Of a DNA stretch of 64,000 nt, positions 1 through 64,000 are shown piece by piece; positions within the stretch are counted from its first letter, which is position 1; each line of letters begins with the position of its first letter. The notes beneath the pieces are model-generated. The model was not told the DNA's origin. It saw nothing but the letters and a program-made list of their open reading frames with translations, and did no database searches. The stretch is from contig NZ_CP028339.1 in assembly GCF_003030465.1 (NCBI RefSeq), forward strand, positions 186,001 through 250,000, read 5' to 3'. The position numbers and the translations under genes are program-made. This DNA comes from Thauera aromatica K172 (GTDB lineage Bacteria > Pseudomonadota > Gammaproteobacteria > Burkholderiales > Rhodocyclaceae).

Positions 1-1
1 C

Positions 2-511
2 TGGTGGAATCCCCCCTATCTCGTTCCATTGGTCGAAGTGATCCAGACCGCCGACACCAGTGCCGAGAGCATGCAGCGGATGACCGAACTGCTCGCGGCC
101 GCGGGCAAGACGCCGGTCACGGTGCGCAAAGACGTGCCCGGTTTCGTCGGCAACCGCCTCCAGCATGCCTTGTGGCGCGAAGCCATCGCACTGGTGCAGA
201 GCGGTGTCTGTGATGCGGAAACGGTCGATACCGTGGTCAAGTCCAGCTTCGGTCGCCGTCTGGCCGTACTGGGTCCGCTGGAAAACGCCGATCTGGTCGG
301 CACCGACCTGACGCTCGCGATCCACGACACTGTGCTGCCCGATCTGGATCGCAGTGCCGAAGCGCAGCCCTACCTCCGCGAACTGGTCTCTAGCGGCCGG
401 CTGGGGATGAAGAGCGGGGAAGGGTTCCGGCGCTGGTCCGCGGAAGATCAGGCCAGCCTACGGCAACGGGTGCTGGCGCATCTGAAAGTGCTCAACGAGC
501 AACACCAATAA
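2..511 (+). CDS. 3-hydroxyacyl-CoA dehydrogenase family protein, C-terminal part (5' end outside window)
   Basis: The open frame runs in from the left edge without a start codon. Its first residues read WWNPPYLVPLVEVIQT, the typical sequence just after the NAD-binding domain of 3-hydroxyacyl-CoA/3-hydroxybutyryl-CoA dehydrogenases, followed by a PGFVGNRL segment that opens the helical C-terminal substrate domain. The family oxidises a 3-hydroxyacyl group to the 3-keto form with NAD. The next gene encodes a beta-keto acid cleavage enzyme, so this dehydrogenase could supply its keto-acid substrate, as in carnitine-type routes; that pairing is inference. A GC-rich hairpin follows the stop. Only about 170 residues are visible, so the exact subfamily (CoA ester or free acid such as carnitine) is open. 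Confidence 0.8.
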   Translation, partial: WWNPPYLVPLVEVIQTADTSAESMQRMTELLAAAGKTPVTVRKDVPGFVGNRLQHALWREAIALVQSGVCDAETVDTVVKSSFGRRLAVLGPLENADLVGTDLTLAIHDTVLPDLDRSAEAQPYLRELVSSGRLGMKSGEGFRRWSAEDQASLRQRVLAHLKVLNEQHQ

Positions 512-536
512 GCGGCGCACGCCGCACCATGGACGA

Positions 537-560
537 GGATGCGGGCACTTGCCCGCATCC
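537..560 (+). terminator. GC-rich hairpin between the dehydrogenase and BKACE genes
   Basis: Perfect 10-base arms GGATGCGGGC and GCCCGCATCC enclose an ACTT loop. No T-run follows, so it is not a canonical Rho-independent terminator; it may be a partial terminator, a pause site or an mRNA stabiliser inside a polycistronic message. Confidence 0.4.
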
Positions 561-591
561 GAGTGTCGAGTGTTTCAACGGAGGCAGATAC

Positions 592-1527
592 ATGGCCAAG
601 CGGTCCAGCAAGGTGATCATCACCTGCGCCGTCACGGGGGCGATCCATACCCCCACTCAGTCCGGGGCTCTGCCCTACAAGCCGGAGGACATCGCCCGCC
701 AGGCGATCGATGCCGCCAATGCCGGCGCCGCCATTCTTCATCTTCATGCACGTGACCCGCAGACCGGTGCGCCGACCGGAAATCCGGAGGTGTTCGCCCA
801 GTTCCTGCCCCTCATCCACGAGGCCACCGACGCGGTGATCAACCTGACCACCGGCGGCAGTCCGGAGATGACGGTAGAGCAGCGCCTCGCCGCGGCCTTG
901 CGCTTCAAGCCCGAGATGTGCTCGCTCAACGTGGGTTCGATGAATTTCGCCTTTCATCCGATGGGCGCCAAGGTCGAACAATGGCAATTCCCGTGGGAAA
1001 AGCAGTACGTCGCCAACAGCGAAGGGTTCATCTTCCGCAACACGTTCGCCGACGTTGCGCGCATCTATTCCCTGATGTCGGATTACGGCACTCGCTACGA
1101 GCATGAGTGCTACGACATCGGACATCTCTATAACCTCGCCTATTTCCTCGACCGTGGCCTGGTCAAGCCGCCGCTGTTCATCCAGAGCGTGATCGGCATC
1201 CTCGGCGGCATCGGTGCCGATCCGGACAACGTGCTGTTCATGCGTCGCACCGCCGACCGCCTGTTTGGGGACGACTACGTTTGGTCGGTGCTGGCCGCCG
1301 GCCGCCACCAGATGCCACTCACCACGCAGGCGGCCATGCTGGGGGGCAACGTGCGCGTAGGGCTGGAGGATTCGCTCTTCATCGGCCGGGGCAAGTTGGC
1401 CTCGAGCAATGCGGAACAAGTCGCGAAAATCCGCCACATCCTGGAAGAGCTGGGGCTCGAGATCGCCACCCCTGCCGAGGCGCGGGAACGGTTGGCGCTG
1501 AAAGGCAAGGATTTGGTCAATCTTTAG
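592..1527 (+). CDS. beta-keto acid cleavage enzyme (BKACE, DUF849 family)
   Basis: 311 residues, normal for the family. The start at 592 sits behind a GGAGG site; an upstream in-frame ATG at 529 lies before the hairpin and is unlikely. The N-terminus has the family pattern TCAVTGAIHTPTQS, the metal-binding HLHARDP segment (His50 and His52), and later FIQSVIGILGGIGADPDN. BKACE enzymes use a divalent metal to condense a beta-keto acid with acetyl-CoA and release acetoacetate plus a new acyl-CoA. The dehydrogenase upstream could make the keto acid, and the acetoacetyl-CoA synthetase near 40-42 kb could recover acetoacetate. Substrate specificity is not readable from these motifs. Confidence 0.88.
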   Translation: MAKRSSKVIITCAVTGAIHTPTQSGALPYKPEDIARQAIDAANAGAAILHLHARDPQTGAPTGNPEVFAQFLPLIHEATDAVINLTTGGSPEMTVEQRLAAALRFKPEMCSLNVGSMNFAFHPMGAKVEQWQFPWEKQYVANSEGFIFRNTFADVARIYSLMSDYGTRYEHECYDIGHLYNLAYFLDRGLVKPPLFIQSVIGILGGIGADPDNVLFMRRTADRLFGDDYVWSVLAAGRHQMPLTTQAAMLGGNVRVGLEDSLFIGRGKLASSNAEQVAKIRHILEELGLEIATPAEARERLALKGKDLVNL

Positions 1528-1545
1528 CATCGGTCGGGAGGCAGC

Positions 1546-2703
1546 ATGGGTGAGAGCACAGGCTGGAAAGGACGGGGTGCGCTTTTGGTTGCGCACTGCG
1601 CCGGCATGGTGGATCTGGTGGCGTTGCCCGTCTGGGTCGGCAGCCTCATTGCTTGGTATGGGCTGGATCCTCTGCGTGGGGGGGCTCTTCCGACTTTTTT
1701 CCTGGCTAGCGTGGTCGTCAGCAGCTTGTTTTTTGCCCCGCGGTTCAATCGAATTTCGGGGAAGGTGGCCGCTCCTGCTGGATTTGCCATCGCAGCGCTT
1801 GCCTTCTTCGGTATTTATGCCGGCGCTGATGATTACGTCATGATGGCCGGGCTGCATGCACTGGCCGGTGTCGCCGTCGGTTGCAGCCTGACGTTCACAC
1901 ATGGAACGATCGGCCGCAGCTACCGACCGCACCGCATATTCGCCTTCGCCGGCATGGCGCTCAGCATCTTCGCCATTGTCTTCCTGGGCAGTATGCCCAA
2001 GCTGCTCTCCGTTCATGGTGGCCCGATGTTGTTCGCCGTTTTGGCCGGGATCATGGCCGTGGCGAGCATCGTCACCATGCTCACCTTCCCCCTGCCGGAA
2101 AGGACTACCGAGGATGCGACGGCGGGCTTCAGTCGGCTTGATCCCGCGGTGTGGGCGGTCATCGTCGGGATCAGCTGCATGTCGCTCATCCAGGCCATGA
2201 TGTTCAGCTTTCTGGAGCGAATCGGCAGTGACCGCGGCTTCGGCCTGGAGGCGGTGGCCGGCGTACTGTTCACGATCGGTATCGTCAACTTGCTTCCTGC
2301 TCCGCTGGCAGCATGGCTCGAACGTCGCCTGCCGGCGCGAAGGGTGGTGCTTGCCGGGCCGGTGACACAGGCTGCAATCGTGCTCGTCATCAGCCAGAGC
2401 CTGACTTTCGTGCCTTACGCGATTGCCGCGTCGATTTTTGCAGCGGTGATCATCTTCACCCATACCTACGCGTTCGGCCTGCTGTCCCGGCTCGACTCCA
2501 GCGGTCGTGCTGCCGCGGCAACCCCTGCAATGATGATGATGGGGGCCGCGATTGGGCCTGTACTGGGCGGGGCGCTGGTGAAAGCGTTCGGGTATTCCAG
2601 CCTCGGTTATGCCGCAGTGGTGATCGCAGTGCTCTCGTTTTTCTGTTTTTCGAGAGTGCCGCAGGCGGCCGTGAAGCTGGAGGCTCTCGCCTCATCGGCT
2701 TAG
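1546..2703 (+). CDS. MFS transporter
   Basis: 385 residues with about ten to twelve hydrophobic segments spread over the whole length, a GRSYRPHR loop near residue 125 between helices 4 and 5, and an LERRLPARR loop in the second half, as expected of a major facilitator. It starts 18 bases after the BKACE stop behind GGGAGG, so the two are probably co-transcribed. It is an inner-membrane protein that would move a small organic acid or a pathway intermediate; the direction and the substrate are unknown. The long reverse-strand open frame covering this gene is a high-GC shadow. Confidence 0.8.
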   Translation: MGESTGWKGRGALLVAHCAGMVDLVALPVWVGSLIAWYGLDPLRGGALPTFFLASVVVSSLFFAPRFNRISGKVAAPAGFAIAALAFFGIYAGADDYVMMAGLHALAGVAVGCSLTFTHGTIGRSYRPHRIFAFAGMALSIFAIVFLGSMPKLLSVHGGPMLFAVLAGIMAVASIVTMLTFPLPERTTEDATAGFSRLDPAVWAVIVGISCMSLIQAMMFSFLERIGSDRGFGLEAVAGVLFTIGIVNLLPAPLAAWLERRLPARRVVLAGPVTQAAIVLVISQSLTFVPYAIAASIFAAVIIFTHTYAFGLLSRLDSSGRAAAATPAMMMMGAAIGPVLGGALVKAFGYSSLGYAAVVIAVLSFFCFSRVPQAAVKLEALASSA

Positions 2704-2925
2704 TCGTGCGCCGATCGGTAATCAGAGGCCAGCAACGAAAAGAAGGACAAGCTGACCCGGTCGACTGCACCGGTAGAAGCGTTCATGCGTGATCGAAACA
2801 TGGAAATTGTTCCAGCGCCTGAGGAGGGTGCAACCGGCTGCGAGATGCCGCAATCCGGGCAGTAGGCGTCCGTGCCGGGATGTCGTCAATGGCGTCATAT
2901 CCACCACGAAGCTACGAAGGAGACG

Positions 2926-4638
2926 ATGATGAGGGTAGAAAAAAAGGATTCGTACCGCCCCTGGCGCCCAAGGCTGCGCCTTGTCGCAGTTGTGCTATGG
3001 GCCGGCGGATGGGGGGGCTCAGGAGGCGCATATGCGCTGAATCTGGACACGGGCAACCCGGATCTTCAGGTTCGGTTCGACAATACCGTCAAATTGAGCA
3101 CGGTCTATCGAACCGAAAGTGCGGATGCGAAGCTGGTCGATCCGTATCGACTATTGGTGCCGGGAGTCCCCGCGTCGGCATTTCCGCAGGCGCTGAACTT
3201 CAACGCCGGCGATGACAATTTCCGCAAGCGCGGGTTCGCATCGGCCCGGGTCGATCTTCTGAGTGAGCTTGACGTGGTCTACCAGCGTCAGTTCGGGCTG
3301 CGGATATCCGGGGCTGCCTGGTATGACGATTACTATCACCGCGCGAGCGATGCGCTGGGGCCGGTCAATGGCCAGAATCCGCTCGACGAGTTTCCCGACC
3401 GTACTCAGCGACTGAGTGGCGGTGATGGTGAGGTGCTCGACGCGTTCGTGTTCGGAGGTTGGGACATCGCCGGAAAACGGCTGAATGTCCGACTTGGACA
3501 GCATGCACTGCAGTATGGAGAAAGCCTGTTTTTTGGCGATAACGGCATAGCCCGGGCACAGGGGCCGATCGACATCAACAAGTTGCTGTCCTCGCCGAAC
3601 GCGCAGTTCAAGGAAATCATCCGTCCGGTTCCGCAGCTATCGGCACAACTGCAGCTATCACCGAATGTTGCGCTGGGCGGCTACGTCCAGTTCGGCTGGG
3701 AGGAAGACCGCCTGCCGCCGGCGGGAAGCTATTTCTCGACTGCGAACATTCCTTGGGGCTCTAGTCAGCCGGAATCGGTGGGCATTCCCGCAGGGCCGAT
3801 TGCCGGAAATTATGTTCTGCATTCTGGCAAGAACAAGGAGGCGAGCGATTCCGGGCAGTTCGGCCTGCAACTGAAATGGCGTGTGGGTGAAACCGACCTC
3901 GGATTCTACTTTGCCCGCTACCACGACAAGGGGGGGCAACTCTACGGCGACCTGAACGTGTCCAATCCTGCCGATAGCCGCTGGTACTACGTTTTCCCCG
4001 AAGCGATCAAAACGGCTGGGGTGAGCGTCTCGCATACCTTTGGTGAGGTCAACTTCGCGCTCGAGGCTTCGGTTCGCAAGGACATGCCGCTGCGCAGCAC
4101 GAACATGCTGTATCCGTCTGCGTTTTCTGCCGCACCCCGCTACGCTACTGGCCGGACCGCACATGTGAATCTGTCCTGGCTGGCCTCATTCGGACCGAAC
4201 TTCATCGCCAACGAATCGAGCTTGGTGGGTGAGCTGGCATGGAATCGGGTTCTCAAAACCGACGATCCGGATCATCAGCTTGACCATGGCGTCACCCGCA
4301 GTGCGACTGCGGTACAGTTCATCTACACGCCGACGTACCGTCAGGCGTTGACCGGGCTGGACCTGAATATTCCGGTCGGGGTGCGCTATACGCTGGACGG
4401 ACATTCGGCGATCACGCCGTGGAATGCGCGTGACAGCGGTGCGGCCACGATCGGGATCGAAGGTAACTACCTGAGTGTGTGGCAGTTCAGCGTTATCTAT
4501 ACCCACTATCTGGGCAAGGCCGTGCCGTTCGTCGATTATTCCGGCTTGCTCACGCCGGGCGGGCATGCCGAATATGGTGACGGAAATCCGCTGGCCGATC
4601 GTAATCACATCGCGATTTCACTGCGGCGGACGTTCTGA
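2926..4638 (+). CDS. DUF1302 family outer-membrane protein
   Basis: 570 residues from ATG 2926, chosen because AAGGAGA lies just before it; a start at 2872 would lack a site. The N-terminus is a Sec signal (basic stretch, hydrophobic core, then AYALNL), and the mature protein opens with LDTGNPDLQVRFDNTVKLS, the usual start of DUF1302 proteins. The rest alternates short hydrophobic strands and ends with LRRTF, a terminal aromatic residue typical of outer-membrane beta-barrels. DUF1302, DUF1329, a Ycf48-like protein and an RND pump are recurrent neighbours in bacteria that degrade hydrophobic compounds. Here they follow in that order, so an uptake or surface role is likely, though not proven for the family. 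Confidence 0.82.
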   Translation: MMRVEKKDSYRPWRPRLRLVAVVLWAGGWGGSGGAYALNLDTGNPDLQVRFDNTVKLSTVYRTESADAKLVDPYRLLVPGVPASAFPQALNFNAGDDNFRKRGFASARVDLLSELDVVYQRQFGLRISGAAWYDDYYHRASDALGPVNGQNPLDEFPDRTQRLSGGDGEVLDAFVFGGWDIAGKRLNVRLGQHALQYGESLFFGDNGIARAQGPIDINKLLSSPNAQFKEIIRPVPQLSAQLQLSPNVALGGYVQFGWEEDRLPPAGSYFSTANIPWGSSQPESVGIPAGPIAGNYVLHSGKNKEASDSGQFGLQLKWRVGETDLGFYFARYHDKGGQLYGDLNVSNPADSRWYYVFPEAIKTAGVSVSHTFGEVNFALEASVRKDMPLRSTNMLYPSAFSAAPRYATGRTAHVNLSWLASFGPNFIANESSLVGELAWNRVLKTDDPDHQLDHGVTRSATAVQFIYTPTYRQALTGLDLNIPVGVRYTLDGHSAITPWNARDSGAATIGIEGNYLSVWQFSVIYTHYLGKAVPFVDYSGLLTPGGHAEYGDGNPLADRNHIAISLRRTF

Positions 4639-4789
4639 TCCGGTACCGGATCGTCCATTCGAAAAAGTAAAGAGGAGACTGTTTCATGACCCGATATCTG
4701 TTCCTGACAGCTGCGGTATGTGCCGTACTCTCGGCAGGTGATGGCCTGGCCGCGGTGAGCGCTGAAGAGGCTGCGCGCCTGAAGACTGA

Positions 4790-6301
4790 GAGTTTGTGAA
4801 AATTTCCCGCCAATTCATTTGGTATAATTCTTGCATTCCAGCCACCCTCCGGTAACCCAGTCATGACAGCTCACGCCCGCGTGGTTCTGCCGAACCGCAG
4901 CCAGATGGAGTTTCGCGCCAGCGACCTCGAGTCGCTGCTGCCGGAAGGTCATCGGGCGCGGCTGGTGTGGTCGTATGTGGCCGGGCAGGACTTGGGGCGC
5001 TTCTATGAGCGGATCCGGGTGCGTGAGGGCGGGGTTGGTCGGGCGGCGATTGCGCCGGAGATCCTGCTGTCGCTGTGGCTGTACGCGACGCTCGACGGGG
5101 TGGGTAGCGCGCGCGAGGTGGCGCGCCTGACCGATGCGCATGATGCGTACCGTTGGTTGTGCGGCGGGGTGCAGGTCAATTACCACACGCTGTCGGACTT
5201 CCGGAAGGATCACGGCGAGGCGCTCGACGAGTTGCTCAGCGCCAATGTGGCAACGCTGATCGACGCCGGGGTGGTGAAGCTGCGCCAGGTGGCGCATGAC
5301 GGCATGCGGGTGCGGGCCAGCGCGGGGGCGGGATCGTTCCGGCGCGAGGACAAGCTCGCGGGCTACCTGGAGGCGGCCCGCGAGCGGGTTGCGCAACTCA
5401 AGGCCGAGCTCGAAGCCGACCCGGGCAAGGCCGATCGGGCTCGTCAGGCGGCACGGCTGCGCGCGGCCCGTGAGCGCGAGGCCCGGGTGGCTGAGGCGCT
5501 GGCGCGCTTGCCCGAGCTCGAAGCGATCAAGCGCCGCCAAGGCAAGGCCGCCGATCAGGCGCGCGCCTCGACGACCGATGCCGAGGCGACGGTCATGAAG
5601 ATGGGCGACGGCGGGTTTCGGCCCGCCTACAACCCGCAGTTGGCCAGCGACGTCGATTCGCTGGTGATCGTGGGCGTCGAGGTGGCCACGGCGGGAAGTG
5701 ATCAGGGTCAGATGGTGCCGATGATCGAGCAGGTGCGCGAGCGTTGCGGTCAGGCGCCCGAGGCCTGGCTGGTCGATGGCGGCTTCGTGGGTCACCAGCA
5801 GGTCGAACAAGCCAGCGCGCACACCACGGTGTACGGGCCGGTGCCGGCGGCCAAGGACAAGACGGTGGATCCGCACCAGCCCAAGCCGGATGACAGTCCT
5901 GCGGTGGCGGCGTGGCGAGCGCGCATGGGGACCGACGAGGCCAAGGCGATCTATAAGAACCGCGCCGCAACCGCCGAGTGCGTCAATGCCCAAAGCCGCA
6001 ACCGGGGACTGCAGCAGTTCCGCGTGCGCGGACTGGCCAAGGTCAAGTGCGTGGTCCTGTTCTTTGCCTTGGCCCACAACCTGATGCGTATGGCCAGCCT
6101 CGCGCCGGAGATGCTCGCCCTCGGGAAAGGTGCGTCTGCAGTGACCGGAATCGGGGCTTGAACGTACGAAACGGCGAAAAACGACCCGAAAAACCAGATA
6201 ACGCGAGTGCCTTTATGCTGAACAGATCATCTGGCCGCCACGGCGGTCACAAGCCCACTTGCGCCCCCTTCGGTGGGCATAACCGAAAAGCTCACAAGCT
6301 C
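4790..6301 (+). mobile_element. IS1182-type insertion sequence inside the DUF1329 gene
   Basis: A 1512-bp element with imperfect terminal inverted repeats GAGTTTGTGA (left) and TCACAAGCTC (right, complement GAGCTTGTGA). It is flanked by TGA at 4787-4789 and 6302-6304; reading the junction one base further gives CTGA, so the target duplication is 3 or 4 bp. It carries one transposase gene, and a TATAAT at about 4830 precedes it. The intact transposase and near-identical ends suggest a recent insertion. Confidence 0.9.
4863..6161 (+). CDS. IS1182 family transposase
   Basis: 432 residues, close to the usual length for the group. The N-terminal third (RSQMEFRASDLESLLPEGHR, then LWLYATLDGVGSAREVARL) is the DUF772-type DNA-binding domain of IS1182/IS4-like transposases. 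The middle has a charged coiled-coil stretch (about residues 165-235), followed by a DDE catalytic part that includes AYNPQLASDVDSL and VDGGFVGHQQ. The C-terminus has the NRGLQQFRVRGLAKVKCV pattern seen in this group. It is the only gene of the element that disrupts DUF1329, and it has no frameshift, so it may still be active. Confidence 0.9.
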   Translation: MTAHARVVLPNRSQMEFRASDLESLLPEGHRARLVWSYVAGQDLGRFYERIRVREGGVGRAAIAPEILLSLWLYATLDGVGSAREVARLTDAHDAYRWLCGGVQVNYHTLSDFRKDHGEALDELLSANVATLIDAGVVKLRQVAHDGMRVRASAGAGSFRREDKLAGYLEAARERVAQLKAELEADPGKADRARQAARLRAAREREARVAEALARLPELEAIKRRQGKAADQARASTTDAEATVMKMGDGGFRPAYNPQLASDVDSLVIVGVEVATAGSDQGQMVPMIEQVRERCGQAPEAWLVDGGFVGHQQVEQASAHTTVYGPVPAAKDKTVDPHQPKPDDSPAVAAWRARMGTDEAKAIYKNRAATAECVNAQSRNRGLQQFRVRGLAKVKCVVLFFALAHNLMRMASLAPEMLALGKGASAVTGIGA

Positions 6302-7650
6302 TGAGCTGACTCCGCTGGGTGGTGAAAAAGCCGGTAACGCGGCCGGTACCATCCCGGCGTGGACGGGTGGATACACGAAACCGATCGCCGGCGATCAGCC
6401 CGGTGGCCGGCGTGGTGACCCGTTCAAGGATGAGAAGCCACTGTTCTCGATCAGCGCGCAGAACATCGAGCAGTACGCCGACAAGCTCACCGATGGCACC
6501 AAGGCGATGCTGAAGACGTATCCGGAAACGTTCCGTGTCGATGTTTACCGCACTCACCGGACCGCGGCGGCGCCGCAATGGGTGTATGAAAACACCTTCA
6601 AGAACGCCACCCGTGCTCGGCTCGAGGGGGATCTGGTCGAAGGGGCCTATGGCGGTATTCCGTTTCCGATCCCGCAGAATGGAGCCGAAGTGATGTGGAA
6701 CCACATCCTGCGTTGGCGTGGCAGTTCATGGCAGTTCCACATCACCCAGTATCACCTGCTCGCGACCGGCAAGGCCGTGATGACCACCGAGGGTATGGCC
6801 GATCAGCAGATGCCGTATTACTTCGAGGATGGCAGCCTCGAGCAGTTCGCCAAGAGTAACGATTACTGGCTGATCAACTTACTCAATTCCGGGCCGCCGA
6901 TCCGCGCCGGCGAGGCGATTGTCGGACGCGAGAACATCGATGGTAGCAAGAGCCAGGCCTGGGTGTATCTGACCGGTCAGCGCCGGGTCCGGAAACTGCC
7001 CAACGCCTGCTGTGACACGCCCACGCCGGCCACAGCGGGGCTGATGAGCTTCGACGAGATCGAGACCTGGCAGGGGCGCCTGGATCGTTTCGACTGGAAG
7101 CTTCTCGGCAAGCAGGAAATGTACATCCCCTACAACGGGAACCGTCTGCTGCAGCCTGAAACCGATGCCGCCGTGTTGTCCCCGCATCATCTGAACCCGG
7201 ATTTTGTGCGCTGGGAGCTGCATCGGGTGTGGGTGGTGGAGGCGACCTTGCGCCAGGGGCAGCGCCATCAGGCTCCGCGAAGCCGCTATTACTGCGATGA
7301 AGACACCTGGATCTGCGTGCTCGGCGACCGCTGGGATGCCAATGGCAAGCTCTGGAAGACGCTGTGGTCACAGACCTTCGTCGCGCCGGATCTGCCCGCA
7401 TTGGCGGTAGGTGCGTTCGGCTTTAATGACCTGGTTTCGGGCAACGCTTTCGTGGGCAATCTCTACAACAGCAAGGCCGCTCAGTATCCGATCAAGCCAC
7501 GCTACTCCGACAGCGTGTTCTCTCCGGATGCGATGGTCGGCTCGAGCGTGCGCTGAGCGCTTGTGCAGCAGTGGGTCGGTACCCTGATGGGTGTGGGGTA
7601 GCGGCTCACTGCCTGAAACGACGCTATTTCAAGACGGAATCCGTTACACG

Positions 7651-8721
7651 ATGAAATCGACTTTTTCTGGTCTGGCGGGACTGCGGCGGGTCTCGTTCGG
7701 GGTGCTTGCAGCGTTGCTGGCCGGTGCCGTGTCTGCGGCCGGGCCGGTGGTCGATGCGCTCGATCGCCCGGCGGTCCGGACGGCGCAGGCCGCACATGCG
7801 GTACTGCTGGGTGCGGCGCAGGCTGGAGACAGCCTCATTGCAGTGGGCGAGCGCGGCATCATCGTGCGCTCGGATGACCAGGGTGCGAGCTGGCAGCAGA
7901 TCTCTGTGCCGGTGAGCGTGACCTTGACCGCAGTGCGGTTTGCCGACGCACGCCATGGCTATGCTGTCGGTCATGGCGGCACCGTGCTCACGACCAGCGA
8001 TGGAGGCCAGGCCTGGGAGCGTCGCCTCGATGGTCGGCAGATTGCCCGGATGGCACTGGAGGCGGCGCAGAAGGCTGATGCGGCCAGGGCCGTGCGCGAA
8101 GCCGAGCAGCTGGTGGCGGACGGACCGGACAAGCCCCTGCTCGACGTATTGGTGTTTGATCATCAGCGCGCCGTGGTCGTTGGCGCCTACGGACTTGCTT
8201 TTGCCACCGACGATGGCGGCAGGACATGGGCCTCGTGGATGGATCGCCTGGACAACCCGCGCGGGTTCCATCTGTATGCGATCCGCCGCCATGGCGAGCG
8301 TCTCCTGGTGGTGGGCGAGCAAGGCCTGGTGCGATTCTCCGAGGATGGCGGGCGAACTTTCGCACCGATCCAGACGCCCTACGGCGGCAGCTTTTTCACC
8401 GCGGAGCTTCCTGCTGAAGATGTTTTCGTCACCGCTGGCCTGCGCGGCAACGTCTGGCGCTCCATGGATGCGGGCGCAAGCTGGATGCAACTGCCGGTGC
8501 CAATGCCGGCCTCGATCACCGGCTCCGCGCTGCGGGCGGATGGATCCCCGGTGTTTGTGAACCAGGCCGGTATGGTGCTGGGTGAATTGGATGGCGCGCT
8601 GGTGCCGGTGAATGCCACGCCGCTGCCGTCCCTGAACGGCGTGCTGCCCAAGCCTGACGGCACGCTCCTCGCACTCGGCATTCATGGTGCCGTGTCGGTC
8701 AAACCCGGAGACCAGAAGTGA
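7651..8721 (+). CDS. Ycf48/Hcf136-like beta-propeller (BNR repeat) protein
   Basis: 356 residues from ATG 7651, which gives a clean signal peptide (basic KSTFSGLAGLRR, hydrophobic core, cleavage near SAAGP). The mature part carries repeated propeller blades with the pattern S-D-D/E-x-G-x-x-W (SDDQGASW, TSDGGQAW, TDDGGRTW, SEDGGRTF, SMDAGASW), each followed by AVRFADARHGYAVG-like strands. This is the Ycf48-like family, secreted propellers that in plants assist photosystem II assembly. In heterotrophs they sit beside DUF1302/DUF1329/RND genes, where they may help assemble or stabilise the envelope transporter. The stop overlaps the start of the RND gene, so the two are translationally coupled. 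Confidence 0.85.
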   Translation: MKSTFSGLAGLRRVSFGVLAALLAGAVSAAGPVVDALDRPAVRTAQAAHAVLLGAAQAGDSLIAVGERGIIVRSDDQGASWQQISVPVSVTLTAVRFADARHGYAVGHGGTVLTTSDGGQAWERRLDGRQIARMALEAAQKADAARAVREAEQLVADGPDKPLLDVLVFDHQRAVVVGAYGLAFATDDGGRTWASWMDRLDNPRGFHLYAIRRHGERLLVVGEQGLVRFSEDGGRTFAPIQTPYGGSFFTAELPAEDVFVTAGLRGNVWRSMDAGASWMQLPVPMPASITGSALRADGSPVFVNQAGMVLGELDGALVPVNATPLPSLNGVLPKPDGTLLALGIHGAVSVKPGDQK

Positions 8722-11171
8722 AGCCCGTCCCCTCGTCCGATGTCGAAGCGGCCGATGCCTTCGATCCGCATTCCGGTTCCCTGCTCGAACGGGCACTCTT
8801 CAACTACCGGCTCGTGGTGGTGCTTCTGTGCGCGATCATTACCGCGATCCTGGGCTGGCAGGCGACCAAGCTCGAGCTCAACGCAAGCTTCGAGAAGACG
8901 ATCCCGGCCCACCATCCCTACATCCAGAACTTTCTCCGCTACCAGAGCGAGCTCACGGGTCTCGGCAACGCGGTGCGTGTTGCCGTCGAGAACCCGGAGG
9001 GCACGATTTACGACGCGTCTTATCTCGACGCGCTGCAGCGGCTGTCCGATGAGATCTTCCTGCTGCCCGGCGTTGATCGGGTGAGGATGAAGTCGTTGTG
9101 GACGCCTGCGACCCGCTGGGTGGGCGTGACTGAGGAAGGCCTTGAGGGCGGGCCGGTGATCCCGGATGGCTACGATGGCAGCCCGGCAAGCCTCGAACAG
9201 CTGCGTGCGAATATTGCCCGCTCGGGCGAGATCGGCCAGCTCGTTGCGCTCGACGCCAGATCGAGCGTCATCTATGTACCGCTTCTTGCCAGGGATGCCG
9301 GGGGGCGCGAACTGGACTATGCCGTCTTCGCCGAGCACCTGGAAGCGTTGCGCACAAAGTACGAGGCCGAAGGGGTGGGGATTCACATCACCGGCTTCGC
9401 CAAGTTGGTGGGCGACCTCATCGATGGCGTGCGGGTTGTGCTCGTCTTCTTTGCCCTTGCCGTCGCCATCGCCACCGCCACGGTGTTCTGGTACACCCGC
9501 TGTGTACGCTCGACGCTGCTCGTGGTGGCCGCCTCGCTGGTCGCCGTGGTATGGCAGCTCGGTCTGCTGCCCACGCTGGGCTATGTGCTCGACCCGTACT
9601 CGATCCTGGTGCCTTTCCTGGTCTTTGCCATCGGCATGAGCCATGGGGCACAGAAGATGAACGGCATCATGCAGGATATCGGCCGCGGCATCGACAAGCT
9701 CGTGGCGGCGCGTTTCACTTTCCGGCGCCTGTTCCTTGCCGGGCTGACCGCGCTGCTGGCTGATGCGGTGGGCTTTGCGGTGCTGCTGGTGATCGATATT
9801 CAGGTCATCCGCGAACTCGCGATCGCGGCCTCGATCGGGGTGGCGGTGCTGATCTTCACCAATCTCATCCTGCTCCCCATCCTGCTCTCCTATACCGGAG
9901 TGAGCGCGAAGGCTGCTGCGCGCAGCCTGCGAGAAGAAACGGCCGATGCGGCCGGCGCCGACAAGCACCCCGTATGGGCCTTCCTCGACCGTTTCACCCG
10001 GCGGGGACCGGCTGCGGGTGCGGTGCTCGTCGCCGCGGTGATGGGGGCGGCGGGGATGATCGCCAGCACTCAGCTGAAGATCGGCGACCTCGATCCGGGG
10101 GCGCCCGAGCTCAGGCCCGACAGCCGTTACAACCGCGATGTCGCCTTCATGAATGCAGCCTACGGTGCTTCCAGCGATGTGCTCGCGGTGATGGTGAGGA
10201 CGCCCGATGGCTACTGCTCGCAGTATGAGACGCTCAACAAGCTCGATGCATTGGAGTGGCAACTGCGCCAGATCGGTGGGGTCGAGACCACCAATTCGCT
10301 GGCGCTGCTGAATCGTCGCGTGCTTGCAGGCCTGAACGAGGGCAACCCCAAGTGGTACGAGTTCCTGCCCAACCAGGACATGCTCAACACCGTGACAGCC
10401 GGTGCGCCGCGCGGTCTCTACAACGACAGTTGTAGCCTGCTCACCCTGTACGTCTTCCTGCGTGACCATAAAGCCGACACGCTGGCGCAGGTGGTGGATT
10501 ACATCGAGGCGTTTGCGCAGGAAAACGACACCGAAGAAGTGAAGTTCCTGCTTACGGCCGGGAGCGCGGGGATCGAGGCGGCGACCAACATCGTGGTCAA
10601 GGACGCCTGGCGTGAGATGCTCTTCCTGGTGTATGGCGCGGTGGTCGTGCTTGCCTTCATCGCTTTTCGCTCATGGCGGGCGGTGGTGGTGGCCGTATTG
10701 CCCCTGATGCTCACGTCGGTGCTGGCCGAGGCATTGATGGTGGCGCTTGGCATGGGGGTGAAGGTGGCCACGCTTCCCGTCATCGCGCTGGGGGTGGGGA
10801 TCGGCATCGATTACGCGCTCTACATCCTGTCGGTGACGCTCGCCCAGTTGCGTGCGGGCAAAAGCCTGTCCGAAGCGTATTACCGGGCGCTGCTCTTCAC
10901 CGGCAAGGTGGTGATGCTCACCGGGGTGACTCTGGCCATCGGTGTGGTCACCTGGGTTGCCAGCCCGATCAAGTTCCAGGCCGACATGGGGCTGCTGCTG
11001 GCGTTCATGTTCCTGTGGAACATGCTCGGCGCCCTCATTCTGCTGCCGTCGCTCGCGTACTGGCTGCTGGAACGCAAGGTCACGGCTGCCGTGCCGGCAG
11101 CGGTGAATGCAGGCGCGGCAGCTATCCCCTCCGTACCGCTTCGCACGGCGACCGGCTGCCGGCAGGACTGA
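8718..11171 (+). CDS. RND superfamily (MMPL-type) transporter
   Basis: 817 residues starting at GTG 8718, overlapping the propeller gene stop. The topology is that of COG1033/MMPL RND proteins: a first membrane helix near residues 30-50, a long periplasmic domain to about 230, a block of helices (240-400, including VFFALAVAIATATVFW and PFLVFAIGMSHGAQKM), then helix 7 near 435, a second periplasmic domain, and a final block (640-800, including LPVIALGVGIGIDYALYIL). These proteins move lipids and hydrophobic compounds with proton motive force. With DUF1302, DUF1329 and the propeller it forms a trans-envelope module. Direction (uptake or export) is not settled for this subfamily. Confidence 0.87.
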   Translation: MKPVPSSDVEAADAFDPHSGSLLERALFNYRLVVVLLCAIITAILGWQATKLELNASFEKTIPAHHPYIQNFLRYQSELTGLGNAVRVAVENPEGTIYDASYLDALQRLSDEIFLLPGVDRVRMKSLWTPATRWVGVTEEGLEGGPVIPDGYDGSPASLEQLRANIARSGEIGQLVALDARSSVIYVPLLARDAGGRELDYAVFAEHLEALRTKYEAEGVGIHITGFAKLVGDLIDGVRVVLVFFALAVAIATATVFWYTRCVRSTLLVVAASLVAVVWQLGLLPTLGYVLDPYSILVPFLVFAIGMSHGAQKMNGIMQDIGRGIDKLVAARFTFRRLFLAGLTALLADAVGFAVLLVIDIQVIRELAIAASIGVAVLIFTNLILLPILLSYTGVSAKAAARSLREETADAAGADKHPVWAFLDRFTRRGPAAGAVLVAAVMGAAGMIASTQLKIGDLDPGAPELRPDSRYNRDVAFMNAAYGASSDVLAVMVRTPDGYCSQYETLNKLDALEWQLRQIGGVETTNSLALLNRRVLAGLNEGNPKWYEFLPNQDMLNTVTAGAPRGLYNDSCSLLTLYVFLRDHKADTLAQVVDYIEAFAQENDTEEVKFLLTAGSAGIEAATNIVVKDAWREMLFLVYGAVVVLAFIAFRSWRAVVVAVLPLMLTSVLAEALMVALGMGVKVATLPVIALGVGIGIDYALYILSVTLAQLRAGKSLSEAYYRALLFTGKVVMLTGVTLAIGVVTWVASPIKFQADMGLLLAFMFLWNMLGALILLPSLAYWLLERKVTAAVPAAVNAGAAAIPSVPLRTATGCRQD

Positions 11172-11291
11172 GCGCAGCACGTCGACAGTCCATCGATCCC
11201 GATCTTCCCCACCACCGCCGCTGGCAAGCGGCGCGGGCGGGCTTTGCTTGCTTTTCATTTTCCCGGCCGCAGGCCGGACCAGGAGAACGAC

Positions 11292-11912
11292 ATGATCTAC
11301 AGCGTAGCCCACGACACTCTCGGCACGCACGTCGACTGGCAACTGGAGGACGTGACTGCCCGGATGATCGACTGGTTCTGGAGCAACATGGAAAAGGGCT
11401 TCATCCTGTGGCATCCGGAACAGCACGAGGCCCTGCAGTGGGCCGTGCCGCCTCGGCACGGCGACCCCCGTGGCTCGATCCACATCGCACCACAGACCTG
11501 GAACGACGGTCGGCGCCAGAATCTCTACATCCGCTTCGAGAAGCTGGAAGACGTGCCTGGCGAGATCCGCGACTACATCTGCTACGAGCACGTCGCCATC
11601 GTCGCCGGGCTGGGGCTGGGCGAAGAGTGCCTTGCCGATCCTGACCCTCTGGGCTATCGCCTGCACCAATGGCAGAAGACCGATTCCGGTGTGGTTGGAA
11701 AATCTTCCGCGATCGGTACCCGGAAAAAAGAGTCCGCCGAGGACGGCAAGGTGTGGGCTACGCACTGCATGCAGGAAATCGGCAACTGGGAGGTGTTCCT
11801 GCCCCAGCTTCATGCCCTCTATAAGGTCGTCAAGGATCCCGCGCGCAACCCCTTCGCCGACCTCTCGGTGGAAGGCCGGGGACGTGCGGCACGCTACACG
11901 TCGATCGCCTGA
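11292..11912 (+). CDS. DAPG hydrolase (PhlG)-like protein, short form
   Basis: 206 residues from ATG 11292 behind AGGAG. It resembles the C-terminal two thirds of PhlG, the zinc hydrolase that removes an acetyl group from 2,4-diacetylphloroglucinol by C-C cleavage: it has MIDWFWSNME, a His in ILWHPEQHEAL, and a late H-x-x-x-E (HCMQE) matching the His/Glu zinc pair of PhlG. The N-terminal region present in the full-length paralogue at 36.5 kb is missing. A metal-dependent C-C hydrolase or tautomerase role on a phenolic/polyketide-like compound is inferred; the zinc site and fold should be tested. It lies in the same direction as the EthD-like gene downstream. Confidence 0.66.
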   Translation: MIYSVAHDTLGTHVDWQLEDVTARMIDWFWSNMEKGFILWHPEQHEALQWAVPPRHGDPRGSIHIAPQTWNDGRRQNLYIRFEKLEDVPGEIRDYICYEHVAIVAGLGLGEECLADPDPLGYRLHQWQKTDSGVVGKSSAIGTRKKESAEDGKVWATHCMQEIGNWEVFLPQLHALYKVVKDPARNPFADLSVEGRGRAARYTSIA

Positions 11913-11985
11913 GCGTTCCACCGATATGACTGTCACGGAGTAATGCCGGCACGGCCAACTGATGTTCATCAACCAGGAGAAAACC

Positions 11986-12867
11986 ATGATCCAGTTTCAT
12001 ATCATCAGCCGCCGGCAGCCCGGGCAGAGCCTGGAGCGTTGCTATTACGAGTGGGCGGTGATTCACGTTGCCCTGATGATCACCACGCCTTCGGTGATGC
12101 GCACATTCCGCAAGTACATCCAGCATTTCGCGATTCAGGATATCGCCGGCGATCGGCTCCTGTTTCCTCCGTCGTCGATGGGGTGGGAGACCTTTGCCTC
12201 GCACTGGATCGACAGCTTCGAGGATCTGCTGGTGCCGTTCAAATCCGGTGACTATCCGCTGCGCATGCAACCGCATAAATTCACCGACAGCGCCTTCCAG
12301 CTTGCATTGGCGACCGAGGACGTCATCCATGAAACCGAAGGTTTCACTCCCGGCGGAATCAAGCTGGTCCATTTTCTGCGTAAAAAACCTGGCCTGTCGC
12401 TCGATGAGTTCAATCAGTATTGGCGCGAGCGTCATGCACCTGCGGTCGTTGCCGCGTTCGGCAAGGGGCTCAGGAAATATAAGCAGAACCGCCAACTCAG
12501 CCTGCCAGCCAGTGCGTTCAAGGGTACCCTGTTCGAAATGGGGGAGGTGGACAGGTACGCCGGCATCGAAGAGTTCTGGTTTTCGAGCCTCAACGATGTA
12601 TATCGCCTGCGTGAGGGTGGCGGAATTATGGCCGCTCTGCGCAACAGTTACGACACCTTCGCCGACCGGGATGACGCCTTCTCGCTGGTCATGAACGAGC
12701 GGGTGGTCTATGACTACACCCTGCCGCCGGGCCTGTGCAGCCCCCGGCCCGCGGTACTGGATCCGAACAGCCTGGAGGCGGCGATCGATGCCCAGGGCTA
12801 TGATGACTGGAGCAATCCGGCCCGGCTGCAAAAATTCGGCCAAGAGCCGGAAAGCGCTCCCCGCTGA
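11986..12867 (+). CDS. double EthD-like (dimeric alpha-beta barrel) protein
   Basis: 293 residues from ATG 11986, behind CAGGAG. The first half opens MIQFHIISRRQPGQSLERCY and the second half opens IKLVHFLRKKPGLSLDEFNQYW followed by RERHAP, the EthD-type pattern in which a beta strand is followed by a helix with a conserved His. Two such halves suggest a pseudo-dimer in one chain. EthD-type ferredoxin-like barrels often act as small polyketide cyclases, dehydratases or accessory proteins in aromatic degradation. A paralogue with the same two-part design sits next to the second PhlG-like gene at 35.7 kb, so the EthD-PhlG pairing is repeated. The reaction is unknown. Confidence 0.7.
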   Translation: MIQFHIISRRQPGQSLERCYYEWAVIHVALMITTPSVMRTFRKYIQHFAIQDIAGDRLLFPPSSMGWETFASHWIDSFEDLLVPFKSGDYPLRMQPHKFTDSAFQLALATEDVIHETEGFTPGGIKLVHFLRKKPGLSLDEFNQYWRERHAPAVVAAFGKGLRKYKQNRQLSLPASAFKGTLFEMGEVDRYAGIEEFWFSSLNDVYRLREGGGIMAALRNSYDTFADRDDAFSLVMNERVVYDYTLPPGLCSPRPAVLDPNSLEAAIDAQGYDDWSNPARLQKFGQEPESAPR

Positions 12868-12946
12868 AGGCCGGCACACCGGTCGCCGGATGCCGGTGTC
12901 AGTGCAGAGGGGAGGGGGCGCGCAATGCGTTCTCGAAACGCCGCGG

Positions 12947-13588
12947 TTACGCGGCGCGCTCTCTGCGCAATAGCGGCTGGAGATATCCAATCACGGCTCG
13001 GCATAGCCGCTCCTCAATGGATTCCATCCGGTTCGGTGACGCGTCAAGCGATGCGTCCAGAATTGCCCGCACCATGCAGTGGGTATCGAATGCGGCGATC
13101 TCAATGTCTTCCTGCTTTAGCGCAGGCAGATCGAGGTAGCGGGCCAGCAAGCTCATGTTCAGCCGATATATCTCGGCTTCCGCTGCCAACAACTCCATCG
13201 TCTTGGGCAGGATTTCTTCTTCAAGTTCGAGCACGCGGGCCAGCCCGGGGCGCGCGCATTCGCAGGCGACGACGCGCCTGATCATGGATCGCATGGCACG
13301 CTCGAACGGGAACCCTTCCGTTTCTGTGAGGGTGTCTCTCAGGGCCGCTACCAGCGTGAGATGCGCGCGGAGAACCAGCTCGGCGGCGACTGCTTCCTTG
13401 CAGGGGAAATATTCATAAAGCGATGCCACGCCGACGCCGGCGCGGTCGGCGATCGCGTTGGTATTGAAACTGCCAATGCCCTGTTCCTCCAGAATCCGAG
13501 TAGCAGCTTCCAGAATCGCTTCCACCGTGTGCCAGGAACGCTGCTGAACCGGCCGTTTTCGTGGATTGACGTCCGCGTTTTCGTTCAT
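12947..13588 (-). CDS. TetR family transcriptional regulator
   Basis: 213 residues. The N-terminal 60 residues form the TetR helix-turn-helix (ILEAATRILEEQGIGSFNTN, AIADRAGVGVASLYEYFPCK), and the variable C-terminal helical domain would bind a ligand. It is divergent from the molybdopterin oxidoreductase gene with about 130 bases between them, and an inverted repeat (13606-13622) lies just upstream of its start, so it probably represses itself and the oxidoreductase. Its inducer may be a substrate of this cluster (inference). Confidence 0.88.
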   Translation of the reverse strand: MNENADVNPRKRPVQQRSWHTVEAILEAATRILEEQGIGSFNTNAIADRAGVGVASLYEYFPCKEAVAAELVLRAHLTLVAALRDTLTETEGFPFERAMRSMIRRVVACECARPGLARVLELEEEILPKTMELLAAEAEIYRLNMSLLARYLDLPALKQEDIEIAAFDTHCMVRAILDASLDASPNRMESIEERLCRAVIGYLQPLLRRERAA

Positions 13589-13605
13589 GACGGATCCGAG
13601 TATTC

Positions 13606-13622
13606 AATCAATGGATTTGATT
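13606..13622. promoter_or_regulatory. inverted repeat, candidate TetR operator
   Basis: Perfect 6-base arms AATCAA and TTGATT separated by five bases, 18 bases upstream of the TetR start codon in the divergent TetR/oxidoreductase spacer. Location and symmetry fit an autoregulatory operator; no second copy was seen. Confidence 0.45.
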
Positions 13623-13720
13623 CTATCCTTTGCTTCGTCAACAGGAAGCGCATTTTTTATTTCAGTTAATAAAGAAGCTGATAACCGCAAATTTTTATGC
13701 CGTACTGGTGAGGATTCCCT

Positions 13721-15858
13721 GTGAGTACGAAAATTCTGAAGAGTGTCTGTCACAGTTGCCACGGTGGATGCAGCGTGCTGCTGCATGTCGAAAACGGTGA
13801 ACTGGTCAAGGTCGCCGGCGATCCCGAAGGGCCGTTGAATCATGGCAGGCTGTGCCCGATCGCACGATGACGCGCGACATCGTCTATCACCCTAATCGTC
13901 TGCACACCCCGCTCCGTCGGATCGGGCCGCGCGGGTCGGGGAAGTGGGAGCGTATCTCCTGGGACGAAGCCTTCGACACCATGGCCGAAAAACTTCACGC
14001 TATCCGCGATGAGTTCGGTCCCGAGTCGGTCGCGATCGGCACGGGCACCGGACGCCATCTCATCATCTGGATGCCGCGTCTCGCCCATGCCTTGGGCACG
14101 CCGAACTGGATCGAGCCGGGTTTCGCCCAGTGCTTCTTCCCCAGGGTCAATGCGGGTTTCATCACTTACGGTGACTTCCCGGTCAGCGACTTCATCAGCG
14201 GCACGCCGCCCGCCTGCATGATGTTCTGGGGGCAGAACTCCACCATCACCGGTCCCGGCGGCGAGCCCCGCTTCTGCACCCACACGGCACTGGCACACAA
14301 TCCGAAGATCATCGTCATCGATCCACGGGAGACGGAGCTGGCGAAGCGGGCCGATATCTGGCTCCGCGTCCGTCCCGGCACCGACGACGCCCTTGGCCTC
14401 GCCATGCTCAACGTGATCATCGGCGAGGATCTGATCGACCGCCCCTTCGTCGAGCGCTGGACCTATGGTTTCGATGCCCTGGCCGAACATGTCCGCCAGT
14501 ACACGCCGGAATGGGCGGAGCCGATCACCTGGGTTCCGGCCGACAAGATCCGGGCAGCGGCGCGGTTGTTCGCCCAGACCAAGCCGGCCATGCTCAAATG
14601 GGGTTGCGCCATCGAGCACACACCGAAGTGCTTCCAGACCGTACGCACGCTGGCGCTGTTGCCGGCGATCACCGGCAACATCGACGTACCGGGGGGCTGG
14701 GTGTTCGGCAATGAGGGTCTCGGGCCGTTCCCGCTGCTGATGGACAAGGTGCCGCCCGAGACCCTCGCCAAGCGTCTGGGTGCCGACCGCTTCAAGGTCC
14801 TGACCAACGAACGCGGTTTTCCTGGTGCCCACATCCCCAGCGTACTCGAGGCGATGCGCGAGGGGACGCCCTATCCGGTGAAGGCGTTTCTGGTGTTCGG
14901 CAACAACACCCTGACCACCTACGCCAATACCCGGCAGGTCTACGAATCGCTGATGAAGCTGGATTTCATGGTGGTCGCCGATCTGTTCATGACCCCGACC
15001 GCCGAGCTGGCCGACATCGTGCTGCCGGCGGCGCATTGGCCCGAAGTCGATATGGTCATGGGCTATCCGTCTCTCGCCAACAACGGTGTCGGTATCTTGC
15101 AGAAAGCGGTACAGGTCGGCGAATGCAAATCCGACGATGAGATCGTCACCGAGCTGATCCGCCGCATGGAGCTGGAGCATGGCACCGAGCCGGTTCACGA
15201 AGTGCTGGACGCTGTCCTCGCCGCGGGCACCGTCGGTCTGACCTTCGAGGAGATGAAGGAAAAGGGCTTCGTCACCGTGCCGATGCGCTTCCGCAAATAC
15301 GAAACCGGTGGTTTTCGCACGCCGACGGGCAAGGTCGAGTTGTATTCGACGATCCTGGCGCATATGGGCTACGCTCCCCTGCCGTCCTACGAGGAGGCTC
15401 CCGAGAGCCCCTACAGCGCGCCCGATCTGGCCCGAGACTACCCGCTGGTGCTCACCACTGGTCAGCGGATTCCGTTCTTCTTCAATTCCGAACACCGGCA
15501 GGTCGCCAAGCTGCGCCGGGCCAAGCCCGACCCCGAGGCGGAAATTCACCCCGATACCGCAGCGCACTACGGTATCGCTGACGGCGACTGGATGTGGGTT
15601 GAAAACCAGCGCGGCCGCATCCGCCAGCGGGCGAAATATTCGCCGGGGCTCGATCCCCGCGTGGTGGCCGCCGAGCATGGCTGGTGGTTCCCTGAGGCGC
15701 CAGCTCCGGAATACGGCATGTGGACCTCGAACGTAAACCTGCTGACCAGCAACGAGCCGCCCTACGACCCCGCCATGGGTACCTACCATCTGCGAGCGCT
15801 GCTGTGCCGGGTGTCGAAAGTCGATCCGGCGGATCTTCCGCCGTCCGGGGGCTGTTGA
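13721..15858 (+). CDS. molybdopterin-dependent oxidoreductase (DMSO reductase family) with an apparent one-base frameshift
   Basis: The N-terminus starts at GTG 13721 and has a [4Fe-4S] motif C10-x2-C13-x3-C17-x27-C45. The frame then stops at 13868-13870, while the rest (TMTRDIVYHPNRLHTPLRRI onward) continues one base out of register from 13852. Adding one G near 13861 would read LCPIGTMTRDIV, the expected family sequence, and would give a 712-residue protein. The metal-ligand region reads AQCFFPR, suggesting a Cys ligand to Mo or W, and the C-terminus has the MoCo-dinucleotide domain. Relatives include formate dehydrogenase-, acetylene hydratase- and hydroxylase-like enzymes, and no small subunit is adjacent. 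It is either a real frameshift or a sequencing error. The role is unknown, probably redox or hydration of a pathway intermediate. Confidence 0.8.
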
Positions 15859-16012
15859 TCGGTCTTCAACATCCCTGCAGGTGTTCAAGAACGGGGTTTG
15901 CGGCAAAGCGGCGACCGCGGCCGCTTACCCCATTCGGTGCCTCCGTCTGCAGCACTCCGGTCGATGCCGGAGGCTTGGGCGCGGACCTGCACCGCGGCTG
16001 CATGCGACCTTT

Positions 16013-17053
16013 TTACCGCCGTTGCTCACCGAACTGGAGGTCGTCTTCACGCAGCATGCGCGCGAGTTCGCCTTTGTCGGAAACACCGAGCTTCTCGTAG
16101 ACGGAACGCAAATGGTGGCGCACGGTCGCCGGTGAGATTGCCAGATGGAGGGCCACCTCCTTGTAGGACTGGCCGCTGGCGAAACCCTCGGCGACCGCGC
16201 GTTCGCGTGCGGATAATGCATCGGCTGGCGCCCGCCGGGCGATCGTCACCAGGGTGAGTTCGCGGACGCGGTCGAAACGGATTCGTACCTGCTTCCCGAG
16301 ATGGTGCACCTGATTGTGCGCCAGTGCCGTTTGCAGGGCGGGCGGCAGGAACGGGCCTTCCCAGTCGGGCCATTCCAGGCGCACATGAGGGTCGAACCCC
16401 GGTTCCGCGGCATGCAGCGTTCCCAACTCGTCGACCACCGCCATCGCCGATTTCGCGTTCGAATGGCCGGCGCGGATTGAGGCGATGTGCATCACGCGGT
16501 TGATCTGCATCGTGTCCGCGAGGTGCGGCATCAGGCACTGCTTCAGACGGCGCTCGTCTTCGGAGAAGGGGCTCTTCCGATCGTGACGGCTGATCCCGAG
16601 GAAAGTAAACAGCTGGGGAATGCGGCCCTGCCATGCCGTGCATAGCAGATGCATGACGTCGCTGTGGCGGATCAGCATCGCTGTAGGTGCATCGCCGAAC
16701 AGCTGCTCCGGCGTGAAATTGAAGCTGGTGCCCGGCGTTCGAGAGCAGGTGCGGGCAATCAGGTTATTGCCGGAAGTCATGCTTGCCAGCTCGCCGAAGT
16801 TCTCTGTCAGGCCGAAAAGGTATGAATCATGAATGCGATGGCGGCCGGCCTCGATCTCGGTCGCCATCGCCCACCAGGCTGAATCGAACGGAATATGAGG
16901 ACGAATCAGCTCCAGTGTCTGAAGCTGGAATTCCTTCATCGTCAATTCGCGTGATGCCCGGTAGAGATCGAGCAACAAATGATTCAGCACCTCGACAGTT
17001 ATCACTCGCGATCCTGTGTTCAAAACATGGATGTTGCGCCGCCGCAGCGGCAT
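16013..17053 (-). CDS. LuxR family transcriptional regulator
   Basis: 346 residues. The C-terminal 65 residues hold the LuxR helix-turn-helix (ALSARERAVAEGFASGQSYK, EVALHLAISPATVRHHL, VYEKLGVSDKGELARM). The large N-terminal domain has no recognisable receiver Asp or autoinducer-binding signature and may be a ligand sensor. It is divergent from the corrinoid operon, whose first gene starts 334 bases away, so it is the likely regulator of that operon. Its 3' end faces the 3' end of the molybdopterin gene. Confidence 0.82.
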   Translation of the reverse strand: MPLRRRNIHVLNTGSRVITVEVLNHLLLDLYRASRELTMKEFQLQTLELIRPHIPFDSAWWAMATEIEAGRHRIHDSYLFGLTENFGELASMTSGNNLIARTCSRTPGTSFNFTPEQLFGDAPTAMLIRHSDVMHLLCTAWQGRIPQLFTFLGISRHDRKSPFSEDERRLKQCLMPHLADTMQINRVMHIASIRAGHSNAKSAMAVVDELGTLHAAEPGFDPHVRLEWPDWEGPFLPPALQTALAHNQVHHLGKQVRIRFDRVRELTLVTIARRAPADALSARERAVAEGFASGQSYKEVALHLAISPATVRHHLRSVYEKLGVSDKGELARMLREDDLQFGEQRR

Positions 17054-17387
17054 CGTTCATTTGGTCGATATTTTCAGGTTGACGAAGCCGTTACGCTTCT
17101 GCCCGGACCGCTTTCGCAGAGGCTGCAATCCAAGCCCCGGAATGCGTAATTCTAGCATCACGTTTTTCATCGAAATGCACAAGGCCTGCTTGATGAAAGA
17201 GGGTCGATACCGTCGGTGCAGTGGGCCTGCAAGATCGCTGCTTCGAATCCAGATTTGAACTGCACCGTTCGCGTCTTTCCTTGAAGTTCAGAAATGAAGA
17301 AGGCGTGCTGGCTGATGGCTGCTTCCGGGTTACGTCAGCGAACAACGCTGGAAATTGCTTGAGATCAATCAAACACTGGAGGGAAAA
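17054..17387 (+). promoter_or_regulatory. control region of the corrinoid operon, with a 9-base inverted repeat
   Basis: 334 bases without a gene between the divergent LuxR regulator and the corrinoid protein gene. It contains perfect inverted arms CGGTGCAGT (17214-17222) and ACTGCACCG (17259-17267), 36 bases apart, which could be two halves of a regulator site or a stem in the leader. I looked for a cobalamin riboswitch B12 box and did not find one. A GGAGGG ribosome site precedes ATG 17388. Confidence 0.4.
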
Positions 17388-18050
17388 ATGAGCGCACTCA
17401 ATGATCAGGAAAAGCAGCTGGTGGCGTGGTTGGCCGACATGAACGAGGACGACGCGTTGGCGCTGGCCAGGCGCATGCTGCTCGAGGACAAGAAGGACCC
17501 GCTGCGCGTGCTCGAGCTGTGCCGGATGGCGATGGACGAGGTAGGCAAGCGCTTCGAGGCTGGCGATTACTTCCTCCCTGAGCTCGTGCTTGCGGGCGAG
17601 ATGCTCGAGACTGTCGGCGCCATCGCCAAGCCGCTGCTGGTCGACGGCGAGGGCGAAAGGGCGAAGAAGCTCGGCCGCGTCCTGGTGGGCACGGTGCACG
17701 GCGACCTCCACGACATCGGCAAGAACATCGTCAGCTTCATGCTCGATATCAACGGCTACGAGGTCAAGGACATCGGCATCGACGTGCCGGTGGCCACCTT
17801 CCTCGACGAGGTGCGCAGCTTCAAGCCCGACGTGGTGGCGTTGTCCGGCTTCCTGACCCTGGCGTTCGACTCGATGAAGGAGACCGTCGAAGCCTTCGAG
17901 AAGGAAGGGCTGCGCGACCAGTTCAAGATCATGGTCGGCGGCGGCCAGATCGACGAGACCGTGCGCGCCTACACCGGCGCCGACGGCTTCGGCGTCAATG
18001 CGGTGGAGGCGGTCACCCTGTGCAACAAGTGGTTGGGGGGGGCGGCATGA
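17388..18050 (+). CDS. corrinoid protein (B12-binding methyl carrier, MtaC/MtbC type)
   Basis: 220 residues from ATG 17388, behind GGAGGG. Residues 1-90 form the helical cap (B12-binding domain 1). Residues 97-215 form the Rossmann B12 domain with the D106-L-H108-D-I-G111 motif, whose His is the lower axial cobalt ligand, followed by SGFLT and VGGGQID. The size and two-domain layout match corrinoid proteins of methanol, methylamine and methoxy-aromatic methyltransferase systems. It carries the methyl group between methyltransferase I (next gene, ATGA overlap) and methyltransferase II. It is the first gene of an eight-gene operon. Confidence 0.94.
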   Translation: MSALNDQEKQLVAWLADMNEDDALALARRMLLEDKKDPLRVLELCRMAMDEVGKRFEAGDYFLPELVLAGEMLETVGAIAKPLLVDGEGERAKKLGRVLVGTVHGDLHDIGKNIVSFMLDINGYEVKDIGIDVPVATFLDEVRSFKPDVVALSGFLTLAFDSMKETVEAFEKEGLRDQFKIMVGGGQIDETVRAYTGADGFGVNAVEAVTLCNKWLGGAA

Positions 18051-19333
18051 ACGCCCCGGCCCACGCCCACGGCGCAGCGCCCGCTGCCGCGCCGCAAGCC
18101 AATCCTGCCTATCAGGCACGCTGGCAACGTGTCATGGATTGCGTCAACCTGAAGCAGCCCGATCGCATGCCGACCGCGCTGTTCATGATGTTCTGGGCGG
18201 CCAAGTACGGCAACATCAGCTTTCGGGAGCAGATGTACAACCAGGAAAAACTGTGCGAGCTCACCCTCCAGATCACCCGCGAGCTCGATCCCGACCTGTG
18301 CACACCGACCCCGTTGATCACCGGCTTTGGTCGCCTGCTCGATGCCGTCGATTACCGTCAGGTCGAGTGGCCCGGCCATGGTGTGTCGGATGATCGACCG
18401 TTTCAGTATCTCGATCGGGAGTACATGAGCGCGGACGAATACGATGACTTCCTGTTCGATCCGACTGGTTTTTATTATGGCAAGTATCTGCCGCGTGTTG
18501 CGGGGGCGTTCGAGGGCTGCGAGGGGATCGCGTCGATGGCCGGCGCGTCCTACTTCGACGTGATCTATAACACCGCGCCCTTTGCCAACCCAGCCCTGCA
18601 AAAATCGATGGCGCGCCTTGCCGAAGCTGGCCAGGAAGCCATGCAGCTATTCGCCTGCGCCGGCAAGCTGATGGGCCAACTCGGCGGCATGGGCTATCCA
18701 TCGGGAATCGGGGGGGTCGCCATCGGGCCTTACGACAACATTGCCGACTATTTCCGCGGTGCCACGGCGATGATGAAGGATTTGTACCGGCGTCCGGACA
18801 AGATTCTTCAAGTGCTCGACAAGATGAAGGAACTGTCGCTGCGCCGGCTGGCTGCGCAAAAGCCGATGCTGAGCAGCCCGCTGATCTTCATTCCGGTGCA
18901 CTGGGCCCCGGATGCCTTCATGTCGCAAAAACAGTTCGAGAAGTTTTGGTGGCCTTCCTTCCGCGAACTGCTGCTCGGCATCATCGACCTCGATCTGATC
19001 CCAATGCCGCTGTGGGAAGCGGACTGCACCAAGCGCCTGGAGACGATCCGCGACGTGCCCGCGGGCAAGTGCATCTACTGGTTCGAGCGCACTGACATGG
19101 TCAGGGCGCACGAGGTGCTCGGCGACGTGGTTGCGCTGCGCGGTGGAATGCATCCTTCGGTGATGACAATGGGAACACCAGAGGATGTCGATACCGCGGT
19201 CAAGCACCTGGTCGACAACGTCTGGAACAAGGGCGGCAAGCTGATCCTCGACACTGCCTTCGGCATTCCCGACGAGACTCCGGTCGCCAACGTGCGCGCG
19301 ATGTACGCTGCCGCGCGCAAGTACGCCGGTTGA
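18047..19333 (+). CDS. corrinoid-dependent methyltransferase, UroD family (methyltransferase I candidate)
   Basis: 428 residues from ATG 18047, overlapping the corrinoid gene stop. The whole protein is a uroporphyrinogen decarboxylase-like TIM barrel, the fold of MtaA/MtbA/CmuA-type methyltransferases, with a short Ala/Pro-rich N-terminal tail. The usual H-x-C zinc motif at the barrel edge is not seen: His285 lies in IPVHWAPDAF, and the expected position reads E324-A-D-C327. So the zinc ligands, and perhaps the substrate class, differ from the methanol and methylthiol enzymes. It probably transfers a methyl group between the organic substrate and the corrinoid protein. It could demethylate (O-, N- or S-methyl) or, as in bacterial estrogen conversion, methylate. 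Confidence 0.83.
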   Translation: MNAPAHAHGAAPAAAPQANPAYQARWQRVMDCVNLKQPDRMPTALFMMFWAAKYGNISFREQMYNQEKLCELTLQITRELDPDLCTPTPLITGFGRLLDAVDYRQVEWPGHGVSDDRPFQYLDREYMSADEYDDFLFDPTGFYYGKYLPRVAGAFEGCEGIASMAGASYFDVIYNTAPFANPALQKSMARLAEAGQEAMQLFACAGKLMGQLGGMGYPSGIGGVAIGPYDNIADYFRGATAMMKDLYRRPDKILQVLDKMKELSLRRLAAQKPMLSSPLIFIPVHWAPDAFMSQKQFEKFWWPSFRELLLGIIDLDLIPMPLWEADCTKRLETIRDVPAGKCIYWFERTDMVRAHEVLGDVVALRGGMHPSVMTMGTPEDVDTAVKHLVDNVWNKGGKLILDTAFGIPDETPVANVRAMYAAARKYAG

Positions 19334-19361
19334 CGCACGCGAGCGCCTGGAGTCCGCGACC

Positions 19362-20036
19362 ATGTCCGCACTGAGCTGCGCGAGCCTGCTGCGCCAGCTG
19401 CCCCCGCCGGCGCCCGATGAGCGTCCCGGAGCGCAGCGCCGGCGCGCGGCGGCGCTCGCCGAAGTGTGCGCCGACGCCCTCGTCGAGCCTGCCTACAGTG
19501 TGCGCATCGTCGCGCTCGAAGCCCCGCCAGGCGCGATCCTGCGTGCCGGCGGCCAGTGCCTGCATGCCCCGCGCCTGGTGCCGGCCTCGGGCCGGCTCAC
19601 CGCCCTCGGCGCGGTGGCGTGCACGCTCGGGCCGCGCCTGGAAGAGCGCGTGCGGGCCCATTTCGCCGCCCGCCGCCCGGCCGCCGCGCTCGCCCTCGAC
19701 GAGCTGGGCACCGCGCTGCTGCTCGCGCTCGTACGCCACGCCCAGGACCGCCTGGTCGCGCAGGCCGCCCGTCGCGGCCTGAGCGTGGCCGGCGAGCTCG
19801 CCGCGGGCGACCCCGGACTCGCGCTCGACGCCCAGGCCACCGTGCTCCAGCTCGCCGACGGCGCAGCGATCGGCATGCGCGCCAGTGCCGCGGGCGCGCT
19901 TCATCCACTCAAGTCGTGCACCAGCGTGCACGGGGTCGGCATCGCGCTCCCCGCCACCGCCTGGTCGCGCTGCGACGCCTGCCCCTCGGCGCCGCGGTGC
20001 ACGATCGCGCGCCGGCGCAAGGAGATTCCCGCATGA
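19362..20036 (+). CDS. MetH activation domain-like protein of a corrinoid system
   Basis: 224 residues. It resembles the stand-alone vitamin B12-dependent methionine synthase activation proteins found beside corrinoid methyltransferases: an ALGAVACTLGPRLEERV stretch, LHPLKSCTSVHGVG near residue 185 (the position of the conserved S-adenosylmethionine/B12-contacting loop), and a Cys-rich C-terminus CDACPSAPRC. In MetH this domain reductively re-methylates inactive cob(II)alamin with AdoMet. Here it may bind the corrinoid protein during repair, next to the RACE protein encoded downstream. The start is ATG 19362, and its stop overlaps the RACE start (ATGA). The function is inferred from family and context. 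Confidence 0.68.
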   Translation: MSALSCASLLRQLPPPAPDERPGAQRRRAAALAEVCADALVEPAYSVRIVALEAPPGAILRAGGQCLHAPRLVPASGRLTALGAVACTLGPRLEERVRAHFAARRPAAALALDELGTALLLALVRHAQDRLVAQAARRGLSVAGELAAGDPGLALDAQATVLQLADGAAIGMRASAAGALHPLKSCTSVHGVGIALPATAWSRCDACPSAPRCTIARRRKEIPA

Positions 20037-22159
20037 ACCGCAGCCAGGAGCATGCCCGCGCCGCGGACGCGGCGACCGAGTCCAACCTCCCCGCGGACAT
20101 AGCACCCGAGTCCGGCTTTCCCGCGGATGCGGCGCCCGAACCCGGTCTCCCCGCCGACGCCGGCGCCCCCAATGCGTCCTACCGCCTGTATTTCCCCCAG
20201 CTCGAACGCGAGATCGCCTGCGAAGCGGGTGAGAGCCTGTTTCACGCCGCCCGCCGCCACGGCGTGCGCATCGTCGGCGCCTGCGGCGGACGTGGCACCT
20301 GCGCGAGCTGCATGGTGCGGGTCAGCGAGGGTGCGCTGCGCCCGCTCGAGGGGCGCGGCCCGCAGGGCTTCGACATCGTCCTCGACGACGAGGGGCGGCC
20401 GACGAACCGGCGGCGCTGGATGCGCGCCTGCCGCATCGGCGCACGCAGCGACTGCACCGTCGAGATCGGCGCGCGCTCGCTGGCGCCGGTGGTGCGCGCC
20501 GAGGAAGAAAGCGCGCTCGCCGGCGAAGAGGCCGCTCCCGCCCTCGCGCTCGACCCCGCCGTCCGTGCGCACGAGCTCGACGTCCCCGCGCCCAGCCTCG
20601 CCGACGATCGCGCCGATGCCGACCGCGTGCTCGACGCTTGCCGCGAGCGGGAAGCGCACGAAGCCGGGCAGCGGATGATTCCGGCTGCGCAAGACGCCGC
20701 CACACTCGCAGCGCCCCCGCGCGCGCTCACCGTCGCCCCCGCTGCCACCGCCGAACTCGCCACCGTGCTGCGCGCCGGCAGCGGCCCCCGTTGCCGCCTG
20801 CGCGCCTGGCAGCGGGGCGGGGCGCTGATCGCGTTCGCCCCGAGCGGGCGGCGCAGCCTGGGGCTGGCGGTCGATCTGGGCACCACCAACCTGGCCGCCT
20901 TCCTCGTCGATCTGGACGACGGCCGCACGCTCGCCCGCCTCGGCGTGGAGAACCCGCAGACCGCCTGGGGCGCCGACCTGGTGAGCCGCATCGACCATGC
21001 GGCGGGCGATCCCAAGGTCGCCGAGGCCCTGCGCGCCGCCGCACTTGAGGCGATCGATGCGCTCGCCCACGACCTGTGCGCCAGCATCGGCCAGCGCCCG
21101 CAGGACATCGTCGATGTCGCCGTGTGCGGCAACACCGCCATGCACCACCTGCTGCTCGGCCTGCCAGTGCGCCAGCTCGGGCGCGCGCCCTTCGTCGCCG
21201 CGCTGCGCGACAGCGTCGACCTGAGCGCGCGCGAGCTCGGGCTCGCCGTGGCCCCCGGCGCCTGGGTCCACGTCGCCCCCAACATCGGCGGCTTCATCGG
21301 CGGCGACCACGTCACCGCGCTGCTCGCCACCGAGTCACGCTGGCGCGGACTCGGCTGCGCGCTGGTGATGGACATCGGCACCAACACCGAGATCAGCCTC
21401 ATCCACCGCGGCCGGCTGTGGTCGGCGTCCTCGCCCTCGGGGCCGGCGCTCGAAGGCGGGCACATCGGCTGCGGCATGCGCGCGGCCGAAGGCGCGATCG
21501 AGAAAGTCACCCTCGAAGACGGGCGTCTGGCGGTGCACACCATCGGCGGCGGTGAGGCGGTCGGGCTGTGCGGCTCGGGTGTGCTCGACGCGGTGGCCGC
21601 GCTGCGCCGCGGCGGCCTGCTCGATGCCCGCGGCCGGCTGAGCGCCACCCACCCGGACATCGTCAGCGGCGAAGACGGCCGGCGTGCCGCCCAGCTCGCC
21701 CCCGAAGTGCTGTTCACCCAGGCCGACGTGCGCGCGGTGCAACTGGCCAAGGCCGCGATCCGCAGCGCTACCGAGCTGCTGCTGGCCGAAGCCGGGCTCG
21801 CCGAGGACGCGATCGAGTGCTTCATCCTCGCCGGCGCCTTCGGCGCCTACCTCGACATCGACAGCGGCATCGACATCGGCCTGTTCCCGCCGTTGCCGCG
21901 CAGCCGCTTTGTCCAGGTCGGCAACGCCGCCGGGCAGGGCGTGCGCCACCTGCTGCGGTCGTGCGCCGAGCGCGAACACGCGCGCGAACTGGCACGCACC
22001 GCGCAGGCGTGCGCGCTCAACGCCCGCGCCGATTTCCAGAACGTCTTCCTCCGCCACATCGGCTTTGCCGAGCCCCCCGAGATATCCGAACCCTCCGAGG
22101 CCGCCGCGACGACGGCCTGCGCCAACCCAAGCACCGCCACTGAAGAGAGTCCGTCATGA
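20033..22159 (+). CDS. RACE-type corrinoid activation protein (2Fe-2S ferredoxin plus ASKHA ATPase)
   Basis: 708 residues from ATG 20033, behind AAGGAG; the longer open frame from 19466 overlaps the previous gene and is not used. Residues 1-48 are a low-complexity stretch with three near-repeats of the type SNLPAD/SGFPAD/PGLPAD. Residues 49-150 form a plant-type [2Fe-2S] domain with C84, C90, C93 and C133. After a linker, residues from about 275 form the ASKHA ATPase domain (GLAVDLGTTNLAAFLVDL, VMDIGTNTEISL, CGSGVLDAVAAL, LAGAFGAYLDI). Such proteins use ATP and a low-potential electron to reduce cob(II)amide back to cob(I)amide after accidental oxidation. It overlaps its neighbours by ATGA on both sides. 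The electron donor is not in this operon. Confidence 0.93.
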   Translation: MNRSQEHARAADAATESNLPADIAPESGFPADAAPEPGLPADAGAPNASYRLYFPQLEREIACEAGESLFHAARRHGVRIVGACGGRGTCASCMVRVSEGALRPLEGRGPQGFDIVLDDEGRPTNRRRWMRACRIGARSDCTVEIGARSLAPVVRAEEESALAGEEAAPALALDPAVRAHELDVPAPSLADDRADADRVLDACREREAHEAGQRMIPAAQDAATLAAPPRALTVAPAATAELATVLRAGSGPRCRLRAWQRGGALIAFAPSGRRSLGLAVDLGTTNLAAFLVDLDDGRTLARLGVENPQTAWGADLVSRIDHAAGDPKVAEALRAAALEAIDALAHDLCASIGQRPQDIVDVAVCGNTAMHHLLLGLPVRQLGRAPFVAALRDSVDLSARELGLAVAPGAWVHVAPNIGGFIGGDHVTALLATESRWRGLGCALVMDIGTNTEISLIHRGRLWSASSPSGPALEGGHIGCGMRAAEGAIEKVTLEDGRLAVHTIGGGEAVGLCGSGVLDAVAALRRGGLLDARGRLSATHPDIVSGEDGRRAAQLAPEVLFTQADVRAVQLAKAAIRSATELLLAEAGLAEDAIECFILAGAFGAYLDIDSGIDIGLFPPLPRSRFVQVGNAAGQGVRHLLRSCAEREHARELARTAQACALNARADFQNVFLRHIGFAEPPEISEPSEAAATTACANPSTATEESPS

Positions 22160-23058
22160 CTGAAAGCACCCTCAGCGAAACCAACCGCTTCGGCATCCGC
22201 ATCATCGGCGAGCGCATCAACCCCGGCTTCAAGAGCACGCGCGCGATGTTCGAGGACAAGGACCTCGCCGCCATCCAGGCGCTCGCGCTCAAGCAGGTCG
22301 AGGCCGGCGCCTTCGCCCTCAACGTCAACATCGGCCCGCAGGCGATGACCGACCGTGGCTTCCTGGTCGACGTGATTCGCGCCATCCAGGACGTGGTCGC
22401 GGTGCCGCTGTCGTTCGATGTGCCCACCACCGAGCTCTTCGCCCTGTGCCTCACCACCTACGATCGTGAGCGCACCGGCGGCGAGCTGGCGATCGTCAAC
22501 TCCATCACCGAACACCGCTGGGAAGCGATGCAGCTCTACCGCGACCTGCCGTTCCGGGTCATGGTGATGGCCTCCGAGCGCGTCACCGACGGCGTGGCGA
22601 AGAACAACAAGACCGCCGAGGACATCGCCGCCACCGCACGGCGCGCGGCGCTGCGCCTGCGCGACGAATACGGCATGGCGCTCGATCACGTCTTCGTCGA
22701 CCTGTCGGTGAGCGCGATCATCGCCGACACCGAGGGCCTGAACCGCGCCACCCTCGACGCGGTGCGCCTGATCGGCGCCGACCCGGACCTGAAAGGCCTG
22801 CACATGATGGGCGGACTGTCCAACATCGGCCAGCAGCTCCCGCCCAAGGCCGCCGACGGCTCGGACCTCAAGCACGGGCTGGAAAACGCCTTCCTCACCC
22901 TGGCGGTGCCGCACGGCTTCGACACCGTGCTCGGCACCCCGTGGCGCGGCTATGCGCCGCTGGCCGAAGACGACTACGTGCTCACCGCCTACCGCAACTT
23001 CCTCGACACTACCGGCAGCAACGCGCTGCGCGCGGTGCGCAAGCTCTACAAGGCCTGA
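22156..23058 (+). CDS. methyltetrahydrofolate:corrinoid methyltransferase (methyltransferase II)
   Basis: 300 residues, pterin-binding TIM barrel of the MeTr/DHPS-like family. The N-terminus reads IIGERINPGFKSTRAMFEDK, the typical opening of these enzymes (GERIN-P), followed by GAFALNVNIGP, with late segments MGGLSNIGQQLP and NAFLTLAVPHGFDTV. It would move the methyl group from the corrinoid protein to tetrahydrofolate, forming methyl-THF, or act in reverse. It overlaps the RACE stop by ATGA. With the corrinoid protein and methyltransferase I it completes a three-component methyl-transfer system. Confidence 0.92.
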   Translation: MTESTLSETNRFGIRIIGERINPGFKSTRAMFEDKDLAAIQALALKQVEAGAFALNVNIGPQAMTDRGFLVDVIRAIQDVVAVPLSFDVPTTELFALCLTTYDRERTGGELAIVNSITEHRWEAMQLYRDLPFRVMVMASERVTDGVAKNNKTAEDIAATARRAALRLRDEYGMALDHVFVDLSVSAIIADTEGLNRATLDAVRLIGADPDLKGLHMMGGLSNIGQQLPPKAADGSDLKHGLENAFLTLAVPHGFDTVLGTPWRGYAPLAEDDYVLTAYRNFLDTTGSNALRAVRKLYKA

Positions 23059-23060
23059 AC

Positions 23061-24275
23061 ATGATCCCGACCGATCGCTTTGCCGTCGTCGCCGACGGCT
23101 GGTTCGACGGTGAGCGCCTGCACGCGCACGGCCCGTTCACCTTCCGCATCGAGGAGGGGCGCATCGCCGACATCGCCGCGGGCGACTTCGGCGCGACGCT
23201 CGCCACCCAGGGGATGGAGGTCGTGCGTGGCGGCTTTCTGATGCCCGGGCTGGTCGATGCCCACGTGCACCTGTTCCTCGACGGCGCCCCGACCGACGGC
23301 GCCCAGCGCGCCGCCCATCTCAAGAAGCCGGTCGAGGACCTGGTCGACGCCGCCCGCGCGAGCGCCCGCCAGGCGCTCGCCTGCGGGGTGACCCTGGTGC
23401 GCGACGCGGGCGATCGTCACGGCATCAACCACCGGCTCCGCGACGAAGCCGCCCACAGCCCGGGCCTTGCCCGGGTGCGCTCGGCCGGGCTCGGAGTCAA
23501 GCGCCCCAAGCGCTACGGCGCCTTCATGGCGCGCGACGTCGCCGACGACGCCGCGATCCGCGACTCGGTGCGCGAACTGGCCCGCGACAGCGATGAGATC
23601 AAGCTGATCCTGACCGGGATCATCGACTTCGACGCCGGCGCGGTCACCGACGAGCCGCAGTTCGATCTGGCCGCGGCGCGCCTGGTGGTCGACACCGCGC
23701 GCGCCTGCGGGCGCACCACGATGGTCCACTGCAGCGGCGCGGCCGGACTGGAGATCGCCGCCCGCGCCGGAGTCGGCTCGATCGAGCACGGCTTCTTCAT
23801 GCGCCGCGACCTGCTGGCGCTGATGGCCGAGCATGACGTCGCATGGACGCCGACCTTCTGCCCGGTGCATTTCCAGTGGGCGCAGCCCGAGGCGGTGGGG
23901 TGGTCGGCACAGACCGTGGGCAACCTGCGCCGCATCCTCGACGAACATGCGCGCCACCTGCTCATCGCCCGCGAGCTCGGAGTGCGCCTGCTGCTCGGCA
24001 CCGACGCCGGCAGCATGGGAGTCGAGCACGGCCACGCTGTGCATGAGGAAATCGAGCGCTACCTCGAAGCGGGCCTCACCACCGCCGAAGTGCTGCAGGC
24101 CGCCACCGCCACCGCCCGCCGCCACTTTGGCCATCCCCACCCGCGCCTCGAACGCGGCGCGCCCTTCGATGCGCTGCTGCTCGAGCGCTCGCCGTTCGAG
24201 GACATCGGTGCGCTGCGCACGCCCTTGCGTGCCTGGGCGGGGCAGCCGGCCTGCGAAGGAGAAGCGCTGCAATGA
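23061..24275 (+). CDS. metal-dependent amidohydrolase
   Basis: 404 residues from ATG 23061, two bases after the methyltransferase stop. It has the amidohydrolase layout: an N-terminal beta sandwich, H68-V-H70 in LVDAHVHLFLDGAP, a His in MVHCSGAAG, a His in SIEHGFFMRR, and the catalytic Asp in LLGTDAGSMGVEHGH. This is the imidazolonepropionase/dipeptidase-like branch. It sits between methyltransferase II and FolD and overlaps folD by ATGA, so it is part of the C1 operon. It might hydrolyse a folate C1 form (formyl or methenyl) or open a ring in the demethylated product; neither is known. Confidence 0.84.
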   Translation: MIPTDRFAVVADGWFDGERLHAHGPFTFRIEEGRIADIAAGDFGATLATQGMEVVRGGFLMPGLVDAHVHLFLDGAPTDGAQRAAHLKKPVEDLVDAARASARQALACGVTLVRDAGDRHGINHRLRDEAAHSPGLARVRSAGLGVKRPKRYGAFMARDVADDAAIRDSVRELARDSDEIKLILTGIIDFDAGAVTDEPQFDLAAARLVVDTARACGRTTMVHCSGAAGLEIAARAGVGSIEHGFFMRRDLLALMAEHDVAWTPTFCPVHFQWAQPEAVGWSAQTVGNLRRILDEHARHLLIARELGVRLLLGTDAGSMGVEHGHAVHEEIERYLEAGLTTAEVLQAATATARRHFGHPHPRLERGAPFDALLLERSPFEDIGALRTPLRAWAGQPACEGEALQ

Positions 24276-25183
24276 GCGCGCAGATCATCGACGGCAAAGC
24301 CTTGTCCCGGCATCTTCGCCGCCGATTCCGGGAAAGAGTGGGGGCACTCGCGGCCCACGGGGTTCAGCCTGGCCTGGCAGTCATTCTGGTCGGGGACAAC
24401 CCCGCCTCGCGGCTTTACGTGGCCAACAAGGTGAAAGCCTGCGAAGAATGCGGGGTCGCCTCCTTCCTCCACGCCTGTTCCGCCGACATCACTGAGGCCG
24501 CCCTGCTCGGGCTGATCGCCCGCCTCAACGCCGAGCGCACCGTGCATGGCGTCCTGGTCCAGTTGCCGCTGCCGCCCCATATCGACATGCGCCGGGTGCT
24601 CGAAGCGATTGCGGTGGAGAAGGACGTGGACGGTTTCCATCTCTACAACGTCGGCGGCCTGGTCGTGGGCAACACGATCTTTCCGCCGTGCACGCCCTAT
24701 GGCGTCCAGCTCCTGCTCGAGACCACCGGCATCGAGGTCGCGGGCAAGAACGTGGTCGTGGTCGGGGCGTCGAACATCGTCGGCAAGCCGATGGCCCTGA
24801 TGCTGCTGCACAAGGAGGCCACCGTCACCGTCTGCCACGCCAAAACGCGCGATCTGGCACAGCACACCATCCTCGCCGACATCCTCATCGTCGCGGCGGG
24901 CAAGCCGGGGCTGATCGTGGCGCAGATGGTCAAGCACGGCGCCATCGTCATCGATGTCGGCATCAACCGGCTGCCGGACGGGCGCATCGTCGGCGATGTG
25001 GACTTCGACGGGGTCAGGGACAAGGCCAGCTGGATCAGCCCGGTCCCCGGCGGCGTCGGCCCGATGACCGTGACCATGCTGATCGAGAACACCCTGCGCT
25101 CGGCCGAGCGCTGCCTGGAACGAGGGAGCGGTAGCGGTCATCCAGTCTGGGATGCCCCGCGCTCCGAACTGCCAACCTCTTAA
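24272..25183 (+). CDS. folD: bifunctional methylene-THF dehydrogenase / methenyl-THF cyclohydrolase FolD
   Basis: 303 residues. It has the FolD catalytic pair Tyr49 and Lys53 in ASRLYVANKVKAC, the substrate loop VQLPLPPHID, the PPCTPYG segment, and the NADP-binding motif GASNIVGKPMALML, ending with PVPGGVGPMTVTMLIENT. It oxidises methylene-THF to methenyl-THF with NADP and hydrolyses that to 10-formyl-THF. Between a methyl-THF-forming system and a MetF-type reductase it continues the oxidation of the substrate-derived methyl group. It is likely a second, pathway-specific copy of the housekeeping gene, which cannot be checked here. Confidence 0.95.
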   Translation: MSAQIIDGKALSRHLRRRFRERVGALAAHGVQPGLAVILVGDNPASRLYVANKVKACEECGVASFLHACSADITEAALLGLIARLNAERTVHGVLVQLPLPPHIDMRRVLEAIAVEKDVDGFHLYNVGGLVVGNTIFPPCTPYGVQLLLETTGIEVAGKNVVVVGASNIVGKPMALMLLHKEATVTVCHAKTRDLAQHTILADILIVAAGKPGLIVAQMVKHGAIVIDVGINRLPDGRIVGDVDFDGVRDKASWISPVPGGVGPMTVTMLIENTLRSAERCLERGSGSGHPVWDAPRSELPTS

Positions 25184-25199
25184 GCGAAGTCGACGTCAC

Positions 25200-26585
25200 A
25201 TGTATTCCGTCCGTCTCTGGTCCGTGCGTCACGCCCGCCGGCTGAAAAATCTCTATGCGCTCTTTTCCCGGTTCGCGCCCCTGGCCGCACCCGTTGCGCG
25301 GACCTTGGGCGTCGAGCGCACTGCGTCGATTCTGCGCCCCCTCGAACAGCAGGCCAAAGGCTTTCTGTTCGACTGCCGGATGTGCGGCCAGTGTGTGCTT
25401 TCCGCCACCGGGATGGCCTGCCCGATGAATTGCGCCAAGGAAATGCGCAACGGTCCTTGCGGCGGGGTCCGGCCTGACGGTCACTGTGAGGTCAAGCCCG
25501 GGATGCGCTGTGTGTGGATCGAGGCCACCGACGGCACCAAACAGATCTCTGCCGATCACAAGGCGCACCCCACGCCTTTGCTGCCGGCGGTGGACCAGCG
25601 CAAGCGGGGCAGTTCCACCTGGATTCAGGTGATTCATGGCGGCAAGGATCCCGCCTTCCAGCCGCCGATCAGGGAAAAAACCACGCCGGAGGCCGAAGAG
25701 AGTCCCCTGGAGACGGCTTGCCGTTCCGGCCGTTTCGTCGTCACCGTCGAGATCGCGCCGCCGGATTCCGCCGATCCGTCCGTCTTGCTGGCCCGAGCCG
25801 AGCGCTTTCGCGGACTGGTCGATGCGATGAACATCACCGATGGTGCTGGCGGCAACTGCCACATGTCGAGCGTTGCCGCCTCTGCGATCCTTGCTCATGC
25901 GGGCTTCAACCCGGTCTATCAGGTTGCCTGTCGCGACCGCAACCGTATCGCGATCCAGGGCGACATCCTCGGCGCCGCAGCCCTGGGAGTGAAGAACATC
26001 CTCTGTCTGACCGGAGACGATGTCAGCCAGGGTGACCACCCGCAGGCCAAGCCGGTGTTTGATCTGGACGCCGTGTCGCTGCTCCACGTCGCCCGCGGCA
26101 TGGTGGACCGGGGCGAGTTCGTCTCCGGGCGCAAGCTGGAAAGTCCGCCCAGGTTGTTCATCGGTGCGAGCTGCAACCCTTTCGTGCCGCCCTTTACCGA
26201 CCGCATCGCCAATCTGGAAAAGAAGATCGTTGCCGGCGCTCGGTTCATCCAGACTCAGTTCTGTTTTGATCTGCCGCTACTCCAAGCCTTCATGGCCGAA
26301 GTTCGCGCCCGCGACCTGCACCGGCAGGCCCGCATCATCATCGGCGTCGGTACCCTGTCCTCTGCAAAGGCGTTGCGGTGGATGGGCACCCATGTCCCCG
26401 GCGTCCACATTCCCGAGGCCGTGCTCCAGCGAATCGGCAACGCGGCCGACCAGAAAGCCGAAGCCATGCAGGTGTGTCTGGAAACCATCGGGGCGATCCG
26501 CGGTGTCGAGGGCGTGGCGGGCATCCACCTGATGGGGCACAAGAACGATGAGACGCTGGTGGAACTCATCCGTCGCGCAGGGTGA
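25200..26585 (+). CDS. methylene-THF reductase with an N-terminal MetV-type Fe-S domain (MetV-MetF fusion)
   Basis: 461 residues from ATG 25200. Residues 50-110 form a MetV-like (methylene-THF reductase C-terminal domain) Cys-rich module with C59, C62, C65, C74, C78, C87, C96 and C104 and the NGPCGG motif, enough for Fe-S or zinc. From about residue 185 it is a MetF-type TIM barrel (FVVTVEIAPPDSADPS, DAMNITDGAGGNCHMSS, NILCLTGDD, ARFIQTQFCFDL) that binds FAD. MetF normally reduces methylene-THF. In demethylating organisms it runs backward, from methyl-THF to methylene-THF. MetV is a separate subunit in acetogens and links MetF to other electron carriers, so the fusion hints at a non-NADH partner. 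Confidence 0.88.
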   Translation: MYSVRLWSVRHARRLKNLYALFSRFAPLAAPVARTLGVERTASILRPLEQQAKGFLFDCRMCGQCVLSATGMACPMNCAKEMRNGPCGGVRPDGHCEVKPGMRCVWIEATDGTKQISADHKAHPTPLLPAVDQRKRGSSTWIQVIHGGKDPAFQPPIREKTTPEAEESPLETACRSGRFVVTVEIAPPDSADPSVLLARAERFRGLVDAMNITDGAGGNCHMSSVAASAILAHAGFNPVYQVACRDRNRIAIQGDILGAAALGVKNILCLTGDDVSQGDHPQAKPVFDLDAVSLLHVARGMVDRGEFVSGRKLESPPRLFIGASCNPFVPPFTDRIANLEKKIVAGARFIQTQFCFDLPLLQAFMAEVRARDLHRQARIIIGVGTLSSAKALRWMGTHVPGVHIPEAVLQRIGNAADQKAEAMQVCLETIGAIRGVEGVAGIHLMGHKNDETLVELIRRAG

Positions 26586-26617
26586 CAAGCGGTGCTTTCA
26601 ATCCGTGAGTGTCGGCT

Positions 26618-27538
26618 TCAGTCCGCGGCGCAGGCTTTCATGACACCCAGCATCCACTGCAACGCTGGATCAGCCTGACTGTACTTGTGCCATTGGATGA
26701 TTTCGACCAGCGGCGGCATCTCCATTGGTGGAGGGAGCAGACGCAGCGGCAGGAAGTCGGCATAAAATTGTGCCAGCCGGCGGTGCACGGTAGCGATCCG
26801 GTGAGTTCCGACCAGTAGCTGCGGCACGCTGTTGAAAGTGGTGGTCACGACCTCGACGCGCCGCTCCCGGCCAAAGCGGGCGAAGAACCACTCCTCGATG
26901 GCCGGGGTGCGTTGCCGTCTGCCGAAGCTGACCCGCACATGGCCCATGTCGAGGAATTGATCGACCGTCAGCCGCTCGCCGACCTCGGGGTTTTCCGACC
27001 ATCTCACGCAGACGTATTCATCCTGGAACAGCACTTCCCACGGGTGGCCTTCCTGGCGGAATTTTTCCGGAATGATGAGGAAATCGAACTCGCCACGGTC
27101 GAGCGCCGCCCAGGGCTCTTCGAGATGCGGAACCATGTCGATGGTGACCCCTGGTGCCTCGTGCTGCAGGCGCTGCAGCACGCGGTTCATGAGCACCGTC
27201 GAGACGTAGTCCGAAAGCATGATCCGGAATTGTCGGCGGGAGCGGGCGGGGTCGAAGACGGGACGCGTCTCGACCGTGGTGCGGATGTGGATCAGACACT
27301 CGCGGACGGGGATCGCGAGGCTTTCCCCGAGGGGGGTCGGCACCATCCTGCGGCCGACCGACATCAGGAGCTCGTCTCCGAAAAACTCCCGCAGACGGCC
27401 CAAGGCTTCGCTGGTGGAGGAGGGGCTTCTATGCAGCCGCTGTGCGGCGCGTGTGATGCTCTGTTCCGTCAGCAAAACGTCCAGAGTGACCAGAAGGTTC
27501 AGGTCGAGGCGATGAAAGTTCACAGCATGAATGGTCAT
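26618..27538 (-). CDS. LysR family regulator of the F420/LLM operon
   Basis: 306 residues. It has an N-terminal winged helix-turn-helix (LDLNLLVTLDVLL, then SITRAAQRLHRSPSSTSEAL) and an effector-binding domain. It resembles the NodD/PnpR-like branch and is clearly paralogous to the LysR at 37.5-38.4 kb (shared GRRMVPTPL, DYVSxVLM, HRLA/QRLADFY patterns). It is divergent from the LLM gene, and a near-perfect inverted repeat at 27569-27591 lies between them. It should control the downstream F420/PhlG operon. Confidence 0.9.
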   Translation of the reverse strand: MTIHAVNFHRLDLNLLVTLDVLLTEQSITRAAQRLHRSPSSTSEALGRLREFFGDELLMSVGRRMVPTPLGESLAIPVRECLIHIRTTVETRPVFDPARSRRQFRIMLSDYVSTVLMNRVLQRLQHEAPGVTIDMVPHLEEPWAALDRGEFDFLIIPEKFRQEGHPWEVLFQDEYVCVRWSENPEVGERLTVDQFLDMGHVRVSFGRRQRTPAIEEWFFARFGRERRVEVVTTTFNSVPQLLVGTHRIATVHRRLAQFYADFLPLRLLPPPMEMPPLVEIIQWHKYSQADPALQWMLGVMKACAAD

Positions 27539-27568
27539 TCGGTTTTGCCGAAAGGATACTTCGTATGA

Positions 27569-27591
27569 ATCGACTTATCAAATAAGTTGAT
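27569..27591. promoter_or_regulatory. LysR-type binding site
   Basis: A 23-base inverted repeat with one mismatch: ATC-g-ACTTAT, a CAA centre, ATAAGT-t-GAT. It contains a T-N11-A core and lies about 30 bases upstream of the LysR start and 50 bases upstream of the LLM start, which is the classic place for a LysR recognition site. Confidence 0.6.
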
Positions 27592-27640
27592 CAAACCTAT
27601 CCTGGGTTCTCCCACCACCCAAATTCAACGGGAGAGCACC

Positions 27641-28672
27641 TTGAAATTCGGTATTTCTCTGACATTTTCCAACCCGGGCGGACGTATTCCGGTCGATCGC
27701 CTGATCGAGTCCCAGGTCGCGCACTCCGTACTCGCCGACGAATGCGGCTTCGATCAAGTCTGGATGGCGGAGCACCACGGTTCCGAGAATTATTTCCCCG
27801 CCCAGCTGTGCATGCTGTCGGTGCTGGCGACGAAGACGAAGCGGGTCAGATTGGGCAGTTTCATCATCGTGATGCCGCTCTACCACCCCATCCACGTGGC
27901 CGAGCAGGCGGTGATCGTTGATCAACTTTCGGGCGGGCGACTGGATCTTGGTCTGGGAATCGGCAACTTCCAGGAGGAGTTCGACAACTTCGGTGTTTCT
28001 CGCAAGGAGCGCGCCTCGCGGATGGAAGAAAGCGTCGAGATCATCAGCGGGCTGTGGTCGCAAAAGAATTTCTCCTACTCGGGCAAGCACTACAACCTCA
28101 CCGACTTCACCATGAATCCGCGCCCGGTGCAGCCGCAGGCGCCGATCTGGCTGGCTGGTAACGCGCCGGCGGCGATCGATCGTGCCGCGCGTTATGGTTA
28201 TCACCTGGCTGGATCGGGCACCGGCTTCGATCTCTACGAGGCGAAGCTGCGTGAATACGGCCGCGATCCCAAGGATTTCAACAAGGCCATGCTGGTGTAT
28301 TGCGTGCTGGCGAAAACCCGTGAGGAAGCCTGGCGACGTGCCGGCGAGCCGATGATCCGTTGGCTCACCTACTACAAGAACGAGTTCGACCGCCATCCCG
28401 ACTTCGAGTGGTTCAGGCAAAAGCCGGGAGGCTATTTCGGTGTCGACCCGCTGCCGGATCCGAGCGACGTGGAAAGCTTGCAGCGCCTGCACTTCCTCGG
28501 CTCCCCCTTCCTCATCGGCACCCCTGAGGACGTCATCGAACCGTTCAAGCGCATTCAGGCCATGGGGGTGACCCATCCCGTGCTCTGCCAGCACTTCGGC
28601 GGCATGGATCCGGCCTACAGCGAAGAGACGATTCGCCTCTTCGGCCAGGGTGTGATTCCTCACTTCCGCTGA
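27641..28672 (+). CDS. luciferase-like (LLM) flavin/F420 oxidoreductase
   Basis: 343 residues. I start it at TTG 27641, which gives MKFGISLTFSN, the usual LLM N-terminus, behind GGGAGAG; the longer frame from 27587 would begin inside the operator. It has a bacterial luciferase-type TIM barrel with WMAEHHGSENYF (E44-H45-H46), RVRLGSFIIVMPLYHP, LDLGLGIGNFQEEF and PIWLAGNAPAAI. The EHH motif is typical of FMN-dependent members, whereas F420-dependent ones often have a D-H type motif, so the cofactor is open even though it heads an F420 biosynthesis operon. It could be a monooxygenase or a hydride-transfer reductase for the pathway substrate. It is seven bases from cofE. Confidence 0.82.
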   Translation: MKFGISLTFSNPGGRIPVDRLIESQVAHSVLADECGFDQVWMAEHHGSENYFPAQLCMLSVLATKTKRVRLGSFIIVMPLYHPIHVAEQAVIVDQLSGGRLDLGLGIGNFQEEFDNFGVSRKERASRMEESVEIISGLWSQKNFSYSGKHYNLTDFTMNPRPVQPQAPIWLAGNAPAAIDRAARYGYHLAGSGTGFDLYEAKLREYGRDPKDFNKAMLVYCVLAKTREEAWRRAGEPMIRWLTYYKNEFDRHPDFEWFRQKPGGYFGVDPLPDPSDVESLQRLHFLGSPFLIGTPEDVIEPFKRIQAMGVTHPVLCQHFGGMDPAYSEETIRLFGQGVIPHFR

Positions 28673-28678
28673 GCAGCA

Positions 28679-29452
28679 ATGAACATCGCCAACCGTATTG
28701 AATTGATCGCGCTGCCCGGCCTGCCTGCAGTGAAGCCGGGCGACGCGCTCGACGGGCTGGTGGCGCAAGGCCTCGACGCCGCACGCATCGATCTGTGCGA
28801 TGGCGATGTCGTGGTGTTTGCACAAAAAGTGGTGTCGAAAGCGGAAGGCCGCCTGGTCGATCTGCGTTCGGTTACGCCATCTCCCCGGGCGGAAGAGGTG
28901 GCGCGTCAGGTGGACAAGGATCCCCGGCTGGTCGAACTCATCCTCCGCGAGTCGAAACGGATCGTGCGCCAGCGCCGGGACGTGTTGGTCGTCGAGCATC
29001 GACTCGGCTTCGTGATGGCCAATGCCGGTATCGACCAGTCCAACGTCGCGTCCGCCGCAGAGGGCGAGTTCGCCCTGCTGCTTCCCGAGGATCCGGATGC
29101 GAGTGCACTGCGCTTGCGTGCGGCGCTCGCCCGCAGCTGCGGTGCCCGTACCGGGGTGATCATCAACGACAGTTTCGGCCGGCCGTGGCGGCGCGGTACG
29201 GCGGGGGTCGCCATCGGCTGTGCCGGGCTGCCGGCGCTGCGCGACCTGCGTGGGCGGCCCGATCTGTTCGGACGCACGCTGCGCGTCACCGAGATCGGCC
29301 TGGCCGATGAAATCGCTGCTGCCGCATCGCTGCTGATGGGGCAGGCGGACGAAGCCCGGCCGGTGGTCATCGTGCGCGGTTTGGACATACATGGGCCGGC
29401 GCTGGCGGCGCAGGTGCTCGTCCGGCCGCCGGAAGAGGATCTGTTCCGGTGA
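28679..29452 (+). CDS. cofE: F420-0:gamma-glutamyl ligase CofE
   Basis: 257 residues, the length of a single-domain CofE. It has the family sequence IELIALPGLPAVKPGDALDG, GDVVVFAQKVVSKAEGR, VMANAGIDQSN and GVIINDSFGRPWRRGTAGVA. It adds glutamates to F420-0 with GTP. Actinobacterial FbiB carries an extra C-terminal nitroreductase-like domain that reduces dehydro-F420-0, and that domain is absent here. So either an unlinked reductase does this step, or the cell makes an F420 variant that does not need it, as the 3-phospho-D-glycerate route would. The stop overlaps the cofD start. Confidence 0.93.
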   Translation: MNIANRIELIALPGLPAVKPGDALDGLVAQGLDAARIDLCDGDVVVFAQKVVSKAEGRLVDLRSVTPSPRAEEVARQVDKDPRLVELILRESKRIVRQRRDVLVVEHRLGFVMANAGIDQSNVASAAEGEFALLLPEDPDASALRLRAALARSCGARTGVIINDSFGRPWRRGTAGVAIGCAGLPALRDLRGRPDLFGRTLRVTEIGLADEIAAAASLLMGQADEARPVVIVRGLDIHGPALAAQVLVRPPEEDLFR

Positions 29453-30399
29453 ACGGGCGGGTGATCGCGCTGGCCGGCGGCGTGGGGGGCGCGAAGCTGG
29501 CGCTCGGCCTGTCGCGCGTGCTGGCGCCGGGGGCGCTGACCGTGATCGCCAATACCGGGGACGATTTCACCCACCTGGGGCTGGCGATTTCTCCGGATAT
29601 CGACACGCTCACTTATACCCTCGCCGGCCTGGCCGATCCGCTGCAAGGCTGGGGGCGCCGCGGCGAAACCTGGGCCTTCATGACGGCGTTGCAGCAACTG
29701 GGAGGAGAAACCTGGTTCCGGCTCGGCGACCAGGATCTGGCTCTGCACGTCGAGCGCACGCACCGGCTGGTGGCGGGGGAAAGCCTTTCCGCCGTTACCG
29801 AACGTGTCCGGCAGCGCCTGGGGGTGGCGACCGCCATCGTGCCGATGACGGACGACACGGTGCGCACGCGGCTGCGCACCGACGAGGGCTGGCTCGATTT
29901 CCAGGACTATTTCGTGCGCCGTCGCTGCGTGCCGTGCGTGCATGAGATCGCCTATCACGGGGCGGAAAACGCCCGCCCGGCCGAAGCGCTGCGGCAGTCG
30001 CTGGCGGACGAGACGCTGCGCGCTGTGGTCATCTGCCCTTCCAACCCGCTGCTCAGCATCGCCCCCATCCTGGCCATGCCGGGAGTGAGGGCGGCGCTGG
30101 CCGGCTGTACGGCACCGGTGATCGCGGTGTCGCCCCTCATCGGCGGACAGGCGGTGAAGGGGCCGACGGCGAAGCTGATGCGGGAGTTGGGCAAGGAGGT
30201 CGGCGTAGGCGGCATCGCCCGCTGCTACGCGGGGCTGATCGACGCATTGCTCATCGACGCCGGCGACAGGCCGGCTGGTCCGGCGCAGGAGATAGAGTGG
30301 ATTGATGCGCCGCTCCTGATGAGCACGATCGAGGACCGTGAGCACCTGGCTGTGGCCGTTCTGGCCGCCGCGGATCGGTTGTCGAGGAGGGCTGGGTGA
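29449..30399 (+). CDS. cofD: 2-phospho-L-lactate transferase CofD
   Basis: 316 residues from GTG 29449, overlapping cofE by four bases. It has the CofD/FbiA pattern VIALAGGVGGAKLALGL near the N-terminus, VIANTGDDFTHLGLAISPDI, IVPMTDDTVRTR, VICPSNPLLSIAPIL and VSPLIGGQAVKGPTAKLM. The enzyme transfers the activated phospho-acid moiety from its guanylylated form to Fo, giving F420-0 or its dehydro or 3PG variant. The whole active-site framework is present and there is no sign of decay. Confidence 0.94.
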   Translation: MNGRVIALAGGVGGAKLALGLSRVLAPGALTVIANTGDDFTHLGLAISPDIDTLTYTLAGLADPLQGWGRRGETWAFMTALQQLGGETWFRLGDQDLALHVERTHRLVAGESLSAVTERVRQRLGVATAIVPMTDDTVRTRLRTDEGWLDFQDYFVRRRCVPCVHEIAYHGAENARPAEALRQSLADETLRAVVICPSNPLLSIAPILAMPGVRAALAGCTAPVIAVSPLIGGQAVKGPTAKLMRELGKEVGVGGIARCYAGLIDALLIDAGDRPAGPAQEIEWIDAPLLMSTIEDREHLAVAVLAAADRLSRRAG

Positions 30400-31064
30400 T
30401 GAAAGGCGTCTGGGCAGTGGTGCCGGCCAAGCCGTTCGAGCAGGCGAAGCAGCGTCTGAGTGGACTGCTGCCCGTCGCGGTGCGGCGGGAGTTGGCGTGG
30501 GCGATGCTGGAAGACGTGCTGGACAGTCTCTCCAGTGTCGGCCGGTTTGCCGGTATCGTCGTCGCGACGACCGATCCTGCGGTCGCCCGGGTGGCGCGTG
30601 GGCATGGTTGCGAAGTGTTCAGCGAGGAACCTGGTGGCGGCCTGAGCGCAGCGGTCATGGCCGCTGCCAGAAGGTTGGCTGCGGAAGGCTGTGGCACCGT
30701 GGTCGCCATCCCCGCCGATGTGCCCGGCATTTCAGCGCGGGAACTGGAAATGCTCCTGGAACGACATGGCGACGGGCCGGGCGTCACGCTTGTTCCTGCC
30801 CACGATGGCGGTGGGACCAACGCCATCGTGATGACCCCGCCAGATGCCATCGAGCTTGCTTACGGCGAGAACAGCTTCCGCCGCCATCTGCAGGCGGCCC
30901 GTCGTGCCGGCATGGAGGCTGCGGTCCTCACCCTGTCGGGGATCGCGCACGACATCGATTTTCCCCAGGACGTGGCGCTCTTCATGCGGCACCCCTCACC
31001 GACCCGCGCATGGCGCCGGCTGAAAACCTGTTTCGCGCTTTCCGACGATCCTCTCGCAGCATAA
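30399..31064 (+). CDS. cofC: phospho-acid guanylyltransferase CofC (FbiD)
   Basis: 221 residues from ATG 30399, behind GAGGAGG; an alternative GTG lies one codon earlier. It has a nucleotidyltransferase fold with WAVVPAKPFEQAKQRLSGLL (glycine- and lysine-rich NTP loop), VVATTDPAVARVA, VVAIPADVPGISARELEML and HDGGGTNAIVMTPP. CofC couples GTP to 2-phospho-L-lactate, phosphoenolpyruvate or 3-phospho-D-glycerate. Which one it uses decides the F420 type and cannot be read safely by eye. It is coupled to cofD by overlap and is followed eight bases later by the fused cofG-cofH gene. Confidence 0.92.
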   Translation: MKGVWAVVPAKPFEQAKQRLSGLLPVAVRRELAWAMLEDVLDSLSSVGRFAGIVVATTDPAVARVARGHGCEVFSEEPGGGLSAAVMAAARRLAAEGCGTVVAIPADVPGISARELEMLLERHGDGPGVTLVPAHDGGGTNAIVMTPPDAIELAYGENSFRRHLQAARRAGMEAAVLTLSGIAHDIDFPQDVALFMRHPSPTRAWRRLKTCFALSDDPLAA

Positions 31065-31072
31065 GGACAATC

Positions 31073-33544
31073 ATGCATTCACCCTCTTCGATCCCGGACG
31101 ATCTGTCCGCGCTACTCGAGCGTGCCCGCGCGGGAACGCCTCCCACCGAGGCCGAAGCGCAGCTACTGGCCGAGTGCAACGACTTGCAGGCATTGATGGC
31201 GACGGCTGCGGCCATTCGCGACATGGCCTTTGGTGACCGCATCACCTATTCACGCAAGGTCTTCATCCCCCTGACCCGGCTGTGCCGCGACAGTTGTGGC
31301 TATTGCACCTTCTCCCAGCAGCCGAAGCTGGGTGAAAAAGTCTTTCTCGATCCCGAAGAGGTGATTGCCATCGCTGAAGCGGGGCGTCGCGCCGGCTGCA
31401 AGGAAGCGCTGTTTACCCTCGGCGATCAGCCTGAGGCACGCTATCCGGCAGCGCGCGAGGAGCTCGCTGCGCGCGGCTATGCCAGCACGCTGGATTATCT
31501 CGGGGCGATGGCCGCACTGGTCCTCGAGCGCACCGGCCTGCTCCCCCACCTCAATCCCGGAATCATGCCGCGCAATGCGTTGCAGACATTGCGCCCACAC
31601 GCGGTGTCGATGGGGCTGATGCTTGAGAGTACGGCCGAGCGCCTGGGCCGGCGCGGCGGCCCTCATGCCGGCTGCCCGGACAAGCATCCCGCGATGCGCC
31701 TGGCGGCGATCGCAGCAGCGGGCGAGGCGGCGATTCCATTTACCAGCGGGATCCTGGTCGGGATCGGCGAGACACGCGCCGAGCGCATCGACGCCCTGCT
31801 TGCCTTGCGTGCCCTCCATGAACGCTACGGCCACCTCCAGGAGCTCATCATCCAGAATTTCCGGGCCAAACCGGGTACGGCGATGGCGCACGCGGCCGAG
31901 CCGCCATTCGAGGAGCATTTGTGGACCGTCGCCGTGGCGCGCATCCTGCTGCGCGGGACGACGAGCATCCAGGCTCCGCCCAACCTGAGTGCCGGTGCGC
32001 ACACGCGCCTGATCGAGGCTGGCCTCGACGACTGGGGTGGCGTTTCTCCCGTCACCTGCGATCACGTGAATCCGGAAGCGCCCTGGCCACAGCTCGATGT
32101 GCTCGCGCAGTCCTGCGCGGCGGCTGGGAAAGTGCTGGTCGAACGCCTCGCCACACATCCCCGCTACCTGGATGCCGCCGACCGGTGGTTGGCGCCGGAA
32201 ATCCGGAAACGGGTGCTGTCGTTGATGGATGCGGCGTGCCACGCACGTCCGGACGACTGGTCGCCGGGAAGTGCGGCAGTGCTGCGGCCAGAGCCGCAGC
32301 ACGTGCGCGGTCATGCCGGCACTCCGGCGCGGAGGGCTCTGATTCGAACGCTTGACGGCCTGCTTGCCGGACGGGAGCCGACGGAGGCGGAGGTTGTCGC
32401 CCTGTTCGATGCCCGCGATGAAGATTTCTGGCTGGTATGCCGAGCCGCCGATATGCTGCGGCGCGAAGCCAACGGCGAGGTGGTGGGCTACGTTGTCAAC
32501 CGCAACATCACCTATACCAACCTGTGCATTTACCAGTGCCGTTTCTGCGCTTTCTCGAAGGGCAAGTTCAGCGCCAACCTGCGTGGCCAGCCTTATGACT
32601 TCGATCTGGCGGAAATCGCACGGCGTGCCGCAGAGGGCTGGGCGCGCGGTGCAACCGAGGTGTGCATCCAGGGAGGCATCCACCCGTCCTACAACGGGCA
32701 GCACTATCTGGATATCGTCGCCGCCGTGAAGGCGGCCGCACCGGACATCCATATTCACGCGTTCTCGCCCCTGGAAATCCAGCAGGGAGCGGCCAGCCTG
32801 GGGATGGACATCCGCGCCTTCCTGACCGAACTCAGGCAGGCTGGCCTGGGCACCTTGCCGGGAACGGCGGCCGAGATCCTGGATGACGAGGTTCGCCGCC
32901 TGATCTGTCCGGACAAGCTTTCCACTGAGCAATGGCTCAACGTGGTGGAAACCGCTCATGCCGTAGGGCTGCCCACGACCGCCACCATCATGTTCGGCCA
33001 TGTCGAGCGGCCGGTGCACTGGGCGCGCCACCTGCTTCATCTGCGCCGCCTGCAGATGCGTACTGGTGGGCTGACCGAATTCATTCCGTTGCCGTTCATC
33101 GCGGAGCAGACCCCCTTGTTCCTGAAAGGGCGTTCGCGTGCAGGGGCGACGTTGCGCGAATCGGTGCTGATGCATGCGGTGGCGCGGCTGGTCCTGCATC
33201 CCTTGGTCAGGAACATCCAGGCCTCCTGGGTCAAGATGGGGCGGCAGGGGATCGAGCTGTGTCTGGCGGCAGGGGTCAACGATTTCGGCGGCACGCTGAT
33301 GGACGAAAGCATTTCTCGCGCGGCCGGGGCCGAGCATGGCCAGGAGATGAGCCCCGCGGAGATCGAGTCCGCGATCCGTGCCTGCGGGCGCACTCCGCGG
33401 CAGCGCACCACCCTGTATGGCGACGTGACGGCCGAACGGCGTGCGCGGGCAAATACCCATTACCGCAACCACCCCGGCTGCGCCCAGGTGCCGGAGGTCG
33501 CGTCCAGAACCGAAGGAGAGCAGGATGCATGCGTTTTACCGTAG
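31073..33544 (+). CDS. fbiC: FO synthase, fused CofG-CofH (FbiC type)
   Basis: 823 residues from ATG 31073, behind AAGGAC; the open frame from 30338 overlaps cofC and is not used. It has two radical SAM domains in the FbiC order. The N-terminal CofG half has C71-x3-C75-x2-C78 (RLCRDSCGYCTFSQQ), and the C-terminal CofH half has C485-x3-C489-x2-C492 (NLCIYQCRFCAFSKG). Together they join 5-amino-6-ribitylamino-uracil and tyrosine to form FO, the deazaflavin chromophore. The fusion is typical of actinobacteria and of the scattered proteobacteria that make F420, while archaea mostly keep the genes apart. It overlaps the FrhB-like gene by 20 bases. Confidence 0.95.
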   Translation: MHSPSSIPDDLSALLERARAGTPPTEAEAQLLAECNDLQALMATAAAIRDMAFGDRITYSRKVFIPLTRLCRDSCGYCTFSQQPKLGEKVFLDPEEVIAIAEAGRRAGCKEALFTLGDQPEARYPAAREELAARGYASTLDYLGAMAALVLERTGLLPHLNPGIMPRNALQTLRPHAVSMGLMLESTAERLGRRGGPHAGCPDKHPAMRLAAIAAAGEAAIPFTSGILVGIGETRAERIDALLALRALHERYGHLQELIIQNFRAKPGTAMAHAAEPPFEEHLWTVAVARILLRGTTSIQAPPNLSAGAHTRLIEAGLDDWGGVSPVTCDHVNPEAPWPQLDVLAQSCAAAGKVLVERLATHPRYLDAADRWLAPEIRKRVLSLMDAACHARPDDWSPGSAAVLRPEPQHVRGHAGTPARRALIRTLDGLLAGREPTEAEVVALFDARDEDFWLVCRAADMLRREANGEVVGYVVNRNITYTNLCIYQCRFCAFSKGKFSANLRGQPYDFDLAEIARRAAEGWARGATEVCIQGGIHPSYNGQHYLDIVAAVKAAAPDIHIHAFSPLEIQQGAASLGMDIRAFLTELRQAGLGTLPGTAAEILDDEVRRLICPDKLSTEQWLNVVETAHAVGLPTTATIMFGHVERPVHWARHLLHLRRLQMRTGGLTEFIPLPFIAEQTPLFLKGRSRAGATLRESVLMHAVARLVLHPLVRNIQASWVKMGRQGIELCLAAGVNDFGGTLMDESISRAAGAEHGQEMSPAEIESAIRACGRTPRQRTTLYGDVTAERRARANTHYRNHPGCAQVPEVASRTEGEQDACVLP

Positions 33545-35000
33545 CAGTTTCAAGGACATGATGAATGATGTCGTGGCGGCAGGCGCGTGCTGCGAATGCG
33601 GAAGCTGCGTCGCAGTCTGCCCGCACGGCATCATCAGGTATGTCGATGGCAAGCCTGAACGAGCCTCGAAAACGCCCGCTCCCTTCGACAAGTGCGGCGT
33701 CAGCGAAGGAATCGGGTGCGATGTCTGCGCCGCGGTCTGTCCGCGCCTGTGGCCGCGTGAGCCGCATCTGCGCGGTGTCGCGTTCTCCGACGATCGTGGC
33801 TACGAAGGCATTTTCGGGGTCTATCGCCATATCTTCGTGGCGCGCACGCGCGACCAGGATGTGCTCGGCCGCGCCCAGGATGGCGGCGTGGTCACCGCCT
33901 TGCTGGCCTGGGCGCGGGAGGCTGGCCACATCGACGGCGCCGTCGTCGCCGCGGTGGGCGAACAGGATGAGCCGTGCTTCCCCACGCCCAAGCTGGCGAC
34001 CACGGTGGAGCAGATCCGGGCGAGTGCCGGTAGCTGGTACACGTATTGCCCGAATACGCTCGCCTTGAGCGAGGCCAAGGAGCGAAATCTCGGTCGCCTC
34101 GCCTTCGTCGGTGTGCCGTGCCAGATCACGCCGCTACGCAAGATGGTGCATACCGATGCCGGCATGCTGCTGAAGGCCGGCAAGAAGCCTCACGTGGTTG
34201 CGCGCCAGCGTGAATTCATGCGCGATCCGGCTGGGCGAGTTGCCTTCGCGGTTGGTCTGTTCTGCACCGAAGTGTTCACGCCGGCGTTGATGACCGAGCG
34301 TGTCGCAGAGCGGATGGACATTCCGCTTTCCGACATCAGCAAGGTCAATGTCAAAGGTGAGGTGCGCATCTTCCGCAAGAGCGGTGCGGAGATGGGGCGG
34401 ATCCCGCTCGAGGAAGCGATGGGTGATTATCAGCGTCCTGCCTGCCAGCATTGTGGTGATTTCTCCGCCGAAATGGCCGACATCAGTTGCGGCGGAGTCG
34501 GCACCGATGCTGCCACCATCGTCGTGCTGCGGACGCAGAAGGGGGTGGAGCTCTGGCGCGATTTCGAGGCCAGCGGCCAGGTCGACGTATGGCCGATCGC
34601 CGAGCATAAGAAGGCGTGGAGTATCCTCCTGCGCCTGGCCAGGCAGCAGCGGGAGCGCGTACCGCAGCGCGCGGCGCATACCGGTTCGGCGCCGGAGCTG
34701 CCGGGATATGTCCCCGGCGACGATGCCAGACGCGGGCATCAAATGCTGACCGAGGCCGGAAAATCCGCCGAAGAAATCGCCGCCTGCCTTGCGGCAGCCT
34801 ACGAGGAAGCCGGAGGCTCGGCCAGCGTGAGCAGCGCTCCGGGATGGGTCATTCCCGGCGATCCGGGCGAGCCTGCGCCCGGCGAGAAGCGCCGCCTGCC
34901 ACCTCCGCCGCACCCGGAGCAGGGGGGAGGATCGCCGTCTGGCTGTATGGAAAAACACGTTTCAGCACCGATGGATGGCATTGCAACAATCGATTTGTGA
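33525..35000 (+). CDS. FrhB-type coenzyme F420 oxidoreductase beta subunit-like protein
   Basis: 491 residues from ATG 33525, behind AAGGAGAG. The N-terminus carries ferredoxin-like Cys clusters (CCECGSCVAVCPHG near residue 19, CDVCAAVCPR near 67). It is followed by the FrhB/FdhB N and C domains (VGVPCQITPLRKM; CQHCGDFSAEMADISCGGVG), which hold FAD and [4Fe-4S] clusters and let F420H2 exchange electrons. The last 100 residues are a Pro/Gly-rich extension. FrhB proteins join F420 to ferredoxin, sulfite, formate or hydrogenase partners. No partner hydrogenase or formate dehydrogenase is adjacent, so it may supply electrons to an unlinked acceptor, to the RACE protein, or to the MetVF fusion. 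That link is inference. Confidence 0.88.
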   Translation: MHAFYRSSFKDMMNDVVAAGACCECGSCVAVCPHGIIRYVDGKPERASKTPAPFDKCGVSEGIGCDVCAAVCPRLWPREPHLRGVAFSDDRGYEGIFGVYRHIFVARTRDQDVLGRAQDGGVVTALLAWAREAGHIDGAVVAAVGEQDEPCFPTPKLATTVEQIRASAGSWYTYCPNTLALSEAKERNLGRLAFVGVPCQITPLRKMVHTDAGMLLKAGKKPHVVARQREFMRDPAGRVAFAVGLFCTEVFTPALMTERVAERMDIPLSDISKVNVKGEVRIFRKSGAEMGRIPLEEAMGDYQRPACQHCGDFSAEMADISCGGVGTDAATIVVLRTQKGVELWRDFEASGQVDVWPIAEHKKAWSILLRLARQQRERVPQRAAHTGSAPELPGYVPGDDARRGHQMLTEAGKSAEEIAACLAAAYEEAGGSASVSSAPGWVIPGDPGEPAPGEKRRLPPPPHPEQGGGSPSGCMEKHVSAPMDGIATIDL

Positions 35001-35060
35001 GATAGCTGCGCGCCTCTTTATTCTCAATCACCGACACCGTGATCGAAAAGGAGATGCCCA

Positions 35061-35675
35061 ATGCCGTCAGTGGAGCTGGAAGCCCGCGTTGCTCGCCTGG
35101 AGGACCACCGGGACATCTGCAATCTGCAGGGGCGCTACAACCATTATCTGCAGACCGGGCAGTTGAAGGACAAGCTGCCCGAGCTGTTCGCCCTCGATCA
35201 TCCGCAGGTCAGGGCCGAGCTGTGCGACAGCGGGCTGTGGGAGGGGCGTGATGGCGTCATCCGCCTGTTCACCCATATGGGAGCGAAGTACGCCAGACCG
35301 GGATCGTTGATGGTGCATATGCTGCTTACTCCCGTGGTGGAAGTGAGTGCGGATGGTGTACATGCTCACGGTATGTGGAATTCGCTCGGCACCAACACCT
35401 ACGAGAATGGCGAGGGCGAACTCGAGGCCATGTGGCAACTCGGCAAGTACGACCTGACTTTCTGCAAGATAGAGGGGCGCTGGAAGTATCTGGCGTTTCG
35501 CTGGTACGTGATTTTCCGCACCCCATTTCATGAAGGGTGGGTGAATCGGCCGCTGGTGGAGGGCCTCCATGAGTCGGGTTTTCCGCCCGTCGGGCCATTC
35601 CACACGCCTTACGACCCCACCAAAACCGACAACCGCTTCCTGCCCTGCCCGCCGGAGCCGGAGTTCCGGCGATAA
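35061..35675 (+). CDS. SnoaL-like (NTF2 fold) protein
   Basis: 204 residues. The N-terminal helix LEARVARLEDHRDICNLQGR followed by YNHYLQTGQL, then LVHMLLTPVVEVSADGVHAH and GRWKYLAFRWYVIFRTPFHE, match the SnoaL_4 type of NTF2-fold proteins, small alpha+beta cones that act as cyclases, dehydratases or isomerases of polyketide- and steroid-like substrates. The ATG at 35061 is chosen by frame; an earlier ATG at 35054 is out of frame. It follows the FrhB-like gene by 60 bases and precedes the EthD-like gene by 29, so it belongs to the operon. Catalytic residues are not certain. Confidence 0.75.
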   Translation: MPSVELEARVARLEDHRDICNLQGRYNHYLQTGQLKDKLPELFALDHPQVRAELCDSGLWEGRDGVIRLFTHMGAKYARPGSLMVHMLLTPVVEVSADGVHAHGMWNSLGTNTYENGEGELEAMWQLGKYDLTFCKIEGRWKYLAFRWYVIFRTPFHEGWVNRPLVEGLHESGFPPVGPFHTPYDPTKTDNRFLPCPPEPEFRR

Positions 35676-35704
35676 CACCTTCAACGCACGAGGAGACACC
35701 CCGC

Positions 35705-36484
35705 ATGCCCATCAAACTGATGGCGGCGTCACGCCGCCGACCCGGCCTGACCCGGGCCGAGTACCAACGCTACCTGGAGTTCTATCACGGCACCATTGCG
35801 CGCCGAGAACGCTTCAAGATCGACTCCTACATCCAGAACCACGTGATCGATGGCGCCTTCGGTACGCTCGGGGACGAAACACACCAGCAGGTGGCCGACC
35901 GTGACGCGGTGGTCGAGCTGACGTTCGCCAACTTCCCCGACATGCTTGCCACCCTGGAGCCCGCCACGCCTTCGGCCGCCTCCCAGGACGGCAAATTCTT
36001 CGCCGACGAATGCAACAACATCATCGTCATGGCCGAGGAGGAGGAAATTCCGGTGCCCAGTCCGCTGCCGAGCTTCAACCCGGGACTGGGTATCGTCCAG
36101 GGGGTGGGCGCGCTCAAGGTGCTGCACTACATCATGCGTGACGATACCGTCTATCGCGAGGACTACTACCAGTACTGGCGTGAGGCCCATGAAGAAGCGC
36201 TTGAAAAGGCGCCCTATGCGCGTGAGCAATTGCGTCGCTGCGTGGCCAACAAGCGCTGCCGCATCAACGACAACGATGGTGCGGCGCGCAAGCACTTCAA
36301 GATGGTGGATCCGCCGGTTTATGACTTGGTGGTGAGCCACTGGTACGACACGATGGAGCACGCCGGCGCTTTCCGGCAGTACCAGGAAGCGCTGATGAAA
36401 AACACGCGGAAATTCGCCAACTGGTCGAAGTCCTTTTATCTCTATACCAAGCAGATCGTGATCATTCGCGACACCGAAAAATGA
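35705..36484 (+). CDS. double EthD-like protein (second copy)
   Basis: 259 residues from ATG 35705, behind GAGGAG. Its two halves start with IKLMAASRRRPGLTRAEYQR and ALKVLHYIMRDDTVYREDYYQYW, both EthD-like strand-helix units, so the chain looks like a fused pseudo-dimer, as in the copy at 12 kb. An acidic linker (MAEEEEIPVPSPLPS) separates the halves. The next gene is a full-length PhlG-like hydrolase, repeating the EthD-PhlG pairing of region 1. A role in cyclising or cleaving a polyketide-like ring is inferred from the family only. Confidence 0.72.
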   Translation: MPIKLMAASRRRPGLTRAEYQRYLEFYHGTIARRERFKIDSYIQNHVIDGAFGTLGDETHQQVADRDAVVELTFANFPDMLATLEPATPSAASQDGKFFADECNNIIVMAEEEEIPVPSPLPSFNPGLGIVQGVGALKVLHYIMRDDTVYREDYYQYWREAHEEALEKAPYAREQLRRCVANKRCRINDNDGAARKHFKMVDPPVYDLVVSHWYDTMEHAGAFRQYQEALMKNTRKFANWSKSFYLYTKQIVIIRDTEK

Positions 36485-36495
36485 TGGAGGCAGCC

Positions 36496-37389
36496 ATGAC
36501 AGCGACGATCGAACTGAGCGTGCAGAAGGATTTCAAGGATTGGTACGCCTCGACTCCGGTCAAGGCGAAGCGCCCGGAACTGAGCCCGGAAGAGCAGGCT
36601 CGGCCTTTCGCCAAGTATTACCACGAGGATATCCCTCGCCCCGATCCTGGCCACCTGGCGCTGATGGACTCGCCCTGCGATCCGGCCAGGGCGATCGGCC
36701 CGGAGCGGATGAACGACCTGCTCGACCCGGGTTACCTCGAGGTGGAGGTTGGCTGGTGCAATCTGCCCAACGGCGCCGGCTTCATCGCCAACAAGATGCT
36801 CTATCCGGACATCACGGCCGAGATGATCGACTGGTGGTTTGCCTGGCATGCGCTCGAAGACCTGCGCTATCGCATCTGGTACCCCCCTCAGCACGCCGGC
36901 ATCATGCTGAGCCCTGAAGGCCGCAAGCGCCTTCTCGACCCGAGCGTCCCGATGGTCGAGAAGAACTGGGGCGTGACCCACCACGTCACTGAAAACTGCG
37001 ATTGCGGGATGGAGAACATCGACATCACCTTTCTTTCTCCCCGGGACTTCGGTTTCGACATGAGCCGCTGGAAACAGCCTTACGTTGCCACGTTTGCCGG
37101 CGGCTATGGGTGGGCGGTGACCGTGAACAAGACGGACGAGTCGATCACCGCGCCCGCGCTGATGTGCCACATCTTCCGTGATACGCCGGAAGGCCTGGAG
37201 CATCGCACCCGTTTCTGGCTGGGCTACCGCATGTCGGGCGGCAAGCCTGAACTGTCCCTGCCGCCCGGCGTCGCGGTCCCGGTTGAAGCCATCCGTGGTC
37301 TTGCCCGCCACAACGTCAAGGAATTCACCCGCTTCAAGCATTTCCTGCCCCGCATCCACGCCGAGTTCGGCGGCGGGATGACCGCGTAA
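36496..37389 (+). CDS. DAPG hydrolase (PhlG)-like C-C hydrolase, full length
   Basis: 297 residues from ATG 36496, placed behind GGAGG; an ATG 15 bases upstream sits on the previous stop. Counting from that upstream ATG, candidate zinc ligands matching the His-Glu-His-Glu set of Pseudomonas PhlG are His138 (PPQHAG), Glu171 (HHVTENCDCG), and His277 and Glu281 in the H-x-x-x-E motif of ARHNVKEF. PhlG hydrolyses the acetyl group of 2,4-diacetylphloroglucinol, a C-C bond next to a phenol ring. Similar length and motifs suggest hydrolysis of an acylated phenol or beta-diketone. It ends the operon, 37 bases before a strong terminator. Confidence 0.8.
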   Translation: MTATIELSVQKDFKDWYASTPVKAKRPELSPEEQARPFAKYYHEDIPRPDPGHLALMDSPCDPARAIGPERMNDLLDPGYLEVEVGWCNLPNGAGFIANKMLYPDITAEMIDWWFAWHALEDLRYRIWYPPQHAGIMLSPEGRKRLLDPSVPMVEKNWGVTHHVTENCDCGMENIDITFLSPRDFGFDMSRWKQPYVATFAGGYGWAVTVNKTDESITAPALMCHIFRDTPEGLEHRTRFWLGYRMSGGKPELSLPPGVAVPVEAIRGLARHNVKEFTRFKHFLPRIHAEFGGGMTA

Positions 37390-37426
37390 GGTTCCTCCCT
37401 CTCCTGCCTGTTTGTCGAGGAGATTG

Positions 37427-37455
37427 TCGGCAGCGCATGCGCTGCCGATTTTTTT
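37427..37455 (+). terminator. Rho-independent terminator of the F420/PhlG operon
   Basis: Perfect 10-base arms TCGGCAGCGC and GCGCTGCCGA around AT, followed by seven T. It lies 38 bases after the PhlG-like stop and 25 bases before the convergent LysR stop, so it could serve both. Confidence 0.93.
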
Positions 37456-37479
37456 ATCTGATTGTTTCGGAACGACTTG

Positions 37480-38394
37480 TCATTGCGGGGGCGGCGAATC
37501 GACACATTGCCTGAGGATATTGCGCAGCCAGAGGAGGGCAGGATCGCGGTTGCGGTAACGGTGCCAGACGATGACCTCGGTCAGGTGTGGCATCTCGACC
37601 GGTGGCGCTACGCGCTTGAGCGGCAGGAAGCGCAGGTAGAAGTCCGCCAGCCGCTGGTGGATCGTCGCGATACGGGTCGTGCCGACGACGAACTGGGGAA
37701 GGGTGCTGAAACTGGCGGTGATGATTTCGATGCGCCTGGTATGACCGTAGTGGTCGAAAAACCATTCGTCGAAGGCGGGAAGGCGCTGCTGACCGAACCT
37801 GACCGCAACATGCCCCAGCGCGAGATACTCCTCAAGGGTGATCGACTCGCCGATCAGTTGATTTTCCTGCCAGGCGATGCAGGTGTATGAATCCTCGAAA
37901 AGCGCTTCTGCGGGATGGCCCTCGTGTATGTACTGGGTCGGCTGAATCAGCGCATCCACTTCACCGCGTTCGAGGGATTCCCACGGACGGTCGGAATACG
38001 GCAGCAATTCGATCGTGACCTGGGGGGCGATCTGCTGAATCAGGGGCAGAGCCTTCGTCATCAGCACGATCGAGACGTAATCCGACATCAAAAGTTTGAA
38101 ATGGCGCTGGGCCCGTGCCGGGTCGAACTCCGGCCTGATCTGGACGGTGGTTTCGACTTTCAGCAAGATATCCCTGACCGGTCCTGCCAGGCTCTCGGCG
38201 AGCGGAGTGGGCACCATCCGGCGCCCGATGGGTGCCAGCAGATCGTCGCCGAAATATTCCCGCAGCCGCGCCAGTGCGCCACTCATCGCCGGCTGGCTCA
38301 GATGCAGGCGCCGGCTTGCGCGGGTAATGTTTTGCTCTGCCAGCAAGGCATCGAGGGCGACGAGCAGATTCAGGTCGAGGTGGTTGAAATGCAT
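37480..38394 (-). CDS. LysR family regulator (second copy)
   Basis: 304 residues from the ATG at 38394; the longer open frame overlaps the ThDP gene and is not used. It has the helix-turn-helix LDLNLLVALDALL followed by NITRASRRLHLSQPAMSGAL and an effector domain. It is a paralogue of the LysR at 26.6 kb. It lies downstream of the ThDP enzyme gene in the same direction, 62 bases away. It may control the divergent ThDP/acetoacetyl-CoA synthetase promoter or act with its paralogue on the F420 operon. Confidence 0.88.
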   Translation of the reverse strand: MHFNHLDLNLLVALDALLAEQNITRASRRLHLSQPAMSGALARLREYFGDDLLAPIGRRMVPTPLAESLAGPVRDILLKVETTVQIRPEFDPARAQRHFKLLMSDYVSIVLMTKALPLIQQIAPQVTIELLPYSDRPWESLERGEVDALIQPTQYIHEGHPAEALFEDSYTCIAWQENQLIGESITLEEYLALGHVAVRFGQQRLPAFDEWFFDHYGHTRRIEIITASFSTLPQFVVGTTRIATIHQRLADFYLRFLPLKRVAPPVEMPHLTEVIVWHRYRNRDPALLWLRNILRQCVDSPPPQ

Positions 38395-38456
38395 GCCGTG
38401 CAGGATATGCCCATCGCCGGCAACGGCCAATGTGTCATCGGCCGTTGCCCAGAGGT

Positions 38457-40097
38457 TCAGGCGGGATTCGGAGTCGGCATGAGGAATGGCCAGGGCGAAG
38501 TTTCGGTCGAGCGGTCGAGCGGGACTTCGATCAGTGCCGGGGCGTCGAGTGCGAAGGCCTTTTCCAGCGTGCTGCGCAATCCGGCGGGTGTATCCACCCG
38601 GTAGCCGGCAACGCCAAAGCTTTCTGCCAGCTTGATGAAATCTGGATTCTGCAGTTCCGATCCGATTACTCGTCCCTGGAAGAGGCGCTGTTGGTCGCGC
38701 CGGACGTTGCCGTAAGCATTGTTGTTGAATACGACGGTCACGAGATTGATGCCGTGTTGAACCGCAGTGATCAGGTCCTGCAGGCCGAACAGGAAGCCGC
38801 CGTCTCCTGTGATCGACACCACGCATTTGTCCGGGTTGCCCGCCTTGACGCCCAGTGCGGTGGGGAAGCCGAAGCCGAGCGTTCCTTGGTGGCCAGCGGT
38901 AACAAAAGTGCGGGGCGCGTACACCGGGAAGCCGAAGAAGGACGTGAAGCCGGTCTGACAGACTTCTTCGACGAAAAAACCATCACGGGGGAGCACTTCA
39001 CGGATGGCGCTCAGGTACTGCACATGAGGTGTGATCGCCGCGATTTCTTCATGGGTCTGCTGCTTCAACGCCGAAAATTCAGCTTGGCGGGAAGAGTGGA
39101 CGATGCCAAGACTGCGCACTTTTTCGAGAAGTTCACGGCAGGTTCGTGCCGAATCTCCGACAAGACCGACCGTCGGCTTGAGGCGGGTCATCTGCACGGG
39201 ATCGATATCGATATTGATCAGGGCACGGTGCTTGCCGAGCCGAGGCCAGCGGAACCAGAGCAGTTCCAGGCGTGAGCCGATCCCGATGACGGCATCCGTC
39301 TCCGCCCACCGTTTGAAGCCCGAGGCGCAGGTGAAGCCGAGGCTGTGGTCATCTGCGACGATGCCGCGGCCGCCGCGCCAGCTGACCACGGGAGCCTGCA
39401 GCTGTTCTGCCAGGGCCTGTACTTCAGCCGCAGCATGCTGCGCCCCGCTGCCGACCATGATCATGGGATTGCGGGCATCCTTGAGCAGGGCTGCGGCCTT
39501 GGCGATCAGGTCTGGATCGGGTTCGATCTGCGGACTGGCCGCAGCAGGGTGCGCCGGCGGTATCGGTGCGCTGGCGGTAAAAACGTCCCAGGGCATTTCC
39601 ACGACGACTGGGCGGGGGCGACCGGTCTGAAGCTGGCGAAAGGCATCGTCCATGATTTCTGGAACCTGGCCGGGGTGCTCGATCCGTGCTGCCCATTTGG
39701 TAATGGAGCGCATGGTCGCGAGTTGATCCGGTAGTTCGTGAAGGTGCCCTTTCCCGCTCCCGATGAAATCGGAAGGGACCTGGCCGGTAATGCCGAGTAT
39801 GGGGGCGCTCACGCCATGGGCCGTGCAGATGGCGGCTGCGGCGTTGAGAATGCCTGGGCCGGGGACGACCGAAAAGGTGCCGATACGGCCTGTGGATTTT
39901 GCATAACCCAAAGCCATGTAGGCGGTTGTTTGCTCATGGCGGGGGGTGATGACTTTGATGTGCTCCTCGTTGCGATGGAGCGCGTCGAAGAGGCTGTAGG
40001 TCTGAACGCCCGGAATCCCGAACAAAGTGTCGACCCCATGCTGGATCAGCGACTGCACCAGCGCATCACCGCCGGTCATCCGGTTCTGTTGGTCCAT
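38457..40097 (-). CDS. thiamine diphosphate-dependent enzyme, acetolactate synthase-like
   Basis: 546 residues from the ATG at 40097, behind AAGGA. It has the three-domain ThDP layout: a PYR domain with catalytic Glu55 (PRHEQTTAYMALGYA), a central domain around 190-320, and a PP domain with GDGG at 431 and NNN at 458-460 (the GDG-N28-NN cofactor motif). The family includes acetolactate synthase, benzoylformate decarboxylase, sulfoacetaldehyde acetyltransferase and C-C lyases such as cyclohexane-1,2-dione hydrolase. I saw no clear match to the last. In this cluster it could cleave or decarboxylate a keto intermediate. It is divergent from the acetoacetyl-CoA synthetase gene, sharing the 40240-40273 site. 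Confidence 0.85.
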   Translation of the reverse strand: MDQQNRMTGGDALVQSLIQHGVDTLFGIPGVQTYSLFDALHRNEEHIKVITPRHEQTTAYMALGYAKSTGRIGTFSVVPGPGILNAAAAICTAHGVSAPILGITGQVPSDFIGSGKGHLHELPDQLATMRSITKWAARIEHPGQVPEIMDDAFRQLQTGRPRPVVVEMPWDVFTASAPIPPAHPAAASPQIEPDPDLIAKAAALLKDARNPMIMVGSGAQHAAAEVQALAEQLQAPVVSWRGGRGIVADDHSLGFTCASGFKRWAETDAVIGIGSRLELLWFRWPRLGKHRALINIDIDPVQMTRLKPTVGLVGDSARTCRELLEKVRSLGIVHSSRQAEFSALKQQTHEEIAAITPHVQYLSAIREVLPRDGFFVEEVCQTGFTSFFGFPVYAPRTFVTAGHQGTLGFGFPTALGVKAGNPDKCVVSITGDGGFLFGLQDLITAVQHGINLVTVVFNNNAYGNVRRDQQRLFQGRVIGSELQNPDFIKLAESFGVAGYRVDTPAGLRSTLEKAFALDAPALIEVPLDRSTETSPWPFLMPTPNPA

Positions 40098-40239
40098 TGT
40101 GATTCCTTGTCTTTGCGCCAAGAATCTGACGCGCTTCACACGTGATCTGCAGCTCCCCCTTATCCGCGTGCGGATGCCGTCATCAATCGTCCCGGGAGAT
40201 TGGGCCGGGAAAGGGGGCAGTCCAGGCGCCCTGATAATC

Positions 40240-40273
40240 ACCATAATGCGGTGCAACAGTACCGCATTATGGT
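40240..40273. promoter_or_regulatory. 13-base perfect inverted repeat in the ThDP/aacS divergent spacer
   Basis: Arms ACCATAATGCGGT and ACCGCATTATGGT are exact complements with eight bases between them. Placed about 70 bases upstream of the acetoacetyl-CoA synthetase start and 143 bases upstream of the ThDP gene start, it is most likely an operator for a dimeric or tetrameric regulator. A hairpin is possible too. Confidence 0.65.
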
Positions 40274-40341
40274 TGTTTTCAAGGGGGTGTCAAGCTATCA
40301 TCGCCGTGCTTCGGTAACGAGCCCTCTTTGAGATCAACGCC

Positions 40342-42348
40342 ATGACACGCCTGACCGACGAACTGCCTCTGTGGATTCCTTCCCCTGCTTATGTGGCAAG
40401 CACTGCCATGCATGCTTTCATGAACGCAGCGGGACAATCGAACTACGCCGATTTATGGCAGTGGTCCATCGACGATCCTGCGGCGTTCTGGTCGAGGCTG
40501 GTCGAGTTCTGTAATGCTGCGGGAGATTTCCGCGGTCCCGTCCTGGAAAGCGATGGCAGGATGCTTGGTACGCGCTGGTTTCCGAACGCGAGGCTGAATT
40601 ACGCGGAAAACATGCTCAGGGTGCGGGATGAAGGGGATGCCCTCGTTTTCTGGGGGGAGGACAAGGTCAAGCGGCGCATGTCGCGCTCCCAACTGCATGC
40701 CGATGTTTCCCGCTTCGTCGGTTTCCTACGGGCGGCGGGGGTCGGGGAGGGCGACAGGGTCGCCGCGGTGATGCCGAATCTGCCGGAAACGGTGGTTGCG
40801 ATGCTTGCCACTGCAGCGATCGGAGCGATCTGGTCATCGACCTCGCCGGATTTTGGCGCCCGAGGCGTGCTCGACCGTATTGGCCAGATCGAGCCGAAGG
40901 TGTTCTTGTGTGTGGATGGCTACTGGTACAACGGGAAGGCGGTGGACTGCCTAGTAAAAAATGCCGAAATCGTATCGGGGATGCCTCCCCTGGAGAAGGT
41001 GGTGGTCGTGTCCTATCTTGGTGTCAGGCCAGACCTCACCGCCATCGGTGGCGCCCAACACTGGGATGATGTCATTGCGGCGTTCCCAGCGACCGATATC
41101 GAATTCAACCATGTCGGCTTTTCCCACCCGCTGGTGATCCTGTTTTCCTCAGGAACCACCGGGATCCCAAAATGCATCGTTCACGGCCATGGTGGCGTAC
41201 TACTGCAGCACCTCAAAGAGCAGCAGCTGCACAGCGACCTCCGGCTCGGAGACCGCCTGTTCTATTTCACCACCTGCAGCTGGATGATGTGGAACTGGCT
41301 GGTATCGGGCCTGGCTTCGGGGGCGACGCTGTTGCTCTACGATGGCTCTCCTTTCGCGTCTCAGGGGGCGGCGCTTTTCGATTATGCCCAGGCCGAAAGA
41401 ATGACTCATTTCGGGACTTCGGCAAAATTCATCGACACTGCGGCAAAACAGGGCTTGGCGCCCGCCAGGAACCATCGTCTCGATGCCTTGCGGGTCATGC
41501 TGTCGACGGGCAGTCCTCTTTCTCCGGAAGGCTTTGATTGGGTTTATCGCGACGTGAAGAAAGATGTCCTGCTGGCCTCGATATCGGGGGGGACGGATAT
41601 CCTTTCTTGCTTTGTTCTGGGTAACCCAGTGCTGCCGGTCCATCGTGGCGAGATTCAGTCACGAGGGTTGGGAATGGCCGTGGACGTGTTCGACGAAGAG
41701 GGTCAGTCGGTGCGCGAGGAAAAGGGAGAGCTGGTGTGTACCCGATCTTTTCCCGTAATGTCGATCGGGTTTTGGAATGATCCTGATGGCACGAAATACC
41801 GTTCCGCATATTTCGATCGTTTTGACAACGTGTGGTGCCATGGTGATTTTTCCGAGCTGACCGAAAATGATGGTGTGATCATCTACGGACGCTCGGACGC
41901 CACGCTGAATCCAGGCGGTGTGCGTATCGGTACTGCAGAGATTTATCGGCAGGTCGAGCAACTGCCCGAGGTGATCGAGTCACTGGTGATCGGCCAGAAC
42001 TGGTCGAGTGGGGAAAGTATCGACGTCAGGATCATATTGTTCGTTCGGCTGGCCGAGGGGCTTGCACTGACCGCGGAGCTGGTCGAACGGATCAAGAAAC
42101 AGATAAGGGCGAACACCACGCCGCGCCACGTACCGGCTGAGATTCTGCAGGTAAAGGACATCCCACGCACCAAGAGCGGAAAAATCGTCGAGTTGGCTGT
42201 TCGTAATGTGGTGCACGGTGAGCGGGTCAAGAATATCGAGGCTCTCGCCAACCCCGAAGCGCTGGATGATTTCAGGGATCGGCCTGAACTGAAAAGCCCG
42301 CCTGGCTTGCCGGCAAGTGGCACCAGGTCTTCCCGTGCAGGAGTCTGA
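40342..42348 (+). CDS. aacS: acetoacetyl-CoA synthetase (acetoacetate-CoA ligase)
   Basis: 668 residues, the usual length. Its N-terminus (LPLWIPSPAYVASTAMHAFM) is characteristic of acetoacetate-CoA ligases rather than acetyl-CoA synthetases. It has the AMP-binding motif ILFSSGTTGIPKCIVHGHGG and a C-terminal catalytic Lys in KDIPRTKSGKIVELAVRNVV. It makes acetoacetyl-CoA from acetoacetate, ATP and CoA. That fits the BKACE enzyme at 0.6 kb, which releases acetoacetate, so the two can close a carbon-recovery loop. It is divergent from the ThDP enzyme gene. Confidence 0.93.
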   Translation: MTRLTDELPLWIPSPAYVASTAMHAFMNAAGQSNYADLWQWSIDDPAAFWSRLVEFCNAAGDFRGPVLESDGRMLGTRWFPNARLNYAENMLRVRDEGDALVFWGEDKVKRRMSRSQLHADVSRFVGFLRAAGVGEGDRVAAVMPNLPETVVAMLATAAIGAIWSSTSPDFGARGVLDRIGQIEPKVFLCVDGYWYNGKAVDCLVKNAEIVSGMPPLEKVVVVSYLGVRPDLTAIGGAQHWDDVIAAFPATDIEFNHVGFSHPLVILFSSGTTGIPKCIVHGHGGVLLQHLKEQQLHSDLRLGDRLFYFTTCSWMMWNWLVSGLASGATLLLYDGSPFASQGAALFDYAQAERMTHFGTSAKFIDTAAKQGLAPARNHRLDALRVMLSTGSPLSPEGFDWVYRDVKKDVLLASISGGTDILSCFVLGNPVLPVHRGEIQSRGLGMAVDVFDEEGQSVREEKGELVCTRSFPVMSIGFWNDPDGTKYRSAYFDRFDNVWCHGDFSELTENDGVIIYGRSDATLNPGGVRIGTAEIYRQVEQLPEVIESLVIGQNWSSGESIDVRIILFVRLAEGLALTAELVERIKKQIRANTTPRHVPAEILQVKDIPRTKSGKIVELAVRNVVHGERVKNIEALANPEALDDFRDRPELKSPPGLPASGTRSSRAGV

Positions 42349-42515
42349 TAGGAAGCCCGGATGCCGTGTCCGCCGCCGGGGCGGCGGGTGAAGGGAACGG
42401 TACCTGGCCGCCAACTTGTTTATTACGAACGTCTTTTCCAATCCAAGCGTCACGGAATGGACTCGATTGTCGACTCAAGTCTTCGGCCAGGGCTCCCGCA
42501 GCTACGCGTTTATCA

Positions 42516-43664
42516 TTAATCGTCATCATCATCCTCTTCAGGCGCCTCGAAACCGAGCAGTGCGGCCCGAAACTCATCGGATGTTGCTGCCAGCAGTCGC
42601 TTGGTCTTGATGCTGGTCTTGATGGAGGTATCGAGCCGAATGAGATTGAGCGCCATGTGGCGCACCAGCGCCAGGTTATGGGCAATGTGACCGATGCAGC
42701 CGCGGGCGTAGTCATCACCGAACTGGACATCCAGACACCAGTGCAGACGATTCTCGACTTCCCAATGACTTCTGATCGCCAATGCAATCCGCTGGGCATC
42801 GGCCGGCAGGCTGCTGATGTAGTACGCGCGCTCGGTGCTGGTGCGTTCGCCCACCGTTCGCACGCGCTCGACAACGGCAAAGCTGGCTACATCCTTCCAG
42901 GCGGCGGCCTTGTGGAGCCGATCAGTGGCGTCATACGCCGTACAGCGACGCACTTCGATCCGCCCGTGGCCGGTGCTCTTGCTCTCGTGCGTCGAGCCCG
43001 GCGTCAGCGGGCCGCGTGGGTCGATATCGGCGAAGATGATCGAGTCACGAAGCGTCGGGTGGTTGTCTTTCACGCACAGCACGTAGTGGGCACCTCGCTC
43101 ACGGATGGCGCGTGCGATCTTGGTCTGCGTACCCATCGCATCGATGGTGACGATGCAACCGTCGATGTCGAGCACCTTGAGCAGTTCGGGAATCGCCGTG
43201 ATCTCGTTGGACTTCTCGGCGGTCGCCATCTGGCCCAGCACCACGCCCACATTGGCCGCAAACGCGCTGACCAGATGCAGCGGTGCACCGGCCGCCTTGC
43301 TCGTGGTGCGTCGGCTCGACTTGCCATCGATAGCGACGACTTGGTCTTTGCCCAGCGCCGGGATGATGCCACCTACCCATGCGCGAAAGGCTTGCTCGAA
43401 CTGCTTCGGATCGAGCAGCGCGAACACGCGCTCGAAGGTATCGGGCGAAGCCACGTCGTAGTCGAGCCGAAGAAAGCCGCGCAGCCACGCCAGTTTGGCG
43501 CTCCCCCACTGCGAGATCTCCTCGAAATCGTCCGCCCCGCTGAGCACGGCGCACACCGCCACGGTCAGCAGTTCGCTCAAGCGGTGCCGCGTCTGTTGCG
43601 CGTTGCGCCAGTCCTCGAGACCCTCGAAAACCTCCACCATGTCGGCCAGCTTCCCTGTGTCCAT
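42516..43664 (-). CDS. ISAs1 family transposase
   Basis: 382 residues from the ATG at 43664. It has the ISAs1/H-repeat pattern: an N-terminal domain with VFEGLEDWRNAQQTRHRLSE and LSGADDFEEISQWG, then VVAIDGKSSRRT, VTIDAMGTQTKIA, LCVKDNHPTL and SHWEVENRLHWCLDVQFGDD. The reading frame looks intact, so the element may be active, but I could not fix its ends. It lies between aacS and a truncated IS3-type gene and starts the mobile-DNA block. Its C-terminus ends in an acidic run of five Asp. Confidence 0.92.
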   Translation of the reverse strand: MDTGKLADMVEVFEGLEDWRNAQQTRHRLSELLTVAVCAVLSGADDFEEISQWGSAKLAWLRGFLRLDYDVASPDTFERVFALLDPKQFEQAFRAWVGGIIPALGKDQVVAIDGKSSRRTTSKAAGAPLHLVSAFAANVGVVLGQMATAEKSNEITAIPELLKVLDIDGCIVTIDAMGTQTKIARAIRERGAHYVLCVKDNHPTLRDSIIFADIDPRGPLTPGSTHESKSTGHGRIEVRRCTAYDATDRLHKAAAWKDVASFAVVERVRTVGERTSTERAYYISSLPADAQRIALAIRSHWEVENRLHWCLDVQFGDDYARGCIGHIAHNLALVRHMALNLIRLDTSIKTSIKTKRLLAATSDEFRAALLGFEAPEEDDDDD

Positions 43665-43773
43665 CGTTCGCCCAAAAAGATAGGAAGCTACACAAAACAA
43701 GGGCTTGTGAACAGAGGTCAGGCAAGTAGTTGATTGTGAACGTCATTTTTTGGTGGTCAATGACTAATGGGTA

Positions 43774-44460
43774 GCCGCGGCAGCCCTGGGCCAGGTCTGG
43801 TGCTGGGACATGACCTACCTGCCCACGCAGGTGCAGGGGCGCTGGTATTACCTCTACCTGATCCAGGATCTGTACAGCCGCAAGATCGTCGGCTGGGAGA
43901 TCCACGAGGCCGATGATGCGGACCACGCGGTGAGCCTGCTCAAGCGCACCGCGCTTTCTGAAGGCATCCACGCGATGAGCGACAAGCCTGTGCTCCACGG
44001 CGACAACGGCAGCACGCTCAAGGCCACCACGGTGCTCGCGATGCTGCACTGGCTGGGGGTGAAACCGTCGTACTCGCGCCCGCGCGTCTCCGACGACAAT
44101 GCCTTCGTTGAATCGCTCTTCAAGACCGCCAAGTACCGCCCCGAATTCCCGGCACGCGGCTTCGCCACCCTTGAAGACGCCCGCCTCTGGGGGTGTGACT
44201 TCGTACACTGGTACAACTTCGAGCACCGCCACAGCGGCATCCGCTACGTCACGCCTGCGCAGCGACACGCGCTGGAGGATCGGGCGATCCTGGCGGCACG
44301 CCATCAGACGTATCTCCAGGCCCGCGAGCGCCATCCCGCCCGCTGGTCCCGTGGTACCCGTGACTGGACGCCGATCGGCGCAGTCACGCTCAATCCGGAG
44401 CGCGAGGCGGTCGTGCGCAACCACGTACATGCTGAAGACATAGGACCGTTGGCTGCATGA
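43774..44460 (+). pseudogene. IS3-type transposase OrfB, 5'-truncated
   Basis: The open frame begins without a usual start near 43774 and reads LGQVWCWDMTYLPTQVQGR, the first Asp of the DDE core. It is followed by VLHGDNGSTLK (second Asp) and SDDNAFVESLFKTAKYRPEF (Glu), ending at 44460. This is the C-terminal two thirds of an integrase-core OrfB. OrfA and the OrfB N-terminus are missing, probably removed when the ISAs1-type element or a later deletion cut the 5' side. It cannot be active. Confidence 0.82.
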
Positions 44461-44504
44461 ATCAGGCGACAACTATCTTGACTTGTTCCGCACCTGCGCT
44501 ACCG

Positions 44505-44610
44505 ACTGCAGTCTGGATCAACCCACCCGCACCGGAGAAAACCGGCGACCAAGCACCCTCCCTTCGACAGTAAATTCATGAAGCAGGGTGACGCAAAGTC
44601 ATTGACACGT
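44505..44610 (+). repeat. 3'-end remnant of the IS3-type element found complete at 50571-52215
   Basis: The stretch encodes AVWINPPAPEKTGDQAPSL followed by a stop, which aligns with the OrfB C-terminus of the complete copy (AVWINPPATETNDDPNTL). After it comes TAAATTCATGAAGCA and GTGACGCAAAGTCATTGACACG, the same outer end as in the complete copy, in inverse orientation. Over 44 bases around the stop the two copies differ at one position. The rest of this copy is missing. Confidence 0.85.
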
Positions 44611-44798
44611 TCCGGTGCGTGGATTGCCGCTGGAGTACCCGTGGTACAGGTATCCAAGTCCGTACAGGAAAGACCAGAAGATCGAATGGTTGAGGAGTGC
44701 GCTTGAAGAACTTGAAACATAACAACAGCTCTGTTTTTCGCATCCAACGGCTGAAGTGGCGGGTTTTAAAGACGCGATTCATTATGAATCCATAACAC

Positions 44799-47700
44799 TT
44801 AGTAATGGGAATCAAAAGGCTCTCTGAGCGTCGCCTCAAGCGCGAGCGTGCCCAGCATGCAGGCTATCCCCGCCAGGTGACCGAGCCCGTTGCCATTGGG
44901 CTCGGTGAGTTGGATGCCCAGCCACTTGGCGTAGGTCGACGCCTTGGCGAGTGAGGGTGGGCCGATGCGGCGAATGCGTACCGGAAGCTGGGCCTTGAGC
45001 GTGGAGGGAACCCAGGCCGGTGGACGGGCATGGCCGTCTTGGGTACGCAGCACGCACTGAAACTCCGACTCCTTGATGCCGAGTTCGCCCAGGAACTGGA
45101 TATAGCTTGCGAGCGCACCGCCATACTGGGGCCCGGTGAACACGACATCATGCTTCTGGCGGTTGAAGTGCTTCAGGTGAAGTTGCAGGCCAGCACGGCA
45201 CAACGCCGGCGCCTTGCGTGCGAGCGTGGCCAGGCGGGCTTCGAAGTTGGATAGAAACGCGAGCTCGGCCGGCAAGCGTGGCCGGGGCAGTTTGGGCACG
45301 TTTGCCTCCGTGAGCGCGAGTCCAAGCAAGGGGGCGTAGGCCGGCGCCTGTGCCAGGATCGAGGCAACAACGCCCGGCGCCATCTGCAACTGCTCGGCAA
45401 TCTGCGCCTGCGAGAGGTCGGGCAGGGCGGCCAGATGCAGCACGGCCCGGACCTTGTCGAGCGCGAGCCAGTCCGGGGCCAGGTGGGGTGGCGACGCCTT
45501 GGGACGCCCACGCGGACGCTGGATGGAGGCAGGCGCGATGGACTCAACGGGCTCGACGGCCTCAACGATTGGCGGCGCGAGCAACCGCGCCAACGTGCGC
45601 GCGACCAGTTCTTGTGGAGACGATTCAAGATGCCGCGTCGCCGTGCTCGCCGGTAAACCGGATGCAGCAATGAGCACGGTGTTGGGCAATCCGCGCAGTT
45701 CGCGATCGGCGACGGCGGTCATCACGATTTCGGTCCCGTGGATGTAGTGCCCCATCGACACGGTCGGGCTCGAATGCCCGAGTAGCCGTGCAACAGCAAA
45801 CGCATAGACCCGGCTTGGTGCGCTGACATGACCGAGCAACAGCAGGCGTGCTCGGCGCCCGTTCGCAAGCCAACGCGCGGTGGCGGGGTGTGCTGCGAAG
45901 AATTCCGGGATCTCGGGGGCGTCGGGCCCGCGAAGACGCAGCATCGTCCACGTCGCAAACGCGTGCCGCAAGTGGTGAATGAACAGCAGCCGGTCACCGG
46001 TGGCACGACGCAGAGCCGCATAGATGCGGTCCGAGATGCCCTCGTAGGACACACTGGCGCGGCCCGTCTTGACGCTCGCCAGTAGCAACGCGGAGCGCGT
46101 CACCCCCGGTTCGGCCACGGCCGCTTCTTCCGCTTGTCGCCTGCGCACCCAGGCCCTTAGCATCGTGCGCTCGCCCGGTGCAAGCAAGGCGTGGGCGGGG
46201 AGGATCCGTTTCGAGTTCTCGGTTTTGAGGCGATGGCCGGGATAGTCGCGGACCAGCACCGTGAGGCCCCGGCCGTGCAGGTGGACGTCCTCAACGCGCA
46301 GCCCGAAGATCTCCATCGCACGCAGGCCCAGCCGAAAAGCCATCATCAGGACGAGCTTGGCGATGCGCACGAGGTCGGGGGCAACCCCGCGGGCGAGCTC
46401 CTGATCCAGGCACGATTGCGCTGCCCAGTACTCGTCGATGGTGACCAGGTTGGCGTCGACCGGCATCAGATGGGCATCATCACCGAGCACGAGGTCCAAG
46501 CGCTGGATGTAGGGCAGATCATGTCTGCGCACAAGGTAAGCGTGAAACTCGCGCAGGCCCGTCTTGAGTGCGAGCTGGGCCGACTCGATGTCGCACTCGT
46601 TGCTGATCTCCGCGTAGAGCGCCTGCAGATCCTCAAGCGGCATCTGTGTTGGATCGGCCTGCCCGAGGTGAAACAACAAGCGGCGAAGAGACTCGGTCAC
46701 CCGGTGACGAATCGTTGATAGGGCCAGCGGCTTACCGGCCGCGCTGTTGCCTTCGACGAGGAACTGGATGAAACCGAGATAGCAACTGGCGAGCGGGTCG
46801 TTCGGGTCACGCGCCATCAACGCAGCGATGGCCTCAAGGGCGATCGGGCGCTGATCGGTTGCCAGCGCGGCCAGCGCAGGCTCGAGCCACGCATGCATGA
46901 TCGGCAGATTCTCGAGCAGGTCCGCATCGTCGGCGTTACCGTATTCGGGTGAGGCGTGCGCGCTGGATCGGAGCCGCGCCGCGACTGAGGATTGTGAAGT
47001 GCCAAAAATCCGCTGCCAGCTTCGGCGGTGAATCGCATGCGCGGGGAGCGCGCGTGTCATCACGCCGACGTCGAGCGAAGGCGCATGGGCCCGCCACCAG
47101 GTGCTGGCCGATTCGATCAGGTCCTTGATCCCGGTCGGCTGTAGTTCGCGTGAGAGGCCTTGCGCGGTAAGGAAGCGCCGGATAGCGACCTGGGGCTTCG
47201 GAGCAAGCGGTGGCGCTGAAGCCGGCATGCCGCCCTGATGCGGGATGAGCCGGATGAGCAGAAGTGCGGTAAGTGCGTCTGGAAACCAGCGCTGCAGATG
47301 CAGGTTCCCGAGTCCTTGGTGTGGGAGGTCGAACTCGAGGTAGCAGCGGGGTACTGTGCCGTGGAATCGGCCGCCTTGGCTGATGTGTTCGATCAGCCGG
47401 CTGAGCTTGACCGAATCGAGCAGCGCGCCGTGCAAGACCGCCGAGAGGATGGTTGCGCCCCAGAGCTGAAGTGGATCAACCGTACCGCTACGCACTGATT
47501 CGATCCCGCGATGAAGCGCCTCGCGCCATCCTGCAGTGCGCGCGGCGGCGGCTATACTCGGTTCAGAAAACGGGCTTGGTGTGCTGGGCAGGGTCGCCGG
47601 CAGTCGTGTCTCGGCGACGCTCACCCCCTCGGCTTGAAGGTGCCGGATGACTAAATGAAGGATGCGAAGCCAGTCGGCCGCCTCAGCGCTTTGCAGGTCC

Positions 47701-47984
47701 TGCGAGCGGATGCGGCCGACAATGTGCGCCTCGAGCGTTCGCGCGCTTGCGAAGTCGGCCGCCCCAGTACCGTCCTGCAACTCGCGACCACTCAACAGGC
47801 TTGCGTGCGGATTCTCGAGCTGCGCGAGGAATCGCTTGAGTCCGGGCATCCGCTGGCGCGTGCGCGGTGACAGGCTCCGTTCCGTATCCGACCACGCCGT
47901 CTCTAGCGTTGCATCTCGGCTCAATCGACTAACCCCGCCGGTCCTGGTGGTGGAGGAGTCGGCTCTTGAGCGGGACGAGCTCAA
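44799..47984 (-). CDS. very large tyrosine recombinase (1061 residues)
   Basis: The catalytic domain lies in the middle: a first Arg in FRLGLRAMEIFGLR (about residue 551), His/Arg in IHHLRHAFATW (about 668), and His and Tyr in LLGHSSPTVSMGHYIHG (about 735-745). The N-terminal 500 residues are unlike ordinary phage integrases. The C-terminal 300 residues follow an AT-hook-like PRGRPKAS and include a short helix-turn-helix-like stretch (LSQAQIAEQLQMAPGVVAS). Ordinary integrases have 300-450 residues. It overlaps the second recombinase gene by 56 bases, so they are co-expressed and may act as a heteromeric recombinase. The function is inferred as DNA integration/excision of an element; the element's ends are not fixed. 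Confidence 0.78.
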   Translation of the reverse strand: MSSSRSRADSSTTRTGGVSRLSRDATLETAWSDTERSLSPRTRQRMPGLKRFLAQLENPHASLLSGRELQDGTGAADFASARTLEAHIVGRIRSQDLQSAEAADWLRILHLVIRHLQAEGVSVAETRLPATLPSTPSPFSEPSIAAAARTAGWREALHRGIESVRSGTVDPLQLWGATILSAVLHGALLDSVKLSRLIEHISQGGRFHGTVPRCYLEFDLPHQGLGNLHLQRWFPDALTALLLIRLIPHQGGMPASAPPLAPKPQVAIRRFLTAQGLSRELQPTGIKDLIESASTWWRAHAPSLDVGVMTRALPAHAIHRRSWQRIFGTSQSSVAARLRSSAHASPEYGNADDADLLENLPIMHAWLEPALAALATDQRPIALEAIAALMARDPNDPLASCYLGFIQFLVEGNSAAGKPLALSTIRHRVTESLRRLLFHLGQADPTQMPLEDLQALYAEISNECDIESAQLALKTGLREFHAYLVRRHDLPYIQRLDLVLGDDAHLMPVDANLVTIDEYWAAQSCLDQELARGVAPDLVRIAKLVLMMAFRLGLRAMEIFGLRVEDVHLHGRGLTVLVRDYPGHRLKTENSKRILPAHALLAPGERTMLRAWVRRRQAEEAAVAEPGVTRSALLLASVKTGRASVSYEGISDRIYAALRRATGDRLLFIHHLRHAFATWTMLRLRGPDAPEIPEFFAAHPATARWLANGRRARLLLLGHVSAPSRVYAFAVARLLGHSSPTVSMGHYIHGTEIVMTAVADRELRGLPNTVLIAASGLPASTATRHLESSPQELVARTLARLLAPPIVEAVEPVESIAPASIQRPRGRPKASPPHLAPDWLALDKVRAVLHLAALPDLSQAQIAEQLQMAPGVVASILAQAPAYAPLLGLALTEANVPKLPRPRLPAELAFLSNFEARLATLARKAPALCRAGLQLHLKHFNRQKHDVVFTGPQYGGALASYIQFLGELGIKESEFQCVLRTQDGHARPPAWVPSTLKAQLPVRIRRIGPPSLAKASTYAKWLGIQLTEPNGNGLGHLAGIACMLGTLALEATLREPFDSHY

Positions 47985-50568
47985 GCGCCTCGTGCAGGGA
48001 CTGCAACGCCGGAATCAGCTGGGTGCGATGCAAGCCGTAATCAAAACTTGAGAACCTCCCAAACGGGGACTCGCCTTCGTTGAAGTGTCCCAAGAACGAG
48101 TCGATCACCTCGCCGGTGACGCCCCGGGTGAGAAGCTGCGTACGCAAGAATGCGCGATGGAAGTTGGCCGGCAGCGGCGCGCCATGCGCGGCAAGCTGAT
48201 CTGCGACCCACGTGGGCGTCAGCGGCGCGAGCCGGCGGCGTTCATCGAGCACGACGAAGGGCTGCCAGTCAGTCGCCTGTTTGCGATCGATCTGCGGCTG
48301 CAGGCGTTGGAGCAGGTTATCGACATGGGCGCGGTAGTTCTGCAGTTGCAGGCACAGTGACTTATCAACGATTGCCAGCCGCGCGCGGCTGCTGCGTTCG
48401 TCATCCTTGTCTGACAGTGCCGCATCGAACGCACGCACTGCGTCATCTGGGCTGGTGAGAAAGAGCGTATTTGCGCGCGGGCTCGTCAGCGCGCGTATGC
48501 TGGTCGAAAGGGCCTGGAAGAGCCACGTGTAGAGGGTGTAACTCGCGTGATACGCGACGAGCAGTGCGCCAAACAGCGGCGTACGGCGGGAGGTGCGGAT
48601 CTCGGCGGTGAGGGTCCGGAGCAGGTCACGGACGACCCCGATCGGCGCGACGAACCGGGCGCCGACCATTATCGCCTCGTCGCTCGTGATCGGCTCGGCG
48701 GGCAGGCGTGGCAACGCGGTTGCGGGCGCAATGCCGAGCTGCCGTGCGAGCCGATGACTGGCGCGCCCATACAAGCGGATGAGCGCATCGACACGATGCT
48801 GGGTGTAGAACATGCGCGGCTCGTCGCCGCGGTCGGCCTCCGCACAGAGGAGCCACGTGGCGGTGGCATCGGCCCCGAGGCTGCGCAGAAGGGTTGGCAG
48901 GGCACGGGCGAGGCGCAAGGGGGTGAGTCGTTCGAGCCCAGGGGCGCCCAACAGCTGCGTTACCGCCTGCTTTGCAGTGCTCGGCTCGATACCGAAAACG
49001 CGTTTGTTCGTTCGATTCTCGGTGCCAAGAAAGTGCGTTAGAAGGACGCCGATACCCAGGGTGTCCGGTAGCAGAAAACCCGGTGCTAACGGTGGCCGCT
49101 GCATCTTGCTCAGCGCGTCGGGCAAATCGGTCTTGTAGCTTGGCCCGATTGCCGGAACCCAAAACCCTCGGGTGAGCGCTGCAGGTGCGCCCAGGGCGGC
49201 ACCGAGCCCTGCCCCTGCGTTGAGAATGAGCGTGGTGTGGTCAGTCCGCAGGGTCACCGGTTCAGATGGGTCGACCACAGTGAATCGCAACTCTCGGACG
49301 CGTTTGAGGGGCTGGCCCAGGGCCAGCATGGAGAGCAGGATCAGCGCGCCGATACATTCAAGCCGTGCCTGGGTCCGGTTTTTTGCGTCTCCGGCCAAGT
49401 GGCGCTCGACGCGCCGTAATAGAAACGCATGGAGCGTGCGCAGTTCGATCGGGGTCGGTGTCGCATAGATGAATGGCAGTGCCTGGGCGTGCATCTCGAT
49501 CGCGAGTTGCTGTCTGCGCAGCTGAGCGAGCTTGGTGCCGATTTCGGTGCTTGCGTAAAGTTGAAACGTCGGTTCAAGGGTTTCGGCGGGCGAAAGCCCG
49601 GCGGCCTCCAGCGTCCTCGTTTCTTCGTTTTCTTCAAGTCCGACGTCAATAAAAACCGTCGTTACCTCAAAACCGCCACAGTTGTCGATGTCTTCATCAA
49701 AGTCGGGGGCCGGCTGATCCTGCAGGAACACGCCCGCGACATCAGGCAGGTTCACATAGCCGGGCCGACGTTGGCGACCGCCAGTGTTGTAGCGTTCGGA
49801 ACGTGCGCGACGGTACAGTCGAAACACGACGCCTTGCGTCAACAAGTTGGCGTATCTTGCAAAGTACCGCTTGAGGGAACTGAGGTAGCGACCGATCCGG
49901 TCGGGTTTGCCGTCGACGCTCTCCCAGGATGAGAGGTCGATGGCAGCCATGGCCTGCGCATAATCCTGTGCCTTCTGTGTCTCCGGTAGAAGCGACACGA
50001 CTTGGTCATGCTCGGCCAAGCTCAGTTCGCGAATCGCGAGCCCGACATCAGAGGTTGGGGACGGTGCGATCGGCCACTCGCGCTGGCCGTCATAGTGTTC
50101 GTAGTGCTCGAGCCCGCTGTATCCAGCCCCTGCGCGGGTCTGGTCATAGGTAAAGCGAGCCTGCATGTAACTCGCCAGGGTTTGCACCTGAAGGTGAAAA
50201 TACCGGTGTGTGGCGACTTGGCTGCGCTCACCCGGAGGATAAATGAGCGCGCCATGATGGCAATTCCACAATGCAGCGACCACGCCGTGACGTGACACGC
50301 CGTGGCGCAATAGCGGGTGGTCGTGCTCGTGCTGGGGTTTGCGGTCGAGGAGTGCCAGTGCGGGTGCTTGGGCGAGCGCGGAACGTCGCTCGCTGATCCA
50401 CTGGCACAACTCGATCCACTGAGGCAACTCGTCCAGAAGCGCTTGCTCCCGAAAAATGCCGGGCATCGATTGCGCCGATGCGAGCAACGCCCCCACATGC
50501 TCGAAAACTTGCGCGTGCGCGACCAGCTCAGGGTGGGCATTGACGAGCCAGAGCAGCCGACGCAGCGG
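47929..50568 (-). CDS. second large tyrosine recombinase-like protein, 5' end cut by an IS3-type insertion
   Basis: At least 879 residues. A GTG at 50496 is possible, but the frame stays open and coding-like upstream (PLRRLLWLVNAHPELVAHAQ, then VFEHVGALL) up to the IS border at 50571, so the native start is probably lost. The C-terminus carries recombinase-like motifs: FHRAFLRTQLL (His and Arg), then FLGHFNEGESPFGRF and SFDYGLH (His and probable Tyr). The N-terminal 600 residues are not familiar. It overlaps the 1061-residue recombinase gene. Two giant recombinases in an overlapping pair recall multi-recombinase mobile modules, but the sizes differ from the three-gene RIT elements. Confidence 0.7.
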   Translation of the reverse strand, partial: PLRRLLWLVNAHPELVAHAQVFEHVGALLASAQSMPGIFREQALLDELPQWIELCQWISERRSALAQAPALALLDRKPQHEHDHPLLRHGVSRHGVVAALWNCHHGALIYPPGERSQVATHRYFHLQVQTLASYMQARFTYDQTRAGAGYSGLEHYEHYDGQREWPIAPSPTSDVGLAIRELSLAEHDQVVSLLPETQKAQDYAQAMAAIDLSSWESVDGKPDRIGRYLSSLKRYFARYANLLTQGVVFRLYRRARSERYNTGGRQRRPGYVNLPDVAGVFLQDQPAPDFDEDIDNCGGFEVTTVFIDVGLEENEETRTLEAAGLSPAETLEPTFQLYASTEIGTKLAQLRRQQLAIEMHAQALPFIYATPTPIELRTLHAFLLRRVERHLAGDAKNRTQARLECIGALILLSMLALGQPLKRVRELRFTVVDPSEPVTLRTDHTTLILNAGAGLGAALGAPAALTRGFWVPAIGPSYKTDLPDALSKMQRPPLAPGFLLPDTLGIGVLLTHFLGTENRTNKRVFGIEPSTAKQAVTQLLGAPGLERLTPLRLARALPTLLRSLGADATATWLLCAEADRGDEPRMFYTQHRVDALIRLYGRASHRLARQLGIAPATALPRLPAEPITSDEAIMVGARFVAPIGVVRDLLRTLTAEIRTSRRTPLFGALLVAYHASYTLYTWLFQALSTSIRALTSPRANTLFLTSPDDAVRAFDAALSDKDDERSSRARLAIVDKSLCLQLQNYRAHVDNLLQRLQPQIDRKQATDWQPFVVLDERRRLAPLTPTWVADQLAAHGAPLPANFHRAFLRTQLLTRGVTGEVIDSFLGHFNEGESPFGRFSSFDYGLHRTQLIPALQSLHEALELVPLKSRLLHHQDRRG

Positions 50569-50598
50569 AACGTGTCAATGACTTTGCGTCACCGTGCT

Positions 50599-51651
50599 TC
50601 ATGAATTTACTGGGGAAGCCAGGGTGTTCGGGTCGTCGTTTGTCTCCGTTGCGGGTGGGTTGATCCAGACGGCGCTGGGCAGCGCGGGGGGCTCAGGGCG
50701 GCGCCCCTTGAAACGTTTCGGGTTGGCGAGGAAGGCTGCATCGAGAGTGTCCTGACGGAGCAGATGCGCGGCATACGCCTGGCCGTAATGGACGCTGCTC
50801 GGCGTCATGTAGCCGATGCCCGAGTGCCGGTGCTCGGTGTTGTACCAGGTGAAGAAGGTCTGGCAGTGGGCACGGGCGTCGGCGAGGCTGCCGAAGCGTG
50901 CGGGGAAGTCTGGACGGTACTTCATCGTCTTGAATTGCGATTCCGAGTAGGGGTTGTCGTCCGAGACGTGCGGGCGGCTATGGCTCTTGGTGATATCCAG
51001 ATCGACCAGCAAGGCGGCCACGGGCTTGGAGCGCATGCTGGCCCCGCGATCGGCATGCAGCGTGAGGGTGCCGGGCGCGATGTCGTGGCGGGACACGGTC
51101 TCGGCGATCAACTGTTCGGCCAGCTCGCCACTTTCACGCTCGGCAATCAGCCAGCCCACGACGTGGCGGCTGAAGATATCGAGGATCACGTAAAGGTGGA
51201 AGCAGGTCCATTTGGCCGGCCCCTTGAGCTTGGTGATGTCCCAGGACCAGACCTGATTGGGCGCGGTGGCCAGCAATTCCGGCTTGGCATAGGCCGGATG
51301 GGTGAGCTGACGCCGGCGTTCGCGCGTGGCGCCGTTGGCGGCGAGCGCCCGGTACATGGTGCGCACCGAGCCCAGATAGCGCCCCTCGTCGAGCAGCGTG
51401 GCATGGATGGCCGCCGGCGCCATGTCGCAAAAGCGCTCGCTGTTGAGCACCTCGAGCAATTCCTTGCGCTCGAGGGGGGCGAGCGCCAGCGGCGGACGGG
51501 GCCGTGCCGTGCGGCGGGGGTGCGGTCCATGCAGGGCTTCGCGGTGGGCCCGTGCGCGCGCCCGGGCCGGCGCACCGCGCCAGAGGCCCACGGCCCGGCA
51601 GGCGGCGGCCATGCCAAGGGCCGGGGCAAGTTCTTCGGCGCCGCGCATCAT
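50599..51651 (-). CDS. IS3-type transposase OrfB (DDE integrase core)
   Basis: 350 residues if started at the ATG 51651 that overlaps the OrfA stop. It can also be made as an OrfAB fusion by a -1 shift at the run of eight A (51699-51706 on the other strand as T8), followed by G, the classic IS3 slippery site. The DDE residues are in WSWDITKLKG, LHADRGASM and SDDNPYSESQFKTMKYRPDF. The HTH_21-like part precedes them (LLDEGRYLGSVRTMYRAL). It looks intact and could be functional. Confidence 0.9.
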   Translation of the reverse strand: MMRGAEELAPALGMAAACRAVGLWRGAPARARARAHREALHGPHPRRTARPRPPLALAPLERKELLEVLNSERFCDMAPAAIHATLLDEGRYLGSVRTMYRALAANGATRERRRQLTHPAYAKPELLATAPNQVWSWDITKLKGPAKWTCFHLYVILDIFSRHVVGWLIAERESGELAEQLIAETVSRHDIAPGTLTLHADRGASMRSKPVAALLVDLDITKSHSRPHVSDDNPYSESQFKTMKYRPDFPARFGSLADARAHCQTFFTWYNTEHRHSGIGYMTPSSVHYGQAYAAHLLRQDTLDAAFLANPKRFKGRRPEPPALPSAVWINPPATETNDDPNTLASPVNS

Positions 51652-52157
51652 GACTTGTCGTGCGTGTCGTCGATCGGACTGCCCAGCAAGGCAGCAACTT
51701 TTTTTTGGACCTCGATGATCAGGTGCGCCTTGTCGAGCTGGCTCTTGAGGCGTTCGTTCTCGCGCATCAGCTGCGCGATCTGGCGCGCTTCGGCGGCGGC
51801 GGGATCCGGCTTGGGGCCCCGCTTTTGCGGTGCCAGTGCAGCCAGTTCGGCGGCCTCGCGCTGGCGCCGCCAAGTGCTCAGGCTCGATGAGTAGACGCCC
51901 TCGCGGCGCAACAGCGCGCCGATCTCGCCGGGCTGGGTGCAACGGTCAGCCGCGTCGAGGATCCGCCGCTTGTCGGCGTTGGAGAACTGCCGGCGTCGGG
52001 CGCGCGGCACGACCTCGGTGTTGGCACCGGGCTGCGCGGTCGGCGCCGCCGATCCGCTCGTCTCTTCAGTCGCCCTACGGGCGCCTTCCGAGACGAGCGG
52101 ATCGGCAGAGGTCTTCAGAATGTGCATCGATGCCGTGGGTTGAGTGGTGGTCGTCAT
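51648..52157 (-). CDS. IS3-type transposase OrfA
   Basis: 169 residues from the ATG at 52157, behind GAGG. It has a helix-turn-helix (RRQFSNADKRRILDAADRC) and a leucine-zipper-like end (IAQLMRENERLKSQLDKAHL) as in IS3 OrfA. The N-terminal 60 residues (SADPLVSEGARRATEETSGS) are an unusual extension. They are encoded by a segment with a perfect 16-base inverted repeat, CCGATCCGCTCGTCTC (52049-52064) and GAGACGAGCGGATCGG (52090-52105). Confidence 0.88.
   Translation of the reverse strand: MTTTTQPTASMHILKTSADPLVSEGARRATEETSGSAAPTAQPGANTEVVPRARRRQFSNADKRRILDAADRCTQPGEIGALLRREGVYSSSLSTWRRQREAAELAALAPQKRGPKPDPAAAEARQIAQLMRENERLKSQLDKAHLIIEVQKKVAALLGSPIDDTHDKS
52049..52105. repeat. 16-base perfect inverted repeat inside OrfA
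   Basis: Arms at 52049-52064 and 52090-52105 with 25 bases between them, located 50-110 bases inside the orfA message. It could form a strong stem in the mRNA near the start and limit transposase translation, or be a small inserted palindromic unit. The shortened relative at 55030-55091 keeps only one arm. Confidence 0.7.
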
Positions 52158-52303
52158 GCCTACCTCGTTGCTCACTAAATGGTCAGGGGTAGGTGACGCA
52201 GGTCATATTGGCACAGGGGGCAGCGCCATCGGATCGAACCCAGCATCGGCACAGGCCGAGATCAGACTCTGGTGCGCCGGGGCTTGAGCAGGGGCTTTAA
52301 ACC

Positions 52304-52900
52304 TCACAGATCGGGCTCGCCGTCAGGGTCACCGAACCCCTGTCGCTTGTGTCGTGGCAAGACCGCATCCAGGCTGTAGCCCGTGGCGACGGCAAAGCGC
52401 TTAGCGCTGGCCGGGCCGCAAGTCTTCGTCTTGGGATCGGTTTCAGCTATCGCAATGAAGCCTGCCTCGGCGATTGCCTGATGCAGGCAATAAAGTTGGT
52501 GTGCGAGATGCGGGCGCGTGCGGGCCAGCGCATGATGGATGATCAGGTCAGCCGCCAGGATCTGAAGCTTCTGCTCCTTTCGCAGACGCCCACTTTTGAT
52601 GCGGAGCACCACGACGGAATCTTCCGGTCCGTACAGCTGCTGTGCGAGCCAGTATGCGCGACCCACGCCTAACACGTCATAGCCGTCCTTGCGCCGGATC
52701 ACCATCATGGGGCTCATCGCATACGCGAAGTTCAGCATTGTTTGATCGTGATGGCGAACCGCAAAACCGTAGTCCGGCACCGCCCAGTGCTGCGCCATGA
52801 ACGCCGCAAGATCCGCGTCCAGCCCGAGCACCTCGGCGAAGGGGATGGTGATGTGCTCCATCTTTGGCAGTGCAGGGGAGGTCGTGCCTGCGCGGGTCAT
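52304..52900 (-). CDS. uncharacterised protein, third gene of the DUF4160/DUF2442 group
   Basis: 198 residues if started at the ATG at 52900; ATG 52861 (MEHITIPFAEVLGLDADLAA) is an alternative. No ribosome site is convincing at either. It has no domain I recognise, but it is compact and reads like a real protein: RRKDGYDVLGVGRAYWLAQQ, RIKSGRLRKEQKLQILAADL, and a charged C-terminus rich in Lys/Arg and Asp. It lies downstream of the DUF2442 gene on the same strand, separated by about 60 bases from its stop, so it may belong to the same transcript. It ends about 90 bases from the IS3-type element. Confidence 0.55.
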   Translation of the reverse strand: MTRAGTTSPALPKMEHITIPFAEVLGLDADLAAFMAQHWAVPDYGFAVRHHDQTMLNFAYAMSPMMVIRRKDGYDVLGVGRAYWLAQQLYGPEDSVVVLRIKSGRLRKEQKLQILAADLIIHHALARTRPHLAHQLYCLHQAIAEAGFIAIAETDPKTKTCGPASAKRFAVATGYSLDAVLPRHKRQGFGDPDGEPDL

Positions 52901-52961
52901 TTTTAGCGGGCGCAGAGTTGGGCCATGGAGGATGCACTGTCGGGGTACATGCGCTTGGTTG

Positions 52962-53378
52962 CTACGCAGTCGGAGTCTTACGTGGACGCCCTCCCAGCCG
53001 TCCATTGGTGCGCGCCGCAGCGGCCTTGGCTTCCGAGGTCTGCCGCCCGCCGGCTCGTCCCGCCTCTGCACTCATCCAGCGGCGAGAACCCAGCATGCCC
53101 TCGAGAAGGGCAGGTAAATACAGATCCGCATCGAGTTGTGGAAAGTGCAGGCCGAGGCCCGAGGGGCTGATCTCGATCTCGCTCAGCGCTTGCGGTGCAG
53201 CCTGGCCGAGACCCTGAGCGAGGTGAGGTTCGAACGACACCTCCAACCCTGAACTCAGCACGATCACGACCCGCCCGCGCTGCGCATCAAAATGCGCCTC
53301 GGTCGCCACAGGGCCACGCGCGCGTTTGTCTTGTCCGCGGCGGTTGGCCCGTTCGAACTCCGTGTCAGAAATCGTCAT
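52962..53378 (-). CDS. DUF2442 domain protein (antitoxin-like partner)
   Basis: 138 residues from the ATG at 53378; another ATG lies seven codons upstream at 53399. The middle has the DUF2442 pattern FDAQRGRVVIVLSSGLEVSF followed by LSEIEISPSGLGLHFPQLD and a LPALLEGMLGS end. The last 35 residues (TSEAKAAAARTNGRLGGRPR) are basic. DUF2442 genes are commonly next to DUF4160 genes, as here (overlap of 14 bases), and the pair is regarded as a toxin-antitoxin-like or regulatory module. The activity is unproven. Confidence 0.8.
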   Translation of the reverse strand: MTISDTEFERANRRGQDKRARGPVATEAHFDAQRGRVVIVLSSGLEVSFEPHLAQGLGQAAPQALSEIEISPSGLGLHFPQLDADLYLPALLEGMLGSRRWMSAEAGRAGGRQTSEAKAAAARTNGRLGGRPRKTPTA

Positions 53379-53613
53379 GAAGGTGCCCCCACTCATCACA
53401 CAGCTTGTGCAACTCGGTCATCAGCGCGGCGCTGAATGCGCTCAGATCTTTTCGGGTGAAGCCGAAGTTCTCACGCAGTTCAGGCGGCCCGTCAGGGCAG
53501 TGAAGCTTGAACACCGCCTCGCAGCCCCCTCCGATCACATGGACGTGAGCGGGGCGGTGATCGTTCGGATAGATCACGACCCGAGCGCCTGCGAGTCGAA
53601 GGATGGTAGGCAT
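53365..53613 (-). CDS. DUF4160 domain protein
   Basis: 82 residues, the normal size. It carries the DUF4160 pattern MPTILRLAGARVVIYPNDHR, then PAHVHVIGGGCEAVF. The HxPAHVH segment is the conserved core. It is the first gene of a three-gene minus-strand set (DUF4160, DUF2442, uncharacterised). The upstream 266 bases to the IS1595 element hold no gene and are AT-rich. Confidence 0.85.
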   Translation of the reverse strand: MPTILRLAGARVVIYPNDHRPAHVHVIGGGCEAVFKLHCPDGPPELRENFGFTRKDLSAFSAALMTELHKLCDEWGHLHDDF

Positions 53614-53879
53614 TATAGCAATTAACCCAAGCTGTTTAGGTTAGATGTCTCGGGTGAGGGCAGGAGTCATCTTGATGCATATATATTACATCTATTCAAA
53701 AACCAACATTTATGTATTTAATTGATGTAGGTCGCGACTGATCGGTTTGCTAAATCTTACTTAGACTCTCAGAAAACTGAGCATTGGCGCTGTTTACGCC
53801 AATTTTTAACGGGTAGAGCCTGAGAGCGCCGGTAGACCTGGCTGGACTCCGAAGGTCGGGCGCGCCATAAAATTCAACC
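53614..53879. other. AT-rich spacer between the DUF4160 gene and the IS1595 element
   Basis: No open frame is supported. The stretch is much richer in A and T than the rest of the window (for example ATGCATATATATTACATC around 53676), which suggests foreign origin or a promoter for the minus-strand DUF4160 set. Confidence 0.5.
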
Positions 53880-53882
53880 TGA

Positions 53883-54836
53883 TTAGCAATGAACCTCAGC
53901 GGTCCGAATCGCGCGCTGCGGGAGCGGCCCGCAGTTGGCTGCGGCGACGAGCAGGCGCGTATGCAGTGCCCGGAGATCGAATCGGCGGTTGAAGCGGTAG
54001 GCGAAAGCGGCGAGGTAACGCGCCGCATACTTTCGGAAGTCGAATGCATGGTAGCTCCCGTTCAGACTGGTCTTGAGGTTGCCCAGCACGGTGTTGATCC
54101 ACTGGAATTCGGGCAAGTCCTTCGGTTTGCGTCCAGCGACGACGGTCGGCTGATGCGTGCATCCAGCCGCCGTGACCGCACCGAAACACGCCAGCCCATC
54201 GGAGAACACAGTGCTGCCGGGGGCCAGATGCGTCGTCGCCCACTGCCCGATCGCCTGGAGGCTGAAGCCCGGTACGGGCGTGAGTTTGGCGCGCAAGGGG
54301 TGGCCGTCATCACTGAGGGAGACGGCGGCGACGAAAGGGACCTTGTTTTCCGAGCCGCGACCGACCTTGCCTCCGCTGCGCTCACCGCCGAGGTAGGCAT
54401 CATCGATCTGGACCTGGCCTTCGAGGACATAGCGCTGCTCGCGTTCGGCCATCGCCTGCATCAGCTTGTGGTGGATCAGCCAGGCGGTCGGGTAGCTCAC
54501 CCCCAGGTGCCGCTTGAGGGCGAGCGCCGACAGACCGGTCTTGGCTTGGCTGATGAGGTAGATCGCGAGGAACCACACGGTCAGGGCCAATTTCGTGCCC
54601 TGCATCACGGTGCCCGCGATCAGCGAGGTCTGATGCCGACAGGCCTGGCACTGGAACAGCGCGTGGGTTCGCCCGCGCACCCGGCTGTAGGCGGCCCCAT
54701 CGCAACTCGGGCACCGAAACCCCTGCGGCCAGCGCGCCTGCTCCAACGCCGCCGCGCACTGCGCTTCGGTCCCGTAGCGCTTGAGAAACTCGGGCATCGA
54801 CAGGCCGGGTTGAAACTGGATTCGGTTCATTGCCAT
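53883..54836 (-). CDS. IS1595 family (ISXO2-like) transposase
   Basis: 317 residues from the ATG at 54836. The N-terminus has a zinc ribbon (CPSCDGAAYSR to FQCQACRHQTSL), followed by LTVWFLAIYLISQAKTGLSA and the ISXO2-like DDE domain (QVQIDDAYLGGERSGGKVGR, VFSDGLACFG, WINTVLGNLKTSLNGSYHAF). The frame is intact. It starts 22 bases downstream of a near-consensus LexA box. Confidence 0.93.
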   Translation of the reverse strand: MAMNRIQFQPGLSMPEFLKRYGTEAQCAAALEQARWPQGFRCPSCDGAAYSRVRGRTHALFQCQACRHQTSLIAGTVMQGTKLALTVWFLAIYLISQAKTGLSALALKRHLGVSYPTAWLIHHKLMQAMAEREQRYVLEGQVQIDDAYLGGERSGGKVGRGSENKVPFVAAVSLSDDGHPLRAKLTPVPGFSLQAIGQWATTHLAPGSTVFSDGLACFGAVTAAGCTHQPTVVAGRKPKDLPEFQWINTVLGNLKTSLNGSYHAFDFRKYAARYLAAFAYRFNRRFDLRALHTRLLVAAANCGPLPQRAIRTAEVHC

Positions 54837-54857
54837 GGCTCCACCTCTCACCAGATA

Positions 54858-54877
54858 TACTGTACGTACATACAGTA
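54858..54877. promoter_or_regulatory. LexA (SOS) box upstream of the IS1595 transposase
   Basis: Reads TACTGTACGTACATACAGTA, i.e. CTGT-N8-ACAG with symmetric TA flanks, two positions away from the consensus with an alternating AT centre. It sits between the element's right end and the transposase start, so transposase expression could be repressed by LexA and released on DNA damage. Confidence 0.72.
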
Positions 54878-54928
54878 TAGGCCCGGCGACCGTGGCCGGC
54901 CAGCTTGGCTGATCATCATTGCTAATCA

Positions 54929-55297
54929 AGAAATTCAATGGGTTAGGTCTTAACGGATCTAGCCCATTTTCTTTTGTGACCATGCTGTGACCAAACAGTG
55001 ACTATGCCGTGACCAAGTCACTATGGCGTGACCTCGGTGTCGGCACCAGGCTGCGTGGTCGGCGCCGCCGATCCGCTCGCTTCTTCAGTTGCGGCATCCA
55101 GCCTTGGGTGCCCATACCGCATGACGCGATCGTCAGTAAGGCGGACCGCAGCAGCCGCCTTTCCCACCAAAACGGCCCAAAATTGCACAAAATTTGTGCA
55201 ACCCGCTGTTGGCGTGGGCAGGCGACTGGCCGCTCGAACATGCGATGTGCGTAGCTGCGGGAGCCCTGCCTCGGGTCGGTGTTTCCGGAAACGGCGG
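54929..55297. repeat. gene-free stretch with GTGAC repeats and an IS3-type OrfA remnant
   Basis: No supported gene. From 54976 to 55031 the pattern GTGACCA/GTGACTAT recurs about five times in an irregular tandem. From 55030 to 55091 the sequence closely matches 52010-52070 of the complete IS3-type orfA (shared GGTCGGCGCCGCCGATCCGC), so it is a decayed fragment of that element. Confidence 0.65.
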
Positions 55298-55726
55298 TCA
55301 GCCAACTACTCGCTTGGCGTCCAGCCCAAAGAACATAGCCGCGTTCAATAAGGCTTCATCCTGCGTGACCAGACATACCTGGTGGTATTCCGCGCATGCA
55401 AGATGGAGTGCATCCAAGGTCCTGAGGCTTGTCTTGCGAGTGCCAATCCAGTGGATCGCGCGCTGATAGTGGGTAAACTCGACCGCACAACGTACAAAGC
55501 GCCCCTGCCGAATGTCCTCAAAAAAAGCGCTTTCAATCCTGTTGGCGTCAGCGTCCTGCAACTCTCCCATGCGCACCCATCTGGCCAGTGCGCTGGCAAC
55601 CTCTACCTCAGTCAGATGGCTGATCAGGACAGGTTCTGTCTGGGCTAGCAGCAACGCCTGAACGGCTTCGCTGACTTGCTCCTGCCGGTAATACGGCAAC
55701 AGGGCGCTGGTGTCTAAGTAGAACAT
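55298..55726 (-). CDS. PIN-domain toxin (VapC-like)
   Basis: 142 residues. It has the PIN acidic pattern: MFYLDTSALLPYY (first Asp), EVEVASALARW (Glu), LRTLDALHLACAEY (Asp), and LVTQDEALLNAA (last Asp). It is a probable Mg-dependent ribonuclease. Its start overlaps the stop of the Phd/YefM-type gene by one base, giving a standard antitoxin-then-toxin operon. Confidence 0.9.
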   Translation of the reverse strand: MFYLDTSALLPYYRQEQVSEAVQALLLAQTEPVLISHLTEVEVASALARWVRMGELQDADANRIESAFFEDIRQGRFVRCAVEFTHYQRAIHWIGTRKTSLRTLDALHLACAEYHQVCLVTQDEALLNAAMFFGLDAKRVVG

Positions 55727-55962
55727 CAGTAGCGCTCATTGTCGCGAAGGTTGCGTACCGCTTCGGCAGCACTCTCCTTGGATGCAGGCACGGAGCGCCT
55801 GAGCCCTGTGCGGTCAAGGAACTGTACTCGATCTGGTTGCGGGGCCGTCAATCGAGCTGCAGGCTTTCCGTGACGAAGGATCGTAATCTCCTCACCCGCT
55901 GCCACTGCATCGAGAAGGTGGGAGAGCTTTTCACGGGTTTCCCTTACGTTAATCGCTTGCAT
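55726..55962 (-). CDS. Phd/YefM-type antitoxin
   Basis: 78 residues from the ATG at 55962. It reads MQAINVRETREKLSHLLDAV, then GEEITILRHGKPAARLTAPQ, the usual Phd N-terminal DNA-binding fold, with a flexible C-terminus that would bind the PIN toxin. An inverted repeat GTGTAC/GTACAC lies just upstream and may be its operator. Confidence 0.9.
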   Translation of the reverse strand: MQAINVRETREKLSHLLDAVAAGEEITILRHGKPAARLTAPQPDRVQFLDRTGLRRSVPASKESAAEAVRNLRDNERY

Positions 55963-55981
55963 GCAAAGCTCCCAACTTGGT

Positions 55982-56002
55982 GTGTGTACGCACAAAGAGT
56001 AC
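55982..56002. promoter_or_regulatory. inverted repeat upstream of the Phd/PIN operon
   Basis: Arms GTGTAC (55982-55987) and GTACAC (55997-56002) with nine bases between them, 20 bases upstream of the antitoxin start. The position fits antitoxin autoregulation. Confidence 0.5.
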
Positions 56003-56383
56003 ACGTGAACATGTGAGCCCGCAACGGCAAAACAGACCCGCGCGTGGACGGGTCGTCTCCGAGAGCTCCGCATCTGGCGTTTTCGCTTGTGCGGGCTAGC
56101 CTTCCGATCACCGAACTACGCGTGGCTCATCGACACAGTGCTCCCAACCAGGCCTAAGGCCTGGAACATCACCCAGAATGACCAAAAACACCCTATTTCC
56201 CATCGTGGTGGGTGACCGTGCACGGGGACAGGGCCAAGGCGCGGTTGCTCGGCACCTGGGCGCGTGACCGCCCAGGTGATGTCCTTTGCGTTGCTGTTGC
56301 TCTGATTCTCGGTGCCTTTGTGCAGTGTGTGTCAGATAAATGCGCATATAATGTGCGCACGGAACGAACGTCGGGACCCCGCC
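56003..56383. promoter_or_regulatory. divergent spacer between the Phd/PIN and CcdAB modules
   Basis: No gene is supported in this spacer; the open frames here are shadows. Near the right end lies TATAAT (56347-56352) inside a symmetric TGCGCA-TATAATG-TGCGCA stretch, a likely -10 and operator for the CcdAB operon that starts at 56384. Confidence 0.5.
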
Positions 56384-56629
56384 ATGCTCGCCAGCTACGA
56401 CCACAACGCCCCCAAGAGGCCCACGAATCTGAGCATCAACAGTGATTTGTTGAGAAAGGCCAAGGAACTCGATATCAACCTGTCGGCAGCACTGGAGCAG
56501 GCCCTTGCTGAAGTCGTCAGAAAACGCCAGCGGGAGCAATGGCTTGCAGCGAATCAGGAAGCCATCGACGCTTACAACCAGCAGGTGCAGGACCATGGCG
56601 TTTTCAGTGATGGCCTGAGGAGCTTTTGA
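56384..56629 (+). CDS. ccdA: CcdA-type antitoxin
   Basis: 81 residues from ATG 56384; an upstream in-frame ATG would read through the promoter. It has the CcdA pattern KRPTNLSINSDLLRKAKELD, NLSAALEQALAEVV, then NQEAIDAYNQQVQDHGVFSD and a terminal LRSF, the segment that wraps the toxin. The stop overlaps the toxin start (ATGA type). Confidence 0.93.
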   Translation: MLASYDHNAPKRPTNLSINSDLLRKAKELDINLSAALEQALAEVVRKRQREQWLAANQEAIDAYNQQVQDHGVFSDGLRSF

Positions 56630-56946
56630 TGGGCCAGTTCTCGGTTTATAAAAACAGGAGTGCGGAGGGCAAGGCAAGGTACCCCCTCCTTCTCGACGTT
56701 CAGTCCCAGCTTCTCGATTCTCTGCAAACTCGCTTGGTCGTTCCGCTCGTTCCTGCGAGTCAATACAAAGGCAAGGCGATGACAACGCTTACGCCGAGCT
56801 TCGAAATCGATCAGGAATCCTACGTGATGCTCACGCCCCAAATGGCTGGCATTGCACGCACGGAGATGGGCGTGGAAGTGGCCGATCTCTCCCGTCATCG
56901 TCAAAGCATCATTTCCGCGATCGACTTCCTGATCACGGGGATTTGA
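56629..56946 (+). CDS. ccdB: CcdB-type gyrase toxin
   Basis: 105 residues. It opens MGQFSVYKNRSAEGKARYPL, with LLDVQSQLLDSLQTRLVVPL and MTPQMAGIARTEMG-like segments, and ends in SAIDFLITGI, the Trp/Gly-Ile type C-terminus that contacts gyrase in CcdB. It would poison DNA gyrase unless bound by CcdA. The last three residues (TGI) vary from the plasmid F form, so activity is not certain. Confidence 0.92.
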   Translation: MGQFSVYKNRSAEGKARYPLLLDVQSQLLDSLQTRLVVPLVPASQYKGKAMTTLTPSFEIDQESYVMLTPQMAGIARTEMGVEVADLSRHRQSIISAIDFLITGI

Positions 56947-57129
56947 TGCACCCCATTCCACGCAACCCATATGTCATTTTCCGGCGCCCGCTCCGGGGAT
57001 GGTCTCGAGCCGGCAGGCACCCAGGCCGAGGGTGGCGTTCTTGCCCACATGCAGCCACTGTGAGGCTCCCCCGAAAAAACGGCGACAATGGCGGCCAACT
57101 CGGTTTGAGCGCCATTTCAGGATTCCCCT

Positions 57130-59394
57130 ATGGAAATCAAGGTTAATTTTCTCGACAAGCTTCGTCTTGAAGCCAAGTTCGATGACTTCACGGTGGTGGC
57201 CGACCAGCCTATCCGCTATAAGGGCGACGGCTCGGCGCCGGGTCCGTTCGACTACTTTCTGGCTTCGTCGGCACTGTGCGCGGCTTACTTCGTCAAGCTC
57301 TACTGCGAAACGCGCAATATTCCCACCGATAACATCCGCCTGTCGCAGAACAACATCGTCGATCCGGAGAACCGCTACAAGCAGATCTTCAAGATCCAGG
57401 TCGAGCTGCCGGAGGATCTCTCCGCCGCCGACCGTCAGGGCATCCTGCGCTCGGTCGAGCGCTGCACGGTAAAAAGGGTGGTGCAGACCGGGCCGGAGTT
57501 CGTGATCGAAGAGGTGGACAATCTGGATGCCGATGCCCAGGCCCTGCTGGCGCTCAATCCGGATTCCGAAGCAAGCACCTACATTACGGGCAAGGACCTG
57601 CCGCTGGAGCAGACCATCGCCAACATGTCGGGGGTTCTGGCGGACCTGGGCATCAAGATCGAGATCGCTTCGTGGCGCAATCTCGTGCCCAACGTGTGGT
57701 CGCTGCATATTCGCGATGCGCACTCGCCGATGTGCTTTACCAACGGCAAGGGCGCGAGCAAGGAAAGCGCGCTGGCGTCGGCCCTGGGCGAATATATCGA
57801 GCGGCTGAACTGCAATCACTTTTACAACGACCAGTTCTGGGGCGAGGACATCGCCGACGCGGCGTTCGTGCACTACCCGAATGAGCGCTGGTTCAAGCCC
57901 GGGCCCGACGATGCGCTGCCGGCGGAGATTCTCGACGAGTACTGCCTGCCGATCTACAACCCCGAGGGCGAGTTGCGCGGCTCGCATCTGTACGACACCA
58001 ACTCCGGCAATGTGCAGCGCGGCATCTGTGCGCTGCCCTATGTGCGTCAGTCGGATGGTGCGGTGGTGTATTTCCCCACCAACCTGATCGACAACCTGTT
58101 CCTCAGCAATGGCATGAGTGCCGGCAACACCCTGGCCGAAGCGCAGGTGCAATGCCTGTCGGAAATCTTCGAGCGCGCGGTCAAGCGCGAGATCATCGAA
58201 GGCGAGATGGCGCTGCCCGACGTGCCGCCGGAGGTGCTGGCGAAGTATCCCGGCATCGTCGCCGGCATTGAAGAACTGGAGCGCCAGGGCTTTCCGGTGC
58301 TGGTCAAGGATGCGTCGCTGGGCGGGGCGTATCCGGTGATGTGCGTCACCTTGATGAACCCGCGTACCGGCGGGGTGTTTGCCTCGTTCGGCGCGCACCC
58401 CAGCCTGGAGGTGGCGCTGGAACGCAGCCTGACCGAGCTGCTGCAGGGGCGCAGCTTCGAGGGCCTCAACGACCTGCCCGCGCCCACCTTCGAGAGCAAC
58501 GCGGTGACCGAGCCGAACAACTTCGTCGAGCACTTCATCGACTCCAGCGGCGTGGTGTCGTGGCGTTTCTTCAGTGCCAAAGCCGATTTCGATTTCGTCG
58601 AGTGGGACTTTTCCGGCCACGGCGAAGATTCCAACATCGAGGAAGCCGCAACCCTGTTCGGCATCCTCGAAGACCTGGGCAAGGAAGTGTACGTGGCGGT
58701 GCATGACCAACTCGGCGCAACGGCCTGCCGTATCCTGGTGCCGGGGTATTCGGAGATTTATCCGGTAGATGATTTGATCTGGGACAACACCAACAAGGCC
58801 CTGTCGTTCCGCGCCGATATCCTCAATCTGCATCGCCTGGACGATGCCGGCCTGGAAGCACTGCTTGAACGTCTGGAGCACAGCGAGCTCGACGATTACA
58901 CCGACATCATTACCCTGATCGGCATCGAGTTCGACGAGAACACGGTCTGGGGCCAGCTGACGATTCTGGAACTGAAGCTGCTGATCCATCTCGCCCTGCA
59001 GCAGTTCGAAGCGGCGAAGGAGCGGGTCGAAGCCTTCCTGCAATACAACGAGAACACGCTCGAGCGCGTGTTGTTCTATCAGGCCCTGAATGCGGTGCTG
59101 GAGGTGGTGCTGGACGACGAGCTGGAACTGGACGACTACGAGGCCAACTTCCGCCGGATGTTCGGCAACCCGCGGATGGACGCGGCGATCGGGTCGGTAA
59201 ACGGCAGCGTGCGCTTCTTCGGCCTGACCCCAACGAGCATGAAACTGGAAGGGCTCGACCGGCACCAGCGCCTGATCGACAGCTACCGGAAACTGCACAC
59301 GGCGCGGGCCAAGGGGGCGGATTCATCCGGTCGGGGTGCGGGGCGGGGTGGGGGCGGCCACAAGGCTGAGCGGGTGACTTCCGCAAGAAACTGA
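57130..59394 (+). CDS. ycaO: OsmC-YcaO fusion protein
   Basis: 754 residues. Residues 1-140 are OsmC-like (FDYFLASSALCAAYFVKLYC), and the YcaO domain follows from about 170 with FTNGKGASKESALASALGEY, IERLNCNHFY, LSEIFERAVKREIIEGE and ASFGAHPSLEVALERSLTEL, the ATP-binding residues of this enzyme class. The C-terminal 170 residues are helical. In E. coli YcaO assists RimO in beta-methylthiolation of ribosomal protein S12; the OsmC-fused form is common in pseudomonads and betaproteobacteria. It lies within a row of toxin-antitoxin modules and looks like a chromosomal housekeeping gene between them. Confidence 0.93.
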   Translation: MEIKVNFLDKLRLEAKFDDFTVVADQPIRYKGDGSAPGPFDYFLASSALCAAYFVKLYCETRNIPTDNIRLSQNNIVDPENRYKQIFKIQVELPEDLSAADRQGILRSVERCTVKRVVQTGPEFVIEEVDNLDADAQALLALNPDSEASTYITGKDLPLEQTIANMSGVLADLGIKIEIASWRNLVPNVWSLHIRDAHSPMCFTNGKGASKESALASALGEYIERLNCNHFYNDQFWGEDIADAAFVHYPNERWFKPGPDDALPAEILDEYCLPIYNPEGELRGSHLYDTNSGNVQRGICALPYVRQSDGAVVYFPTNLIDNLFLSNGMSAGNTLAEAQVQCLSEIFERAVKREIIEGEMALPDVPPEVLAKYPGIVAGIEELERQGFPVLVKDASLGGAYPVMCVTLMNPRTGGVFASFGAHPSLEVALERSLTELLQGRSFEGLNDLPAPTFESNAVTEPNNFVEHFIDSSGVVSWRFFSAKADFDFVEWDFSGHGEDSNIEEAATLFGILEDLGKEVYVAVHDQLGATACRILVPGYSEIYPVDDLIWDNTNKALSFRADILNLHRLDDAGLEALLERLEHSELDDYTDIITLIGIEFDENTVWGQLTILELKLLIHLALQQFEAAKERVEAFLQYNENTLERVLFYQALNAVLEVVLDDELELDDYEANFRRMFGNPRMDAAIGSVNGSVRFFGLTPTSMKLEGLDRHQRLIDSYRKLHTARAKGADSSGRGAGRGGGGHKAERVTSARN

Positions 59395-59407
59395 TGCCGC
59401 TGCAGCC

Positions 59408-59791
59408 TTACGCGAGCTGAACGATCTGGTTCAGCAGCGCACAGGCCTCGCGGAACTGCGCATCCGGCAGTCGCTTCATCGGGTGCGGCGCCGCATCCCG
59501 CATCCGCCAGTCGAAGGACTTCGGCTGGTGGCACAGCACGTAGCTGGTCTTGCCGGCGCGGCGCCCTCCTGCCACCCCTGCCGCAATTGCGAACGGATTG
59601 TCGGCGTTGTACTCCGCGGTCGTCATCGGCATGCCGATGACCAGCGATGTGCGGTCATTGAAGGCGCGGGGCGACAGCACCAGAAAGGGATGGCGGTCGC
59701 GCAGCTCGCGGCCGGCCTGCGGGTTGCAGTCGATCCAGATGATCTCCCCGCGGTCCGGCACCCACGGCGCCTTGCCGCGCGTGCTCACCAT
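59408..59791 (-). CDS. mazF: MazF/PemK-type endoribonuclease toxin
   Basis: 127 residues. It has the MazF/PemK fold pattern PDRGEIIWIDCNPQAGRELR, then DRHPFLVLSPRAFNDRTSLV, and a C-terminal AQFREACALLNQIVQLA helix. It would cut mRNA at short sequences. The start overlaps the antitoxin stop by seven bases. Its 3' end faces the 3' end of the YcaO gene. Confidence 0.93.
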   Translation of the reverse strand: MVSTRGKAPWVPDRGEIIWIDCNPQAGRELRDRHPFLVLSPRAFNDRTSLVIGMPMTTAEYNADNPFAIAAGVAGGRRAGKTSYVLCHQPKSFDWRMRDAAPHPMKRLPDAQFREACALLNQIVQLA

Positions 59792-60036
59792 CGCTCGGCC
59801 CCGACGCTCGGGCTGGCCATCGCCTCGCCGCCGTGCCGTGCCGGGTCAAAGCCTGCAAGGCGCTGTTCGAGACTCAGGCTCTCCTGCACGATGGGTGTGA
59901 TCACCACGCGGCCCTCTTCGACGGTGATCCGCACCTGCTGATCGGCATCGAGATGAGCCTCTCGCGCTACTGCGGCAGGCAGGCGTACGCCGAGGCTGTT
60001 GCCCCAGTGCTTGATGGCAAGAATGGCTTCGGTCAT
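59785..60036 (-). CDS. mazE: MazE/AbrB-type antitoxin
   Basis: 83 residues from the ATG at 60036. It has the AbrB-like swapped-hairpin pattern ILAIKHWGNSLGVRLPAAVA followed by VRITVEEGRVVITPI, and an acidic/flexible C-terminus that would bind MazF. It is expected to bind its own promoter. Confidence 0.93.
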   Translation of the reverse strand: MTEAILAIKHWGNSLGVRLPAAVAREAHLDADQQVRITVEEGRVVITPIVQESLSLEQRLAGFDPARHGGEAMASPSVGAERW

Positions 60037-60144
60037 GGCGTCGCTGCTCCGTGTGTTTAAACGTAGTATAGACGTCGCGGCGCCGCAGACCAAGGAGCCC
60101 CCGCCGCAGCGCAGGCGTGACCTTCGCGGACGCCGGGCAACGTC

Positions 60145-60213
60145 GTTCGCCCTGAGCCTGTCGAAGGGCGTTTCCTGGCAGTGCCTTCGGATAGGCTTCG
60201 ACAAGCCCAGCCC
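60145..60213. repeat. REP-like inverted palindromic pair
   Basis: GCCCTGAGCCTGTCGAAGGGC (60149-60169) and AGGCTTCGACAAGCCCAGCC (60193-60212) are near-complementary, with 23 bases between them. Such CTGTCGAAGGGC/GCTTCGACAAGCC units are typical intergenic REP elements of beta- and gammaproteobacteria. It sits in the otherwise empty spacer 60037-60281 between the MazE start and the VapC stop. Confidence 0.65.
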
Positions 60214-60281
60214 CGACTCCCTTGCGGAGAGGGCGACCCCATCCCCGCCCAAGCTCATGCCCGGAACCCGCCAGCGCCGCC

Positions 60282-60683
60282 CTACCCAAACGGATTGAAC
60301 ACCTCCACCCCCAGCGCGCTGAAGTCGGCCACGTTGCGCGTCACCACGGTCAAGCCGTTCGTTCTCGCCGTCGCCGCAATCATCGCATCCTCGTAGAGCG
60401 TGTCGGACTTGCGATGCATGAGCTTCGCCCAGTTGCGGAAAGCCGCTCCATCCATCGGCAGCACGTTGTAAGCCCCGGCAACGAGTTCAAGCCAGGCCTC
60501 GATCTCTGCCGCCTTGGCGGCGTCTTGCTCGCGCGTGAGTTCCACCCCCGCCTGGATCTCGCCGAGCGTGACCGCCGACAGGAACAGCGCGGCATCATCC
60601 ACCGATTGCAGCCATGCCACCACCGCACCGTGAGGTTTGGGTTTGCGCAGTTCGGACACGACATTGGTGTCGAGCAGGTACAT
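60282..60683 (-). CDS. vapC: VapC-type PIN ribonuclease toxin
   Basis: 133 residues from the ATG at 60683. PIN pattern: MYLLDTNVVSELRKPKPH (first Asp), LGEIQAGVEL (Glu), YEDAMIAATARTNGL (Asp) and VVTRNVADFSALGV (Asp). It is the FitB/StbB-like VapC branch and would cut tRNA or rRNA. It follows its antitoxin by five bases. Confidence 0.92.
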   Translation of the reverse strand: MYLLDTNVVSELRKPKPHGAVVAWLQSVDDAALFLSAVTLGEIQAGVELTREQDAAKAAEIEAWLELVAGAYNVLPMDGAAFRNWAKLMHRKSDTLYEDAMIAATARTNGLTVVTRNVADFSALGVEVFNPFG

Positions 60684-60688
60684 ACCCG

Positions 60689-60946
60689 TCACCGCAAGGG
60701 TTCGACCGGGCGCCGCTTCGCCCGCCCGCGAGGCGGCACCAGCGCGTCGGTGCGTGCCTGTTCGGACAGCAGCAACTGCTTCAATGAAGGCCGCGCCGCC
60801 GCCTGCAGGCGCCGCCACTCATCGACCGGCACCAGAACCGCCGCCTCCGCTCCGCGCCGGGTCACCATTTGTGCTCCTTCGGACAGGCAGGCATCCAGGA
60901 ACTCGCTGAACCGCGCCTTCGCATCTTGTACAGGCCATGTGTGCAT
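60689..60946 (-). CDS. Phd/YefM-type antitoxin for VapC
   Basis: 85 residues from the ATG at 60946 (MHTWPVQDAKARFSEFLDAC); an ATG at 60985 would start inside the operator. The N-terminal Phd domain has the usual VTRRGAEAAVLVPVDEWRRL strand pair, and the C-terminus is basic. A perfect 16-base palindrome just upstream is the likely operator. Confidence 0.9.
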   Translation of the reverse strand: MHTWPVQDAKARFSEFLDACLSEGAQMVTRRGAEAAVLVPVDEWRRLQAAARPSLKQLLLSEQARTDALVPPRGRAKRRPVEPLR

Positions 60947-60957
60947 GATCGCCCCAA

Positions 60958-60973
60958 GCAAACTAGTTTGCTG
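60958..60973. promoter_or_regulatory. perfect 16-base palindrome, candidate operator of the Phd/VapC operon
   Basis: AGCAAACTAGTTTGCT is exactly self-complementary. It lies 12 bases upstream of the antitoxin ATG, where Phd-type antitoxins bind their own promoters. A second, partial CTAGT follows 5 bases later. Confidence 0.7.
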
Positions 60974-61169
60974 GCTAGTCTTCATCAAAGTCTGGCGACT
61001 GTCAAACACGCCGTCCGGGCGCGAGGATGTACTGGAGACGGCTGCCGCGGAGGTCGTGCACCGCCATCTTCATGCCTGACTTCTTGTCGGCCGGAGCCGT
61101 CATTCAGTTCCCGCGGAACCAACGGTTGCAGTCTGCTCCACAGCGGCCGTTCACCGCGTTTCAGGCGTT

Positions 61170-61868
61170 CTATGACTTTGGGCTGTGGCGGTCTTCATCC
61201 TCGGTGGCCAACTCAAGCTTACTCCTGAAGTCCGTGGCGACAGCGGTGGCCAGTTGAGAAAACGCCTCCAGCTTCTCAATCTTGTCCAGCAAGACTTCGC
61301 GTGCGACTTCGTCGGTACCGCGCAACTTTGCACCGGCTGTAACAAACTCCACGACTCGCAGCTCCACCACCGCGTTTGCCCCGGCATCAATCGCGGCCTC
61401 AAGCCATGGAATGGCTTTGTCGGTCGCCAGCTCGGCTGCGGCACTGAGGAGGAATTGGATGAGCACCCGCGCAGAGTAGTCCAAATTAACGGCGGTCTCG
61501 AGGAGATCTCTCCCCTGTATTTCAGTACCTTCGATATCTTGGTCGCTTGGCTGCTGGGGCCAGTATCGAAATCGAGGACCGCTGTCTACGTCGAGCGAGG
61601 CAAGAGTCTGGAGTAAGGGCTCCAACTCCCTGAACGGCCGAATGCGGGAGGGCAGGCTATTGCGGTGCTCCCACAGCTTAAAGACAACCTGCGCGCAAGC
61701 ATCCTGCGCCGAAGCTCGCCCCTCCGGCGAGGCTCGTTCGGCTGCGTCCATGCGCTCAGCGATGAAGTGCGCCATCCACTGCGCAGTTAAGTCGTCTCCA
61801 AGTTTGAGCTCGGCAACAAGCCGCTTCCCGAGGTCAATCACGGCTCTTGAGCGATCGAGTGATTCCAT
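61170..61868 (-). CDS. uncharacterised helical protein, downstream member of the IS66-cut pair
   Basis: 232 residues from the ATG at 61868, inside the end of the upstream gene (about 35 bases of overlap), so the two are translationally coupled. It is mainly helical, with LGKRLVAELKLGDDLTAQWM, VIFKLWEHR-type (QVVFKLWEHRNSLPSRIRPF) and AFSQLATAVATDFRSKLELA segments. I recognise no domain or catalytic motif. The pair may be an accessory, possibly defence, system, but this rests only on its island position and coupling. Confidence 0.7.
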   Translation of the reverse strand: MESLDRSRAVIDLGKRLVAELKLGDDLTAQWMAHFIAERMDAAERASPEGRASAQDACAQVVFKLWEHRNSLPSRIRPFRELEPLLQTLASLDVDSGPRFRYWPQQPSDQDIEGTEIQGRDLLETAVNLDYSARVLIQFLLSAAAELATDKAIPWLEAAIDAGANAVVELRVVEFVTAGAKLRGTDEVAREVLLDKIEKLEAFSQLATAVATDFRSKLELATEDEDRHSPKS

Positions 61869-63121
61869 CTTCACCAATCAAGTAGTAACGCACGTAGGGC
61901 CACGGGTACGGTTCGAACTCGTCCCCGCCCGAATTGTAGCGAGTCGGCCGGCGGCGCACGGATACGCTGAGCACTAGGCAGTGCTCTGGGTGCGCCTTCA
62001 ACAGTTCGTGCAAGAAACTGCGGTTGCCGCTCAGCCGGGTTCCCGGCACGGTTTCCTGCTCTCGTCCAAGTCCGACGGCTTGTGTCCAGGCTTCGCTGCG
62101 AAGGAGCGATCCGGAGGCTGTTACCCAGCGACGCCCATCGTCGGTCAGGTTCAAGCCAAGCTTATCGACGATGGAAGGATCTGGTCTAGGCCCAGGATAT
62201 TCGAGCTTTTCCCCCCATGGATCGTACTCGTCAATGCCAGTGGACTCGTTCCTGCTGGCTACCCATCCAACCAGCCGGAAAAGGCCCGCCTCCGGTTCAT
62301 CTGTATCGTCCTCTGATGGGAAGTAAATGCTTCCGGTATCTGAGGCGGTCTGAACTGCAGCGAGCAGCGCAGCGGCACCAGCTCTGTCGACCAGGGCGCT
62401 GTAGACCGCGACGGTTTCTTCGTCGTCGTGGTGACCACTACTCCAGTGTCCCCAGAGTACTTGCAGGCCATCATCGGTGAGCAGCTGCCGATCCAGATAC
62501 TCCGCTGTCACGCTCCAACACCACGTTTTGTCACCATAGCTCTGTGGCTTCGGAGGTGATTCGGTGAAGCATGGATCTCGCCGGTCCGCGATCCAACGAC
62601 CATCATCGCGAGTCAACAGGCGACCGTCGAGCCACTCCTCGAAATCATCCTTGGGGCCGTCCTCTCTCTTACCGACTTGGTGCGTTCTCAGCAATCTCGC
62701 GGCCACAATCATCATCGCATGGTACGAGTGATAGGCGCGAAGATCATCCACACGCGGCTGGGTGCCATGCGAATGGCTAGTGTCGGGGTAGCGGAAGATC
62801 TTCCGCTTATAGCGAGCATCGTCCTGAGCGTAGTTGAACTGGACGCCCATCCGCTCGCGCAGTGCCTGTCTCGCGCGAAGCTCGACCGAATTCTGATCGA
62901 TGCCGAAGGCCCTCCCAAGTGGTGCGAACCAGTAGGGACCGATGTCGATGCCGAAGTAATACTTCTTGTGGTCCGTGGGCGTTGAATCATCCGAAGCTTC
63001 ATTTTCCCGCGAGTCGCCACGCCATCCTGAATACACAGCAACGGGGAGCTGACTGACGTTGACCGCATCCAAGCCGGCAATGACTTCGGCCGGCACTACC
63101 CCGGCTACATGAAGCTCCTTC
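61834..63121 (-). pseudogene. uncharacterised gene cut at its 5' end by IS66
   Basis: About 429 codons remain, from TKELHVAGVVPAEVIAGLDA to the stop; the sequence before it in the open frame belongs to the IS66 end. The protein is acidic and rich in Trp, Tyr and Asp. It has SYGDKTWCWSVTAEYLDRQL, HDDEETVAVYSALVDRAGAA, LFRLVGWVASRNESTGIDEY and a basic C-terminal strand set. I do not recognise it. No start or ribosome site is left, so it is probably inactive unless a promoter in IS66 drives it. It overlaps the downstream gene by about 35 bases. Confidence 0.7.
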
Positions 63122-64000
63122 GTAAGCGTCCGCCGCACCCACGGCCTCTTACGCTTGCGCAGCCGCTTGCTTTCTGATCGGCAGCAGTTCGTCGATGCGG
63201 CTATTGGGCCAGGTCGGTAGCTTCTCGAGCGTATCGGCAAGCCAGGTCAGCGGTTCGAAGCCATTGGCGCGCGCCGTGGCGAGCAGGGATTGAACCACGG
63301 CGGCACGCTTGCCGGCGGCTTCGGAGCCCGCAAACATCCAATTCTTCTTGCCCAGGGCGATCGGCCGGATGGCGTTCTCGATCGGGTTATTGTCGATCGG
63401 CCAATCGCCGCGACTCGCATAGCGCGCGAGCGCCGGCCAGCGCTTCAAGCTGTAGTCGATGGCGCGGGCGAGCGCCGCACCGTCGGCCACGGTCTTGCGG
63501 GTCTGCACCAGCCACAGGTACATCGCCTCCAGGCGCGGCTGCGCGTACTGCAGTCGCAGTTCGGCGCGCACCTTGACCGAAACGTCGCGGGCCTGCTCTT
63601 CGAGCGCGTACAACTCGCCGATGCGCGCGAGTGCCTCGGCCGCGACCGGGCTCTTGTTCGCCTGGTGAAGCTCGAAGTACTTGCGTCGTGCGTGCGCCAG
63701 ACAGGCAAGCTCTCCGATGTCGCCACCGAACAGGGCCTTATAGCCCCCGTAGTCATCGACCATGAGCATGCCCTTCCAGCCTTTCAGGAAGGCCTGGGGG
63801 TATTGCCCGCCGCGACCGGGCTGGTAATCGAAGATGACGATGGGCGGGTCGGCATCGAGTGTGTTGCTGCGGTAGGCCCACAGATACGCCCGCTTGGTCT
63901 TGCCGCGCCCCGGATCAAGTTGTTCGACCGGGGTTTCGTCGGCATGCAACACGTTGCCTTCGCGCAGGCGCTCGATCAGGCGATCGCACAGCGGCGCGAG
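63122..64000 (-). mobile_element. IS66 family element, right part (continues past the window end)
   Basis: The end at 63122 reads GTAAGCGTCCGCCGC, the IS66 terminal repeat type. The preceding eight bases GCTCCTTC (63114-63121) are the candidate target duplication; the other copy is outside the window. It carries the C-terminal part of tnpC. Confidence 0.88.
63149..64000 (-). CDS. tnpC: IS66 family transposase TnpC (partial; 5' end outside window)
   Basis: 284 residues visible. It has the DDE part of TnpC: LREGNVLHADETPVEQLDPG, KRAYLWAYRS, VDDYGGYKALF, CLAHARRKYFELHQANKSPV, then LKRWPALARYASRGDWPIDN and NPIENAIRPIALGKKNWMFA, with the C-terminal LATARANGFEPLTWLADTLE. The frame is open at the right edge. 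Confidence 0.95.
   Translation of the reverse strand, partial: LAPLCDRLIERLREGNVLHADETPVEQLDPGRGKTKRAYLWAYRSNTLDADPPIVIFDYQPGRGGQYPQAFLKGWKGMLMVDDYGGYKALFGGDIGELACLAHARRKYFELHQANKSPVAAEALARIGELYALEEQARDVSVKVRAELRLQYAQPRLEAMYLWLVQTRKTVADGAALARAIDYSLKRWPALARYASRGDWPIDNNPIENAIRPIALGKKNWMFAGSEAAGKRAAVVQSLLATARANGFEPLTWLADTLEKLPTWPNSRIDELLPIRKQAAAQA

Follow-up and report, generated by a model that had tools for sequence, protein, structure and literature searches.

Does the operon for corrinoid methyl transfer that lies beside a complete F420 operon with a PhlG-type hydrolase in Thauera aromatica K172 serve the same pathway as its neighbour? The first-pass annotation of the window (the whole stretch of 64,000 nucleotides analysed) had proposed that a methoxylated, acylated phenolic is demethylated and then cleaved, and this scheme fits the locus, where later steps (3,5-dioxohexanoate transferase, cyclase and dehydrogenase) are visible as well. 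On balance, the locus appears to be a catabolic island of mosaic make-up whose substrate would be a plant polyphenol of the phloroglucinol type, methoxylated and acylated, with a flavonoid or dihydrochalcone the most likely candidate. Breakdown would run through phloroglucinol to acetoacetate and include O-demethylation by the corrinoid system as well as a redox step linked to F420. We infer the substrate and the order of the steps from gene content.

The C1 operon (17388-26585) and the F420/PhlG operon (27641-37389) lie about 1.06 kb apart, the 1055 bases between metVF and the LLM gene containing one divergent LysR gene, as had been annotated. All named genes were present, open and in family save for one label (Table 1). 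The eight C1 genes had been called ATGA-coupled; 4-base overlaps were found at four of the seven junctions, the remaining three being gaps of 2, 16 and 28 bases, and junctions in the second operon range from -20 to +60 bases. Neither NCBIfam (E up to 1e-5) nor Pfam (E up to 5) supported the label "MetH-activation-like" for the third C1 gene. Both operons belong to a more extensive catabolic island, which starts upstream of the window and reaches beyond 17388-37389. In the same stretch lie genes of phloroglucinol breakdown (some upstream of the window, others within 1-1527), genes for uptake, another PhlG/EthD pair, a TPP enzyme and an acetoacetate-CoA ligase. The DUF1302/DUF1329/YCF48-like/MMPL module, which we take to be for hydrophobic-compound transport, has a transposase inserted at 4863-6161. 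The LuxR-type regulator has 34% and 51% relatives, and such a regulator adjoins corrinoid genes in L019 and L104 too. A 60% relative of LysR regulator 2 adjoins EthD-PhlG in Castellaniella (L039), where the TPP-dependent enzyme has a 76% relative. The molybdopterin oxidoreductase has a 42% relative near PhlG in L059, and its belonging to the pathway is uncertain.

Table 1. Features of the catabolic island within the window and the matches that define them
Feature	Coordinates	Strand	Evidence
Triacetate-forming dehydrogenase (3HCDH family), 3' part	1..511	+	PF02737 E 2.5e-50, PF00725
BKACE / triacetate acetoacetate-lyase (TAL; 3,5-dioxohexanoate:acetyl-CoA acetone transferase)	529..1527	+	NF053538 522 bits, cut-off 430; PF05853 E 1e-107
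MFS transporter	1546..2703	+	PF07690 E 1.2e-17
Putative hydrophobic-compound transport module: DUF1302, DUF1329, YCF48-like, MMPL	2872..11171	+	Pfam
Short PhlG-like protein (PhlG2)	11298..11912	+	PF18089 E 1.6e-5
EthD2	11962..12867	+	PF07110 E 5.8e-16
Molybdopterin oxidoreductase	13852..15858	+	nearest solved: acetylene hydratase 2e7z, E 1.7e-104
LuxR-type regulator	16013..17053	-	PF00196
Corrinoid protein	17388..18050	+	PF02310 E 1e-22, PF02607
UroD-type methyltransferase I	18047..19333	+	PF01208 E 1.4e-23
Conserved operon protein, no family	19362..20036	+	51-56% relatives in L016, L019, L020, L022, L024
RACE-type ATP-dependent corrinoid activator	20033..22159	+	RACo C-terminal E 1.4e-67, middle E 2.1e-46, Fer2
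Methyl-THF:corrinoid methyltransferase (MTII)	22156..23058	+	PF00809 E 8.1e-9; NF005719 E 3.5e-28, below cut-off
Amidohydrolase	23061..24275	+	PF01979 E 2.1e-22
FolD	24272..25183	+	PF02882 E 3.3e-68
MetV-MetF methylene-THF reductase	25200..26585	+	PF02219 E 2e-31, PF12225
LysR regulator 1, divergent	26618..27538	-	PF00126, PF03466
LLM-class oxidoreductase	27641..28672	+	PF00296 E 3.5e-66
CofE F420 gamma-glutamyl ligase	28679..29452	+	PF01996 E 1e-79
CofD	29449..30399	+	PF01933 E 2.7e-42
CofC	30396..31064	+	PF01983 E 2.3e-26
FbiC (CofGH fusion) FO synthase	31073..33544	+	equivalog NF006687 1108.7 bits, cut-off 1018
FrhB-type F420 oxidoreductase, Fe-S N-terminus	33525..35000	+	PF04432 E 2.7e-31, PF04422; Fer4 domains below cut-off
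SnoaL-like protein	35061..35675	+	PF13577 E 4.6e-16
Tandem EthD protein	35705..36484	+	PF07110 E 3.2e-15
PhlG, phloretin/DAPG-hydrolase family C-C hydrolase	36481..37389	+	PF18089 (DAPG_hydrolase) E 3.3e-71
LysR regulator 2	37480..38406	-	PF00126
TPP-dependent enzyme	38457..40256	-	TPP domains; NF006122 817 bits, cut-off 571
Acetoacetate-CoA ligase	40342..42348	+	TIGR01217 905 bits, cut-off 520.9

The phloroglucinol end of the pathway is well supported. The dehydrogenase gene begins upstream of the window at C1:185600 (L137:3601-4512), is 59% identical to a gene of a Rhodobacteraceae locus (L042) and shares its cluster with a DPGC-like cyclase (PF04199 E 7.9e-37, CWPYF), also upstream of the window, whose W-P-Y spacing is as reported for Trp20/Tyr22 of DPGC among the published residues in the excerpts of PMC10470551. 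The same excerpts describe how Clostridium scatologenes degrades phloroglucinol anaerobically (PGR, DPGC, TfD and TAL, with a CoA transferase named), and the island resembles this pathway in its clustered cyclase, 3HCDH-type dehydrogenase and BKACE, the last over its curated equivalog cut-off. An SDR in the cluster may be the PGR; among 191 NCBIfam families, the 25 listed all gave it a score below their cut-offs. Ring opening would proceed through SDR, DPGC-type cyclase, triacetate-forming dehydrogenase and BKACE/TAL to acetoacetate units, which the ligase would activate. Unlike the system in those excerpts, the island joins PhlG, F420 and corrinoid modules and has an acetoacetate-CoA ligase at its far end, not a CoA transferase. 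As this end is already described in C. scatologenes (PMC10470551), calling the pathway undescribed was too strong.

Phloroglucinol itself would be freed by PhlG, predicted to be a zinc hydrolase cleaving the aryl-acyl C-C bond. Its nearest solved relative is phloretin hydrolase 5xe5 (E 2.4e-39), and the four ligands at what we take to be the zinc positions (His, Glu, His, Glu) are all kept as H138, E171, H277 and E281. PhlG2 lacks the full set, with Gln at the place of E171, and the same holds for its L042 relative. The relatives of PhlG2 in L042 and L043 (65-66%) and in L139 (56%) all adjoin chalcone isomerase, and comparison of gene order places EthD2 where L042 has this isomerase. The model of the tandem EthD protein has a fold common to bacterial chalcone isomerase among others, and resembles anthrone-oxidase-like proteins about equally. 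The SnoaL-like protein has 64-73% relatives adjoining EthD-PhlG in L038 (partial), L039 and L047.

Gut bacteria such as Eubacterium ramulus and Flavonifractor plautii degrade flavonoids anaerobically by FLR, CHI, EnoR and phloretin hydrolase, as given in excerpts of PMC7862272 and PMC10470551. Compared with that account, the island shares a PhlG of the phloretin-hydrolase family with a zinc site and phloroglucinol as the probable product, an EthD fold compatible with chalcone isomerase, and true chalcone isomerases in related loci. It differs from the account in these excerpts in that PF18232, the chalcone isomerase N-terminal domain, had no match in the own genome, FLR and EnoR were not noticed among the genes scanned, and F420/LLM/FrhB and an adjoining corrinoid operon are added. 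The reduction and rearrangement of the three-carbon bridge, the work of FLR, enoate reductase and chalcone isomerase in gut bacteria, may here fall to LLM with F420 (recharged via FrhB) and to the EthD and SnoaL proteins.

For the putative action of the C1 operon on methoxylated aromatics, gene context gives moderate support. The UroD-type methyltransferase I would pass O-methyl groups to the corrinoid protein and methyltransferase II would pass them on to tetrahydrofolate, with RACE re-reducing cobalt and MetVF and FolD oxidising methyl-THF. In the corrinoid protein we read what we take to be the DxHxxG motif. A UroD-superfamily methyltransferase I occurs in one operon with corrinoid protein, methyltransferase II and RACE, as in the O-demethylases MtvABC, OdmABCD and VdmABCD in the excerpts of PMC13222342, where MtoB and CdmB are relatives and CdmB acts on haloalkanes. 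The nearest solved relative of methyltransferase I is CdmB (E 2.9e-36). Set against the systems in these excerpts, the island sequences form their own group by identity (own paralogue 62%, family relatives 58-60%), and the operon includes FolD, MetVF, an amidohydrolase and a protein of no family. The oestrogen methyltransferase EmtABCD of Denitratisoma, as excerpted from PMC7448270, likewise transfers methyl groups by a corrinoid and has a RACE-like protein close by; its EmtA is MtmB-like, and PF05369 had no match in the own genome.

Whether this demethylase serves the polyphenol pathway is where a rival reading survives best. The operons might be chance neighbours, with a host-native C1 operon demethylating simple methoxylated aromatic acids of the vanillate/syringate type and the F420/PhlG part being a separate, horizontally acquired acylphloroglucinol pathway. 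G+C of the C1 operon (0.689) is near that of its upstream flank L135 (0.675) and of the locus L015 (0.683), which holds a second, partly 98% identical copy, and unlike that of the other island blocks (0.58-0.64; LLM-FrhB 0.657). The second-copy metVF has, at a distance of about 0.5 kb, a gene resembling aromatic-acid MFS transporters (TIGR00895 411.2 bits, slightly short of the 418.55 cut-off). Four other family genomes carry one to four full-length UroD copies each, and in L023 UbiD and Rieske-type genes are close by. Among 199 family genomes, PhlG occurs in the own genome only. We nevertheless hold chance adjacency to be rather unlikely, since the metagenome-assembled genome REEB62 repeats it: the F420 operon, a LuxR gene and a corrinoid gene share one contig, the F420 operon adjoining the corrinoid gene; the contig end equals the start of a corr-uroD-RACE-MTII contig over 100 exact bases; and EthD-PhlG lies near another uroD. 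In actinobacterial clusters, too, UroD genes are found together with chalcone isomerase; L139 has in a row UroD genes, FMN_red, chalcone isomerase, PhlG2 and FAD_binding_2.

A search for genomes with both modules had been proposed, and the linkage of F420, corrinoid and PhlG recurs in REEB62 but is not general, as an F420 ligase match was missing from 13 of 18 PhlG carriers and a UroD-type match from 7. Linkage in relatives, on which the first-pass annotation had in part made its claim depend, was found in one and is lacking in most of those read. PhlG relatives (63-80%) are scattered over phyla, and in some of their loci chalcone isomerase, ene-reductase-like or UroD methyltransferase genes adjoin PhlG. 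The Rhodobacteraceae loci L042 and L043 hold EthD-PhlG, PhlG2 and LLM together with chalcone isomerase (in L042, PF18232 E 1.7e-29 and 4d06 E 1.3e-56), and L042 has cyclase, dehydrogenase and BKACE in the same neighbourhood. In L049 two PhlG genes flank the gene of a Chalcone_N protein (E 6e-7), and Chalcone_N occurs in 10 of the 19 genomes looked at (the own genome being a miss) versus 0 of 398 Pseudomonadota. A 77% PhlG relative (L040) belongs to isolate CTSoil_007; the Holophaga metagenome-assembled genome is CTSoil_7, and phloretin-hydrolase peptides from Holophaga were detected in tannin-fed anoxic soil (PMC8084988).

The gene set for F420 biosynthesis is complete, as cofC, cofD, cofE and cofGH are all present, and family matches bore out the annotated operon from LLM to PhlG. 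Complete cofC/D/E with fused cofGH is shared with the proteobacterial F420 producers in the excerpts of PMC8498797, where Fno is named as the one F420-reducing dehydrogenase known from betaproteobacterial producers; the island differs from that account in that its operon for F420 biosynthesis also encodes FrhB and LLM, along with a catabolic hydrolase. Solved FrhB relatives were found for the FrhB-type protein. F420 is over-represented in proteobacterial PhlG carriers (operons in 4/8 versus F420 ligase in 4/397 other Pseudomonadota, Fisher p 4.3e-6; 3/6, p 6.3e-5, with near kin collapsed). LLM, with which the F420 genes share an operon, is a candidate F420 enzyme; against TIGR03619 it scored 156.1 bits (cut-off 166.9). 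Support for an F420-linked redox step is poor, because in structural alignment of the LLM model flavin monooxygenases (2i7g, RslO1 and luciferases) ranked above F420 enzymes.

This ranking, together with the anthrone-oxidase-like resemblance of EthD, would suit an aerobic pathway in which LLM acts as a flavin-dependent monooxygenase, using oxygen to hydroxylate the polyphenol or to open it, and F420 is used only by FrhB or another enzyme. We consider it unlikely, as LLM, both here and in REEB62, shares its operon with four genes of F420 biosynthesis and is the only own-genome match (E up to 1e-5) to the L042 LLM, and reductive phloroglucinol genes with corrinoid chemistry suggest low oxygen. 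That F420 instead serves the corrinoid operon, F420H2 feeding low-potential electrons through FrhB to RACE or MetVF, is quite improbable: the Fe-S-like N-terminal stretch of FrhB, the F420 operon adjoining corrinoid genes here and in REEB62, and FrhB genes beside 2-oxoacid:acceptor oxidoreductase subunits in two Rhodobacteraceae (family tested for L106) speak for it, but the REEB62 F420 locus has npdG with no FrhB in the stretch read, and G948 has F420 and FrhB with no UroD.

Returning to the polyphenol island, we put forward tentatively that this one genome encodes complete breakdown of methoxylated flavonoids, in which F420 from a dedicated operon powers LLM ene-reduction before PhlG cleavage, coupled to corrinoid O-demethylation, the SnoaL-EthD-PhlG, F420-LLM and UroD corrinoid modules having spread between phyla. 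Excerpts of a 2021 review (PMC8498797) regard F420-dependent reductases and F420-reducing dehydrogenases of the newly recognised bacterial producers, including Proteobacteria, as experimentally uninvestigated. The island offers a single testable locus with candidate genes named for each step, and the conserved SnoaL-EthD-PhlG block a handle for finding such clusters in several phyla. If true, and as far as literature searches show, F420 would here have its first catabolic role in the degradation of plant polyphenols, and an O-demethylase would for the first time be identified as part of a flavonoid pathway.

The polyphenol island of Thauera aromatica K172 (genome of 3.71 Mb in two contigs, window at C1:186001-250000) is well supported. 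Both operons described in the first-pass annotation were confirmed, the first encoding a corrinoid protein, UroD-type methyltransferase I, a protein without family, RACE, methyltransferase II, an amidohydrolase, FolD and MetVF, and the second LLM, CofE, CofD, CofC, a CofGH fusion, FrhB, SnoaL, EthD and PhlG. As CofE, CofD, CofC and the CofGH fusion are all present, F420 biosynthesis is complete. Intergenic gaps are short within each operon, and the 1055 b between the two hold a divergent LysR gene. The MetH-activation label of one protein of the first operon could not be retained, as NCBIfam and Pfam gave no family match, the latter even at E up to 5; this protein is kept in the corrinoid operons of family genomes at 51-56% identity. 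In another family genome (L019), a glutathione-independent formaldehyde dehydrogenase gene (TIGR02819, above cut-off) follows the syntenic corrinoid operon. NodD-like flavonoid sensing was considered for the two LysR proteins, but the matches speak neither for nor against it: the best NCBIfam families, BsrA and LeuO, fell far short of cut-off, and the solved structures related to LysR2, among the matches listed, bear generic LysR names only. Oestrogen retroconversion as encoded by emtABCD of Denitratisoma was rejected because EmtA is MtmB-like and the enzyme here UroD-like, and PF05369 had no match. A Mer-like C1 role of the LLM protein was likewise rejected: in structure and in sequence, flavin monooxygenases match it better than Mer does, and an LLM relative lies near EthD-PhlG in a genome with no UroD match (G948).

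Coordinates of the features in the window and in the loci compared with it
Feature	Sequence	Position
Transposase gene	window	4863-6161
Molybdopterin protein	window	13852-15858
Relative of the molybdopterin protein	L059, Sporomusales MAG	16309-17919
Corrinoid (C1) operon	window	17388-26585
C1 operon, part compared with second copy	window	17416-26540
Second corrinoid operon, same genome	L015	10664-18956
Protein without family	window	19362-20036
F420/PhlG operon	window	27641-37389
Downstream low-G+C stretch	window	42516-64000
1655-bp repeat	window	50565-52220
1655-bp repeat	L134	11005-12660
1655-bp repeat	L136	3780-5434
Formaldehyde dehydrogenase	L019, family genome	16506-17708
FrhB and 2-oxoacid oxidoreductase genes with cof genes	L105, Rhodobacteraceae MAG	4804-8755
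FrhB and 2-oxoacid oxidoreductase genes with cof genes	L106, Rhodobacteraceae MAG	4691-8642

The feature extends beyond both operons. Directly upstream of the window, and reaching into it, genes for a cyclase (PF04199), a cupin, an SDR, a 3HCDH-type dehydrogenase, a BKACE and an MFS protein lie in a row. The BKACE protein scored 522 bits (cut-off 430) with the curated NCBIfam equivalog 3,5-dioxohexanoate:acetyl-CoA acetone transferase, the enzyme that cleaves triacetate in the phloroglucinol pathway described for Clostridium scatologenes. In that organism, the genes for a hydrolase of the 'cyclase' family, for a 3HCDH-like dehydrogenase and for a BKACE are close together (PMC10470551). The island cyclase resembles the substrate site described for the DPGC of that organism in having Trp and Tyr two residues apart (PMC10470551). 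The far end of the island encodes a TPP enzyme and an acetoacetate-CoA ligase (905 bits, cut-off 520.9). Its middle holds a DUF1302/DUF1329/YCF48/MMPL module, split by a transposase gene, and an additional, short PhlG paired with an EthD protein. The nearest match of a molybdopterin protein encoded in the window is acetylene hydratase, and a relative (42%) is encoded about 5.5 kb away from PhlG in a MAG of Sporomusales; as the called ORF begins to match around residue 52 of its relative, the Fe-S N-terminus may be absent or in another start.

The nearest solved structure to PhlG is phloretin hydrolase (E 2.4e-39), followed by the DAPG hydrolase PhlG (E 2.7e-27), and PhlG retains the four zinc ligands in full. 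In the short PhlG2, one ligand position is occupied by Gln, so that this protein may be other than an ordinary hydrolase. EthD could not be assigned as a chalcone isomerase by sequence, since none of its PDB matches was such an enzyme and Chalcone_N went unmatched even at E up to 1; its fold alone is compatible with that enzyme. Searches of the family (199 genomes, E up to 1e-20) and of the class (369 genomes, E up to 1e-15) matched PhlG in our genome only, and a PF18089 protein was matched in 8 of 398 phylum genomes, our own included (E up to 1e-10). Owing to this rarity, PhlG was probably acquired. In the plasmid collection, tblastn gave remote matches to PhlG in 18 records (all below 60% identity) and to UroD in two, and megablast with the F420 operon gave no match.

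Scanning for PhlG over the contigs of 84,980 species yielded 31 loci, 19 of them at 63-80% identity and belonging to Pseudomonadota (including a Vibrio), Acidobacteria and relatives (Holophagaceae, Bryobacterales) and Actinobacteria. Three loci (L046, L057 and L058) were dropped for WGS prefixes common with L040, L049 and L052, and L059-L068 (23-42% identity) stayed outside the genome searches, which covered 18 carrier genomes for F420 ligase and UroD, and these plus our own for Chalcone_N. Culturable carriers of PhlG include Rubrivivax gelatinosus, Castellaniella defragrans and Vibrio salinus. EthD lies directly upstream of PhlG in 13 loci and beside it in 7 of 8 proteobacterial carriers; in Vibrio salinus the 20 kb read showed none. 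This Vibrio has its F420 operon (npdG, cofE, cofC, cofD, split cofH/cofG), PhlG relative (65%) and chalcone isomerase (66% to that of L042) on three different contigs (L107, L053 and L141). SnoaL is also present at L038 (truncated by the contig end), L039 and L047 and, more remote, at L058, where the genes ahead of SnoaL-PhlG encode a pyrogallol-hydroxytransferase-like subunit (PF21423) and an Fe-S protein. The Castellaniella locus L039 also has relatives of LysR2 (60%) and the TPP enzyme (76%).

In two Rhodobacteraceae MAGs (L042 and L043) the EthD-PhlG block is accompanied by LLM (31%), by a relative of PhlG2 (65-66%) and by a chalcone isomerase of the bacterial type (L042 against 4d06, E 1.3e-56), L042 having in addition the cyclase, 3HCDH and BKACE genes. 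Chalcone_N was found in 10 of the 19 genomes searched (two weakly, E 1.4e-5 and 4.3e-8; our own a miss), at L049 between two PhlG genes (E 6e-7), and in 0 of 398 Pseudomonadota in a search whose controls gave no match, the same model having matched in the carriers. At L051 (Acidobacteria) a gene beside PhlG encodes a fusion of an ene-reductase-like FAD_binding_2 protein with a PhlG2-like domain, and similar long ORFs occur at L048, L054 and L056. The records CTSoil_007, 080 and 081 (L040/L046, L059 and L061) match by isolate name MAGs of Holophaga (CTSoil_7) and Sporomusales from a tannin-fed anoxic soil, where the detected peptides of phloretin hydrolase came from Holophaga (PMC8084988).

In comparing F420 genes between carriers and background, one acidobacterial match (G959) was excluded from the carrier count because the stretch read contained no further F420 gene, and carriers were classed as proteobacterial from record titles. 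The background, taken from another GTDB release than the carriers, was scored by the ligase alone; one of its four matches has 3 in-frame stops. In two Rhodobacteraceae MAGs, FrhB and the alpha and beta genes of a 2-oxoacid:acceptor oxidoreductase stand ahead of cofD-cofE-cofC-fbiC, an order that suggests a 2-oxoacid:F420 oxidoreductase.

Whether the corrinoid operon belongs to the pathway, as the first-pass annotation had inferred, has evidence on both sides. In the carrier MAG REEB62, one contig bears a TonB-receptor-like gene, LLM (34%), npdG, cofE, cofD, cofC, fbiC, LuxR (51% to the window LuxR) and a corrinoid gene (70%) that is cut off by the contig end. This end overlaps by 100 exact bases with the start of a corr-uroD-RACE-MTII-folD contig, to which it is only likely to be joined, as a second contig overlaps by 36 bases. 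EthD-PhlG of this MAG lies 1.4-1.7 kb from another uroD. On the actinobacterial contig L139, three UroD-type pieces are followed by genes for an FMN_red protein and a chalcone isomerase (56%), then by those for a relative of PhlG2 (56%) and an FAD_binding_2 protein; the FMN_red protein may be the counterpart of FLR of F. plautii, an FMN-dependent ene-reductase (PMC7862272). At L138 a chalcone isomerase gene has two UroD genes about 0.8 kb away, and at L140 another has four at about 8 kb. Together, the REEB62 linkage and the actinobacterial clusters speak for a functional link. However, several findings speak against a necessary link: 4 of 100 other family genomes contain the UroD module, at one to four full-length copies per genome, and no PhlG was found in 198 such genomes; one copy (L023) lies near UbiD and Rieske-type genes; and our own second copy, 98% identical over 5.5 kb, begins about 0.5 kb from an aromatic-acid-transporter-like gene. 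UroD methyltransferases occur in 11 of 18 carriers (2 of 8 proteobacterial), ten having 4 to 24 matches each, a count not presented as an association because the base rate is known for the family only.

Outside its 98% stretch, the second copy (metVF first) has metVF at 77% and most of UroD diverged, which may be read as recent duplication or gene conversion. G+C content supports a mosaic island, being 0.689 in the C1 operon, 0.675 in the upstream flank (L135), 0.657 in LLM-FrhB and 0.58-0.64 in the other blocks; the downstream stretch is also low (0.625). The island is flanked on either side by a 1655-bp repeat (447-aa ORF), the two copies being direct and 99.8% identical; a third copy is inverted (100%), and the arrangement resembles a composite mobile element.

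The proposal of an undescribed pathway holds in part: both the phloretin-hydrolase step and the phloroglucinol pathway are already known, and what is new is that a single locus joins them to F420 and to a corrinoid O-demethylase, judged by the best-ranked matches of the open-licence literature. There, no paper united F420, flavonoid, phloroglucinol and O-demethyl, the best-ranked holding three of these, and none among the matches listed linked F420 with phloretin hydrolase or chalcone isomerase. The role of F420 is the most interesting question of the locus.
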